Below are positions 1 through 64,000 of a DNA stretch of 64,000 bases, piece by piece. Source of the stretch: Nannobrachium achirus (Eukaryota; Chordata; Actinopteri; Myctophiformes; Myctophidae); the NCBI GenBank assembly GCA_963921795.1, contig OY997641.1, positions 76,523,063 through 76,587,062 of the forward strand. The letters run 5' to 3'. The translations under genes and the position numbers were made by a program. The first letter of the stretch is position 1. The number at the start of each line of letters is the position of its first letter. The notes below the pieces were generated by a model. The model was not told the origin of the DNA and did no database searches. It saw only the letters and a list, made by a program, of their open reading frames with translations.

Positions 1-690
1 CTTCACCTGGGACCCCCCAGACGGTCCCCTGAGCCTATCTCAGTACTCGCTCTGCTCCTGCTCCAGAACAATGTCATATTAGATCATAATTGAAGCAAAA
101 GTTTTTTTCTGAAAACAAAAATGAGTAGTAAGAAATACCAGGGGTCTTCCACAGGGGCTTCGGGACCCCTGGGGGTTCTCGGAGTTACTACCTAGTGTGA
201 TACGAAGTGTACTTCTTTGCTAAAATGTATTTTTTACTGCTTTGGCTTTTATATGGACCAAACTGTCAGAAAATGATGGGTGTCAGATTTTCCGGACCCC
301 CGCCCCCTTTCTGGGGGGTCAGCTATTTTAAGACATTGCAGAACAGTATGCCAGCCAGTTAATGTCCAATTTTCATAATATTAGAGTTGTTTTGAAGGTT
401 TTAAAACATTCTAAGTTCATATATTGCACTTTTGAAGCAGCCAGAATAACCTTTATGACTTTTGGTGGGGGTCTCTCCTCACCTGGGACCCCCGGAATGA
501 CCCCTGAGCCTATCTCAGTACAGTCCTTGCTCTGCTCCTGCTCCAGAACAGTGTCAAATTAGATCATAATTGAAGCATAAAAGCTTTTGTACCTGTACCT
601 AGGCTCTGTACCTGACAACAAAAATGAGTAGCTAATACCAGGGGTCTTCCACAGGGTCCGGGACGCCCGGGTGTCCTCAGTGTTACTACA
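1..690 (-). repeat. 475-bp tandem repeat units, inverted copy
   Basis: Two successive units of about 475-495 bp. The phrase GGGGTCTTCCACAGGG occurs near 147 and 643, and CACCTGGGACCCCC near 5 and 483. The same units appear reverse-complemented at 2115-2920 and continue at 24421-24580, so this block and the later one are mirror images around a LINE fragment. No coding potential was recognised. The GGGGTC-rich ends resemble hAT-type termini but no clean target duplication was found. The family assignment is open. Confidence 0.75.
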
Positions 691-885
691 GGGGGCCAGC
701 CAAACGGCTGTTTCAGTTTTGGCCCTATTCTTGCAACCAGTTCTGCTATCTATTTTTGAATAATATTAGAAACTGTTAGTTTTATTTATCCTGGGTTTAT
801 GTAGTGTACTTGATGGTTTATTAGTATTCTCAGTATTATTTACTAGTAAGATGCCTCAGGGCGCCAATTCTTTGCTATCTGGCCA

Positions 886-1245
886 GTGATGTATATCGGA
901 CCTGTTACCCATATATGGAGACCCCTGGTACCCATATATGGAGATCCATGTACTGTATATGGAGATATTGTGAGAGCCCAAACATGCTTACTCAGTTATT
1001 TGTTATGTGAAAGTCCTATGATGTCTATGACAACTGACATCATACCCTTTTATGCCCATACATGGAGATCCCTGTCTGTAGAACCAGCCACACCGATATG
1101 GGCTGTCTTGGCCATATATGGATTCTGTTTGTGTGGTATGTGGCCGATGTGGCCTCCATATATGGGCATTCCCATATGAAGTCCTGTTAGATATGGGCTT
1201 AATATTGAAGACATCAGGGAACTCCATATATGGACCTTGTCATAC
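886..1245. repeat. CCATATATGG-type motif cluster
   Basis: Several copies of the self-complementary 10-mer CCATATATGG or near variants (about 910, 931, 1125, 1156, 1224) with the usual context of this window, 'TATGCCCATA...GGAGATCCCTG'. The 960-1090 part (GAGAGCCCAAACATGC onward) recurs at about 56490-56600 and 61530-61640, so this is one copy of a longer dispersed repeat that carries the motif. Confidence 0.7.
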
Positions 1246-1499
1246 ATCTTGAATGTATGACCTCAGCATCAAAGGCTGGATTGGGGTATGTCCCTGTGAC
1301 AAACTATTATCATGTCCACTGTCCAGGGGTACTTGTACATCAAGCTGCCTCACAGAAACAGGACATAGACTCCTGCCCTATGAGCCTCAGGGCTGGGCAA
1401 GGCTTACTTATTTCCATCAACATTGGAGTCATTGGAGCACTTTGGTCCAACAACCCAGCATCTGTGATAATGCAGGGTAATGGGATGGGATTTCAGTCA

Positions 1500-2100
1500 A
1501 AGAACTTGTAGCTGCACTTCTCTATACCAACAACCTGAGGGGCTCGGACAGTGCGAGCATGGCTGTGAAGTTTGCAGACGATACTGTTCTGGTGGACACC
1601 TCAAACTGCCCTGCTCACTTTGAAGAGGAAGCAGAGAAGCTCCACCAGTCGTGTGAGGAGCACTACCTCCAGCTGAATGTGAAGAAGACCAAAGAGCTTC
1701 TCATAAGCCCCCGGAGGAAGGATGATTAACTCAACCCTGTTCCTCAGCTGACACTGGGTGGAGAGCTGGTGCCTGGAGAGGGTCAGCAGCTACAGATATC
1801 TTGGGACCACTATTGACAGTGGGTTGACTTTTAATGACAACACACAGGCCATCTTTTCAAAGTGTCAGCAGCAGACCTACCTCCTACGGAGGCTGAGATA
1901 TATGGATGTTGCCCCCCCATCCTTTGCAGCTTTTACATCTGCCATATAGAGAGCCTCCTTACCTTCTCCTTCCTGGCTTGGTAAGGGGCTCTCTCAGAGG
2001 CCAACAAGGCTAAGTTACGGAGGATAACCTCAGTGGGGTCTAAGCTCTGTGGGATGCAATGCTCTGCCCTTCAGCATCTCTACGACCAGAGGGGAGGTTG
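1500..2100 (+). mobile_element. LINE fragment, L2/CR1/jockey-like reverse transcriptase 3' part
   Basis: Plus-strand translation gives the catalytic box as VKFADDTVLV, followed by thumb-region text such as KLHQSCEEHYLQLNVKKTKE and SYRYLGTTIDSGLTFNDNT. These are characteristic of fish non-LTR retrotransposon reverse transcriptases. The copy has in-frame stops and frame changes and lacks the 5' part with the endonuclease, so it is a dead 5'-truncated copy. It lies between the mirror-image tandem units. The exact clade is a guess. Confidence 0.75.
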
Positions 2101-2114
2101 GGGTGACCAGAGAT

Positions 2115-2920
2115 TTGGCTGGCCCCCTTTAGTAACTCTGAGGACACCTGGGGGTCCCAGACCTCCTGTGGAAGACCCCTGGTATTAGCTACTCATTTTT
2201 GTTGTCAGAGCCCAGCTACAAAAAAAGCTTTTGTGCTTCAATTATCTAATTTGACACTGTTCTGGAGAAGGAGCAGAGCAAGGACTGTAATGAGTACTGA
2301 GATAGGCTCAGGGGTCATTCCAGGGGGCCCAGGTGAGGAAAGACCCCCACCAAAAGTCATACAGGTTATTCTGGCTGCTTCAAAAGTGCAATATATGGAC
2401 TTTTAAAATGAAAACAACTCTAATATTAAGAAAATTGGACATTAACTGGCTGACATACTGTTCTAAGGTCTAAGGTCCTAAAATAGATGACCCCCCAGAA
2501 AAGGGGCAGGGGTCAGGAAAATCGACAGTTTGGTCCCTATAAAAGCCAAAGCAGTAAAATAATAATAATAATAATAAGTTCAGCAAAACAAATCATTACA
2601 CTATGTAGTAACTCTGAGGACCCTCTAGGGGTCCCGAAGCCCCTGTGGAAGACCCCTGGTATTTGCTACTACTCATTTTTGTTTTCAGAGCCCAGCTACA
2701 AAAACATTTATTCAATTATGATCTAATATGACATTTTTCTGGAGCAGGAGCAGAGCGATTACTGAGATAGGCACAGGGGACTGTCTGGGGGGTCCCAGGT
2801 GAGGAAAGACCCCAAACAAAAGTCAGAAAGCTTATTCTGGCTGCTTCAAAAGTGCAATAAATTAACTCAGAATGTTTTCAAACCTACAAAACAACCCTAA
2901 TATTAAGAAAATTGGACATT
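2115..2920 (+). repeat. 475-bp tandem repeat units, direct copy
   Basis: Reverse complement of the block at 1-690. Two units start near 2137 and 2608 with 'TAGTAACTCTGAGGAC'. The second is cut at GGACATT (2920) and resumes with AACTGGCTGG at about 24426, so everything between was inserted into it. A short (AAT)n run lies at 2560-2576. Confidence 0.75.
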
Positions 2921-3248
2921 GAGTGCCAATCCCGAAATAGTTCGGCTTTATTTGCGGGTACCAGAGTGCCGATCCCGAACTAGTTCGGCTTAAAAAAATA
3001 AAAATAAAAAATAAAAAACTTTTTTTTTTTCAAAAAAAAATTTTTTCAAAAAAAAATGTTGACCCCAAAAACTGTAGTAGGCATGATAGCAATCGCGAAA
3101 TTGCATGTTTAACCCCCATAGCAACCCCATCTTTCAAACATGGCAGCCATCTTGGCAGCGATCTTTGTTAAACATAATGGCTGGTATCTCATGAATGCCT
3201 GAATGGATTTCCATTCGGATTTTTTTGTTTGAAAGCTGTGAGCAATGT

Positions 3249-3255
3249 GGACACA
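3249..3255 (+). repeat. Left target-site repeat of the giant palindrome
   Basis: GGACACA here is repeated at 24298-24304, directly outside the mirrored ends CAACACATTATC and GATAATGTGTTG. If the element is taken to begin one base later, the repeat is 8 bp (GGACACAC). The two readings cannot be told apart from sequence. Confidence 0.65.
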
Positions 3256-3480
3256 CAACACATTATCATCCTCCCTGCGTCAGACCCTTGACGTTCGGTC
3301 ATTATAGCTTTCCGCGTTCATTTGAGCAGTAGGGAGCTAGGGAGAGCTGCCATGGCGTTCATTTGAGAGGCAGGGAGAGCTGCTCACGGCGTTCATTAGA
3401 GAAGCCGTCACTCTTTCAGTCGCTCTAGTAAGGTTACCATGGCAACGCGTCAACGGCGCGCTAGGGAGCGCTCCATTGTC

Positions 3481-3554
3481 AGAACCGGGATGCTGTTTTG
3501 ATACACTCGTGTATCAAAACATACACTCGTGTATCAAAACAGCATCCCGGTTCT
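3481..3554. repeat. 74-bp near-perfect hairpin
   Basis: AGAACCGGGATGCTGTTTTG at the start is matched by its complement at the end, with TACACTCGTGTA repeated inside. The right-arm equivalent (about 24006-24075) is a few bases shorter, so this hairpin has changed since the arms were duplicated. Confidence 0.75.
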
Positions 3555-3952
3555 GCAACATGAGCTAAAACAGTGATCGTCACGTGACCGTTTCAATATT
3601 CCGGTGGTTTAGTTCTTTAGTTGGTTTAGGCATCTCCATTCAATGCATTTTTATTACATTTAAAGCCTTAGCTTTATAATGTGTTTAATTGTAGCTCCCT
3701 TCAATTAATTGCTTAGATTTTTTAATGTTCAATGCATTTCTTTCATGTATTTATTTAATCTGTCATGTATTTATTTTGAGCCAACCGAAATGACAATAAT
3801 GTAATTTGGGCCAGTGTGTTTATTCATTGTTATTTATAAAAATAAATTCTAATTTGTTATGTTTTCACAGGAAGTTCAGTCGGCGGAAGTTGCGTGCGTC
3901 GTTCACCACTGAAAACAAAAACACCCCAACGGGAGAGTATTTTTTGCAGGTC

Positions 3953-4052
3953 TTTCAGTCCGAGTGTATACAAACAGCATCTTGTTAAGACGGCCAATCA
4001 CAAGCTCCGGCTGCCTTAACCCAGTTGCTTTTTTGATACACTCGGACTGAAC
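3953..4052. mobile_element. Small MITE with TTCAGTCCGAGTGTAT ends
   Basis: TTCAGTCCGAGTGTAT at about 3955 and ATACACTCGGACTGAA ending near 4051 form inverted ends around a 100-bp unit. Its interior has a second short inverted match (TTAAG and CTTAA). The equivalent unit is in the right arm at about 23511-23610. No target duplication was worked out. Confidence 0.55.
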
Positions 4053-4321
4053 CACCTGCGGTTTCCTATCCGCTCGTGGATTCACTGGATTACTTGTTTC
4101 ACAAGAGCAAAGAAGCGTCGCTGTCGTGGATCTGCATAATAAAGCGAGTCCATTCAGGTAAGAGACAATAGGCATCATCTAGAATGACTCAATGGGGGTT
4201 TATTGTTAAAATGTTAGGCTGTTGTACAGTAGGTCTGTAATGTTTTTCTTTACCTTGAAACACATGCTAACTCTCATGCTAACTGAAAGCTATTAAAGCT
4301 AACAACAACACCTCCCTCAGC

Positions 4322-4990
4322 CAGGGACCCCTTCTTAGCTGAAGCAGGGACCCCTTAGCTGAGAGAGAGATGAAGCAGGGACCCCTTAGCTGAGAGAGAG
4401 ATGAAGCAGGGACCCCTTAGCTGAGAGAGATGAAGCAGGGACCCCATAGCTGAGAGAGAGATGAAGCAGGGACCCCTTAGCTGAGAGAGAGATGCAGCAG
4501 GGACCCCTTAGCTGAAAGAGAGATGAAGCAGGGACCCCTTAGCTGAGAGAGATGAAGCAGGGAGTGGGACCCCTTAGCTGAGAGAGAGATGAAGCAGGGA
4601 CCCCTTAGCTGAGAGAGAGATGAAGCAGGGACCCCTTAGCTGAGAGAGATGAAGCAGGGACCCCTTAGCTGAGAGAGAGAGAGATGAAGCAGGGACCCCT
4701 TAGCTGAGAGAGAGATGAAGCAGGGACCCCTTAGCTGAGAGAGAGATGAAGCAGGGACCCCTTAGCTGAGAGAGAGATGAAGCAGGGACCCCTTAGCTGA
4801 GAGAGAGATGAAGCAGGGACCCCTTAGCTGAGAGAGAGTTGAAGCAGGGACCCCTTAGCTGAGGGAGAGATGAAGCAGGGACCCCTTAGCTGAGGGAGAG
4901 ATGAAGCAGGGACCCCTTAGCTGAGAGAGAGATGAAGCAGGGACCCCTTAGCTGAGAGAGAGATGAAGCAGGGACCCCGTAGCTGAGAAA
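4322..4990. repeat. Minisatellite, about 30-bp unit, left arm
   Basis: About 22 copies of a unit reading GATGAAGCAGGGACCCCTTA followed by GCTGAGAGAGA, with small length changes in the GA stretch. The unit derives from the edge of a hAT-like repeat also seen at 13290-13340 and 61460-61510. The right-arm counterpart (22860-23225) has about 12 copies, so the array changed size after the arms were formed. Confidence 0.9.
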
Positions 4991-5319
4991 GTTTGAGAAC
5001 ACTGTTCTTTACTTCAACAGTGGGAGTTACTACTGGGGGTCCTCCAAATCTTTGAGTGATAGAAACTTTTTTTTACTCCTTTTTTATATTAACTACTTGA
5101 ACCCTAGTGTCCATATTCTGAGAACTGTAGCCCAAAATAGCAGATCTACAAGCTCACAACGCCTCAATCGGCTGTTTTTGGCAAAGAGCTTTGGTGTAGA
5201 GAGGAAAAAGAGCAGACCAAGTACAGAGTGAAAGGTCAAGTTTATTAAGTATTGACAGTTCAAGGTTCAAGTGGTTAAATATCTGAAAACACAAATTGAC
5301 ATGAAAATATACATATATA

Positions 5320-5650
5320 CATATATGGAGATCCATCTACTGTATATAGTACATGCCTTTTATGCCCATACACCCTGTTAGATATGGGCTTAATATCGAT
5401 GACATCAGGGATCTCCATATATGGACATAAAATGGTTTCTGTTAGAGTGGTTCCCATGACATCACAGCATACAATAATTTGTTATGCCCATAGGAGATCC
5501 CTATCTGACCAGCCACACAGAGAGGGGCCATGTCTTGGCCATCTGGCCAGTGATATATATCAATGACAACAGGGATCTTCATATATGGGCATAAAAGGGA
5601 TTCTGGGTTATACCCATATATGGACTTTTACATAGGTTATGTCACCCGTG
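5320..5650. repeat. CCATATATGG-type motif cluster, left arm
   Basis: Motif copies at about 5417 and 5613 plus near variants at 5318 and 5579, in the usual 'CATAAAAGGGATTCTG' context. The right-arm equivalent is 17625-17935. Confidence 0.65.
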
Positions 5651-5664
5651 ATATCACCTGTGAT

Positions 5665-6280
5665 CAGGGGTGTCGCACCAAATTCTGGGCCCTGGGTACA
5701 AGGATTCAATGCGGGCCCCCCATGAATGTTCTAGGGGGAGGGGGTTTAACCCATTTAGCCTGGGAACGCATTATTTTGCGCTTTAACAATTGAAAAATAT
5801 CATAATATCTACAATATCACAATATCTACAAGCTCACAGCGCAGCACAGAGTGCCGCGCTGCGAGCTTGTAGATCTGCTATTTTTGAAAAATCGTGAAAA
5901 TGGGACTTGTAAGGTTTTTTGAAAAACCTATGTTTCTATGTCAGTGGTGCTCAAATTGTTTTGATGTGAAGGACCCCCAAAATGATATGTTTTTGACCAC
6001 GGACCCCCATCTCAAAATATTTAGTTCCAGGGATCCCCCAGAAGCCAAATTTGAGTTACAAATGTTCACTTAAAAAATACATATATTCAAAGATTTGCAC
6101 ACGTTTTCACGACGTTTCAAAAAATAGCAGATCTACAAGCTCGCAGCGCGGCACTCGGTGCCGCGCTGTGAGCTTGTACATTTGCTATTTTTCAATAGCT
6201 AAACTATAAAATAATTAAGGCCCCTCCACCTTGGGCCCTAGTAACTCAGTCCCACTTTCCCCCCCCTTGTGACGCCCCTG
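5665..6280. mobile_element. hAT-type MITE (CAGGGGTGTC/GACGCCCCTG), left arm
   Basis: Inverted ends CAGGGGTGTCGCAC and GTGACGCCCCTG are flanked by an exact 8-bp direct repeat CCTGTGAT (5657-5664 and 6281-6288), the hAT hallmark. Length is 616 bp. It contains two copies of the dispersed hairpin (about 5813-5885 and 6120-6188). It is also in the right arm (16542-17157) and as an independent insertion at 25871-26329. Confidence 0.85.
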
Positions 6281-7444
6281 CCTGTGATGCCACAGTGATG
6301 TGAAAAGGGAACCAACCTAAAACTGTGTACACACACGTCTACACAGAGACAAGCTGTAGCATTTCTCATGGTCAATTGCGACCGAAATTCAGAATGAATT
6401 TATACTAGTCTGAATCTTCACACACGTTCTGTTTTTCTCCACAGCTGTCATGCCAGGAACACTGCGACAACAGGACCATATCCGCCCGGCTGCCTGAAGC
6501 CCACCCTCGTGTTCCAGGAATTGCTACGGCCGAGCCCTCCGACGCGACCATGTCCTGCATATTACGCTTGGATTAACAGAATTTGGTGTTGATTTGTGGA
6601 CAACGTGGAGTATTTATCTGCTTCTACGGACAATGAAAGAACCAACGTCTACCACTCTCAAGCCTCAAAGTTCCTTAACTCTTTCTCAGCCCCCTTAAAT
6701 CTGGCTCTAAGTCTCTACTGCCGGATTTTTCACTCATTTTGGGGGACGATTACGCATCGTCTGTAGAGTGTATTGCACACCACACCCATATGACTGGAAA
6801 GGCCTGCTCGCGCTCTTTCCGATACATCAAACTAGAAAATCTGTATCTTGTTCTATAGTCTAGTAAATGGCAACTTTATAAAGATTGTTTTGCTATCAAA
6901 ACAGCCTTTTTGCATAGACATTTTGAGATAAACGACTTTTTAGTATAATAAATAGAATATCTATTCATTCTACTGTGAATATACCAACTTCCATATACGT
7001 ATGGAAAGATCAATTCGCCCTCTTTACAAATCCGCCAAGTAGTAAGTTGCTATCATTTTCTATTGTTTAGAAATAGGGCTGTTTGTAGGCGATGTAATCA
7101 CCAAAACAGCTTTCTGAATACATGTTTTCGAAAGGATGCTATCAAACATAACTCTTTTCAGCCTTCTATTTTTGGCTTCAATGATGCATCAGGCAGTATG
7201 TTTTCAAACAAATGGGTAAACAAATACGTGTTTTACAGACTTTTCAAGTATAAAGGCACATTTCAGCTCAATCCCTCAAGTTATGTGGACAATAGACCTA
7301 TAAGGGCTCTGGTCCATACTGATAGCAGTGGATGCAGGCACGCCTGTCATCCACACGGCGGCGCTGTCTATCTCAGAATGCAGTCTGATGCATGTCTCTT
7401 ACATCAATAAACACACGAGCACGCAACGTGCATGTGTTTACGTT

Positions 7445-7450
7445 GTGTCA

Positions 7451-7499
<49 letters not shown>

Positions 7500-7512
7500 C
7501 CCCCCCCCCCCC
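7445..7512 (+). repeat. (CT)n followed by a C run
   Basis: Simple CT dinucleotide run of about 45 bp and then about 16 C residues. The long SLSLSL open frames here are artefacts of the repeat. Confidence 0.95.
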
Positions 7513-7684
7513 TCTGCAACGTGCAACATGCATGTGCACGCGAACATGGGCATGCGCACGCACACGTGCACTCTTACTGTTTTCTTTTTTGTTTTTCTTT
7601 ACATATCTACTGCATAGTACTGTGTTCTATTTGTCTGTCATTCAATGTTATATGAGATATATGGTTTACTATGGAAATAAGCCT

Positions 7685-7768
7685 AGTATTTTCATGGATC
7701 TCCTTTTAGTAGACCTTGTACCAGTGAATGAAACTGTACCTTTTCCTATGCAAACTTCTAATAAAGTC

Positions 7769-7815
<47 letters not shown>
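7685..7815 (+). mobile_element. LINE 3' tail with (CAAT)n
   Basis: The text TAGTAGACCTTGTACCAGTG, then CTAATAAAGTCTTC, ends in a (CAAT)n run of about 11 units. The same tail occurs at 20514-20606 and 21690-21786. A short tail with an AATAAA-like signal and a simple-repeat end is typical of a 5'-truncated non-LTR element. There is no coding part here. Confidence 0.65.
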
Positions 7816-8290
7816 TCTCTCTCCCCAACTTTCTCAGAGAGAGAGAGAGAGAGAAATTAGAGCAAGAGAGAGAGAGCAGTGTAACAGAGCGAGTGGGTCG
7901 AGAGACATAGAGAGTCTGCTACACACTCTCTCTCCCTTTTTTTTCCGCGAGAGGTAGAGAGACATATAGACACGGTGAGAGATTGCCGTCCATCCAGCAA
8001 GTCCTCAGTAGTATAGTAAAGCACTAAACTAAACCCCCCCCACCATACACATGGCTGCTGCTACGTGAATGCCGTCCATCCAGCAATCCCAGGCCTGGGG
8101 AGGACGGTCATGTACCAAATCACCATGGTAACACAAGGTAACACAAGCTGATTGGCCACACAATGGTAACCATGGTGATTTTAGTCATTCCAGGGCCCAG
8201 GACGGCTGAATCCAAGCGTCAGTGATACATATGCTCCTAATCTTGTAAAGACATTCCAGCGTCAACCTTAGCTTTTTCTGAACTGACGCC

Positions 8291-8364
8291 GCTGAGCTAA
8301 ACGCCCTGCTCGATCGGCGGTGGTCCGCGGACCACGGCCGATCGAGCAGGGCGTTTAGCTCAGC
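8291..8364. repeat. 74-bp GC-rich palindrome
   Basis: GCTGAGCTAAACGCCCTGCT on the left is matched by its complement on the right, with centre GGTCCGCGGACC and only one mismatched pair. It sits directly between a terminus TTCTGAACTGACGCC and an A-rich run. The second copy of the surrounding repeat (28437-28592) lacks it. Confidence 0.9.
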
Positions 8365-8379
8365 GAAAAAAAAAGGTAT

Positions 8380-8578
8380 GGCAAAAAAAAGGTATGGCAA
8401 AAAAAAAAAAAAAAAAGCTGTCTTTCACGCGCGCGAGGCCCGGCGTGCAAGACACCAGTCATGTTGCCATACCTTTCCAACAGGCACGATTACAGTACAT
8501 TTTATTATATTCCCCCTGTAGCCAAGGTATGTGAGCTGCCATAGCTTGCCATACCCAATTGACGCCTCTCTTTTAGCT
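8380..8578 (-). mobile_element. Dispersed repeat with GGCGTCA end, inverted copy
   Basis: Text such as GTCATGTTGCCATACCTTTC, AACAGGCACGAT and CCCAATTGACGCC matches 28437-28592 in reverse. The family carries self-complementary GGTATGGC and GCCATACC blocks and would fold on itself. Family not identified. Confidence 0.6.
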
Positions 8579-8627
8579 TGGCTTGTGAGACCTGGCTCAC
8601 ACTACCAACAACAACACTGGATCTTAC

Positions 8628-8748
8628 TTTTACTACTGTCTGTTACTACTACAAACTATGGATGGACTATACAAAAGGTAAATATAATTATGATGTGTTT
8701 TTCTGTGATCTGAGACAGTTTGTTGTGTTTGGGCTGGTGATTTGAGAC
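8628..8748 (+). repeat. Direct repeat, first copy
   Basis: About 120 bp (TTACTTTTACTACTGTCTGT to GGGCTGGTGATTTGAGA) recurs almost unchanged at 9317-9437, and its last part recurs near 9700-9760. These are local tandem duplications inside the TTAA element. Confidence 0.8.
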
Positions 8749-8789
8749 TTTACTGTGATGATCACCTCAAACAATGTCAGCTGTTGGGG

Positions 8790-8794
<5 letters not shown>

Positions 8795-8820
<26 letters not shown>

Positions 8821-9060
8821 TGGTCGAGAGACATAGAGACACGGGGAGTGAAAGATTGCTTACTGAGAGAGAGAGAGGGAAATTAGAGCAAGAGAGAGAG
8901 AGAGGTGTAGCAGAGCAAGTGGTCGAGAGACATAGAGACACGGGGAGTGAAAGACCGCTTACTAAGAAAGAGAGAGAGGGAAATTAGAGCAAGAGAGAGA
9001 GAGAGGTGTGGCAGAGCGAGTGGTCGAGAGACATAGAGAGTCTGCTACACTCTCTCTCTC
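8795..9060 (+). repeat. GA-rich tandem units of about 115 bp
   Basis: The unit 'GTGGTCGAGAGACATAGAGA' followed by GA runs and 'AAATTAGAGCAAGAGAG' is repeated two to three times (8820, 8922, 9021). A related partial unit is near 7890. Open frames of the ERERER type here are artefacts. Confidence 0.8.
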
Positions 9061-9478
9061 GTCCTGGGCCCTGGAATGACTAAAATCACCATGGTTACCA
9101 TTGTGTGGCCAATCAGCTTGTGTTACCTTGTGTTACCATGGTGATTTGGTACATGACCGTCCTCCCCAGGCCTGGGATTGCTGGATGTACGGCATTCACG
9201 GCAAGGATCAGCCATGTGTTTGGGGGGGGGGGGTTTAGTTTAGTGCTTTAGTATACTACTGAGGACTATACTTCTACAGCCGTTACAAAAAGTTTTACTG
9301 GATCGTCATGGTTCTTACTTTTACTACTGTCTGTTACTACTACAAACTATGGATGGACTATACAAAAGGTAAATATAATTATGATGTGTTTTTCTGTGAT
9401 CTGAGACAGTTTGTTGTGTTTGGGCTGGTGATTTGAGAAAAAAAAAAAATACTAGCTCTTTCTCTTTTTTCCTCTCCT

Positions 9479-9588
<110 letters not shown>

Positions 9589-10022
9589 CTCTCTCTCTCT
9601 CTCTCTTTTTATCAATCAGCCATCTCAATTGCTCTCACTCGGCTAGAATGCCAAGACGGTTCCCACAGCTCTTGTGTCTGGTGATTGTTGTGGTAATGTG
9701 ATGTGATTTTCTCTGATCTGAGACAGCTGGTTTGTGTTTGGGCTGGTGATTTGAGGCTTTCCTTTGATGTGGTTCACTCCAAACAATGTCAGAAGTTGGG
9801 GAAGGCTTTGAAGTTTAAAAAAAAAAAAAAAAAAAAAAGTGCGTAAAAGTGCGTGTCGGCTGGGAGGCTCTTGCGCAAAATTGCGTAATAGTGCGTTCAG
9901 GCTGAGAAAGAGTTAAGGATAGTACTTTGCATTCACTCATTCCTTCCCACAATATGAGAGTCCTATGGGCAGCTTGAAACGTGGGCGGGAGTACTTGCCT
10001 TGACAGACAGACTCCTCTAACC

Positions 10023-11091
10023 CAGTGGTTCTCAACCATGTGGGTCGGGACCTCCAGGGGGGTCCCCAAATTATTTTGAGGGGTCCTCAGATGATTGACT
10101 TGATGTGCAACATTGTTTTCTCACTCAACAGTAAAAAATAAATAAATAAATAAAAAAACAAGTGTATAGAGGTGTATGAACATTTCTAAAGTGACAATTT
10201 AAGGAATTTTTAATACCTCTAAAATGACAAATTAAACATTGGCCAAAATTGGTCAAATATTAGAGTCAGAAATTGTGAAAATAGCCGATCTATAGCCGCA
10301 AATTGCAACACTAGATTTTATTTTAATCGGATGAATCTAGGGTTGCAATACCTCCCATAGGCAGCCAATGCATCAAAACAGTTTCTTTGCTATCTGATTG
10401 TAATAAACAACTTCAAATTCAGCTATATTGGGGCTCTATGGAAAGCTCAGAGTGTCCTCTTTCTATCTGCAAAGTGTTTGTTTCATAAAAATCCACCGTA
10501 GACATTTTAGGAGCTACTTTCTATCAAGAAATTGGAGCAGACATGGTTTATTTTCTACGTGTTGAACTTCGGAAGCGCTCGTCTTCTATTACGCAGCGTC
10601 CCGCTGCCTCCTGCATTATGTGACATTTAGAACCAGGTGGTACACATGACTGCTGAGTGACAACTCCAGCACTTGAAGCCAATATCTTGATAGAAAGTAG
10701 CTCATAACATGTCTACGGTGGAGTATTATGAAAGAAACTCTTTGCAGATAGAACGAGGATACTCCAAGCTTTCCATACAGCCCCGATATTGGTGAGTTTG
10801 AAGTCGTTTAATACAATCAGATAGCAAATAACTGTTTTGATGCTATGCCTGCCTATGGGAGGTATTGCAACCCTAGATTCATCAGATTAAAATAAAATCT
10901 AGTGTTGCAATTTGCGGCTAGCCGATCTACATGCTCACAACGCCTCGCAACGCAAGGTGCTGTGAGCATGTAGAACTGTGTTATACAAAATGTAATGCCT
11001 CAACTCTTACTGCTTGTCAGGGTGGGGGTTCCCAGTTAAAATATGGTTATTTTGGGGGTCGCGGCCTGAAAAAGTTTGAGAACCATTGTTC
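10023..11091. mobile_element. hAT-type element (CAGTGGTTCTCAA ends), left arm
   Basis: Ends CAGTGGTTCTCAACC and TTTGAGAACCATTG, flanked by CTCTAACC and TTCTAACC, which match at 7 of 8 positions and so suggest the 8-bp duplication of hAT. It carries the dispersed hairpin, which is interrupted by a MULE-like insert. The right-arm equivalent is at about 14950-16035, so it predates the arm duplication. Confidence 0.75.
10293..10920. mobile_element. MULE-like MITE with 9-bp target repeat, left arm
   Basis: TAGCCGCAAATTGCAAC and its complement GTTGCAATTTGCGGCTA form the tips of long inverted arms (about 240 bp each). The flanks repeat GCCGATCTA exactly (10284-10292 and 10921-10929). A 9-bp duplication with long arms is the Mutator-like pattern. 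The target was the dispersed hairpin. The right-arm equivalent ends at 15765. Confidence 0.8.
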
Positions 11092-11850
11092 TAACCAATC
11101 AGCGTAGCAAAACATCTGACGTCATCTCAGTGCAGCCAGTCGGAAGCACGGCAAACACATATTTTCGGCCGATGAACTCCGCTAGCACATACTCTTGTTC
11201 CTTTTTAATTGTTGTAATTGATTCCAACTCTGAAATAACTTGCATTATGTTGCTTTATGTATCTATTTCTGTCTGTTATGTGGATGAATACATGGAAAAT
11301 ATATTTCCAAGCTGTATTACGATACACAATTTTATCAAGATTCTTTTTCATGTTGGTTTTTATGGTATTTAGGGGAGACCTTGCTACTTAACATTGAACT
11401 ACTGATTTAGACAAAATTGCAAATTGGATTCTGAAACAAATCTCTGTAATTAACAGGCTCCCTCATTGTATCACGATATACTGTATACGATATCTCTGAA
11501 GAGGCATATCGTTGAGACATTGTATAGTCTCAACGATATATATTACCATATCGCCCACCCCTACACTCAACTAAGCCGTGAGTCGTGAGATGATAAACAT
11601 GTAGAGATGTTTTCCCTCTCTCTGCAGTTGTAGGATACGTTGTGTGATTATTGCCATATTATCTGTCATCTATTTCAAGAACAATAAATTCTAAGAATCT
11701 GTATCTTGTCTTTGTTGATTGTCTGAAGTTTTTCTTACAGTAACACAGCCAGTTATAGTGTTGTAATAGTGTTATTATTATAATAAAATGTGATACAATC
11801 TTTTTGAACAGTTAACATAAGCAGGTAACTGAGTGCACCTCATGGTAGAG

Positions 11851-12240
11851 CAAGGGTCTTCAGCCGGGGGTCCGGGACCCCTAGGGGGTCCTCAGAATTA
11901 CTACAGGGGGTCTTCCAAATCTTTGAGTGATAGGGGGAAAAAAACTTTTTTATATGAACCACTTGAACCCGAGTGTCCATATTCGGAGAACTTTAGCCAA
12001 AAATAGCAGATCTACAAGCTCAGCTGTGAGCTTGTAGATCGGCTATATTCGGCAAAGAGGTTTGGTGTAGAGGGGAAAAAGAGCAGACTAAGTACAGATT
12101 GAAAGGTCAGGTTTGTGAAGTACTGACATTTCAAGTTGTTAAATATCTAAAAATGACATGAATCCAAAATACTGTACACTGCTTCATCTCTCTCAACTAA
12201 AGGGTCCTTGGCCTGAAAACGTTGAAGACCCTAGAAGATC
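11851..12240. mobile_element. hAT-like repeat (CAAGGGTCTTCA ... TTGAAGACCC), left arm
   Basis: Starts CAAGGGTCTTCAGCC and ends GTTGAAGACCCTAG. The interior has a hairpin copy (12004-12050) and the text AGAGCAGACTAAGTACAG, shared with 5200, 13480, 13950, 22620 and 61295. The ends fit hAT but I found no clean 8-bp duplication. Confidence 0.5.
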
Positions 12241-12741
12241 TGCTATTTTCAACTAGCCAATGAACAACAGATGTTGATACTAAGTAGTATTTAGGATAGA
12301 CCCCTGTATTTGATATTAAATGTACTTATTAGTATGTTAAAGTAAATGATCCTACTAGAAAGTAAAGGCTGTTAATAAAAATCTAATTACAAATCAGTCA
12401 GACTTTTCTTTCTCTCTGTGAGCTTCATAAAGTTTAATGTATATGATAAGATGTCATTATACAGTATGAACTTCATTATATACCAGTAAGACTCCCTGAT
12501 CTCTTATCTCTGTCTGTCTGGCTCTCTTTTATGCCCATATGGTGTTCCATGTCCAGGCCAGTCTGTGACCACTCTGTGATGTCAGTCATTTTGGGCACTG
12601 TTTAGTATCAGTGATGTCAGAAATGATGTCGGATGTCATTCATGACAGATATAATTTGTGCATTGTTTCAACATGCAGCTGTTACCATGGGGCGACACTG
12701 TTTAGTATCAGTGATGTCAGCATACAGACAGACAGACGGCG

Positions 12742-12853
<112 letters not shown>

Positions 12854-13079
12854 TTCAGTCCATTAATACCAGTAGTTAGATGGGGTAGTTAGATGGGGTG
12901 CATAGCGTTGTTTCGATGTATTGGTGAATGCTAACCTGGTGGACTGACATCTAGACCTACTGCACATGCAGTATGAAACAGAGCTGATACAAAATACCTG
13001 TATTTTGAGGACAATAATGCTGCTATTTGTACCCTGTATATAAAATGTCACAATGCGACATAGCTCTGTTTACACAATG

Positions 13080-13215
13080 CTGTACCCCCTCCAACTGTAT
13101 ATATGTTCCCCATTTTCAACTGTTTTTTATTGTATTTGTGATACTTGCTTTGGCAATGTAAACGTATGTTTTCTCATGCCAATAAAGCTCCTTTGAATTG
13201 AATTGAATTGAATGA
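13080..13215 (+). mobile_element. LINE 3' tail with (TTGAA)n-type end
   Basis: CAATGTAAACGTATG, then CAATAAAGCTCCTTTGAATT and repeated GAATTGAATT at the end, as in the 3' ends of fish L2/Rex-like LINEs. There is no coding part. Confidence 0.5.
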
Positions 13216-14949
13216 TAACCCTAGCTAAGCCTCCACACTCCTATCTAACATCAGGGTCTAGAGCTCTACAAGAGCCAGGGGTCTTCAACGTTTTCAGGCC
13301 AAGGACCCTTTAGTTGAGAAAGAGAGATGAAGCAGGGGCCCCCACAACATATTCAGAGATTTGATAGTTCCATTGTTTAACAGCACAATCATCAGTGTAT
13401 TTTTGATTCATGTCAATTTGTGTTTTCAGATATTTAACCACTTGAAATGTCAATACTTAATAAAGTTGACCTTTCACTCTGTACTTAGTCTGCTTTTTCC
13501 CCTCTACACCAAACCTCTTTGCCGAATATAGCCGATCTACAAGCTCACAACGCCTCGCGCTGACATCACTGATAATAAACAGTGCCCAAAATGACTGACA
13601 TCACAGAGTAGTCACAGACTGGCCTGGACATGGAACACCATATATGGGCATAAAAGAGAGCCAGACAGACAGAGATAAGAGATCTTTCTCCATATAATGT
13701 GTGGGACACAGACAGACAGAAGGATACAATGAGTATTGCACAAATGTGAGCTGTATGTGAGTGAGAAGTTCATACTGTATAATGACATCTTATCATAATA
13801 CATTATAAACTTTATGAAGCTCACAGAGAGAAAGAAAAGTCTGACTGATTTGTAATTAGATTTTTATTAACAACCATCAGTGTATTTTGGATTCATGTCA
13901 ATTTGTGTTTTTAGATATTTAACTTGAAACCTGACCTTTCACTCTGTACTTAGTCTGCTCTTTTTCCCCTCTACACCAAACCTCTTTGCCGAATATAGCC
14001 GATCTACAAGCTCACAGCTGAGCTTGTAGATCTGCTATTTTTGGCTAAAGTTCTCCGAATATGGACACTCGGGTTCAAGTGGTTCATATAAAAAAGTTTT
14101 TTTCCCCCTATCACTCAAAGATTTGGAAGACCCCCTGTAGTAATTCTGAGGACCCCCTAGGGGTCCCGGACCCCCGGCTGAAGACCCTTGCTCTACCATG
14201 AGGTGCACTCAGTTACCTGCTTATGTTAACTGTTCAAAAAGATTGTATCACATTTTATTATAATAATAACACTATTACAACACTATAACTGGCTGTGTTA
14301 CTGTAAGAAAAACGTCAGACAATCAACAAAGACAAGATACAGATTATTAGAATTTATTGTTCTTGAAATAGATGACAGATAATATGGCAATAATCACACA
14401 ACGTATCCTACAACTGCAGAGAGAGGGAAAACATCTCTACATGTTTATCATCTCACGACTCACGGCTTAGTTGAGTGTAGGGGTGGGCGATATGGTAATA
14501 TATATCGTTGAGACTATACAATGTCTCAACGATATGCCTCTTCAGAGATATCGTATACAGTATATCGTGATACAATGAGGGAGCCTGTTAATTACAGAGA
14601 TTTGTTTCAGAATCCAATTTGCAATTTTGTCTAAATCAGTAGTTCAATGTTAAGTAGCAAGGTCTCCCCTAAATACCATAAAAACCAACATGAAAAAGAA
14701 TCTTGATAAAATTGTGTATCGTAATACAGCTTGGAAATATATTTTCCATGTATTCATCCACATAACAGACAGAAATAGATACATAAAGCAACATAATGCA
14801 AGTTATTTCAGAGTTGGAATCAATTACAACAATTAAAAAGGAACAAGAGTATGTGCTAGCGGAGTTCATCGGCCGAAAATATGTGTTTGCCGTGCTTCCG
14901 ACTGGCTGCACTAAGATGACGTCAGATGTTTTGCTACGCTGATTGGTTA

Positions 14950-16035
14950 GAACAATGGTTCTCAAAAATGTTCAGGCCGCGACCCCCAAAATAACCATAT
15001 TTTAACTGGGAACCCCCACCCTGACAAGCAGTAAGAGTTGAGGCATTACATTTTGTATAACACAGTTCTACATGCTCACAGCACCTTGCGTTGCGAGGCG
15101 TTGTGGGCATGTAGATCGGCTAGCCGCAAATTGCAACACTAGATTTTATTTTAATCTGATGAATCTAGGGTTGCAATACCTCCCATAGGCAGGCATAGCA
15201 TCAAAACAGTTATTTGCTATCTGATTGTATTAAACGACTTCAAACTCACCAATATCGGGGCTGTATGGAAAGCTTGGAGTATCCTCGTTCTATCTGCAAA
15301 GAGTTTCTTTCATAATACTCCACCGTAGACATGTTATGAGCTACTTTCTATCAAGATATTGGCTTCAGATGATAATTTTTTCCAAGTGCTGGAGTTGTCA
15401 CTCAGCAGTCATGTGTACCACCTGGTTCTAAATGTCACATAATGCAGGAGGCAGCGGGACGCTGCGTAATAGAAGACGAGCGCTTCCGAAGTTCAACACG
15501 TAGAAAATAAACCATGTCTGCTCCAATTTCTTGATAGAAAGTAGCTCCTAAAATGTCTACGGTGGATTTTTATGAAACAAACACTTTGCAGATAGAAAGA
15601 GGACACTCTGAGCTTTCCATAGAGCCCCAATATAGCTGAATTTGAAGTTGTTTATTACAATCAGATAGCAAAGAAACTGTTTTGATGCATTGGCTGCCTA
15701 TGGGAGGTATTGCAACCCTAGATTCATCCGATTAAAATAAAATCTAGTGTTGCAATTTGCGGCTATAGATCGGCTATTTTCACAATTTCTGACTCTAATA
15801 TTTGACCAATTTTGACCAATGTTTAATTTGTCATTTTAGAGGTATTAAAAATTCCTTAAATTGTCACTTTAGAAATGTTCATATACCTCTATACACTTGT
15901 TTTTTTTATTTTTTTATTTATTTTTTACTGTTGAGTGAGAAAACAATGTTGCACATCAAGTCAATCATCTGAGGACCCCTCAAAATAATTTGGGGACCCC
16001 CCCTGGAGGTCCCGACCCACATGGTTGAGAACCAC
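14950..16035. mobile_element. hAT-type element, right-arm copy
   Basis: Reverse-complement counterpart of 10023-11091 with the same MULE-like insert (about 15120-15765) and hairpin (15065-15123). The 98-aa open frame next to it (14669-14965, minus) equals the one at 11076-11372 except for one residue, and starts inside the hAT end, so it is not taken as a gene. Confidence 0.7.
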
Positions 16036-16541
16036 TGGGTTAGAGGAGTCTGTCTGTCAAGGCAAGTACTCCCGCCCACGTTTCAAGCTGCCCATAGGAC
16101 TCTCATATTGTGGGAAGGAATGAGTGAATGCAAAGTACTATCCTTAAGGAACTTTGAGGCTTGAGAGTGGTAGACGTTGGTTCTTTCATTGTCCGTAGAA
16201 GCAGATAAATACTCCACGTTGTCCACAAATCAACACCAAATTCTGTTAATCCAAGCGTAATATGCAGGACATGGTCGCGTCGGAGGGCTCGGCCGTAGCA
16301 ATTCCTGGAACACGAGGGTGGGCTTCAGGCAGCCGGGCGGATATGGTCCTGTTGTCGCAGTGTTCCTGGCATGACAGCTGTGGAGAAAAACAGAACGTGT
16401 GTGAAGATTCAGACTAGTATAAATTCATTCTGAATTTCGGTCGCAATTGACCATGAGAAATGCTACAGCTTGTCTCTGTGTAGACGTGTGTGTACACAGT
16501 TTTAGGTTGGTTCCCTTTTCACATCACTGTGACATCACAGG

Positions 16542-17157
16542 CAGGGGCGTCACAAGGGGGGGGAAAGTGGGACTGAGTTACTGGGGCCCAAGGTGGAGGG
16601 GCCTTAATTATTTTATAGTTTAGCTATTGAAAAATAGCAAATGTACAAGCTCACAGCGCGGCACCGAGTGCCGCGCTGCAAGCTTGTAGATCTGCTATTT
16701 TTTGAAACGTCGTGAAAACGTGTGCAAATCTTTGAATATATGTATTTTTTAAGTGAACATTTGTAACTCAAATTTGGCTTCTGGGGGATCCCTGGAACTA
16801 AATATTTTGAGATGGGGGTCCGTGGTCAAAAACATATCATTTTGGGGGTCCTTCACATCAAAACAATTTGAGCACCACTGACATAGAAACATAGGTTTTT
16901 CAAAAAACCTTACAAGTCCCATTTTCACGATTTTTCAAAAATAGCAGATCTACAAGCTCGCAGCGCGGCACTCTGTGCTGCGCTGTGAGCTTGTAGATAT
17001 TGTGATATTGTAGATATTATGATATTTTTCAATTGTTAAAGCGCAAAATAATGCGTTCCCAGTCTAAATGGGTTAAACCCCCTCCCCCTAGAACATTCAT
17101 GGGGGGCCCGCATTGAATCCTTGTACCCAGGGCCCAGAATTTGGTGCGACACCCCTG
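16542..17157. mobile_element. hAT-type MITE, right-arm copy
   Basis: Counterpart of 5665-6280 with ends CAGGGGCGTCAC and GCGACACCCCTG and the 8-bp flanks ATCACAGG (16534-16541 and 17158-17165). It carries two hairpin copies (16632-16703 and 16938-17005). Confidence 0.85.
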
Positions 17158-17203
17158 ATCACAGGTGATATCACGGGTGACATAACCTATGTAAAAGTCC
17201 ATA

Positions 17204-17624
17204 TGTGTCCCAATCTCACTGAGAGCCAGTCATCTCGGAAAGTACAGCTTTAGACAGGGACTGAAAATACTTTTTTTTTTTTTTTCTCACTAAAATGTGA
17301 TAAAGCCACTAAAGCATTTCATAAATTTCAGGCTACATTTCACTTAAACGCCAGAGCTTAACTCTGCATGTAAATAAGACTTTTTTAAATTAATGTGAGA
17401 GATCGTCAGGTCATTTGCAGGTTAGAAATGTATTTAGAACTTGAATATCTCAAAAGTAGTATTTCAGCATGGCATCATTCTATAAGCCATATCTTCAAAA
17501 CTGTTGGGTCAATCTCCACAACCAATATATCATTTTGTAGCTATGATCACCAGCTTTCAAATGAAATGAAAAAATGAAAATGAATAAAAATCCAATGACT
17601 GGCTCCCAGCCAAATTGGGACACA
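17204..17624. mobile_element. TA-flanked MITE inserted in the right arm
   Basis: Ends TGTGTCCCAAT and ATTGGGACACA around 421 bp. The left arm at about 5610-5620 reads CCCATATATGGAC without it, so it entered the right arm after duplication. The duplicated target is TA (or ATAT). This pattern fits a Tc1/mariner-type non-autonomous element. Confidence 0.75.
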
Positions 17625-18346
17625 TATATGGGTATAACCCAGAATCCCTTTTATGCCCATATATGAAGATCCCTGTTGTCATTGATATATATCACTGGCC
17701 AGATGGCCAAGACATGGCCCCTCTCTGTGTGGCTGGTCAGATAGGGATCTCCTATGGGCATAACAAATTATTGTATGCTGTGATGTCATGGGAACCACTC
17801 TAACAGAAACCATTTTATGTCCATATATGGAGATCCCTGATGTCATCGAAATTAAGCCCATATCTAACAGGATGTATGGGCATAAAAGGCATGTACTATA
17901 TACAGTAGATGGATCTCCATATATGTATATACAGTGGTTAGCACTTGAGATTGGCAGTGTCACCAGTTGGCTGCCTCAGTGGCACCACTGTAGTGCCATT
18001 GAGTGAATTGAGTGAAATGTGGTACCACCTTTTTTAGAGGTGTTACAGCATGTAATGTGGCTGATCTGCCACAGGGAGGCACATGTGAGTCCATGAACCC
18101 TACATTACAGTGTTGGCAACACGGCAAGGGTGAACAGATTCATTGTGATTGTTATTAATTAAAGAAAAATTAGACGACAATGCAGAGTTCAGGTTGAATT
18201 GAAATGCAATTGTTGCTTTATACACAACTGTGTTTATTATACTTAAAAACATTTGACAAATGAAAAACTAGATGTGCCTAGAACTCAACTAGGTTTGTAA
18301 TAATAAGTATGCTATTGAATTCTAATTTCCCCACGACCCATGGCAG

Positions 18347-18422
<76 letters not shown>
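18347..18422. repeat. (TA)n microsatellite
   Basis: About 37 perfect TA units followed by short (AAT)n. Confidence 0.97.
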
Positions 18423-18432
<10 letters not shown>

Positions 18433-18583
18433 TAATAATAATATTAGTACATAAAATATTCAGTCAACAATTAGAAAAATACGGTTTAAATAAAAACATT
18501 GGAAACTGTTTGAATGGACAACATTTTAGAGGCTAAAGGAACAATGAAACCCTGATCTCCTGACTAACAAGTATATATCCTGG

Positions 18584-18790
18584 CCTAGACAGCTGTAACT
18601 TAGTGGTTATTGAGAATGGCTGGAGAGCCTAAGCTCCTGTTTGTCCCAGGTACGATTCCTGGCCATGCCAGCTAGGAATTGATGTGTCCCTGAGCAAGAC
18701 TCTTAACCCCTTATCGCTCCCTGAGCCCCTGCTACAGAGAATTGGTGTTGTGCATTATAATAATTATATTTTCACACTAATTGTATGGAA
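18584..18790 (+). mobile_element. tRNA-headed SINE, copy 1
   Basis: The RNA polymerase III A-box-like stretch TAACTTAGTGGTTATTG is followed about 35 bp later by a B-box-like GGTACGATTCC (18649-18659) and then the shared text TGTCCCTGAGCAAGAC. A near-identical copy is at 20338-20512. It is a SINE head rather than a tRNA gene, because the acceptor arm does not pair. Confidence 0.7.
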
Positions 18791-18870
18791 ATGCATTTGA
18801 TTGTTTATTGTTTGTTTTACTGTTTATAAGGCATTTCATTGAAATGTTACTTTTAGTAGGCTTGACTTAA

Positions 18871-19173
18871 AGGGGAAGACCACCCATTTTCAATATTGAA
18901 CTATGTCATTAATATACTAGAGGAGTTGTGTGGAAAGAGAAAAAAAGTTCCCCCTCTTCTGTGTTGCCTAGAACTGGAGGATTGATTTTGGGGTTTGTAT
19001 TGTAAATTACAACTTGATGACATCACACATTGTACTTTACAATACAAACCCCAAAATCAATCCTCCAGTTCTAGGCAACACAGAAGGGGGGGAACTTTTT
19101 TTTTATTACCACACAACTCCTCTAAGGTATATTAATGACATAGTTCAATATTGAAAATGGGTGGTCTTCCCCT
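18871..19173. mobile_element. TTAA foldback MITE (AGGGGAAGACCACCC ends)
   Basis: Almost the whole 303 bp is an inverted repeat (for example ACTGGAGGATTGATTTTGGG and its complement), with ends AGGGGAAGACC and GGTCTTCCCCT. TTAA flanks both sides (18867-18870 and 19174-19177). It is similar in plan to the element at 45812-46688. It fits a piggyBac/Kolobok-type non-autonomous element. Confidence 0.85.
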
Positions 19174-19559
19174 TTAAGTGATGCATCTATTCTCTCCACA
19201 AATGAAGGCCTCAAAAACGTTTTTTGGAGTAATAAGCTAATCTGCATTATCAGATCTACCAGGCTATTTTTGCTACTTGTCAACACACCGCGACGTGAGG
19301 CGGTGTGAGCTTGTAGATCGTCTATTTTCCAAAGATTTTTATACAATTGTGATAACTTGAAATCATACATTCTGCACAATGAGTACTTTTGGAACTTTAA
19401 GAACATTTTGACCGATACTTTTGTACTTTTACTCAAGTATTTTTTTCATACAGGACTTCTACTTGTAACAAAGTACATCTACATTGCAGTAAGTAAAGCA
19501 TATAAGTAGCCTACTTTTTCTACCACTGGTCACCACAAGACAAGTTATTACAATGGTTT

Positions 19560-19710
19560 AGACCCAGGCAGTTGTAGTTGAGTGGTTAGTGTGCCTGCCT
19601 AGCAGTCCAGAGCCCTCCAGAGTACTCGCAGGTACGATTCCTGCCCATGTCACATGTCTGCTGAAGTGTCCCTGAGCAAGACTTTTAAACCCCCAATAAA
19701 GAAACAATCT
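19560..19710 (+). mobile_element. tRNA-headed SINE, variant copy
   Basis: A box-like TAGTTGAGTGGTTAGTG, B box GGTACGATTCC (about 19631) and the same TGTCCCTGAGCAAGAC text. A partial relative lies at 20110-20200. Confidence 0.6.
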
Positions 19711-20040
19711 GTATAGAAACAATACTAATTCTTTATTTTTGTTTAAATTGTGTCTGTTTTGCAATCATCATAGGGATATACAAAATAGCCATAAAGTGAT
19801 TACTAACTTCTAATTGTTGAATGGAAGATTTTATTGTTGTTTTTTTAGTTTTTTTTTCTGTCCTGGGGACAGACCTGATTTTCATTACACCTTGGCACTA
19901 AGGTACATAATACATTATTATTATAATGTTTTTTGTTTTTTTTATTAGAGAAATAATGCAAAGTTCTTCGAATGACCACAACTCCCCCAAGTCCCAACCC
20001 CCCATGTGAGACAGTTTAGCAAATAAACTCACAGAGAGAG

Positions 20041-20105
20041 TCAGACACACACAGTGGGGGGTTGGGGGGTTGGGGGGTTGGGGGTTGGGGGTTGGGGGTT
20101 TGGGA
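20041..20105 (+). repeat. GGTTGGGG-type simple repeat
   Basis: GTTGGGGG units repeated about eight times, with one strand very G-rich. Capable in principle of G-quadruplex formation; this is inference only. Confidence 0.8.
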
Positions 20106-20337
20106 GTACACAGGTACGAATTCTGACCAGGCCACCTACTTGCTGAAGTGTCCCTGAGCAAGACTTTTAAATCCCTAATAAAGAAACAATCTCTTTTGAA
20201 ATAATCCTAATGACTTATTTTATTATTGTCTCTTCTGCAATCATCATAGGGATATACAAAATAGCCGTAAAGTGATTACTAACTTCTTATTGTTGAATGG
20301 AAGATTTTATTGTATTGTGTGACTAACAAGTATATAT

Positions 20338-20512
20338 CCTGGCCTAGACAGCTGTAGCTTAGTGGTTATTGAGAATGGCTGGAGCGCTGAAGCTCCTGTT
20401 TGTCCCAGGTACGATTCCTGGCCGTGCCAGCTAGGAATTGATGTGTCCCTGAGCAAGACTTTTAACCCCTTATCGCTCCCTATGCCCCTGCTACAGAGAA
20501 TTGGTGTTGTTG
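20338..20512 (+). mobile_element. tRNA-headed SINE, copy 2
   Basis: Nearly identical to 18584-18790 through the head and the GAGCAAGAC body, and directly followed by a LINE tail. Confidence 0.7.
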
Positions 20513-20513
20513 T

Positions 20514-21120
20514 CCTTTTAGTAGACCTTGTACCAGTGAACTGTACCGTCATGAAACTGTACCTTTTCCTATGCAAACTTCTAATAAAGTCTTCAATCAA
20601 TCAAAAAACTATCATTAAGAACTCTACATCTGTTTCTCAACTATTCAGACTGTCACTGTAGCAGGCTAACTACAGTCTAGCCAGTACGACACACTTCTGC
20701 ATTAGGTCCAGTGTGGTCTAGGGGGCTGTTAGACAGGCTTGTAAGCCAAAGGACAGGGGTTTGATTCCTGCATGTTCCATTGAAATGGCATTGTTTGTGA
20801 TGGATTTCAAATCATCTAACATTGGTTAGTTGTTTTTTAAAGTAGCAATCTTTAAAAAAGAAAATACTCACAATTACATAGGGATATATAAAAATGCCTA
20901 AAGGTGATAATCAACTGGACTGGAGGATTTTATTGAATTATTTTATGTATCCTTTATTTTTCCTGGCCTGGAGACTTTGAAATTAGAATAGTTAATTTGT
21001 CTAAAACTCAAGCTTTGTTGTCCATGTTTAAAGTCACCCCTCCCCTGGATTCCAAAGTTTAGTAATACAAATAACTTTATAACACAATTGCCAAAAAGTC
21101 ATTGCTGTTGACTGAAAACT
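20514..21120 (+). repeat. Tandem duplication, first copy (LINE tail + SINE-like unit)
   Basis: The LINE-like tail with CTAATAAAGTCTTC, then a tRNA-like head (TGGTCTAGGGG and GGTTTGATTCC near 20710-20770), then about 300 bp more. The whole block recurs at 21690-22335. The middle of the second copy has small insertions, so the duplication is not recent. Confidence 0.75.
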
Positions 21121-21689
21121 TGTTTCTGTCTCAAACTATATCTGACACTTTTGTTCAATTCAGTTACAAGACCATCCATTTTTAGCTGGGTCCCCCCCCC
21201 CCTTTCTTTTAAGCTTGGGAAAAAAATGTAGCAAAATATAGCCTCCATTTATCACTTCAACACTATTTGAATTTGGTTCTGCATAAAGGCTCAGATGCAG
21301 TAGCATACTTAAAGTTGAATCTTCATCATGAACTCAAAAGAATACACCTTCTACTTGATCATTGATTGACCAATTTGCAGGTACTTCAGTGCATAAAGTC
21401 TCAGCGCATTGGGGCCAGAGGCCTGAGATCTGACTGTCTATCACACTTTGTGAAATGGCTCCCCACACCCTCCCCAAGTGATGGGGACATCACCCCTCCC
21501 CCTCGGCAGCCGCTGTGAGCTTGTAGATCGGCTGTTTTCTGCAAAGAGCTGGGGTTTTTTCCCCTTCTTTTATGATTGGCAGAAATGTAGCAACAATATA
21601 GCCTCCATTTATCACATAAACACCATTTGATTTTTAAAACTATTTATATGAGATACTTTAATGGAAATAAGCTTAGTCTTTTCATGGAT

Positions 21690-22335
21690 CTCCTTTTAGT
21701 AGACCTTGTACCAGTGAACTGTACCGTCATGAAACTGTACCTTTTCCTATGCAAACTTCTAATAAAGTCTTCAATCAATCAAAAAACTATCATTAAGAAC
21801 TCTACATCTGTTTCTCAACTATTCAGACTGTCACTGTAGCAGGCTAACTACAGTCTAGCCAGTACGACACACTTCTGCATTAGGTCCAGTGTGGTCTAGG
21901 GGGCTGTTAGACAGGCTTGTAAGCCAGAGGACAAGGGTTCGATTCCTGCATGTTCCATTGAAATGGCATTGTTTGTAATGGATTTCAAATCATTTAACAT
22001 TGTTTAGTGTAAGAAACATAGTTGTTTTTTAAAGTAGCAATCTTTAAAAACGAAAATACTCACAATTACATAGGGATATATAAAAATGCCTAAAGGTGAT
22101 AATCAACTGGACTGGAGGATTTTATTGAATTATTTTATTTATCCTTTATTTTTCCTGGCCTGGAGACTTTGAAATTAGAATAGTTAATTTGTCTAATGTT
22201 GTTAAATATGATAAACAGTTGTTAATATAGCAATAATTGCTTTTTCAGTTCATTAGAACTCTGCATTTAAATTCACCCTTTCCCCTGGATTTAATACAAT
22301 TGCCAACAAGTCATTGCTGTTGACTGAAAGCTCAA
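21690..22335 (+). repeat. Tandem duplication, second copy
   Basis: Matches 20514-21120 in order: LINE tail, tRNA-like head with B box GGTTCGATTCC (about 21937), AACTGGACTGGAGGATTT and AAGTCATTGCTGTTGACTGA. Between the copies are a hairpin half (about 21505-21540) and unrecognised sequence. Confidence 0.75.
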
Positions 22336-22859
22336 AATCTTCTCATTCTTGAAAATTAAATAAACTACCCAGTTAAGCAACAAACCTGTCTCATATGCCT
22401 TTGTCTGGGCATTAGTTGCTCTCTAACCCCACCTAGTGGTTGTGGCATGTAACAACGTGGTGCCTCAACTGATTTGGCTGCCATGGTGGTACCACATCAG
22501 TGCCACGACCAGCACTTTCAAGGTACAACCACTGTATGTATATTTTCATGTCAATTTGTGTTTTCAGATATTTAACCACTTGAACTGTCAATACTTAATA
22601 AACTTGACCTTTCACTCTGTACTTGGTCTGCTCTTTTTCCTCTCTACACCAAAGCTCTTTGCCAAAAACAGACGATTGAGGCGTTGTGAGCTTGTAGATC
22701 TGCTATTTTGGGCTACAGTTCTCAGAATATGGACACTATGGTTCAAGTAGTTAATATAAAAAAGGAGTAAAAAAAAGTTTCTATCACTCAAAGATTTGGA
22801 GGACCCCCAGTAGTAACTCCCACTGTTGAAGTAAAGAACAGTGTTCTCAAACTTTCTCA

Positions 22860-23225
22860 GCTACGGGGTCCCTGCTTCATCTCTCTCTCAGCTAAGGGGT
22901 CCCTGCTTCATCTCTCTCTCAGCTAAGGGGTCCCTGCTTCATCTCTCCCTCAGCTAAGGGGTCCCTGCTTCATCTCTCCCTCAGCTAAGGGGTCCCTGCT
23001 TCAACTCTCTCTCAGCTAAGGGGTCCCTGCTTCATCTCTCTCTCAGCTAAGGGGTCCCTGCTTCATCTCTCTCTCAGCTAAGGGGTCCCTGCTTCATCTC
23101 TCTCTCAGCTAAGGGGTCCCTGCTTCATCTCTCTCTCAGCTAAGGGGTCCCTGCTTCATCTCTCTCTCAGCTAAGGGGTCCCTGCTTCATCTCTCTCTCT
23201 CAGCTAAGGGGTCCCTGCTTCAGCT
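22860..23225. repeat. Minisatellite, about 30-bp unit, right arm
   Basis: About 12 copies of the unit described for 4322-4990, in reverse orientation. Confidence 0.9.
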
Positions 23226-24297
23226 AAGAAGGAGTCCCTGGCTGAGGGAGGTGTTGTTGTTAGCTTTAATAGCTTTCAGTTAGCATGAGAGTTAGCATGT
23301 GTTTCAAGGTAAAGAAAAACATTACAGACCTACTGTACAACAGCCTAACATTTTAACAATAAACCCCCATTGAGTCATTCTAGATGATGCCTATTGTCTC
23401 TTACCTGAATGGACTCGCTTTATTATGCAGATCCACGACAGCGACGCTTCTTTGCTCTTGTGAAACAAGTAATCCAGTGAATCCACGAGCGGATAGGAAA
23501 CCGCAGGTGGTTCAGTCCGAGTGTATCAAAAAAGCAACTGGGTTAAGGCAGCCGGAGCTTGTGATTGGCCGTCTTAACAAGATGCTGTTTGTATACACTC
23601 GGACTGAAAGACCTGCAAAAAATACTCTCCCGTTGGGGTGTTTTTGTTTTCAGTGGTGAACGACGCACGCAACTTCCGCCGACTGAACTTCCTGTGAAAA
23701 CATAACAAATTAGAATTTATTTTTATAAATAACAATGAATAAACACACTGGCCCAAATTACATTATTGTCATTTCGGTTGGCTCAAAATAAATACATGAA
23801 AGATTAAATAAATACATAAGAAATGCATTGAACATTAAAAAATCTAAGCAATTAATTGAAGGGAGCTACAATTAAACACATTATAAAGCTAAGGCTTTAA
23901 ATGTTATAAAAATGCATTGAATGGAGATGCCTAAACCAACTAAAGAACTAAACCACCGGAATATTGAAACGGTCACGTGACGATCACTGTTTTAGCTCAT
24001 GTTGCAGAACCGGGATGCTGTTTTGATACACGAGTGTATGTTTTGATACACGAGTGTATCAAAACAGGTTCTGACAATGGAGCGCTCCCTAGCGCGCCGT
24101 TGACGCGTTGCCATGGTAACCTTACTAGAGCGACTGAAAGAGTGACGGCTTCTCTAATGAACGCCGTGAGCAGCTCTCCCTGCCTCTCAAATGAACGCCA
24201 TGGCAGCTCTCCCTAGCTCCCTACTGCTCAAATGAACGCGGAAAGCTATAATGACCGAACGTCAAGGGTCTGACGCAGGGAGGATGATAATGTGTTG

Positions 24298-24304
24298 GGA
24301 CACA
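24298..24304 (+). repeat. Right target-site repeat of the giant palindrome
   Basis: GGACACA matches 3249-3255. Confidence 0.65.
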
Positions 24305-24420
24305 CGTGGTGCATTATCTAGGCATGGGTGTGCATGATCCGTGCACTATGAATTACATGGAAGTCTATGGAGATTCTCTGGTCATTGGGCGCCCTCTAGT
24401 GGTGAAAAGGTGGCACTCAA

Positions 24421-24580
24421 AGAGTTAACTGGCTGGCGTACTGTTCTGGGAGGTCCCAAACTAGATGACCCCCAGAAAGGGGGTGGGGGTCCGGAAAAGT
24501 TGACACCCATCATTTTCCATCAAAAAATCTATTTTAGCACAAAAATCCTACGGAAGTACACATCGTACCACACTAAAATG
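24421..24580 (+). repeat. Continuation of the 475-bp repeat unit
   Basis: AACTGGCTGGCGTACTGTTC onward resumes the unit cut at 2920 and ends near CACACTA. It shows that 2921-24418 is a nested insertion. Confidence 0.65.
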
Positions 24581-24593
24581 GCTAGTCCTAAAG

Positions 24594-24747
24594 CCAAGTG
24601 GATGTATGGAGGTGTCAAAGCATTGACAATGACTTGCACTGCTCTGTGGATGACGAACTGTTTCACAAGTGTTGTGTCCGTGAGAGTGGGCTGGGTGTGG
24701 AGGAGGACTCGGTGCTGAGAGGTAGCTTAGAGGTGACAGCATCAAAC
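24594..24747 (+). CDS. Possible plus-strand 3'-terminal exon, unrecognised
   Basis: One frame reads without a stop from about 24594 to a TGA at 24745-24747, giving about 50 residues rich in Cys and acid residues (for example CQSIDNDLHCSVDDELFHKC). It is followed by an AT-rich trailer and AATAAA at 24954-24959, as in a 3' untranslated region. No family was recognised and no convincing splice acceptor was found; the sequence just upstream is the end of a repeat. It could be a truncated processed copy of a host gene or chance. Confidence 0.25.
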
Positions 24748-24953
24748 AGTTGAATTTAACGTTTCTGTAACAATGGACTAATTTTTGTCAATATATAGAA
24801 CATGGGAAGATTTATTTGGTGGCTGGAAAAACTGATTTAATTCAAATGTAAAAAGTAATTTTGTTGTTGCTAAAGAAAAGTGCCTGGAGCATTTTTTTTC
24901 TGTGCTGATGTGAGAAAATAATAATATGAACAGTATTTGGACAATATTGTTTA

Positions 24954-24959
24954 AATAAA
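24954..24959 (+). promoter_or_regulatory. AATAAA polyadenylation-type signal
   Basis: Lies about 210 bp after the stop of the possible terminal exon, followed by A-rich sequence and then a CT run. Confidence 0.3.
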
Positions 24960-24981
24960 GGGATTTTTAAAAGTAAAAATT

Positions 24982-25173
<192 letters not shown>

Positions 25174-25862
25174 TAGTCCATGGGCCATATGAGATGTCGC
25201 TCTCCGAAAGGTGGCAAATGCATTTCTGAAAAGCTCTATATCTGTAGTAGGTGGTAGAAGCATACGAGGGGTCAAACTAGGTTTATTTTTTCATGATTCT
25301 GAATCCATTGCAAGCATGTGTTTTGCACAAAAAAACATTCCTTGGGCTAAAAACGGACCCCCAAAACTATGGTTTAGTGATGAAAAGTGATAAGTCATCA
25401 CTTTTTTTTTTATCCCTTTTCACTGTTTTGTGGGGCCCGTTTTTAGCCCTATCTCCATATATGGGCATACAAGGCACAAGGACGGAATGTGATGTCACAA
25501 TGTGATGTCACAAATATCCAGGGTTTGATCTTTGATGAGATGATGTCATAGTTAACTGTATATTATATAATAATTGGCACTGGGTGAAAAATGGGTTACA
25601 AAATTGTGGGATAAAATTAAAGAGAAAAGAATGTGTTAGGAATAGCACTGTAAATCTGTAATAATTTCTTCATCACCTTGTCTTGATTGTTTAAACATGT
25701 GATGGAATGCTATATGCTCGATAACAGGCTTGATAAGCCCATTGATACCGGCGGGTACTCAATAAATGTGTTATCGAGTATGTAACAGGTTTGTGTTTCG
25801 AGCTCCATCCCTACTGATAGGCATCTATATAATATATAAGTACAAACACGCGCGCACACACA
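25174..25862. other. Intergenic or intronic stretch with no recognised gene
   Basis: Contains one CCATATATGG site (about 25450) with GATGTCACAATGTGATGTCA beside it, short palindromic text near 25720-25800, and a (CA)n-like end. Nothing codes convincingly. Confidence 0.5.
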
Positions 25863-25870
25863 CGCGTTCC

Positions 25871-26329
25871 CAGGGGCGTCACACCAAATTCTGGGCCCCT
25901 GGTTACAAGGATTCACTGCGGGCCCCCCATGAATGTTAACTATTGAAAAATAGCAGATATACAAGCTCACAACGCGGCACCGAGTGCCGCGCTGCGAGCT
26001 TGTAGATCTGCTATTTTTGAAAAATCGTGAAAATGTGTGCCAAGTTTCCATGTCAGTGATGCTCAAACTTTTTCATGTGAAGGACCCCCCATCTCAAAAT
26101 ATTTAGTTCCAGGGACCCCCCAGAAGCAACATTTGAGTTACAAATGTTCACTTAAAAAATACATATATTCAAAGATTTGCGCACATTTTCACGAGTTTTC
26201 AAAAATAGCAGATCTACAGCGCTGTGAGCTTGTATATCTGCTATTTTTCAATAGCTAAAGTCACTAGGGCCCCTCCACCTTGGGCCCTGGTAACTCAGTC
26301 CCACTTTCCTACCCCTTGTGACGCCCCTG
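25871..26329. mobile_element. hAT-type MITE beside a splice donor
   Basis: Same family as 5665-6280. Ends CAGGGGCGTCACAC and GTGACGCCCCTG, with an exact 8-bp flank CGCGTTCC (25863-25870 and 26330-26337). It carries two hairpin copies (25946-26018 and about 26205-26250). Its right edge lies 17 bp from the inferred splice donor of the host exon at 26347. Confidence 0.9.
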
Positions 26330-26346
26330 CGCGTTCCCGCACACAC

Positions 26347-26564
26347 CTGGCCAGAGCGATGTAGCCCAGCGCGGCGCCCACCAGCTTCCTGCCGTGCTTC
26401 TCCTCCAGGAACAGGAAGAGCAGTGACATCATATCCTGTGCGTCTTGGCCGAGCCGCAGCTCCCCGGCGGGGGAGTAGGAGGTCCAGCGGCGCGCGGCCC
26501 ACAGCATCAGGGTCAGGTGGAGAGGACTCCCTGTCCGCTCCAAGGCACGCAGCACCAGCTCAGT
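26347..26564 (-). CDS. Host exon: STAND/NACHT NTPase, post-NACHT helical region
   Basis: On the minus strand a 218-bp GC-rich segment opens after a good acceptor (TTGACCTCCCCTCAG) and closes at a good donor (GCCAG then GTGTGTGCG). It reads without a stop, beginning TELVLRALERTGSPLHLTLM and containing LFLFLEEKHGRKLVGAALGY and IALAR. The pattern 'SPL-L-L', 'RRWTSY', 'LEEKHGRxLV-xALGYIA' is what follows the NACHT domain in NWD1/NPHP3/TEP1/TTC41-type proteins, where it forms the winged-helix region that ends the ATPase. Such proteins act as cytoplasmic scaffolds or sensors driven by nucleotide binding. The exon starts in phase 0 and ends with two bases of a split codon. It is the only GC-rich, non-repeat, splice-bounded segment in this part of the window. 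The exact gene is not decided. Confidence 0.65.
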
Positions 26565-26643
26565 CTGAGGGGAGGTCAAGCTCCTCTGGCACGCCTGACA
26601 CCAAGTTCATTGGATAGATGGACAGACAGACAGATAGATTAAA

Positions 26644-26955
26644 TTAGGGGTGCAACGGTTCGCAAAATTCACGCTTCGGTTCGATATTTTGGTGACACGG
26701 TTCGATACTTTTTCGATACAAAAAATAAACAGACATTTTCTTGATGTCCTTTATTTATAAATGTATTTTCATAACTACGTGTTTTTTTGTTTTAACTTTG
26801 AACAATACAGTACCCAACCTATGGGATAGTGTTTCTCTAAGTTGAGGGGGTTCCAGGGGAATGTGGATGTGGAGTGGTGTTGTATTGTTTGGTACAGGAT
26901 CATTCGGTTCGATACTTTTCGGTTCGGTTCAACTTTCGATATTCGGTTCTATATG
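26644..26955. mobile_element. Repeat related to the TGCAACGATA element
   Basis: Begins TAGGGGTGCAACGGTTCG and repeats the GGTTCGATA theme. It resembles the start of the element at 26993 but is a separate, incomplete copy that ends in (TA)n. Confidence 0.5.

Positions 26956-26956
<1 letters not shown>

Positions 26957-26990
<34 letters not shown>
26957..26990. repeat. (TA)n microsatellite
   Basis: About 17 TA units. Confidence 0.95.
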
Positions 26991-26993
<3 letters not shown>

Positions 26994-27180
26994 GCCTGCA
27001 ACGATACACAAAATTCACGGTTCGATTTGGATCGATATTTTGTGGTCACGGTTCGATATTTTTTCGATACAAAAAAATAATAAAATACCCCAGTTTTTTT
27101 CCCTTAAATGTATTCAAACTCATTTTCAACTTTAACAACCAACAACACCCATATTCTAGGGCAGGGGGTCCCCAGCCCTA

Positions 27181-27182
<2 letters not shown>

Positions 27183-27249
<67 letters not shown>
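27183..27249. repeat. (TA)n microsatellite
   Basis: About 33 TA units. Confidence 0.95.
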
Positions 27250-27252
<3 letters not shown>

Positions 27253-27659
27253 TATATAGTATCAAAATCAGCTTAACCACTTTAATCTAGCTTGTAGATC
27301 TTTTTCAAAAAGAAATCTAACAATGTTTAAATATTTTATCAGCACAAGATATTTTCAGATGTTAGTCCACTGCCAAATACATATTAATTTGAGGGTTCCT
27401 GATATGAACAGGTTTGAGAACCACTGTTCCATGGTGTATTCTTAGCAGCATGTAAAACAAATGCACCTAATGGAGTTACACTTGACTAATTTTCTGCTGT
27501 GCATTCTTAAAAACATCAAACTAAAGGGGGGTTATTGTAAATAACCTAAAGTTCTCTCTATAAACCCCATTATCAAAATAGGATTGTTGCCAGATTTTGC
27601 GAGAGGAATAAGCAACCAGGTCTATGAAAACTAGACCAGGTCACCTGGTTGTGCCAGAC

Positions 27660-28015
27660 CCGCAATGAAAACTAGTATGGCACTGAACTAACACATGAAC
27701 ACACAGGATTTTATAGTCTCAGCAACAAAGCGTAGTGAGCTTGTAGATCGGCTGTTTTCACTAGTATGGCACTGAACTAACACATGAACACACAGGATTT
27801 TATAGTCTCAGCAACAAAGCGTAGTGAGCTTGTAGATCGGCTGTTTTGACTAGTATGGCACTGAACTAACACATGAACACACAGGATTTTATAGGCTGAG
27901 CAGCTGGAAATGTTTGTGAGCTTGTAGATGGGCTGTTTTCACTTGTATGGCTGTGGGGCAAATGTTTTGCAGCACTGAACTAACACATGAACACACAGGA
28001 ATTTATAGTCTCAGC
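27660..28015 (+). repeat. About 90-bp tandem repeats carrying the dispersed hairpin half
   Basis: CACTGAACTAACACATGAAC recurs at about 27679, 27769, 27860 and 27975. Three of the units end with GTGAGCTTGTAGAT and GGCTGTTTT, the right half of the dispersed hairpin. Confidence 0.85.
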
Positions 28016-28436
28016 AGCTCGTCAGCCAACTCAACTCAGCTGGTCCCGTACAGGTGACGGCACTCAAGGCAATCAGCCGAGCAAGGGAAGGGAGGGGCAG
28101 ATGAGCAGTCAGAGGCAAACACAGGCACACTGAGGAAAAGAGGGACACTGAGGAAAAGAGGGACCGACCGACAGACCGACAAAGCCTTATGTAGGCCGAC
28201 CCCCTGGGTCTGGCAACAAACCCAAGGGAAGTGAATATAGGCCATATGAACACTTTAAACCTATATATGTTGGCTATTTGAAAATAGCTGATCCGATCTG
28301 CAAGCTCACAACCACAACCGCCATTTTTAATTAGCAACTTTACATAAAAACAAGCCCAACGTCAATGTGGCTTATAATAATGTGGCAACAGATTCCTCTG
28401 CATGTCTCTCGCTACACTGGCTCAGTGAGAAGGCAG

Positions 28437-28592
28437 GGGCGTCAATTGGGTATGGCAGCTGCCATACCTTGGCTACAGGGGAAATAATAAAAATGTACTT
28501 TTCATCGTGCCTGTTGCTAAGGTATGGCAACATGACTGGTGTCTAGTCATGTTGCCATACCTTACCTTTTTCTGAACTGACGCCACTGTGAG
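28437..28592 (+). mobile_element. Dispersed repeat with GGCGTCA ends
   Basis: GGGGCGTCAATTGGGTATGG at the start and TTCTGAACTGACGCC at the end, with internal GCCATACC and GGTATGGC palindromes. This is the second copy of the family at about 8240-8578, here without the GC-rich hairpin. Confidence 0.6.
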
Positions 28593-28867
28593 AGGGCTAC
28601 GAGCCTACGAGGGCTAGATTTGCTGCTTGCTTGAGCGGCTCGCATATTCATCAGTCAGAGTTAGACAACATCACAGTGTGGACATGCCTGGGACCCCCTA
28701 TATTTTACAGTCTATGCTGGGGACCTGGCTGGATCCCGAGGCTACACTGTGACTGCCCTTGGCTTTTGTGTTGGCAGCCTGACAGTAGTAGCTGCCGGCT
28801 ACGATAGCTTGCTAATGCTAACGCTAGGCTAAGTAGCCAGTTTAGCTACAGACAATGCTCTGTAGGG

Positions 28868-29040
<173 letters not shown>

Positions 29041-29345
29041 TATCCTCTCGGTGCGTAAGCGTGGTAATATGTTTCTCCATAGCCAAGAAAGAGTGCAATA
29101 CATCTTCTCCATCCAAGTGTAACCGAGTTATGATTCACATGAGCGTCACCTGTGAAAAGAAATCCCCCCCCCCCCCCCCACCCATGCACGTTTCTCTCTC
29201 TGTGTGTGTGAGGAGGAGGAGGAGCAGCTGCGGGCTGCTGATATATATATAATTAATTATCGTTCCGTCGTTCGGTACGTAGCGCGTACCGAACCGAGAC
29301 CCCCGTATCGAACGGTTCGATATCGGTTCATTTATCGTTGCAGGA

Positions 29346-29379
<34 letters not shown>

Positions 29380-29383
<4 letters not shown>

Positions 29384-30888
29384 ATAGGGATGAAAGGAAG
29401 GTGTTGTTATTTTTCATTTTTTGTATTATTTCTTTAAATGCAATGATGTTTTCTTTTTGTTTCTTTTATTTAAACACATTGTATTTTCGTTATGGTATTT
29501 ATGTTGTAATAATATTCCTTTCCCCTTAAGCATGTTCTCTTTTTCTGAATGGACTGCGGGACTTTAAGTGAATGGAGGTTCTGGATAGGGTAACTAGCGG
29601 CCATGTTGCAGCCTATGCAGTGTGGGGTTGACGTCACGGCTGGCCAATTGAGTGGCAGCTGGGCGGGACGCAGGACTATGAATGGGACGGCGCGTCTCAG
29701 TCGAGGGGAAGCAGGGGAACGGAGCAGACGTGTTGTGAGAGAGCACAGACACCGGGGGTTCTGAGGAACCACGTACGCAATATAGAGACTCATGGGACTG
29801 AGTAAAGTAGCTATGCTACGCTAAGTGAGAACCATTGTGCGAACCTTATTAGTTACAGCGACGGAGAGACTGGTGAGCCGGTGAGAGGAGCGAACCGGCT
29901 GCCTGGCCTGCTGTGGGAGAGACGGAGAGAGACGGTCCGTGCTGACCTGCTGTGAGAGAGACGGAGAGAGACGGTCCGTGCTGACCTGCTGTGAGAGAGA
30001 CGGAGAGAGACGGTCCGTGCTGACCTGCTGTGAGAGAGACGGAGAGAGACGGTCCGTGCTGACCTGCTGTGAGAGAGACGGAGAGGGACGGTCCTGTGTG
30101 TGTCGCACGCATACATCACTCACCGGCAAGGGTGTGTAAGTACCTGTCTATCGCGACACATGAAGTTAAAGCACCGTACCTTAGGACAACCATTATGCAC
30201 TTGTGAACAGATGAGCTGGCGGCCTCCTCTTGTGTGTTTCAGAATCTGCCGTGGAATTGAGACGTAGGATGTATGCTGTTGAACCCCCTATCTACTAAGC
30301 TGTGTGGCTATATTGGGCTCCCCGGTGCCCCCCCTTGCTATACTTATTCGTTGGACAACGAACACTAGTGAAGTGCTCCATGATACGCACTTTACACTTT
30401 ACTAGTAGAATTGAAGATAACCTTTTTAACGATTAATAAATGCTTTGAATTGTTTTATTTTGTTAACGGCGCCTTTTAGATTTAGGTTTTTCTTTTATGT
30501 TTTATTGTTGGTTTGTGGCGTTTAGAGGCCTCTGTACAAGTTAAATTCTAATAAAACTATTGTAACTTTGTACCCCCCTGAAAACCGTTGTGGTGTCAGT
30601 CTCTCCAGGGTGTTCGTACCCGCATATTGCTCTCCCAGCCTGGTATTATTACGAACCTGTGTCTTAGCCTAGTGGTGTGTAAACCTTTAATGGTTTGTTG
30701 GTTAAAGTCCAACTGGCGTTGTCCGGCAACAAAGGTCCCCCTTTTTCATTTGGGTTTATATAAGAACAATCATACAACAGTAATATATATAATATATATA
30801 TATTCCTTTAATGATAAATGGTTAATAGTATTGCATTATTATAATACAGTTATTTCTGAACGTAACAGTAAGACTGGCCCACCTTACA
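29380..30888 (+). repeat. Left LTR of the Gypsy element
   Basis: 1509 bp. Contains a minisatellite (about 29905-30095; five units of roughly 38 bp, GAGAGAGACGGTCCGTGCTG). A possible polyadenylation-type AATAAA lies near 30434. Confidence 0.95.
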
Positions 30889-30974
30889 TAATTGGTTTTG
30901 TGTCGGCAGGACCAGGAGAGAGCAATAAGGAGAGACTGAACGGTTATATTTTGTGTTTGTATTGAGATTTTAGG

Positions 30975-31904
30975 ATGATGATGATGCCTGTATACCCGGG
31001 GGCCCCATGGTTGCCTAAGTTTGGAGGAACAGAAGGTGAGGAAAAGTATAAGGAGTGGAGAGAGCAGATTAAGGGGTTGTTGAGTACACAGGATATTACA
31101 GAGGCAAAAAAAGTTAATATTTTGTTTAAGACGCTAACAGACGAAGCTAAACGACAAATTGTTGTGTTAGAAGAAGGGGAGCGAGACACGATAACGAAAA
31201 TTCTGAGCTACCTTGATGGTCTGTACAGAGAAACAGTGCCGGTATCTAAGGTGCGTTCTCAATTTTATAGCTGTACACAGCGCCCAGACGAGAGTATTGG
31301 TTCATATATTCTGAGATTGAGGGAGCTATTCTGTAGGCTGCAGCGACACGACCCGAACACGGCCCCTTCTGATTCCGTCCTACGAGATCAACTGCTAATG
31401 GGGTTGTCTGAAGGTCCTCTGAGCCAGGCCTTAAGAGTATATGCCCGAAGAAATCCGGATGATGACTTCGCTGCGCTGCGAGAAGAAGCTGTACTTCTGG
31501 ATAGTGAACATGGAAGTGTGAGAGCACCTGAAGTTACATGCCATGCTGTTAACCCTGTGCCTATTCCTAACCCTTTACAGACGGCCGAGTGGAGGAACGA
31601 ATTGAAACGAGAGATCTTGGATGATGTGAAGGGCCAAATGCAGGGATTCACGAAAGAGCTAATGAACGAAATCCGTCCACTCCTGCAGCCCGCTACTGTT
31701 CCTGCACCGCCTTCGCTTAACCAACAGTATGAGCCTGTCCAGGCTGGCCGTGCGCCACCACCGCGTCACGCACCTCCTAGCCATCGGTATGTGCCTACAC
31801 AGGGGAATGAATGGGATGAGACGGGTCGACCCATATGTCGCCAATGCAAACGGGCGGGCCATATTGCTAGGTTTTGTAGAACCGGCCAGCCGCCGTTAAA
31901 CTAA
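30975..31904 (+). CDS. Gag-like protein of the Gypsy element
   Basis: About 309 residues. The central part has the helical Gag capsid pattern of the Ty3/Gypsy family (WREQIKGLLST, SQFYSCTQRPDESIGSYILR), as in the source of the vertebrate PNMA genes. Near the C end is one CCHC zinc knuckle (CRQCKRAGHIARFC), the nucleic-acid-binding motif. Known role: assembly of the intracellular particle and RNA packaging. It is part of a broken fossil element. Confidence 0.9.
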   Translation: MMMMPVYPGAPWLPKFGGTEGEEKYKEWREQIKGLLSTQDITEAKKVNILFKTLTDEAKRQIVVLEEGERDTITKILSYLDGLYRETVPVSKVRSQFYSCTQRPDESIGSYILRLRELFCRLQRHDPNTAPSDSVLRDQLLMGLSEGPLSQALRVYARRNPDDDFAALREEAVLLDSEHGSVRAPEVTCHAVNPVPIPNPLQTAEWRNELKREILDDVKGQMQGFTKELMNEIRPLLQPATVPAPPSLNQQYEPVQAGRAPPPRHAPPSHRYVPTQGNEWDETGRPICRQCKRAGHIARFCRTGQPPLN

Positions 31905-31969
31905 ATAGGCCTGTTGCTGAGGTCCGAGCAGCAGGAGTTAAACCTCTATTAAGAGAAACTAAGGACCAT

Positions 31970-34900
31970 GAAATGTTCATTGGCGAGTGTCCCACGATCG
32001 GGCTTACTATGGGGGGAATTTATTTACGGGGCTTATTAGATACGGGATCGCAGGTCACACTAATGCAACAGAGTTTGTTTAATAAATATTTTTCTCCGGC
32101 TAAATTGGGCAAAAAGACCCTCGTCTTTAAACTAAGAGCGGCCAATGGCCTAGAGATTCCCTATACTAGCTATGCAGTGCTAGATATGGAATTGGAGGGG
32201 GTCACTGTGCCTGGGAGGGGGGTCGTTATCATAAAAGACGAGCATTGCACACAACCTTTGATTATCGGTATGAACGTCGTAAGTGCATGCTGGAATACCT
32301 TGTTCAAAGGGCCGGGGAAGGCTGCCTTCTCCCTGCGACAGGGGAGGGCTGCCTGGAAAAATGCGTTTGCGTCGTGTAAACAGGTGGAGGCTGTGACGAA
32401 GACAGACGGTTCGCTGGGGTACGTGTGGCCTGCTCACCGACGGAAGATCCAGGTTCCTGCCCAAAGTGAAGTCCTGGTGTGGGGTCGTACACGCCGAGGT
32501 CCAGAGGGTGGGGATTTCGAGGCTCTGTTGGAGACGCTACCCGACAGCCATAAGCTGGGGGTGGCGCGCACTCTGGTGACCATACGGGGAGGTCGGGTTC
32601 CCGTGCGGCTGTGTAATCCACATTCATATCCACTCTGGGTGGGCCGGTACGAACAACTGGGGCAACTATACCCGGTAGATGCCACTGATGTCCGGGGGCG
32701 CAAGGACCTGAGCCTGTCACTGGGCGAAGACGGAACGGTGGACGTCGCCTTGATCACCACCGAAGCGGCTGAGCTGGAGCGGCCGCTACCTCAAGAGATG
32801 CGGGCACTGATGGAGCGCACCGACCTATGAGATGAGGAGAGAGACGAGCTGCGGGCCATGCTGTCCACCTGGGAGAGGGTGTTCGCTGCCCATGATGAGG
32901 ACTTCGGCTGGACTGACGTAGTGCAGCACCAGATCCACACCGGAGATGCCCCCCCCCCCCATACGTGAGCGACATCGACCTCTGCCACCTGCAATGTATA
33001 AGGAGATGAAGACGCTGCTGAGTGACATGCTGGAGAAGGGAGTTATTGCAGAGAGCTGTAGCCCATGGGCCGCACCGATCGTGTTAGTGAAGAAAAAAGA
33101 TGGTAACTGGCGTTTCTGCGTGGACTACCGCAAGCTGAATGCGATCACCCATAAAGACGCTTTTCCCTTGCCGCGTATCGAAGAGACATTGACGAGCCTA
33201 ACACAGGCGAAGTGGTTCTCCACGCTCGACTTGGCCAGCGGATACTGGCAGGTGGGAATGGATCCTCGGGACCAAGAGAAGACTGCGTTTACAACCCCTT
33301 TGGGGCTGTTTGAGTTTAAAAGAATGCTGTTTGGGTTATGTAATGCCCCTGCCACTTTTCAGAGACTGATGCAGCAGTGTTTGAGCGGACAGCTGGCCGA
33401 GTCATTATTAGTATATTTAGATGATATTATTATATACTCACCTGACTTTTCCTCTCACCTACAGCACCTGGATAGAGTGTTCCAGCGCCTGGAGAAACAT
33501 GGGTTAAAGCTGCGCCTCGATAAATGTACGCTTCTTCAATGTGAAGTGAAATTCCTGGGGCACGTCGTGGACCAGGAGGGTGTGCACCCGGATCCCGACA
33601 AAATGGTGGCAGTGAGAGAGTGGGTCCCCCCTGAGACGGTGCGTGGCGTCCGTGCGTTCCTGGGGTTTGCGGGGTATTACCGCCGGTTTGTGCCATCCTT
33701 TGCTGCTATAACCCGACCCTTAAATAATTTACTAATCGGCATTCCAAATGACGCTAAATCCCACCAGTATAAAATAGCGTGGACGGCTGACTGCCAGAAG
33801 GCTTTCGACGCGCTAAAAACGGCCCTTACGCAGGCCCCTGTTTTGGCTTACGCCGATTATAGCCAGCCATTCGTGGTGTATACTGATGCGAGTAATCGTG
33901 GCCTGGGTGCTGTATTGGCACAAATCCAAGATGGCCGAGAGCGGGTTATTTCCTATGCGAGCCGGAGTCTGCATCCGACGGAGCAAAACGATGCCAACTA
34001 TAGCTCTTTCAAGTTAGAGCTGTTAGCCCTCAAGTGGGCCGTGACGGAAAAGTTCAAAGACTATTTGACCGGGGCCCAGTTTACCATTTACACAGATAAT
34101 AACCCTGTGGCGCATCTCCACACAGCCCGTTTGGGAGCAGTAGAGCAACGCTGGGCGGCCCAGTTAGCATCCTTCACATTTGATATTAAATATCGACCGG
34201 GCAAAAGTAATGCTAACGCAGACGCCTTGTCCAGGTTCCCCGTGGAAACCGCTGGGGTGGCTATGGTGGAGTTGACGCCAGAGACTGTTCAGAGTGGGGA
34301 GGAGAGAAGTGAATGGCGTGATGCACAGCAAAATGATGGGGATATCGCGGTGGTGGCGCAATGTGTGGCCCGCGGACGCTACCCCACGCTGAGTGAGAAG
34401 CAGAGTTGGTCCCGGGGAGCTAATCAGCTGCTGCGACAATGGGCCAAATTGGAACTGAAGAGCGGTGTACTGTGCCGTAGAATCATTGATCCTTATACGC
34501 AGGAGGTGTATTATCAGCTTGTTTGTCCAGGTTCACGACGTCAGGACGTGTGGAGAGAGGTGCATGTGGCAGCGGCACATGCTGGAGCGGATCGGACGTT
34601 GGCCCAACTACGGCGCCGCTTCTATTGGACTGGCATGGAGGGGGAGGTACGCCGGTTCCATCAAGGGTGTGTCAACTGCAGCCTACAGAAAACGAGGGTA
34701 GAGCCCCGGGCCCCTTTACAGCCATTTAGTGTCTCTTACCCACTAGAAGTAGTTGCAATTGATTTCCTCACCCTAGTTGGTGTCTAGTGACTTGGTCGTC
34801 ACTTACGGCGTCCTGTTGATGTTGAATTAGGGGTGCCCCCAGTACAGACCAGGGTAAGAGTGGGGAATTGGGTACAGGACCACCAGCAGCGAATGAATGT

Positions 34901-35330
34901 GGCTTATCGTCATGCTGGACAGAGGATGGGTGGGGCAGCTGAGCAACGGAAACGCATCTATGATCGTAGGGCAGGTATACCTCCCTTGCTACCAGGGGAA
35001 CGAGTATGGGTTCGGAATCGGAATCGACAAGGGCAGGGGAAGTTGGCTCCATGGTGGGACCCTGAGCCGTTTGTAGTGATGGAAACAGTCGGGGAGGCTG
35101 GGCTGGTGTACAGGATTAGGCCAGAAAAGGGAGGCCGGGATCGAACTGTTCATCGTAACGCTTTGAAATTGTGTGTGTCCCCGCCACAGTCAACGGTGCC
35201 ACCCGAGCCAGTGCCTGAAGTGAGCAGACCAGTAGTGCCGCAGTGTTATGGGTTTTTCCCTATGGGCCCACGACGTTCCGCTAGAATCAACTTGGGGCAG
35301 CCGCCTGCCAGGTATAGTCAAGTCTGAGTC
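31970..35330 (+). pseudogene. Pol-like region of the Gypsy element
   Basis: Domains in order: retropepsin (LLDTGSQVTLM, near 32030), reverse transcriptase (YLDDIIIYS, near 33415), RNase H (YTDASNRGLGAVL, near 33880), integrase zinc finger with H-H-C-C residues (34560-34690), and a basic integrase tail with GERVWVRNR (near 35000). This order is that of Ty3/Gypsy. The region is broken. Confidence 0.9.
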
Positions 35331-35365
35331 GTTGCAGGGACTGCTAACGATAAAGTGGGGGGGAG

Positions 35366-36836
35366 TGTGATAGGGATGAAAGGAAGGTGTTGTTATTTTT
35401 CATTTTTTGTATTATTTCTTTAAATGCAATGATGTTTTCTTTTTGTTTCTTTTATTTAAACACATTGTATTTTCGTTATGGTATTTATGTTGTAATAATA
35501 TTCCTTTCCCCTTAAGCATGTTCTCTTTTTCTGAATGGACTGCGGGACTTTAAGTGAATGGAGGCTCTGGATAGGGTAACTAGCGGCCATGTTGCAGCCT
35601 ATGCAGTGTGGGGTTGACGTCACGGCTGGCCAATTGAGTGGCAGCTGGGCGGGACGCAGGACTATGAATGGGACGGCGCGTCTCAGTCGAGGGGAAGCAG
35701 GGGAACGGAGCAGACGTGTTGTGAGAGAGCAAAGACACCGGGGGTTCTGAGGAACCACGTACGCAATATAGAGACTCATGGGACTGAGTAAAGTAGCTAT
35801 GCTACGCTAAGTGAGAACCATTGTGCGAACCTTATTAGTTACAGCGACGGAGAGACTGGTGAGCCGGTGAGAGGAGTGAACCGGCTGCCTGGCCTGCTGT
35901 GAGAGAGACGGAGAGAGACGGTCCGTGCTGGCCTGCTGTGAGAGAGACGGAGAGAGACGGTCCGTGCTGACCTGCTGTGAGAGAGACGGAGAGAGACGGT
36001 CCGTGCTGACCTGCTGTGAGAGAGACGGAGAGGGACGGTCCTGTGTGTGTCGCACGCATACATCACTCAGCGGCAAGCATCTTGCTTGCCGGGTGTGTAA
36101 GTACCTGTCTATCGCGACACATGAAGTTAAAGCACCGTACCTTAGGACAACCATTATGCACTTGTGAACAGATGAGCTGGTGGCCTCCTCTTGTGTGTTT
36201 CAGAATCTGCCGTGGAATTGAGACGTAGGATGTATGCTGTTGAACCCCCTATCTACTAAGCTGTGTGGCTATATTGGGCTCCCCGGTGCCCCCCCTTGCT
36301 ATACTTATTCGTTGGACAACCAACACTAGTGAAGTGCTCCACGATACGCACTTTACACTTTACTAGTAGAATTGAAGATAACCTTTTTAACGATTAATAA
36401 ATGCTTTGAATTGTTTTATTTTGTTAACGGCGCCTTTTAGATTTAGGTTTTTCTTTTATGTTTTATTGTTGGTTTGTGGCGTTTAGAGGCCTCTGTACAA
36501 GTTAAATTCTAATAAAACCATTTTAACTTTGTACACCCCTGAAAACCGTTGTGGTGTCAGTCTCTCCAGGGTGTTCGTACCCGCATATTGCTCTCCCAGC
36601 CTGGTATTATTACGAACCTGTGTCTTAGCCTAGTGGTGTGTAAACCTTTAATGGTTTGTTGGTTAAAGTCCAACTGGCGTTGTCCGGCAACAAAGGTCCC
36701 CCTTTTTCATTTGGGTTTATATAAGAACAATCATACAACAGTAATATATATATATTCCTTTAATGATAAATGGTTAATAGTATTGCATTATTATAATACA
36801 GTTATTTCTGAACGTAACAGTAAGACTGGCCCACCT

Positions 36837-36840
<4 letters not shown>
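35366..36840 (+). repeat. Right LTR of the Gypsy element
   Basis: 1475 bp, nearly identical to the left LTR. It has four minisatellite units rather than five and a 14-bp local duplication around AAGCATCTTGCTT (about 36075). Confidence 0.95.

Positions 36841-36891
<51 letters not shown>
36841..36891. repeat. (TA)n microsatellite
   Basis: About 25 TA units directly abutting the Gypsy LTR. The left flank 29350-29379 is also (TA)n. Confidence 0.95.
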
Positions 36892-36892
<1 letters not shown>

Positions 36893-36894
<2 letters not shown>

Positions 36895-37605
36895 GACGGC
36901 TCCAGAGAATTGAGTGACTGTGGGGGCTATGGGGGGCTGGCTTTTTTAGAGCGGGGGATAACCGGGCGCGCTGAGTGCCGCGTCAGCGCCAACGCTTGGA
37001 ACAATCCCGTTTAAATTAACAAAGGGTGCTCCACTGGCATTGTGCACATTGTGCTCGGCGTCGGACGCTCAAAAATTCGCCCGGTTCTTTTTTTTACAAA
37101 AACGCCGGTACAACACAATGCTCCCGTTGGAGCCCTAGCCTAATGAATTTCAGAAACAAACAACAGTGAATATTACTAGCATACACACACAATTAAATAC
37201 AGTGTTTTTTTTGGGGACTGCCCATAAGGTGAACTACGTAAAAACGCTCCGGTTCCAATCTCACTGGTACCTCAAAAACACTGTAACATGAATGCTAACC
37301 TGCCAACGCTGGTGAATGCTAACCTGGTGAATGCTACTATCCCTAAACCTAACCCTAATCCTAACCTCAGTAAAACTATGCCTAAACCTAATGCTGCTAA
37401 CCTGCCAACGCTGGTGAATGCTAACCTGGTGAATGTTAAACTGGTGAATGATAACCCTAACCTCAGTAAAAAACCTCCTGGTCTCAATCTCACTGAATCT
37501 CAAAAACACTGTGAAATATTTATATGCGATTAAAGATGCGATTAATTTCGATTAATTAACAAAGCCTCTAATTAATTTGATTATATTTTAATCGAATCCA
37601 AGACC

Positions 37606-37610
<5 letters not shown>
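36893..37610. other. Unassigned repeat-like stretch
   Basis: Contains tandem text TGAATGCTAACCTGGTGAAT and CCTAACCCTAATCCTAACC (37295-37470; related text at 59480-59545), which is not telomeric, and an ATTAATTTCGATTAATTAAC stretch near 37545. No gene seen. Confidence 0.5.

Positions 37611-37664
<54 letters not shown>
37611..37664. repeat. (TA)n microsatellite
   Basis: About 27 TA units abutting the left LTR of the BEL element. Confidence 0.95.
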
Positions 37665-37669
<5 letters not shown>

Positions 37670-38082
37670 AAGCCATTTGAATATTTTCTTTATGATTTAT
37701 GATTATGAATTATATGAATTATGCCTGACTATGAAATATTGTATTATTATTTGGGGCTTATGATGATGATATTATTGCTATTAATTAAGATGTTGATCAA
37801 ACTATGATGATGTGATTCCCTAGAGGCCCAGAGGGTGATGTTTACTAATATGGGTGTCACAGTGTGATCAGGGACAGACAGGTGACCGGCTGCTCAGAGC
37901 GGCAGGGCAAACTATTTTTCAACCACACCTCATAGCACAGAATAAGCCTTGTATACAAATACTTTCTTGTTATTTGCATTTCGAAACGAAAGTCGGGCTT
38001 CATATCACATTTATGTTGTTAATAAATGATCTGAAACAAGATACGGAATGTGTGCGTTGTTAATAGCGAAGTCGCTTTTACA
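37665..38082 (+). repeat. Left LTR of the BEL element
   Basis: 418 bp, TG...CA. Ends TTAATAGCGAAGTCGCTTTT then ACA. This uninterrupted copy shows where the right LTR was opened. Confidence 0.95.
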
Positions 38083-38732
38083 AAGTTGAAAAATTGCCCA
38101 CGGAAAGAAGCGGATTCCACACCAGCTCACAGTTTGTTTCAACGTTAAACTTTGAATGAAATGGAACCTGGATTCCCTTGAGATCGCGTTCCTGAGAGGA
38201 CTTTGGACTGCTGCCAAAACCATCGGTTCAGTGAGTAAACAATAGCGCGGTGCGCCCCGCTGTGTTGGCCTTGAATCTCCCAAACCGTAAATAAAACAAA
38301 GCAATAAAGGATATGTTTCTGGATAAACAAACGTGTCTATAACTACTCAAACTGCATGGCGCACTGTGCACAAATACGCTGATTATTGATTTATTCCTGC
38401 ATGCAATACCGAACTGTTTTAAAGTGGCTTTCAAATCTCAGCAATCTGCTATAGGCCTAATACAAAGCGCCTCGGCGCGGCTGCGCTGCGAAGCGATACG
38501 AAATAAAACCAAGTGCTGGGATATCATATGAAAATCAAATCAAATAACGTGCTTGATGGGAGTGAACAGTGAACAAATAAAACAAAGGGAATCCAATGCA
38601 AATGAATGAAACACTGTCTGTGTGGGGAAAACAAAATGAATGCAAACCGATGTTCAAATGAATAAACTAACGAATGAAACTTGATGTCAATGAAATAAAC
38701 TGTGCGAAACAATTAGTGATGAAAAGGAACAT

Positions 38733-41700
38733 GTGGAGGCCGAAATGGTCACTGAAATGAGCAATAAAGAAAGGCGCGCTGCATTTAAAGTCCTCAGTGC
38801 AACGCGCAGTGGTAAACTTGGACACTGCACTCGCAAAATGAATGAAATCAAAGCAATGATGGATGAAGGTGATGGTACTAAATATGTGCGTCAATCTGTT
38901 GCTGAGTTTGTTACGATTCTGGAGGAATTTAAAATGTACCATGAAACTGTTCAGACCTTTCTCACTGAGGATGTGAGGGAGGAGGAGAATTTGAACTGGA
39001 ATGAGCCAAAAATGGCCGATTACAATTCATTTATGGGTGAAGTGGACCAATGGTTAAAAAGCGGGCCGCAAGGGCCTGACCCGCAAACTTTGGTGGATCC
39101 AAATGACAGTGTGTCTGTGTCAAAGGTATCAAAAGGATTAAAGGCCTCAAAGGAGAGTTCTATTAAATCTGAACTCACAAAGGTTGCTGCAGACAAAGCT
39201 GCTTTACTGGTCAAAGCTGAAGCGCTCAAAAGAAAACATGCACTGGAATTGGAGAGGAATCAATTGAGTGCACAACTGGAAACGCTGGATCTGGAGTCAG
39301 ATATTGCTGCAACTGATGCAAAATTGAAAACTCTGGAAAATCTTGAAAACCTTGAAAAAAGTATGGAACAAAATGAAAATACGAAATCTGAAGGAAATGG
39401 AATGGAAATTCAGACCTCAGAAAATCTGAATAAAAATGTGGAGGAAGGGACTCCTGGCCCTGGCCCAGAAGAGCCACTAGGGGCACAATCGACTGCGTTT
39501 AGCGCAGACCTAAGCCTATCACATTTGGATCTTGGCCTGGGAGCTATTCCTAAAACACCACTACAGAATATGATGCAGGCTCCTATGGGACCACCACGAC
39601 ACAATACAAGGACTAACATCAAAGGCTATGGTATGACAGCTGCAGCAGCTGCGGCGGAAGCAGCAGGGGCTGCAGCGGCAGCAAAATCCAGTGTATCCAA
39701 GGTTTTTGTGTCCGATGGAACCCAAGGACGAGACGGGTCCCACCGACAAGACAGGTCCACTCCCAGGAGTGAAATGCCAGCGAGACCTGACAGACCTGAG
39801 CTCACAGCTATCCTGCAAAGACAGATAGATCTGGCTGATCTGTTCATGGTGCAGCAGAGGCTGGCCTCACTTCCAAGAAGAGAAGTGCCTGTGTTTGATG
39901 GCGATCCTCTTGCCTACCGACCATTCATGCAGGCCTTCAAGCATAACATGGAGAACAAAACCACCAGCAATGCAGATCGACTGTACTTCCTGGAACAGTA
40001 TACAGTGGGACAGCCAAAGGAACTGGTACGAAGCTGTTTGCATTTGAATGCTGCAACAGGTTATCCAGAAGCCATGTACCTGCTTAAGCATCACTTTGGT
40101 GATGATTTCAAAATAACTACTGCCTATATTGAGAAGGCCTTGAACTGGAACCCAATACGAACGGATGACGGACAAGCACTAAACAGCTATGCACTCTACT
40201 TAAGAAGCTGTGGAAATGCAGTCCGAGATCTCCCATACATGACTGAGCTTGATTTGCCATCTCATATGAAGCAACTTGTCTCAAAGCTCCCATTCAAACT
40301 GAGAGAGAAGTGGAGATCTGCTGTATGCGACATCGTTGACGAAAAACATCAAAGACCTAGGTTCTACGATCTGATTGAGTTTATGGAAAAACAAGCCAAA
40401 ATCATTCTGGATCCTGTCTTTGGAGAAATCCAAGATGTTACTGGGAGGGCAAGAAACCCCAAAACTGACTTGCAGTACATGAAATCAAGCAGCAAGAAGA
40501 GCTTTGTTACTGCTGTTACACCAGTTGCTTCCCAGGCAGAACATGTTGCCAAGACGGAACCCGACATGATCTCCAATAAGGAAAAAGGAAACAGAATAAC
40601 GGACACCACTGCGGTGAAAGGAGGAGAGGCATTTGCCAAGCCTTGTGTATTCTGTAAAGGAAATCATACGATGGAATCATGTCAAACAATGTCGAAGGTT
40701 CCCCACAAAGAGAAGGTTGAATTTCTAAAGAAACTGGGATTCTGCTTTGCCTGCTTGGTGAAAGGACATATGAGCAAGACATGCAAGAAGCGCCTCACTT
40801 GTCATCTCTGTGAGAAGAAACACCCAACGGTCTTGCATATTGAGAACTTCTCTCCAGCAGACATGGCAGTCAAAAGGGATACCAGCTTCAAAAGCAACCC
40901 CATCACCAGCGCTATGGTGTCAACGGAGCATACAGGGGCCGGAACCACAGACTACAAGTTGGCAGTTGTACCTGTGAAAGTGAAGGCTAACAAGGGAAGC
41001 TGTGTTATCGAAACATATGCGTTTCTCGACCCCGGAAGCAACGCAACATTCTGTACGGAGAAGCTGATGGAACAATTGTCTATCAGGGGAAAAAGAACAG
41101 AGATCCTTCTCAAAACGATGGGAAATTAAAAACCAGTGAAAACCTACACTATGACTGGACTGGAGGTATGCAGCCTAGATGGCACTAACTTCATTGAACT
41201 CCCAGAGGTCTTCACACAAAATACCATCCCTGTCAGTCAGGAAAACATCCCCATACAAAAGGACCTAGAGGCATGGCCTTACCTGAAGGATGTCCACCTG
41301 AACTCTATCAGAGCAGAGGTCGCTCTACTGATCCCAAAAGCGATAGAGCCGTTGAAGGTCATCAACAGCCAAGGCAACGGGCCCTATGCGGTTCTGACAC
41401 GCTTGGGCTGGACTGTAAATGGACCTCTTGGCAGTACCGCTCCAACAGATGAGCATGGACGACCTCGGATAACATCAAACAGAATTTCTGTAGCCAAACT
41501 TGAAGAGCTTCTCATTCGACAATACAATCAGGACTTTTCAGAGCTGGCTTACAATGAGAAGCAAGAGCACTCCTTTGAGGACAAGAAGTTCTTCAAAGTG
41601 GTCAGTGACTCCATCACTAAGAAAGAAGGCCACTATGTCATACGACTCCCCTTCCGTCAAGAAAGTATCTGCCTACCGAACAACAGGAAAATAGCAGAGC

Positions 41701-44684
41701 AAAGAACCCGAAGTCTCAGCCAGAGATTTAAGAAAGACGAAGCTTTTTGCAACGTCTACATCACTTTCATGAACGATGTCTTGATGAAAGGACACGCTGA
41801 AAGAGTTCCAGAAGAACAGCTCCTCCGGACTGATGGAAAATTGTGGTATATTCCCCACCACGGGGTCTACCACAAAAGGAAAAAGACAATCCGGGTGGTA
41901 TTCGACTGTACTTCGTCCTTTCAAGGAACTTCTCTGAATTCTGAACTGCTGCAAGGTCCTGACCTTACGAACACCTTGCTGGGTGTACTCCTTCGATTCC
42001 GACAGGAACCAGTGGCAGTAATGGCGGACATCGAAGGAATGTTCCATCAAGTAAGAATACCTGAAGATGATGTGGACTTCCTCAGATTCCTGTGGTGGCC
42101 TGGTGGAAACACCAATGAACCCCTGGCAGAGTACCGAATGACGGTGCATCTCTTCGGAGCAGTATCGTCACCTAGCTGCGCCAATTTTGCACTGAAGCGG
42201 ACGGCTGATGATAATGAAGGGAAGTATGGCACTGAAGTTCTCAACACCATCCGCCAGGACTTCTATGTGGACGACTGTCTCAAATCTGTCCAAAACGTGG
42301 AACGAGCGATCTGTCTGGTACAGGAGTTGAAAGCAGTGTGTGCTACTGGTGGATTCAAACTCACCAAATGGACCAGCAACAGTCGTTCTGTCCTCGCCTC
42401 TGTACCAGCAGAAGAAAGGGCAAAGGAGGTGAAGAATCTGGACCTTGACACGGACAAGCTGCCTGTAGAAAGAGCACTAGGCATGCGATGGGACATAGAG
42501 TCCGACACATTCTTCTTTATGATCAATCCGAAACAACAATCACTTACCCGCAGAAGTATCCTGTCTGTACTGAACTCAGTTTACGACCCTCTTGGTTTAC
42601 TAGCACCAGTCATGCTGACAGGGAAAACGATACTCCAAGAGATCTGCAAACTGAACTGTGGCTGGGATGAAGAGATTCCGAATGCTTTCGCATCGAAATG
42701 GAAGGAATGGCTTAAAGAGCTCAACCTGATTTCGGACCTCAAGGTCAAGAGATGCCTTAAGCCACCAAACTTCGAAACCTCTAGCGCACAGCTACACCAC
42801 TTCTGTGATGCGAGTGAGCGGGGTTACGGCACAGTAAGTTACCTCAAACTGACCAGCAACAGCGGACAAACTCATGTGGCCTTTGTTATAGGAAAGGCAA
42901 GGGTTGCACCTCTGAAAGTGGTGACAATCCCAAGACTTGAACTTGCAGCCGCTGTCCTTGCTGCACGGATTGACAAAATGCAGAAAAGAGAGCTTGAGGT
43001 AACCCTAACTGATTCTGTCTTCTGGACAGACAGCACCTCTGTCTTAAAATACATCCTGAATGACACCAGAAGATTTCAGACCTATGTGGCTAACCGAGTG
43101 TCTACTATTCGAGATCTAACACACAAATCTCAGTGGCGCCACCTAACGACTGCAATCAATCCGGCAGACTGCGCATCAAGAGGAATGCGAGCAGAGCCTT
43201 TCCTCAGTGATGGAAGTTGGCTGAAAGGACCAGACTTCCTGATGCAACCTGAAAAGGATTGGCCAACACTCTCTGAAGTACCTCTCATACTCTCCTACAG
43301 TGACCCAGAGATCAAGAAAACGGCTGTTACTTTCGCTACGACTGCTCTACCTTGTCCTTTGACACGCTTTATCGAGCACTTCTCATCATGGGACAGATTG
43401 ATCAGATAGATCAACAGCCTGGATTTTGAAATTCAAACGGACTCTGAGACACTTGAGCCTCCAAAAGAAAGCTGGTTACGCTCTGCACACAGTGAAACCA
43501 GACTTACCTGAACAACTGTCTGTGAAAGATCTTGCAGAGGCTGAAGAGTCACTCATATCCTACATCCAACAGCAAACCTTCAAAGACGAGGTGGCCTCCT
43601 TGGAAAGGGGCCAACCTGTGAAAAGGAGCAGTAGGATCTACAAACTCGACCCTGTCCTCCAGGATGGAACCCTAAGGGTTGGAGGCAGGTTAAGTAAGCT
43701 GGCGATGCCAGAAGCTACGAAACATCCGGCTATTCTGCCCAATGACCATCACTTCTCAAGACTCCTCTTGAACCACATTCACATCTTAGTGGGTCATTGT
43801 GGAAGAAACCAGATGCTCTCCAAACTCCGAACAAAGTACTGGATCATTAAGGCGAACTCGACTGCAAGGAAGATAACCCGCAACTGCGTACTATGCAGGC
43901 GATGGCATGGCACTGCTATACAACAGAAAATGGCGGACCTACCTCTTAACAGAATCACACCAGACCTACCCCCCTTTACCCATACTGGCTTGGACTACTT
44001 TGGTCCTATCGAAGTCAAGAGGGGCCGGAGTAAAGTGAAGAGGTATGGAGCCCTATTCACGTGTCTTGCTACTAGAGCCATACATCTGGAGATGGCCTAC
44101 ACCCTGGATACAGACTCCTGTATTTCTGCACTCCGAAGGTTCATCTGCAGACGAGGCCAAGTGAAAGAAATAGTTTCCGACAATGGAACTAATTTCGTAG
44201 GTGCCGAAAGAGAACTTCGAGAAGCATTCGACCACCTAAACCTTAACAACATCCAGCACTCCGTTCAAGCTGAAGGTATAAAGTGGACATTCAACCCTCC
44301 CTACGGACCACATCATGGAGGTGTGTGGGAGCGTCTCATTCGCATCATCAAAAAGATTCTCTACGCAAGCATGACCTCTATTCCAGAAGAATATGGAAAC
44401 AGGTCCAATACATATCAGACCTCTTCTGGAAACGTTGGACTCGGGAATACCTTCCGTTAATGCAGGAGAGGCAAAAGTGGAACGTGGTGAGGGAAAACTT
44501 GAAACCTGGAGACATAGTCCTCGTCATCGATGAAAACTCCCCGCGCAACTCCTGGCCCATGGGCCGAATCATGGATGTCTTTCCGGACAAATGGGGACAT
44601 GTGCGGCGTGTCAAGATCAGGACACAAAATGGAACTCTGAAGAGGCCTATTACGAAGTTGTGCCTCCTCAAAGACATGATTTAA
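38733..44684 (+). pseudogene. Gag-pol-like region of the BEL/Pao element
   Basis: In order: a coiled Gag N part, a capsid-like region of the DUF1759 type (about 39840-40480), Cys/His zinc knuckles (CVFCKGNHTMESC, then CFACLVKGHMSKTC and CHLCEKKH; 40640-40860), an aspartic-protease-like segment (AFLDPGSNATFC, near 41020), BEL-type reverse transcriptase (RVVFDCTSSF near 41900; FYVDDCLKS near 42260), RNase H (HFCDASERGYG, near 42800), an integrase zinc finger and core (DYFGPIEV near 43995; SDNGTNFVGA near 44175), and a C-terminal domain ([12 protein letters not shown], near 44555) of the kind found in Pao elements. The region is broken. Confidence 0.92.
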
Positions 44685-45352
44685 ACTACGCAAGCCACGG
44701 AGGATCGACGGCATCCCCCGGACGGGCACTCCAACCGTCACGGTGCAGCTGCTGACTGCCACATGCCCGTGGTCGAAGACCCCCCCCCCCCCCCTTTCAC
44801 ATACACTGACACAAAAGAACTTTGACACCTTTTTTTGAAAGAAGACCTTTTCGAAGAAGATTTTTGAATGAACTTGACAATGGACTTGAGTTAATGGCTT
44901 CTTTTGATTTATGAAATGTATTGTATTGCCTTTAACGGTCAATTAGGGGCCGGTATGTTGAAGCCATTTGAATATTTTCTTTATGATTTATGATTATGAA
45001 TTATATGAATTATGCCTGACTATGAAATATTGTATTATTATTTGGGGCTTATGATGATGATATTATTGCTATTAATTAAGATGTTGATCAAACTATGATG
45101 ATGTGATTCCCTAGAGGCCCAGAGGGTGACGTTTACTAATATGGGTGTCACAGTGTGATCAGGGACAGACAGGTGACCGGCTGCTCAGAGCGGCAGGGCA
45201 AACAATTTTTCAACCACACTATAGCACAGAATAAGCCTTGTATACGAATACTTTCTTGTTATTTGCATTTCGAAACGAAAGTCGGGCTTCATATCACATT
45301 TATGTTGTTAATAAATTATCTGAAACGAGATACGGAATGTGTGTGTTGTTAA

Positions 45353-45807
45353 CTCATATGCTGCGATGGCCGTGAATCCCGCAGATTTCTCTATGTCGCT
45401 CACTGCTTGCTTCTCCTACCTGTTAACGCGGGCGCTCATCCAATTCCCATCGTGCGCGATCGGACACTGCTATGCATCGTGCGTTCGCGTAATCCATCAG
45501 CTTCTCAAATCCGTTGAAACATTGAAAATTGATCAATCCGTTCTCCATCTGTAAGCCGTTGACTTCACACAGTAAGCTGACGGGCCAAAATAGACGACCG
45601 ACCGGACTTCCGGTTTAGGGGTTCAATGTTAAACTGGTCCGCTCAATAATGTGTCCGTGTAGAAACGATGATCACGAAACATTAGTTCCGGGAAAAAAAA
45701 TAATAAAAATAAAATATTTTTTTTTTTATTAATTTTTATTACATTTAAGGGATTCACGGGCATGGCAGAGGGGAGTACAAAGGGGTATTTTTTAGGCAGC
45801 ATATGAG
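45353..45807. mobile_element. TTAA element 1 in the BEL LTR
   Basis: Ends CTCATATGCTGC and GCAGCATATGAG, with a further inverted match CGTGAATCCC/GGGATTCACG just inside. TTAA is on both sides (45349-45352 and 45808-45811). Length 455 bp, no transposase. piggyBac/Kolobok-type by its target. Confidence 0.85.
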
Positions 45808-45811
45808 TTAA

Positions 45812-46688
45812 AGGGGAGTTTCGGTCAAAAACGACTTTCCTACCTTTGAAATGATGATCCAGGAAGGCTCTGGGCTGATCCAGGTGTTGTTTTACCCAAA
45901 ACAGCATTTTGTACATTTTTTGATTTTCTCCCCTGCACCCCACGGCTCCAAAACGGCACCCTTTGGGTCAACCCGTAATCCGGTTATTATTCTTGCTCAA
46001 AATTCAATTTTCTCGCTCGGTCTCAGTCCCTCATACTGTAGTTAGCATATCCGAGCTACATCAGCTCCTGGTCGCCGCCATGTTTGTTTACAACAAGCTC
46101 AACTCTGAACTCTCAGCCCAGGAGAGAACACTGGGAAATCCCGTTTTGTATCGCGTGACTCCCCGACGCGCGACGAACAATAAAACACAAAAATGCTCTT
46201 AGCCAAAGAAAAAAGATGTAACTATGTCGACAAAGTCTGCAGAGTGATGTATGGTGTAGCCTCTTGTCTGCCTCAACAGGTAACAGGCTGTGGGGGGAGG
46301 GAGGTGGAGCAGCAACAGCAGCAGCAGCTCGTGAACGCGCGTTTCCCAACGGGAACGGGATTTCCCAGTGTTTCTCTCCTGGGCTGAGAGTTCAGAGTTG
46401 AGCTTGTTGTAAACAAACATGGCGGCGACCAGGAGCTGATGTAGCTCGGATATGCTAACTACAGTATGAGGGACTGAGACCGAGCGAGAAAAGTGAATTT
46501 TGAGCGAGAATAATAACCGGATTACGGGTTGACCCAAAGGGTGCCGTTTTGGAGCCGTGGGGTGCAGGGGAGAAAATCGAAAAATGAACAAAATGCTGTT
46601 TTGGGTAAAACAACACCTGGATCAGCCCAGAGCCTTCCTGGATCATCATTTCAAAGGTAGGAAAGTCGTTTTTGACCGAAACTCCCCT
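45812..46688. mobile_element. TTAA foldback element 2
   Basis: Ends AGGGGAGTTTCGGTC and GACCGAAACTCCCCT, with arms of about 300 bp mirrored nearly perfectly. The flanking TTAA (45808-45811) is shared with element 1, and the other lies at 46689-46692. It entered the TTAA produced by element 1. Length 877 bp. The middle has a (CAG)n-like run near 46313 and no recognised coding sequence. Confidence 0.88.
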
Positions 46689-46725
46689 TTAATAGCGAAG
46701 CCGCTCTTACAATATATATATATAT

Positions 46726-47975
<1,250 letters not shown>

Positions 47976-48007
47976 ATTATATATATATATGTATATATAT
48001 ATATTAT

Positions 48008-48088
48008 AAAAACCTCCCCTCCTGCTTTGAACCCGGGTCTCCCATGTGTAAGTCCAATATCTTAACCGTTACTCCAAAGGGATATCCC
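48008..48088 (-). mobile_element. tRNA-like SINE head
   Basis: On the minus strand, TTTGGAGTAACGGTTAAGA (A-box-like) and GACCCGGGTTCAAAGC (B-box-like) are spaced as in a tRNA, but the arms do not pair well, so a SINE head is more likely than a gene. Confidence 0.5.
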
Positions 48089-48138
48089 TATGAAATAAGG
48101 GCAGATACTAGACTTTTGAGGCTTCAGGATTTTTAACT

Positions 48139-48159
48139 GCCGGTCACCGTGACCGGCAT
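48139..48159. repeat. 21-bp perfect palindrome
   Basis: TGCCGGTCAC, one C, then GTGACCGGCA. CCGGACAT is repeated nearby at 48172 and 48193. Confidence 0.8.
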
Positions 48160-48249
48160 GATTAAAATGTACCGGACATCTGAAGAAAATACCGGACATA
48201 ATCATTTTAATGCATACTTTACAAGCAGGTGCACAAACAGCCAATAGCA

Positions 48250-48690
48250 ACAGTTAAAGTATTAGGTCTACTGCATAGTGGGGACTGAAAACGAATTGAA
48301 TGAAAAAGTTGTCTAAAAAGAAAAAGAAAAAACGCTTCAATCTTGCATAAAGGAATTAATTATATTGGACTGATCGCGCAGGCTGTCTGCATGTGGCACA
48401 CTGATTTCACAACAACGTCTTTCTGTTGCATCATTCATGCCAACAATACAATACCATGTCGACTTCAGAATAATGAAAAGGTTGATAGATTCATCTGGCC
48501 AGCAATGAATCCAATACTCACTGTCGATTGGTGACACAGACAGTGCGTCCATGCTTTGGGAGAGTTGAAAAGGCTTTGTTCTTCCTACTGTCTCCACTCC
48601 ATCTTCTCTCCTCATAAATAACTTCAATCAATCAAGTGTATAATGTTTGTTTATATGGGTTGATTGCTGACCGTGCGTGCATTCCTTAAA
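48250..48690. other. Stretch with no recognised feature
   Basis: About 440 bp of ordinary-looking sequence without coding or repeat signature that I can name. Confidence 0.4.
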
Positions 48691-48744
48691 TTCCCATGGC
48701 TTTACATGCTGTGCGTGCGTCGCAAACTGACACTGAAATGAGCG

Positions 48745-48747
48745 AGC

Positions 48748-48784
<37 letters not shown>

Positions 48785-48822
48785 GGGGAGTGTGCGGGCG
48801 AGCGAGCGAGCGAGTGAGAAAG

Positions 48823-48872
<50 letters not shown>
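48745..48872 (+). repeat. (GA)n microsatellite with GAGC units
   Basis: GA and GAGC units for about 130 bp. The SLSLSL frames on the minus strand are artefacts. Confidence 0.95.
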
Positions 48873-48875
<3 letters not shown>

Positions 48876-48956
48876 CAACCTGCGTAGAGGAGCAGACCGC
48901 AATAATAATAAATGACCATTGGTTTTTCAATCGGTCAGAATGTCCGGGAGGAATTT

Positions 48957-50390
48957 TTGCGACCGTCAGGGAGCAGTTTACTATGAAAACCTCCACCGGC
49001 CGTCGGTCGGTCGGTCGGTCGGTCGGTCGGTCACACGTCACACCTTTGCCCTGCTCATATCTCCGCATCAGTATATAGGGCTTGTTTGTTTATTGTATGA
49101 CATCACGCCACATCATCAGCTGTGGACTCTGTGATGTCATCGTATCGCATCAGTATATAGGGCTTGTTTGTTTATTGTATGACATCACGCCACATCATCA
49201 GCTGTGAACTCTGTGATGTCATCGTATCTCCATATATGGCCATCTCCGTATATGGAGATATAAGTCGTCCATGCCCAAGTATGGGCTGGTGAGGTCAGAC
49301 TTTGTGTGATGCGTAGGTTATCTCCATATATGGAGATTCAACATTCCAGGCAATGCTCTCTTCCCTGGTGAGAATTGCCCCTTTATATAGGGCTTGTTTG
49401 TGTATTGTATGACATCACGCCACATCATCAGCTGTGGACTCTGTGATGTCATCGTATCTCCATATATGGCCATCTCCGTATATGGAGATATAAGTCGTCC
49501 ATGCCCAAGTATGGGCTGGTGAGGTCAGACTTTGTGTGATGCGTAGGTTATCTCCATATATGGAGATTCAACATTCCAGGTGTAACTATGGCTACCCGTA
49601 TGACGTGAGAGGTGGAGGTTGTGATATTTGTGGAGATAAGCGACCTTAGGGAGTCTTACTGGTATTGCGACCGTCAGGGAGCAGTTTACTATGAAAACCT
49701 CCACCGGCCGTCCGTCCGTCGGTCGGTCGGTCGGTCGGTCGGTCGGTCGGTCACACGTCACACGTCACACCTTTGCCCTGCTCATATCTCCGCATCAGTA
49801 TATAGGGCTTGTTTGTTTATTGTATGACATCACGCCACATCATCAGCTGTGGACTCTGTGATGTCATCGTATCGCATCAGTATATAGGGCTTGTTTGTTT
49901 ATTGTATGACATCACGCCACATCATCAGCTGTGGACTCTGTGATGTCATCGTATCTCCATATATGGCCATCTCCGTATATGGAGATATAAGTCGTCCATG
50001 CCCAAGTATGGGCTGGTGAGGTCAGACTTTGTGTGATGCGTAGGTTATCTCCATATATGGAGATTCAACATTCCAGGCAATGCTCTCTTCCCTGGTGAGA
50101 ATTGCCCCTTTATATAGGGCTTGTTTGTGTATTGTATGACATCACGCCACATCATCAGCTGTGGACTCTGTGATGTCATCGTATCTCCATATATGGCCAT
50201 CTCCGTATATGGAGATATAAGTCGTCCATGCCCAAGTATGGGCTGGTGAGGTCAGACTTTGTGTGATGCGTAGGTTATCTCCATATATGGAGATTCAACA
50301 TTCCAGGTGTAACTATGGCTACCCGTATGACGTGAGAGGTGGAGGTTGTGATATTTGTGGAGATAAGCGACCAACGGTCGCTTATTGCGA
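48957..50390 (+). repeat. Complex tandem block with CCATATATGG units
   Basis: Two long units (about 48957-49580 and 49664-50310) each begin TTGCGACCGTCAGGGAGC, pass through (GGTC)n, and then repeat TATAGGGCTTGTTTG, CACCACATCATC-like text and TCTCCATATATGG. The units are nearly identical over several hundred bases. No protein-coding signal was accepted. Confidence 0.8.
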
Positions 50391-51740
50391 CCGTCAGGGA
50401 GCAGTTTACTACCAGTAAGACTCCCTAATCGGGAGATAAGCGACCGTTGGTCGCTTATCTCCACAAATAGGCCAAAAAAATTGTTTTACCAATTATCAAG
50501 ACATACGGGCAGTTGACAGTTTGCCATGGTTACTCATTGAAGTTGAATCTCCATATATGGAGATAACCTACGCATCACACTAAGTCTGACCTCACCAGCC
50601 CATATTTGGGCATGAGCAACTTATGTCTCCATATATGGAGATATGATGACATCACACAGTCCTCAGCCGATGATGTGGCGTGATGTCATACAATACACAA
50701 ACGAGCCCTACAGTATAAAGGGGCAATTCTTGCCAGGAAAGAAGCATTTCTTCGACTCAGACCTTATCGCCAGGGTTGGCTTATAGCAGCTGTCGGTAGG
50801 ACCATATATGGATTCTGTTAGTGTGGATCTCCTAACAGGGCATCATCTGGGATACAATCCCTTTTATGCCCATATATGGAGATCCCTAACAGAATCCCTT
50901 TCATGCCCATATATGGAGATCCCTAACAGAATCCCTTTTATGCCCATATATGGAGATCCCTAACAGCATCCCTTTTATGCCCATATATGGAGATCACTAA
51001 CAGCTAACAGAATCCCTTTTATGCCCATATATGGAGATCCCTAACAGAATCCCTTTTATGCCCATATATGGAGATCCCTAACAGAATCCCTTTTATGCCC
51101 ATATATGGAGATCCCTAACAGAATCCCTTTTATGCCCATATATGGAGATCCCTAACAGAATCCCTTTTATGCCCATATATGGAGATCCCTAACAGAATCC
51201 CTTTTATGCCCATATATGGAGATCCCTAACAGAATCCCTTGTATGCCCATATATGGATATCCCTAGCAGAATCCCTTTTATGCCCATATATGGAGATCCC
51301 TAACAGAATCCCTTTTATGCCCATATATTATGGAGAAATCCCTGCTCTGAGTATCTGACATCAGTGTGATGTCACCTGTTTATGCCCATATATGGAGATC
51401 CCTGCTCTGCGTATCTGGTTGCTATGGTAAACAGTTGGTTGCTAGGGTAAAAAAACATGGTTGCTATGGTAAACAGTTGGTTGCTAGGGTAAACAGTTGG
51501 TTGCTAGGGTAAAACCATGGTTGCTAAGGTGGTTGCTAACGTACACTAACAAACCAGCAACAACAGACTGTTGCCACAGCAACGTACACAAAGGTTTCTG
51601 TACACATGTGGTGTGATGTCATACTGATGCGGAGATATGAGCAGGGCAAAGGTGTGACGTGTGACGTGTGACCGACCGACGGACGGCCGGTGGAGGTTTT
51701 CATTGCGACCGTCAGGGAGCAGTTTACTATGAAAACCTCC
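50391..51740 (+). repeat. Left arm of the second inverted duplication
   Basis: Mirrored by 52775-55045 with a LINE inserted in that arm. Shared landmarks are TCGCCAGGGTTGGCTTATAG (50768, and its complement near 54655), the CCATATATGG arrays, and the GGTTGCTAGGGTAAACAGTT series (51418-51530). The termini carry TTGCGACCGTCAGGGAGC. Confidence 0.75.
50845..51400 (+). repeat. Tandem array of about 35-bp units with CCATATATGG
   Basis: About 14 units reading TTTTATGCCCATATATGGAG then ATCCCTAACAGAATCCC. Each holds the self-complementary 10-mer that matches the CArG-box consensus CC(A/T)6GG. The array resembles a CRISPR only superficially, since the whole unit is conserved and there are no unique spacers. 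Confidence 0.92.
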
Positions 51741-52078
51741 ACCGGCCGTCCGTCCGTCGGTCGGTCGGTCGGTCGGTCGGTCACACGTCACACGTCACAC
51801 CTTTGCCCTGCTCATATCTCCGCATCAGTATATAGGGCTTGTTTGTTTAGTGTATGACATCACGCCACATCATCAGCTGTGGACTCTGTGATGTCATCGT
51901 ATCGCATCAGTATATAGGGCTTGTTTGTTTATTGTATGACATCACGCCACATCATCAGCTGTGGACTCTGTGATGTCATCGTATCTCCATATATGGCCAT
52001 CTCCGTATATGGAGATATAAGTCGTCCATGCCCAAGTATGGGCTGGTGAGGTCAGACTTTGTGTGATGCGTAGGTTAT

Positions 52079-52770
52079 TGCGACCGTCAGGGAGCAGTTT
52101 ACTATGAAAACCTTCACCGGCCGTCTGTCGGTCGGTCGGTCACACGTCACACGTCACACCTTTGCCCTGCTCATATCTCCGCATCAGTATGACATCACAC
52201 CACATGTGTACACAAACCTTTGTGTACGTTGCTGTGGCAACAGTCTGTTGTTGCTGGTTTGTTAGTGTACGTTAGCAACCACCTTAGCAACCATGGTTTT
52301 ACCCTAGCAACCAACTGTTTACCCTAGCAACCAACTGTTTACCATAGCAACCATGTTTTTTTACCCTAGCAACCAACTGTTTACCATAGCAACCAGATAC
52401 GCAGAGCAGGGATCTCCATATATGGGCATAAACAGGTGACATCACACTGATGTCAGATACTCAGAGCAGGGATTTCTCCATAATATATGGGCATAAAAGG
52501 GATTCTGTTAGGGATCTCCATATATGGGCATAAAAGGGATTCTGTTAGGGATCTCCATATATGGGCATACAAGGGATTCTGTTAGGGATCTCGATATATG
52601 GGCATAAAAGGGATTCTGTTAGGGATCTCCATATATGGGCATAAAAGGGATTCTGTTAGGAATCTCCATATATGGGCATAAAAGGGATTCTCTTAGGGAT
52701 CTCCATATATGGGCATAAAAGGAGATTCAACATTCCAGGCAATGCTCTCTTCCCTGGTGAGAATTGCCCC
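52079..52770 (-). repeat. Third copy of the motif array, opposite orientation
   Basis: Starts TTGCGACCGTCAGGGAGC, then the GTTAGCAACCACC series and about 7 array units in reverse. It forms the middle of the second inverted duplication. Confidence 0.75.
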
Positions 52771-52774
52771 TTTA

Positions 52775-55045
52775 TTGCGACCGTTAGGGAGCAGTTTACT
52801 ATGAAAACCTCCACCGGCCGTCCGTCCGTCGGTCAGTCGGTCGGTCGGTCACATGTCACACGTCACACCTTTGCCCTGCTCATATCTCCGCATCAGTATG
52901 ACATCACACCACATGTGTACACAAACCTTTGTGTACGTTGCTGTGGCAACAGTCTGTTGTTGCTGGTCTGTTAGTGTACGTTAGCAACCACCTTAGCAAC
53001 CATGGTTTTACCCTAGCAACCAACTGTTTACCCTAGCAACCAACTGTTTACCATAGCAACCATGTTTTTTTACCCTAGCAACCAACTGTTTACCATAGCA
53101 ACCAGATACGCAGAGCAGGGATCTCCATATATGGGCATAAACAGATGACATCACATTGATGTCAGATACTCAGAGCAGGGATTTCTCCATAATATATGGG
53201 CATAAAAGGGATTCTGTTAGGGATCTCCATATATGGGCATAAAAGGGATTCTGTTAGGGATCTCCATATATGGGCATAAAAGGGATTCTGTTAGGGATCT
53301 CCATATATGGGCATACAAGGGATTCTGTTAGGGATCTCCATATATGGGCATAAAAGGGATTCTGTTAGGGATCTCCATATATGGGCATAAAAGGGATTCG
53401 GTGTTTGACATCCGAGCTGGTGTAATGCAAGGAGACACCCTAGCCCCCTACCTCTTCATCATAGTTCTAGATTATGCGCTCAGGAAAGCCATAGGTGGAC
53501 GAGAACAAGAGCTTGGCTTCACGCTAACACCAAGGAGGTCAAGGCGGCATCTCGCAGTAGTTCTGACAGACCTGGACTATGCGGACGACATCAGCCTGCT
53601 CTCCGACAGCATGGAACAAGCACAAGAACTCCTGAACAGGGTGGAGATAGAGTGTGCCAAAGTTGGTCTCAGGCTAAATGCTAAGAAGAAAAAAAAAGAA
53701 AAAAAAGAAAACTGAGGTTATCACCTATAACCTACCTGATCACTCACCTCTGACAACAACAGAAGGAGCTGTGTTGAAGGAAGTCAAGGACTTCAAGTAC
53801 CTGGGCGCATGGGTCGACTCAACTGAGAAAGACCTTAAAGTAAGGAAGGCACTCGCTTGGAGGGCCCTGAACAGCATGAACAGTGTATGGAACTCTAGCC
53901 TCCCCCGCCAAATCAAACATAGCTTCTTCTTTGCAACAGTGGAGTCTGTTCTCCTCTATGGCAGTGAATGCTGGACCCTGAAGCCAACCCTGCAGAAGTC
54001 TCTAGATGGGTGCTACACTAGAATGTTGCGTGCAGTACTCAACATCAACAGGAGTGCACATGTTACCAACAGGAGCCTGTATGAGGGAATACCAAGGGTA
54101 AGCGAGAAAATTGCCACCAGAAGAATGAGACTAGCAGGACACTGCCAAAGACACCAGGAGCTTCCAGCCAGCAAATTGGTACTGTGGGAGCCAACACATG
54201 GGCACCGGTCGCGAGGACGTCCCACAAAAACATACGTGGACGTACTCAAGGAAGAGGTAGGGACACAGAACACCAATGAGCTGGCCAGATGTATGGAGAA
54301 CCGAGATGACTGGAAACAACGATGGAGGGCTCGTCTGAGGACGACCTAGATAGATAGGGATCTCCATATATGGGCATAAAAGGGATTCTGTTAGGGATCT
54401 CCATATATGGGCATAAAAGGGATTCTGTTAGCTGTTAGTGATCTCCATATATGGGCATAAAAGGGATGCTGTTAGGGATCTCCATATATGGGCATAAAAG
54501 GGATTCTGTTAGGGATCTCCATATATGGGCATGAAAGGGATTCTGTTAGGGATCTCCATATATGGGCATAAAAGGGATTGTATCCCAGATGATGCCCTGT
54601 TAGGAGATCCACACTAACAGAATCCATATATGGTCCTACCGACAGCTGCTATAAGCCAACCCTGGCGATAAGGGTCGAAGAAATGCTTCTTTCCTGGCAA
54701 GAATTGCCCCTTTATACTGTAGGGCTCGTTTGTGTATTGTATGACATCACGCCACATCATCGGCTGAGGACTGTGTGATGTCATCATATCTCCATATATG
54801 GAGACATAAGTTGCTCATGCCCAAATATGGGCTGGTGAGGTCAGACTTAGTGTGATGCGTAGGTTATCTCCATATATGGAGATTCAACTTCAATGAGTAA
54901 CCATGGCAAACTGTCAACTGCCCGTATGTCTTGATAATTGGTAAAACAAACTTTTGGCCTATTTGTGGAGATAAGCGACCAACGGTCGCTTATCTCCCGA
55001 TTAGGGAGTCTTACTGGTAGTAAACTGCTCCCTGACGGTCGCAAT
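52775..55045 (-). repeat. Right arm of the second inverted duplication
   Basis: Reverse copy of 50391-51740, with the array split by the RTE-like LINE (53398-54352) and resuming at 54353. It ends with the GCGACCAACGGTCGC hairpin and the complement of TTGCGACCGTCAGGGAGC (about 55019-55044). Confidence 0.75.
53398..54352 (+). mobile_element. RTE-like LINE fragment (reverse transcriptase to 3' end)
   Basis: Plus-strand text GVMQGDTLAPYLFIIVLDYA, then DLDYADDISLLSD (the YADD catalytic box), FKYLGAWVDS, VLLYGSECWTLKP, LDGCYTRMLRA and HGHRSRGRPTKTYVDVL. This order is typical of RTE-related non-LTR elements of fish and invertebrates. Endonuclease and fingers are missing (5' truncation), and an A-rich stretch near 53685-53710 shifts the frame. 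The tail is a short (ATAG)n. It sits inside the motif array of the right arm; the left arm has the uninterrupted array. Confidence 0.88.
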
Positions 55046-55748
55046 GAAAACCTCCACCGGCCGTCCGTCCGTCGGTCGGTCGGTCGGTCGGTCACACGTC
55101 ACACGTCACACCTTTGCCCTGCTCATATCTCCGCATCAGTATATAGGGCTTGTTTGTTTATTGTATGACATCACGCCACATCATCAGCTGTGGACTCTGT
55201 GATGTCATCGTATCGCATCAGTATATAGGGCTTGTTTGTTTATTGTATGACATCACGCCACATCATCAGCTGTGGACTCTGTGATGTCATCGTATCTCCA
55301 TATATGGCCATCTCCGTATATGGAGATATAAGTCGTCCATGCCCAAGTATGGGCTGGTGAGGTCAGACTTTGTGTGATGCGTAGGTTATCTCCATATATG
55401 GAGATTCAACATTTCAGGCAATGCTCTCTTCCCTGGTGAGAATTGCCCCTTTATATAGGGCTTGTTTGTGTATTGTATGACATCACGCCACATCATCAGC
55501 TGTGGACTCTGTGATGTCATCGTATCTCCATATATGGCCATCTCCGTATATGGAGATATAAGTCGTCCATGCCCAAGTATGTGCTGGTGAGGTCAGACTT
55601 TGTGTGATGTGTAGGTTATCTCCATATATGGAGATTCAACATTCCAGGTGTAACTATGGCTACCCGTATGATGTGAGAGGTGGAGGTTGTGATATTTGTG
55701 GAGATAAGCGACCAACGGTCGCTTATCTCCCGATTAGGGAGTCTTACT

Positions 55749-55750
<2 letters not shown>
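55046..55750 (+). repeat. Complex tandem block, further copy
   Basis: Repeats the unit described at 48957-50390: (GGTC)n, TATAGGGCTTGTTTG and CCATATATGG sites at about 55290, 55393, 55530 and 55624. It ends with the GGAGATAAGCGACC hairpin (55698-55728). Confidence 0.8.
55698..55728. repeat. 31-bp perfect hairpin, representative copy
   Basis: GGAGATAAGCGACC, AAC, GGTCGCTTATCTCC. Other copies or parts are at about 50358, 50432, 54967 and 58818. It is usually followed by CGATTAGGGAGTCTTACTGG. Confidence 0.9.

Positions 55751-55789
<39 letters not shown>
55751..55789. repeat. (TA)n-(TG)n microsatellite
   Basis: About 14 TA and 5 TG units, ending about 20 bp from the donor side of the host exon. 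Confidence 0.93.
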
Positions 55790-55809
55790 CCTTCCATCAC
55801 TGTTGCTAC

Positions 55810-55993
55810 CTGCATGTGTGACGCTATGATGTCGCTCCCCTCGTCGTGCGACAGAGGCTCCACCTCCAGGGGGGCGTGGCCTTCGGGTCCATCTTGAGAC
55901 GCAGGGCGTGGTGGGCGGGACTCTGCGTGTCGGCCGACACCACCAGGTGGACGTTGGGCGGGAGGTCGAAGGGCAGCCAGTGGAGGTCGCGAC
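55810..55993 (-). CDS. Host exon: STAND/NACHT NTPase, sensor part of the ATPase
   Basis: On the minus strand, after a pyrimidine-rich acceptor (CTTTCCTTCACATCTGC then ATCAAG), the text RDLHWLPFDLPPNVHLVVSA appears. It matches the 'LxWLPxxLPPNVxLVVS' segment of NACHT ATPases such as NPHP3, NWD1, TEP1 and TTC41. The second half reads PLEVEPLSHDEGSDIIASHM and ends at a good donor (ATGCAG then GTAGCAAC). The second half is in a different frame from the first (change somewhere between HHALR and PLEVEP). Only the second frame ends in phase 0, which fits the start phase of the exon at 26347-26564. So this exon may carry a one-base error in the sequence or be damaged. The exon start is less certain than its end. 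Confidence 0.6.
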
Positions 55994-56212
55994 CTTGATG
56001 CAGATGTGAAGGAAAGTATAAGCACATTTACTTTAAGCCATTAAGACCGGGAATGCATTATTACCTATTATTTTTTTGTTACAGGGGCCTTTAGCCAATT
56101 ATTGCCTTCCGGCCAATCCTATGGTCATGAAGTGTGGGTCATGACCCAAATTATACCGGTAAGGTCGCGGGAGCAAGCTGCCGAAATGGGTTTCCTCAGA
56201 TGGGTGGCTGGT

Positions 56213-56400
56213 TGCGACCGTTAGGGAGCAGTTTACTTTGAAAACCTCCACCGGCCGTCCGTCGGTCGGTCACACGTCACACGTCACACCTTTGCCCTGC
56301 TCATATCTCCGCATCAGTATGACATCACACCACATGTGTACACAAACCTTTGTGTACGTTGCTGTGGCAACAGTCTGTTTGTTGTTACTTCTGTTGGTTT
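56213..56400 (+). repeat. Copy of the TTGCGACCGT repeat
   Basis: TTGCGACCGTTAGGGAGCAG then a short (GGTC)n, GTCACACGTCACAC and AACAGTCTGTTTG. Same family as 52775-52970 and 52079-52260. Confidence 0.75.
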
Positions 56401-56489
56401 CTGCACTGATCATTTATACAATTCAGCTGTGTTTGCTCGTGTCATCATGATGAGGTCATAAATCAGCCATGCCCAAATATAGATTTTAC

Positions 56490-56800
56490 GGGTTTACATG
56501 CTTACTCAGTTATTCGTTATGTGAAAGTCCTATGACGTCTATGATATCTGACATCATCATACATGCATTCCCTTTTATGCCCATAAATGGAGATCCCCTC
56601 TGTAGAACCAGCCACTGACATCACTGTAATGTCAGGGGAACCAAATCCCTTTTATGCCCATATATGGAGATCCCTGTGACCTGTGATGCCAGGGGAACCA
56701 AATCCCTTTTATGCCCATATATGGAGATATGGAGATCCCCGTGTTGCCATGGTAACCAAATCCATTTTATGCCCATATATGGAGATCCCTGTACATATGG
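56490..56800 (+). repeat. Motif cluster with CCATATATGG
   Basis: Three units with TTTTATGCCCATATATGGAG (about 56655, 56716, 56770), preceded by the long repeat also seen at 960-1090 and 61530-61640. Confidence 0.8.
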
Positions 56801-56808
56801 TGCCAACC

Positions 56809-57250
56809 CCGAGTTTCCCGAGTTTGTATTGGTACTAGTGCTGTGCCAACCCCGAGTTTCCCGAGTTTGGGCCGTTTTTGAAAAAAAAAAAAAAAAAAAA
56901 ATCAAAAATTTTTTTTTTCAAAACATTTTTTTGGACCTCCAGAAATGTATTAGGCATGATCGCGATCGCGAAATTGCATGTTTAACCCCCATACCAACCC
57001 ATTCTTTCAAACATGGCAGCCATTTTTGTTTACATCTGAAGAAAACATAATGGCTGATAAATCATGAATGCCTGAACGGATTTCCAAGCGGATTTTTTTG
57101 GTTGAAAGCTGTGAACAGCATCTACACACGTGGTGCATCATCTAGGCATGGGCGTGCACTTTTTACACACTTGCACAATTACATGGAAGTCTATGGTAAA
57201 CATGGCAACGCGAGACATTGAAGAGAAAAAATCATTGCAACATAAGTGTT
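56809..57250 (+). mobile_element. Uninterrupted relative of the repeat that holds the giant palindrome
   Basis: Matches 2921-3255 plus 24298-24400 in order with no insert. The junction reads TCTACACACGTGGTGCATCA, where the interrupted copy has GGACACA on both sides of the palindrome. Confidence 0.65.
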
Positions 57251-57690
57251 AAAGGGCCTACACCATGCTTTTAAAACTATATTTTTTGTATAAATATATG
57301 CTCAAAATTGAGTCTTAGACAGGTTTAACCCTCAACAAACACTCTGACCATTCTTTTTGTTTGTTCTAGCTCTACTATAATGAGGCTCTCCAGCTGCAAT
57401 ACCAAAACGGCCTCTGTTTGCTCAGGGGCGCATCTAGTGGGGTTTTTCCACCCCTCCCCCCTCCCCTCCTCTTCACTCCTCCCCGGACCCCACGTTGACA
57501 ACAAATAATGTTAATATTGGGCCAATACAAAAATAGGATAATGTTGCAGCTCTGATTATAGCCTACTGTAGGCCTATGTTGTATGTTATAGGCCTACTGT
57601 CAAATGACACAGGGCGACCGTTGCTAGACCAGACATTACTGAAAGTTAATCTACATTAGACAATCAACCCCACCTGCATTGTATTTATGT
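57251..57690. other. Unassigned stretch
   Basis: Contains CCTCTCCAGC-like and CCCTCCCC-rich text but no convincing gene, splice pattern or repeat family. Confidence 0.4.
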
Positions 57691-57691
57691 A

Positions 57692-57966
57692 TAAAAAAAG
57701 AGTAAAAAAAAAAAAGAAAAGTTTTTTAAAAAAGAAAAGTTTTTTGAAAAAGAAGTTTTTTGAAAAAAAAAGGTTTTTGAAAAAAAAAAAGTTTTATTGA
57801 AAAAAAAGTTTTTTAAAAAAAAATTTAAAAAGTTTTTGAAAAAAAAGTTTTTTGAAAAAACATTTTTTTTTGATTTTTTTTTTTATTTTTTTGAAAAAAA
57901 AAATGTTTTGAAAAAAAACTTTTCTTTTTTAAAAAACTTTTCTTTTTTTTTTTACTCTTTTTTTAA
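57692..57966. repeat. Long A/T inverted repeat
   Basis: GAGTAAAAAAAAAAAAGAAA at the left edge and its complement at the right edge enclose alternating A and T runs, so the whole 275 bp can fold on itself. Open frames of the KKFFKKKF type are artefacts. Confidence 0.85.
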
Positions 57967-58140
57967 CAACAGACTGTTATCAACAGACTATCAACAGACT
58001 GTTGCCACAGCGGACTGTTATCAACAGACTATCAACAGACTGTTGCCACAGCAACGTACACAAAGGTTTGTGTACACATGTGCGACAGACCAGCAACAAC
58101 AGACTGTTGCCACAGCAACGTACACAAAGGTTTGTGTACA
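57966..58140 (+). repeat. Short tandem CAACAGACTGTTGCC repeats
   Basis: AACAGACTGTTATC and AACAGACTGTTGCCACAG repeated about five times. The AACGTACACAAAGG part is shared with 51575, 52210, 52920 and 56340. Confidence 0.8.
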
Positions 58141-58284
58141 CATCTGGGCGGCGGCTGTACACAAGCTGTGCTATAAAAGGAGGCTGAGAGATCATATAGA
58201 TTTCTAGGTCAGATGGCCCATGGAGTTTGTGATGTCAAACCTAGCAACCCAATATAAACAAACCTGATGTCAGACCTGAAGTAT

Positions 58285-58660
58285 CCTTTTATACCCATAT
58301 ATGGAGATACAGAGATCTCCATATATGGGCATATTAGAAAGCCCATATATGGGCATATACGGATGACATCAGGGATATCCATATATGGGCATAAAAGGGA
58401 CAAGGGCTTACAGTTAAGAGATCTCCATATATGGGCATATCAGAAAGCCCATATATGTTCATATACTGATGACATCAGGAATATCCATATATGGGCATAA
58501 AAGGGACAAGGACTTACAGTTAAGAGATCTCCATCTATGGGCATAAAGGGACAAGGACTGTTACAGTAGATATAGAGATGTCCATATATGGGCATACATG
58601 AACAAGGACTGACAAACACTGAGATCTCCATATAACCTATGGGAATATAAGGGACGAGGA
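58285..58660 (+). repeat. Motif array, variant spacing
   Basis: About eight CCATATATGG or near sites with context GGGCATATACGGATGACATC and AAGGGACAAGGA, in two long units. A hairpin half follows at 58665-58695. Confidence 0.8.
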
Positions 58661-58779
58661 CAATGCGTAGCATTGTGAGCTTGTAGATCTATTTTCTAAA
58701 TATTGTTGTACATTAAAAACTTGAAATGGGTCGTTCTGCATAGTACTTGGGATTTGTTGATGTAAATGTTCACATAGAG

Positions 58780-58868
58780 TGTAATAATTGGTAAAACAAA
58801 CTTTTGGCCTATTTGTGGAGATAAGCGACCAACGGTCGCTTATCTCCCGATTAGGGAGTCTTACTGGT
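58780..58868 (+). repeat. Copy of the 31-bp hairpin with flanks
   Basis: AATTGGTAAAACAAACTTTT onward through the hairpin to AGTCTTACTGGTA, the same as about 54935-55018. Confidence 0.8.
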
Positions 58869-59232
58869 AATCTCCCTTGGAGATAGGGTGAGAAGTTCAG
58901 TCACCCGAGAGAGACTTGGAGTAGAACCGCTGCTCCTTCACTTGGAAAGGAGTCAGCTTAGGTGGTTGGGGCATCTAGTACGGATGCCCCCCGAGCGCCT
59001 TCTAGGAAGGTCCTCGATGCACGTCCCACTGGGAGGAGACCCCGTGGCAGACCAAAGACTAGATGGAGGGATTATATCTCCAAACTGGCTTGGGAACGCC
59101 TCGGTATACTCCCTGAGGGAGTGGAGGAAGTTGCTCAGGATAAGGAAATCTGGAAGTCTCAGTTGGAACTGTTACCCCGTGACCCGATTCCGGATAAGCA
59201 GTTGAAGATGGATGGAAAAATGGATGGATGAA
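58862..59232 (+). mobile_element. Rex/RTE-like LINE 3' end
   Basis: The frame starting near 58962 reads RPTGRRPRGRPKTRWRDYIS and LAWERLGILPEGVEEVAQD, and the preceding frame has LRWLGHLVRMPPERL. These phrases mark the C-terminal end of a very common fish LINE. The body is frameshifted and 5'-truncated. The tail is (GATG)n-like (GATGGATGG). Confidence 0.8.
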
Positions 59233-59815
59233 CAAAAAATAATAGGTCACATTTTCATTCGTACCTACTTCCATAAGGGCCATCAATAATGGAAGCAAGA
59301 GGAGGTAGCTGTTTAGACTCATGGATGGTTGTTGTTACACTTATACTTAACACTCTGGAAAATGAGTGCAAGTCTTTTGAATATATTGAATATTTGAACC
59401 TGATTCTAGTCTCCTGAATCCTAACAGGTTTCTGAAAAACCTGGTCCATGCTCAAGTTCCCTCAGCCCTATATGTTCCCTCAGCGACGTGGGTGAATGTT
59501 AACCTGGTGAAATGCTAACCTGCCGACGCTGGTGAATGCTAACCTTTTCTTTTCTTTTTTTCATATTTTGGAGGCTTGCACAACGGCCGGTAGAGAAGGG
59601 CTCATTTTAAACATGAACATGATCTGGAGTAAGATTACGAGATAAATACATTTTGTAAATTTCATAACACTGGCCTCTATAAGGAAACCGGACTTCTCTT
59701 CAGTCGCGGCAGCCCCATAGAGTAAGCTACAGTTTAATATAAACCCTTATCAATGTGTCAACATCAAAGAGTTTGACATGTGCACACACCGTGGGCATCC
59801 ATAATGTTAACATGA
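59233..59815. other. Stretch with no recognised gene
   Basis: Contains another GGTGAATGCTAACCTG-type repeat (59490-59545). Otherwise nothing recognised. Confidence 0.4.
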
Positions 59816-59816
59816 A

Positions 59817-59895
59817 CTCAACCCCAGGTGGGATTAGAACTCAGAACCTTCCACATATCGGGCATAGGCACTAACCACTTCACTATGGCAGCCAC
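59817..59895 (-). mobile_element. tRNA-like SINE head
   Basis: On the minus strand, TAGTGAAGTGGTTAGTGCC (A-box-like) and GAGTTCTAATCCCACC (B-box-like) have tRNA-like spacing. Likely a SINE head. Confidence 0.55.
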
Positions 59896-60079
59896 ACATA
59901 AATGTCCAGTCATGTTTACGAAAAAAAGTTCCATGTAATGTACTTCACACTGAGTGCCTTTTATTAAACAATGATTTAATAGCAGCGTGCCACAATATTT
60001 TAATGATTGTTGCATATTTTGGAGGTTCGGAGTAAAAGTAAGTGTTTCTGGAATTTTCCTGCAATCATTTTTCTTTCAA

Positions 60080-60780
60080 AATGATATAGCGCCCCCCTTT
60101 GGCCAAGTAAGATTGGTTTCAGTGATATTTGGACCAACCCTCTACAGTATTTCATCATGAAAATGTGACTTTGCATGTATGTTTTAGAGGCAGAAGAATA
60201 ATTTGCATAAAACTGCAATATTCATTGAATTATAAAAAAAAAGAATGTTTCAATTTAAAAAAAAAATCCGATCTGACAGTTCTTTAGATATTGGTCCAAA
60301 CTTCACGTAAAAAAAAAGAAAAAAAAAATACTGTGCACGTTTATCCCAGGATAAAAAAGGGTTTAAGCGTTTTACAAACTGCTTAAAATGGCAGAAAATC
60401 AAAGGGCGGAGCTTACTTAACAAAGACACAGATGTCCTCAGCTTGAGTCAAGGCACGCGTGTAAGCAAGTTGCATGTCTTCAAACGAAACGAGGCATGAC
60501 TTTAAAGTTTGAATTTTCAAACACTTTGTATAGCACCCCCCTTTGGACAATTGGAATAAGATTGCTTTCAGTGATATTTGGACTAACCCTCTACATCTTT
60601 GCCAAATACCATAAACGTGTGACTTTGCATGTATGATTTAGAGGCAGAAGAATAATTTGCATAAACATGCAATATCATTGAATTATTAAAAAATATTTTT
60701 TTAAGTTAAATAAAAAATCTGATCGGACAGATCTTTAGATATTGCTCAAGTTCATGTATAAAAGGTTCTGTGCACGTGAC
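60080..60780 (+). repeat. Direct repeat of about 440-bp period
   Basis: GCGCCCCCCTTTGG (60092) and GCACCCCCCTTTGG (60534), then CAGTGATATTTGGAC, GTGACTTTGCATGTATG and AGAGGCAGAAGAATAATTTG occur in both copies. Probably part of a larger dispersed repeat. No coding signal. Confidence 0.75.
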
Positions 60781-61264
60781 GCAAAAATCCCAGGAGGAGA
60801 GATTTGTACTGTTTTTCATATAATGCAAAATGGTGGGAGATCTAAAGGTCAGAGGTAAAAAAGTTGTACGGCATGAGGAGACGCATATTGTTTTCGCCGT
60901 TTGGCATAGTCCTCTACCATACTGCCGAGTTTCGTAAAAAAGCGACTGCATGGTCAAGCCACTAGAGAAAAAGTGACAGAAGAATAATAATGAGAAAGTA
61001 CAATATCAATGAGTTGCCTTTGCCACTACGTGGCTTGGCCACTAATAAACATGTCTACCGTGGTTGTTTTCAGCCAGCCGGTCCACAGCGTCTAAGATTA
61101 TCAAGACTGTATCTCCTTGATGAGAAACCTGCAACACACATCCATTAATACAAACATTAATTGATAATAAGGCCACCTCTAGGATTATCAACATATGAGA
61201 AACCTGCAACACACAGTGAAGGACATACAGTTGCATTAAAACCCTGCTGCAAATCTGGTTTATT

Positions 61265-61514
61265 TTCATTTTCAGGTTTGGTGTAGAGGGGAAAAGAGCA
61301 GACTAAGTACAGAGTGAAAGGTCAAGTTTATTAAGTATTGACGGTTCAAGTGGTTAAATATCTGATAACACAGATTGACATGAATCCAAAATGCACTGAT
61401 GATTGTGCTGTCAAACAATGAAACTATGGAATCTTTCATACGGTTGTGTGGGTCCCTGCTTCATCTCTTTCTCGACTAAGGGGTCCTTGGCCTGAAAATG
61501 TTGAAGACCCCTGG
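61265..61514. mobile_element. hAT-like repeat ending TTGAAGACCCCTG
   Basis: AGAGCAGACTAAGTACAGAG, TTTATTAAGTATTGAC and TGTTGAAGACCCCTG match the repeat at 12010-12240 and 13270-13530. Only the right end is clear. Confidence 0.5.
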
Positions 61515-61930
61515 CCTACTGTACATGGAGATATGCTGTGAGAGCCCAAACATGCTTACTCAGTTATTTGTTATGTGAAAGTCCTATGATGTCTATGACA
61601 TCTGACATCATACCCTTTTATGCCCATACATGGAGATCCCTCTCCATGTATGGATCCCTCAACCACACAGTTGGACAGTTTTTTTGTAGAAGACTTGTAA
61701 TTTTTTTGCTGTAAATATGCATCTTCCTCTCCAGTGGCGGACCGTGGGTTCAATACCCGGGCCTTCGCCATGGCTGCTGCGCATATGCACGCACGTGCAC
61801 ATGCCCGCGCACGTGCACGTGCACACGCCCTCGCGTAGCCACGATCTGACACTAGCGAGTTTAAGCTAGATGGTTTTCAATACGGCAACGCCAGGCGGAC
61901 TACGGCTGCTATGACGTAATCGCCGTAGCG
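61515..61930. other. Stretch with a dispersed-repeat copy and GC-rich text
   Basis: 61530-61650 is another copy of the repeat at 960-1090. The CACGTGCACATG-type text at 61790-61830 is purine/pyrimidine alternating. No gene accepted. Confidence 0.45.
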
Positions 61931-62094
61931 ATCAAAATGGTTAAGCAAAGCCTCTGTGGAGACGGGTTCCCACGTAGCGCCTACTCTGTCTGCTGCGTGT
62001 ACGTGTCGCCATGGGAACCAAAGCGTTCAGTGAAAGGACCTTCTGCCGTAGTAGAGGCGGCCGCGGCGACGGCAGGTTTAACTATCGAGCGCGG

Positions 62095-63255
62095 ATCATT
62101 TCCGATTACCGTTGTCATCTGCCTGCTCTGCATACGGAGATTCCGAACCTTTCACGCCGGTTCCGAAAAACCGCATATCGGGTCGGGTCGAGGCCGCTGT
62201 CTGTCTGGACCCGTTTTGACCATCTGTTTGCCTGTGTCCATTCATGCCCATATATGGATATATCTGAATGAGTCAGCAGAAGTGATGTCACAATGAGTCA
62301 GCGCTTGTATATCTCATCCAGGTCCAAATATGGGGCTCTCTAGATATGGGTTTCAACATTCAATACGTAACCATGGCAACCTCAGCACCGCCAACCTCAG
62401 CTCCGCATACGGAGATTTCCGAACCTTTTGCGCCGGTTCCGGAAAACCGTGCATTGGGTCGGGTCGAGGCCAGGCACTGCAATCCGCGCCACGGCGGGGA
62501 ACACGCGTGCCGAATCCGAAGCCGGTGAGATGAACAGTTCTCGAGATACGCGGATTACATACTCACAGAGATTTCTCGCATTTATTGTAAGACGACTAGA
62601 AGTTCGGCCGCCCGAGTGTCTAGTCGGGGACCAGACTACTCCGGAACGATGGAAATAGGGAATGAATGCCCCACCCTTTAATGCAAACCCCATTATACCT
62701 GTTGTCATAGGACCCGTTTTGACCATCTGTTTGCCTGTGTCCATTTATGCCCATGTATGGAAATATCTGTATCTATCTGTCTGCGTTTGTGCCCATATAT
62801 CGCAATATCTGTATCGGAATGCCCTGATGTCAGACATCTGCTCTGCATACGTAGAGTCCGAACCTCTCGCTCCGGATCCAGAAAACCGCGTATCGGGTCG
62901 GCTCGAGGCCGGGCACTTTATGGAGATATCTGTCTCTGTCTGCTGTGTGACATCAGAACACGTCATACTGATGTCAGCAGCTAGATGTGTGACATCAGAA
63001 CACATCATACTGATGATATTCTATAAGTAACCATGGCAACCTCAGCTCCGCCAACCTCAGCTCTGCATACGGAGATTCCGAACCTTTCGCACCGGTTCGG
63101 GAAAACCGCACATCGGGTCGGGTCGAGGCCGGGCACTGCACTCCACGCCACGGCGGGAAACGCACGTGCCGAATCCGAAGCTGGTGGAACGAACGGTTAT
63201 CGAGATATGTGGATTACATACTCACAGAGATTTCTCACATTTATTGTAAGATGTT
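62095..63255 (+). repeat. CG-rich repeat units with CATACGGAGATTCCG
   Basis: Two full units of about 215 bp (about 62388-62600 and 63042-63253) and two partial ones (62128-62200 and 62845-62915). Shared text: CTGCATACGGAGATTCCGAA, GGTTCCG-AAAACCG, GGGTCGGGTCGAGGCC. The units have several internal inverted matches and are rich in CG dinucleotides, unlike their surroundings. Function unknown. Confidence 0.8.
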
Positions 63256-63756
63256 AATCTTTTATTGGAAATCAATTAAAAAAAAAACAAATAAATCATG
63301 CAGCAGATGGGTATAAGGATCTGCTAAATGTACTTAGTAATATGAGTACTGTGTCCACCTTTATGCTTTAATATAAAGGTTCTCTAAAATATATGTTTTA
63401 TTTTGTTACATCAACAGGGATGGGCCTAAATTGAGCAGGGGATATTGTAGCCAATGTTTGACCATTTGTAAAGTATAGTTTGTTGACTACTTTTGACACA
63501 ATGAAGATGGTATTACAAAAATAATTAAAAGTCATTAAATTGTCACTTTAGAAATGGGCAGTTACTGTATAAACTTATACTGTATGTTGGTTTGTTTACT
63601 GTTGATTGAGAAAACAATGTTGCACATGAAGCTAAAAATCTAGGGATCTCCCAAAAAGATTGTTGAGATAATAGTAATGTTGAGAATTACTGGTATGCTC
63701 AAATAAATAAAAATGCTATTAATTGTGATTGAAATAATTAATCGGGATTAACATAA
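63256..63756. other. AT-rich stretch with no recognised gene
   Basis: Partly similar to the interior of the hAT-like element at 10100-10260 (TTGTCACTTTAGAAATG and GAGAAAACAATGTTGCACAT), so it is probably a degraded relative. Confidence 0.45.
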
Positions 63757-63882
63757 CAGTGAGCGGCCATTTCTTGGGTAAACACAGCCTTACACAGGTG
63801 TTCTGATTGGAGTAAAGCATTAGTTCTATGCAATCAAACAATTGAAACACCTGTGTTTTGATCCAAGAAATGGCCACTAAGG
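63757..63882. mobile_element. Short MITE with inverted ends
   Basis: AGTGAGCGGCCATTTCTTGG and, at the other end, CCAAGAAATGGCCACT, with ACACAG/CTGTGT matches inside. About 125 bp. The flanks do not show a clear target repeat. Confidence 0.7.
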
Positions 63883-64000
63883 ACTACAATGACGTAGCCG
63901 CTGGCACACACTATTCCCCCATTTAAGAAATTGCCCAGATTTGAATATCAATTTACCAGACCTACTGTAAATAGTTCAAGACAACTAATATTACAAGTGG

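What the first reader, a model, noticed from the sequence alone, without database searches (positions are those of the whole stretch)
3249..24304. A 21-kb palindrome with matched termini and flanking target-site repeat: a giant foldback-like mobile element
Seen: near-identical inverted arms run to the very ends (CAACACATTATC and GATAATGTGTTG), and GGACACA (or GGACACAC) lies directly outside both. A related repeat at 56809-57250 is continuous where this copy is split. Known: MULE and foldback elements make long inverted arms with 8-9 bp duplications, but arms of about 6 kb with no transposase are exceptional. Inference: the whole palindrome moved as a unit.
Basis: partly seen in the sequence, partly recalled or inferred. 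Interest (0 to 1): 0.9.

Follow-up and report, generated by a model that had tools for sequence, protein, structure and literature searches.

The report
Giant palindromic jumping DNA, 7-bp duplications
The 21-kb palindrome is a 12.8-kb non-coding mobile element made mostly of two mirror-image arms of about 5.5 kb, with three other jumping genes landed inside it; relatives sit elsewhere in the same genome, most with their own 7-base insertion scar, and the two arms seem to be made identical around the time each copy moves.

Summary
Window 3256-24297 is one copy of a DNA element with matched ends (CAACACATTATC...GATAATGTGTTG) flanked by GGACACA on both sides; a related repeat in the window is the unfilled site. 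The mobile unit is about 12.8 kb: sibling copies lack three nested elements totalling 8.3 kb. Genome-wide, 14 of 17 insertion loci with both ends read have perfect 7-bp duplications of different sequence. The window copy and six others share flanks: one insertion spread among chromosome ends.

Two families (A, B) share little but their ends, yet both are palindromes with arms of about 5 kb, 97.5-99.8% alike. Across four separate insertions, 16 differences are shared by both arms of a copy and none splits all left from all right arms; among four duplicates of one insertion, 0 are shared and 19 private. So arms are homogenised before or around insertion. One sibling has its spacer inverted, a sign of arm-to-arm recombination.

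Best filed as a non-autonomous foldback-type DNA transposon of unassigned superfamily: 7 bp recalls Galileo, but no linked P transposase was found.

The parts
3249..3255 (.). left 7-bp target-site duplication GGACACA
   Evidence: gap-free alignment of the joined flanks to the unfilled-site paralogue at the junction
3256..6678 (+). left arm, outer part; holds a 31-bp tandem array at 4340-4988
6679..9912 (.). nested element 1 (3.2 kb), TTAA duplication, ends CTCTTTCTCAGCC...GGCTGAGAAAGAG
   Evidence: absent from the C14, C8 and C7 copies
9913..12114 (+). left arm, inner part (first 4 bp are the TTAA duplicate)
12115..13926 (.). central spacer between the arms; inverted in the C3:165225 sibling
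13927..17204 (-). right arm, inner part
17205..17622 (.). nested element 2 (418 bp), CATAT or ATAT duplication, ends GTGTCCCAA...TTGGGACA(C)
   Evidence: absent from the C14, C8, C3a and C7 copies
17623..17931 (-). right arm, middle piece
17932..22534 (.). nested element 3 (4.6 kb), TA duplication, ends CAGTGGTT...AACCACTG
   Evidence: absent from the C14, C8 and C7 copies
22535..24297 (-). right arm, outer part, ends GATAATGTGTTG; holds the 31-bp tandem array at 22855-23222
24298..24304 (.). right 7-bp target-site duplication GGACACA
56880..57260 (+). paralogue of the target repeat without the element (unfilled site)
   Evidence: 83% to the left flank and 81% to the right flank, continuous at the junction

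Best explanation
It is a non-autonomous, cut-and-paste-type DNA transposon of foldback build. A transposase supplied from elsewhere recognises the conserved ends (CAACACATT[A/C]TCA[C/T]CC and the next 60 or so bases), cuts a new target with a 7-nt stagger and inserts the whole 12-13-kb palindrome (shown: ends, 7-bp duplications, unfilled site; inferred: the enzyme and cut-and-paste). The rest of each arm is free to change almost completely (families A and B share little inside), but its two copies are kept alike by copying between arms. The copying occurs before or around transposition (supported in family A by shared versus private differences; the mechanism, gene conversion or fold-back synthesis, is inferred) and occasionally in a resident copy (C3:165225: inverted spacer, and uniform states at the three sites that tell left from right in its siblings). 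The window copy was also hit by three other transposons and is part of a subtelomeric block shared among chromosome ends.
For: 19 convergent pairs of 11.9-23.7 kb in 56 end matches, reversed control 0. Perfect 7-bp duplications at 14 of 17 loci with both ends read. Unfilled site. Small relatives with related ends and 7-bp duplications. Arms 97.5-99.8% alike in the alignments over 600 bp of the 11 copies and the 3 (C2 is in both). 16 concordant, 28 private, 1 mixed and 0 all-left-versus-all-right events across four insertions, against 0 concordant, 19 private and 4 mixed in four duplicates; Fisher p=0.0014. Inverted spacer in one sibling. All 11 (family A, L019) and 26 (family B, L025) frames of 80 aa or more in the first 10 kb fetched of one copy each were scanned: no transposase; only DUF6451 in the B spacer passes a Pfam cut-off. 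Subtelomeric block: the downstream flank matches at about 100% at the same seven places.
Against: No autonomous partner was found, so trans-mobilisation is inferred. 3 of 17 loci lack a matching duplication (C18:54383028, C3:10327822, a 148-bp element at C15:8968187), and two of the 14 lie in simple repeats (C8:25231440, C13:55953527). In family A, C3:10.3 Mb arms are as close to C544 arms as to each other, so arms of a copy do not always pair best. With C3a included the duplicates show 3 concordant sites instead of 0. Copy C8 is in both groups of the Fisher test, and sites within a copy are not fully independent. Spliced or very short genes would escape a scan of frames.
Confidence: 0.88

Rival explanations
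1. It is a member of the P superfamily, a Galileo-like element with enormously lengthened inverted repeats, mobilised by a P-type transposase of the same genome.
For: 7-bp duplication; Galileo is a P-superfamily element with 7-bp duplications, long inverted repeats and non-autonomous copies with the longest repeats (PMC3573991 and PMC2775673, passages). Intact P transposase frames exist in this genome. Galileo also conserves little but its extreme ends and has binding sites in internal repeats (PMC3688188, abstract and introduction).
Against: None of the 37 P-transposase matches lies within 50 kb of an end listed, nor inside the 56-kb relative. Four P loci looked at (C8, C5, C24, C4) show no such ends; a CAACACTTTATG beside three of them looks like chance. 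Zebrafish Pdre2 has other ends and 8-bp duplications (PMC10983969, passages).
Confidence: 0.22
2. It is a MULE or other Mutator-type element.
For: MULEs commonly have long inverted repeats (PMC3310237, abstract start in listing); MULE transposase domains occur in this genome (52 matches).
Against: Duplications are 7 bp at 14 of 17 loci rather than 8-10 (MULE value recalled). None of the 52 MULE matches lies within 15 kb of an end listed or 66 (150 of 215 candidates were scored, and searches listed about 100 of 255 and 204 ends).
Confidence: 0.1
3. The copies are only a segmental or subtelomeric duplication of one palindrome, with no transposition.
For: Seven copies share flanks; six lie near an end of a chromosome-size contig in one orientation to that end, one is on a 77-kb contig.
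Against: 13 further loci have different flanks, each with its own 7-bp duplication; unfilled site present.
Confidence: 0.03
4. The inverted arms are an assembly or sequencing artefact such as a joined hairpin read.
For: Palindromes are a known assembly hazard (general knowledge).
Against: The same architecture recurs at many loci with exact ends and target duplications, arms differ by a few private substitutions and by array length, and two families with different interiors show it.
Confidence: 0.02

Closest known systems
Galileo (P superfamily, Drosophila)
   Same: 7-bp target duplication; long internally repetitive inverted repeats; conservation limited to the extreme ends; non-autonomous copies with the longest repeats (PMC3573991 and PMC2775673: passages; PMC3688188: abstract and introduction)
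   Different: Galileo repeats reach about 1.26 kb in the passages read, here about 5 kb; no P transposase linked here; arms here evolve in concert (not looked for in Galileo by me)
Foldback-type elements such as Tm1 (also FB and Tetris, by name only)
   Same: long, complex inverted repeats with internal repeats, non-autonomous members
   Different: Tm1 has 8-10-bp (mostly 9) duplications in 45 of 53 elements and two repeats 93% alike on average (PMC3169594, passages); here 7 bp and longer, more alike arms
MULEs with long inverted repeats
   Same: long inverted repeats
   Different: duplication length (MULE value recalled); no MULE transposase found nearby
Palindromes kept alike by gene conversion, such as those on sex chromosomes (recalled)
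   Same: arm-to-arm homogenisation, spacer inversion
   Different: here the palindrome is itself mobile and homogenisation tracks separate insertions

Membership tests
Foldback-type non-autonomous DNA transposon | long inverted repeats forming most of the element, mobile as a unit with target duplications | tested here: met
Foldback-type non-autonomous DNA transposon | no transposase of its own (for the non-autonomous class) | tested here: met
   11 of 11 frames of L019 and 26 of 26 of L025 (80 aa or more) scanned against Pfam; only DUF6451 in the B spacer passes its cut-off. The 9 frames in L020 and L026, mostly the mirrored outer arm, were not scanned
P superfamily / Galileo | P-type transposase in an autonomous partner with these ends | tested here: inconclusive
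   no P match near the listed ends, four P loci examined; but no autonomous partner of any kind was found and end lists were cut
P superfamily / Galileo | 7-8-bp target duplication | tested here: met
   7 bp at 14 of 17 loci
MULE | 8-10-bp target duplication | tested here: not met
   7 bp (same calls); the MULE value is recalled
MULE | MULE transposase in an autonomous partner | tested here: inconclusive
   52 matches, none within 15 kb of a listed end; 150 of 215 candidates scored, end lists cut
Dada | insertion in small-RNA genes, no terminal inverted repeats | tested here: not met
   inverted ends and varied flanks here; Dada features from PMC3706591, passages
Subtelomeric segmental duplication (for the window copy) | near-identical flanks at several chromosome ends, same orientation to the end | tested here: met

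The most novel reading that the evidence does not exclude
Transposition of these elements re-makes the palindrome: one arm is copied from the other during each transposition cycle (fold-back or snap-back synthesis, or obligatory arm-to-arm conversion of an excised hairpin-prone intermediate). Any interior joined to the ends is thereby turned into a near-perfect giant palindrome, which would explain why families with different interiors share the architecture.
Probability: 0.25. Interest if true: 0.85.

Novelty: new variant of a known kind. Interest (0 to 1): 0.62.

Why it matters
Here a set of related families carries near-perfect palindromes of 12-13 kb, moves them whole, and keeps the arms alike in a way that tracks separate insertions. 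That makes an old question testable: how long inverted repeats arise and stay perfect in mobile DNA. Such palindromes are also likely inversion and breakage hot spots (general knowledge), and one is already shared by at least six chromosome ends.

Tried and rejected
P-element link: P transposases are present (12 family matches; 37 protein matches), and a CAACACTTTATG beside three of four loci looked like a terminus, but one locus carries a short repeat there and no second end or matching duplication was found; only 6 matches to that stretch were found. Dropped. Dada considered and dropped. KolobokP looked at and dropped: direct, not inverted, long repeats (abstract and passages). MULE: no linked transposase.

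Literature: the end sequences occur in 17 papers, of which 15 were listed; by title none is about transposons; none was opened. One search gave no paper; some searches listed 9, 11 and 4; two searches listed 15 of 215 and 15 of 1,291. By title none reports a giant palindromic vertebrate element. Only open-access PMC papers are searched, so this is no proof of absence from print.

Counts: the Fisher test was first run with C3a and uncollapsed sites (3/25 versus 23/33, p=0.005), then without C3a and with neighbouring sites collapsed (0/19 versus 16/28, p=0.0014). C8 is in both groups. In one search, rows C6_L and C325_R were compared but are unusable, their ends being altered in the stretch fetched; C6 and C325 were left out. 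The 31-bp array, the innermost part and gapped columns were excluded from arm counts. One site with more than two states was set aside. Ungapped comparison of the first 290 bp gave 0-1 mismatches in five B pairs but 162 in C16, which I read as an indel and did not resolve.

Full report
Observation. A self-comparison of the window shows inverted alignments that chain into one palindrome from 3256 to 24297. The ends are CAACACATTATC and GATAATGTGTTG, and GGACACA lies directly outside each. A genome search placed the window at C4:76523063-76587062 of an unnamed 1.66-Gb genome with 564 contigs and listed 41 matches to the terminal 200 bases (40 of 85 candidates scored), many in convergent pairs 12-14 kb apart.

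True size. Compared with the C14, C8 and C7 copies, the window copy has three extra segments with their own inverted ends and target duplications: 6679-9912 (TTAA), 17205-17622 (CATAT or ATAT) and 17932-22534 (TA). Without their length of 8.3 kb the element is about 12.8 kb, against 12.2-12.8 kb for the siblings on C14, C12, C8 and C3. So the 21-kb length is a 12.8-kb palindrome with three passengers. Two other siblings, C6 (23.7 kb) and C325 (17.5 kb), are also longer.

It moves as a unit. An end pattern found 56 places (27 forward, 29 reverse; reversed control 0), of which 38 form 19 convergent pairs of 11.9-23.7 kb. Seven of these pairs (window, C14, C12, C8:70.0 Mb, C3:165 kb, C6:200 kb, C325) carry the same flanks and count as one locus. 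The other 12 pairs, together with C3:10.3 Mb, the 56-kb C21 pair, C13:55.95 Mb and a 148-bp element at C15:8968187, make 17 loci in all. At 14 of 17 the 7 bases on both sides are identical: GGACACA, GATCAGA, GAAAAAC, GGAATTC, GATACAT, ACTATAC, TATAGGT, GTGTGTG, TATAGGC, CTGGCTG, GATTAAG, GATTATA, TCATTCC, CACACAC. GTGTGTG and CACACAC lie in simple repeats on one or both sides and count for less. Misses: C18:54383028, C3:10327822 (left end altered) and the 148-bp element (5 of 7 bases). In the window itself, a repeat at about 56880-57260 is 83% and 81% identical to the two flanks and runs without a gap over the junction when one GGACACA is removed: the unfilled site.

Spread of the window copy. 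A stretch 1.2-2.2 kb beyond the right end (window 25500-26500) matches at about 100% at the same seven places, at six over the whole stretch and at C12 over 46-1001; no other scored candidate matched more than about half (40 of 6171 candidates were scored). Nearer flanks are 97.7-99.7% identical where read. Six of the seven lie 50-200 kb from the end of a chromosome-size contig, in one orientation relative to that end. The window copy therefore most likely arrived by exchange of a subtelomeric block after one insertion.

Architecture. Family A (window, C7, C544, C3:10.3 Mb and siblings) has arms of about 4.9-5.7 kb around a spacer of 1.5-1.8 kb; alignments over 600 bp between the arms are 97.5-99.8% identical, shorter ones across the tandem array lower. 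Family B (C2, C15:58.9 Mb, C6:37.2 Mb read whole) has arms of 5.45 kb and a spacer of 1.1 kb; the arms are 99.8% identical in two copies and 99.3-99.7% in C2. Between A and B only the terminal 70 bases (87%) and short repeats are alike. A third family on C18 shares 78 bp with A and about 250 bp with B at its end, besides short pieces. A 56-kb relative on C21 has terminal repeats of at least 850 bp, 85-94% alike by piece, and part of them is 73-74% identical to family A arms; the same search shows further inverted pairs on C13 (15.4 kb), C4 and C22. All frames of 80 aa or more in the first 10 kb fetched of an A copy (11) and of a B copy (26) were scanned: no transposase; one frame in the B spacer matches DUF6451 above its cut-off, and a few sub-threshold matches fall mostly in a tandem-repeat region. 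Small relatives of 96-721 bp with related ends and 7-bp duplications were found at 5 of 15 further end loci (two of those 15 being the ends of the 56-kb element) and at 2 of 8 others.

Arms evolve together. On 3346 aligned columns of family A, the two arms of one copy differ at 5-11 sites; arms of separate insertions differ at 9-41. Across four separate insertions (C8, C7, C544, C3:10.3 Mb), 23 sites (16 events after collapsing neighbours) have the same state in both arms of each copy but differ between copies, 33 sites (28 events) are private to one arm, 1 is mixed, 1 has more than two states, and none separates all left from all right arms. Among four duplicates of one insertion (window, C14, C12, C8) there are 0 concordant, 19 private and 4 mixed events; Fisher p=0.0014. 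With the fifth duplicate, C3:165 kb, added, there are 3 concordant sites. That copy has its spacer inverted relative to its flanks and uniform states at the three sites that separate left from right in its siblings, so it has most likely recombined in place. Family B gives a similar picture: arms differ at 2, 3 and 9 of 4540 sites, and of 19 two-state sites 6 are concordant, 10 private and 3 mixed. The simple reading is that arms are identical when a copy lands and then drift, with occasional repair.

What moves it. Unknown. Seven bases recall Galileo of the P superfamily (PMC3573991, PMC2775673: passages; PMC3688188: abstract and introduction). P transposases occur here, some with intact frames, but none of 37 matches lies within 50 kb of an end listed, and the four loci examined show no such ends. 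Zebrafish Pdre2 has other ends and 8-bp duplications (PMC10983969, passages). None of 52 MULE matches lies within 15 kb of a listed end. The end lists were cut at about 100 places, so this is not exhaustive. I therefore file the element as a foldback-type non-autonomous DNA transposon without superfamily.

Novelty. The kind is known; the arm length, the recurrence of the architecture in families with different interiors, and the concerted arms that track separate insertions are the new parts. In the passages read, Galileo repeats reach about 1.26 kb and the two Tm1 repeats average 93% identity.

Noticed in passing
G000 C21:43742081-43798088 (ends L094, L095): A 56-kb stretch bounded by related ends, with TCATTCC on both sides and terminal inverted repeats of at least 850 bp; possibly the autonomous relative or another filled palindrome. 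Interior not read.
   Followed up: partly
G000 C4:79729-99506, C22:54111299-54144341, C13:55953527-55968949: Further inverted pairs related to the arms, 15-33 kb; the C13 pair has CACACAC on both sides, one side in a CA run.
   Followed up: partly
G000 C9:67273060/67274817, C18:4469544/4471152, C20:55498052/55499724, C12:4159592/4162883, C1:83577155/83579859: MULE transposase matches in pairs on opposite strands 1.4-3.0 kb apart, as if some MULEs here carry two opposed transposase-like genes.
   Followed up: no
G000 C15:8968187-8968334 (L039): A 148-bp element joining two different end types, with flanks that match at only 5 of 7 bases; perhaps a chimera.
   Followed up: no
L046 (C21, about 99.5 kb from the contig start): A family A end duplicated in tandem 79 bp apart, with a flank unlike that of the other subtelomeric copies.
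   Followed up: no
L025/L026 (C2:7293385): A family B copy sits in what reads by eye as a C2H2 zinc-finger coding repeat (flanks; not tested).
   Followed up: no
window 29380-36842 and 37663-45352: Two LTR retrotransposons: one with a PNMA-like gag and RT/RNase H frames, one of BEL/Pao type with Pao peptidase, RT and integrase frames.
   Followed up: partly
window 48950-56800: A dense mosaic of direct and inverted repeats with 37-bp and 82-bp tandem units; the 37-bp unit contains ATATATGGGCATAAAAGGG, and similar text is visible inside the palindrome arms.
   Followed up: no
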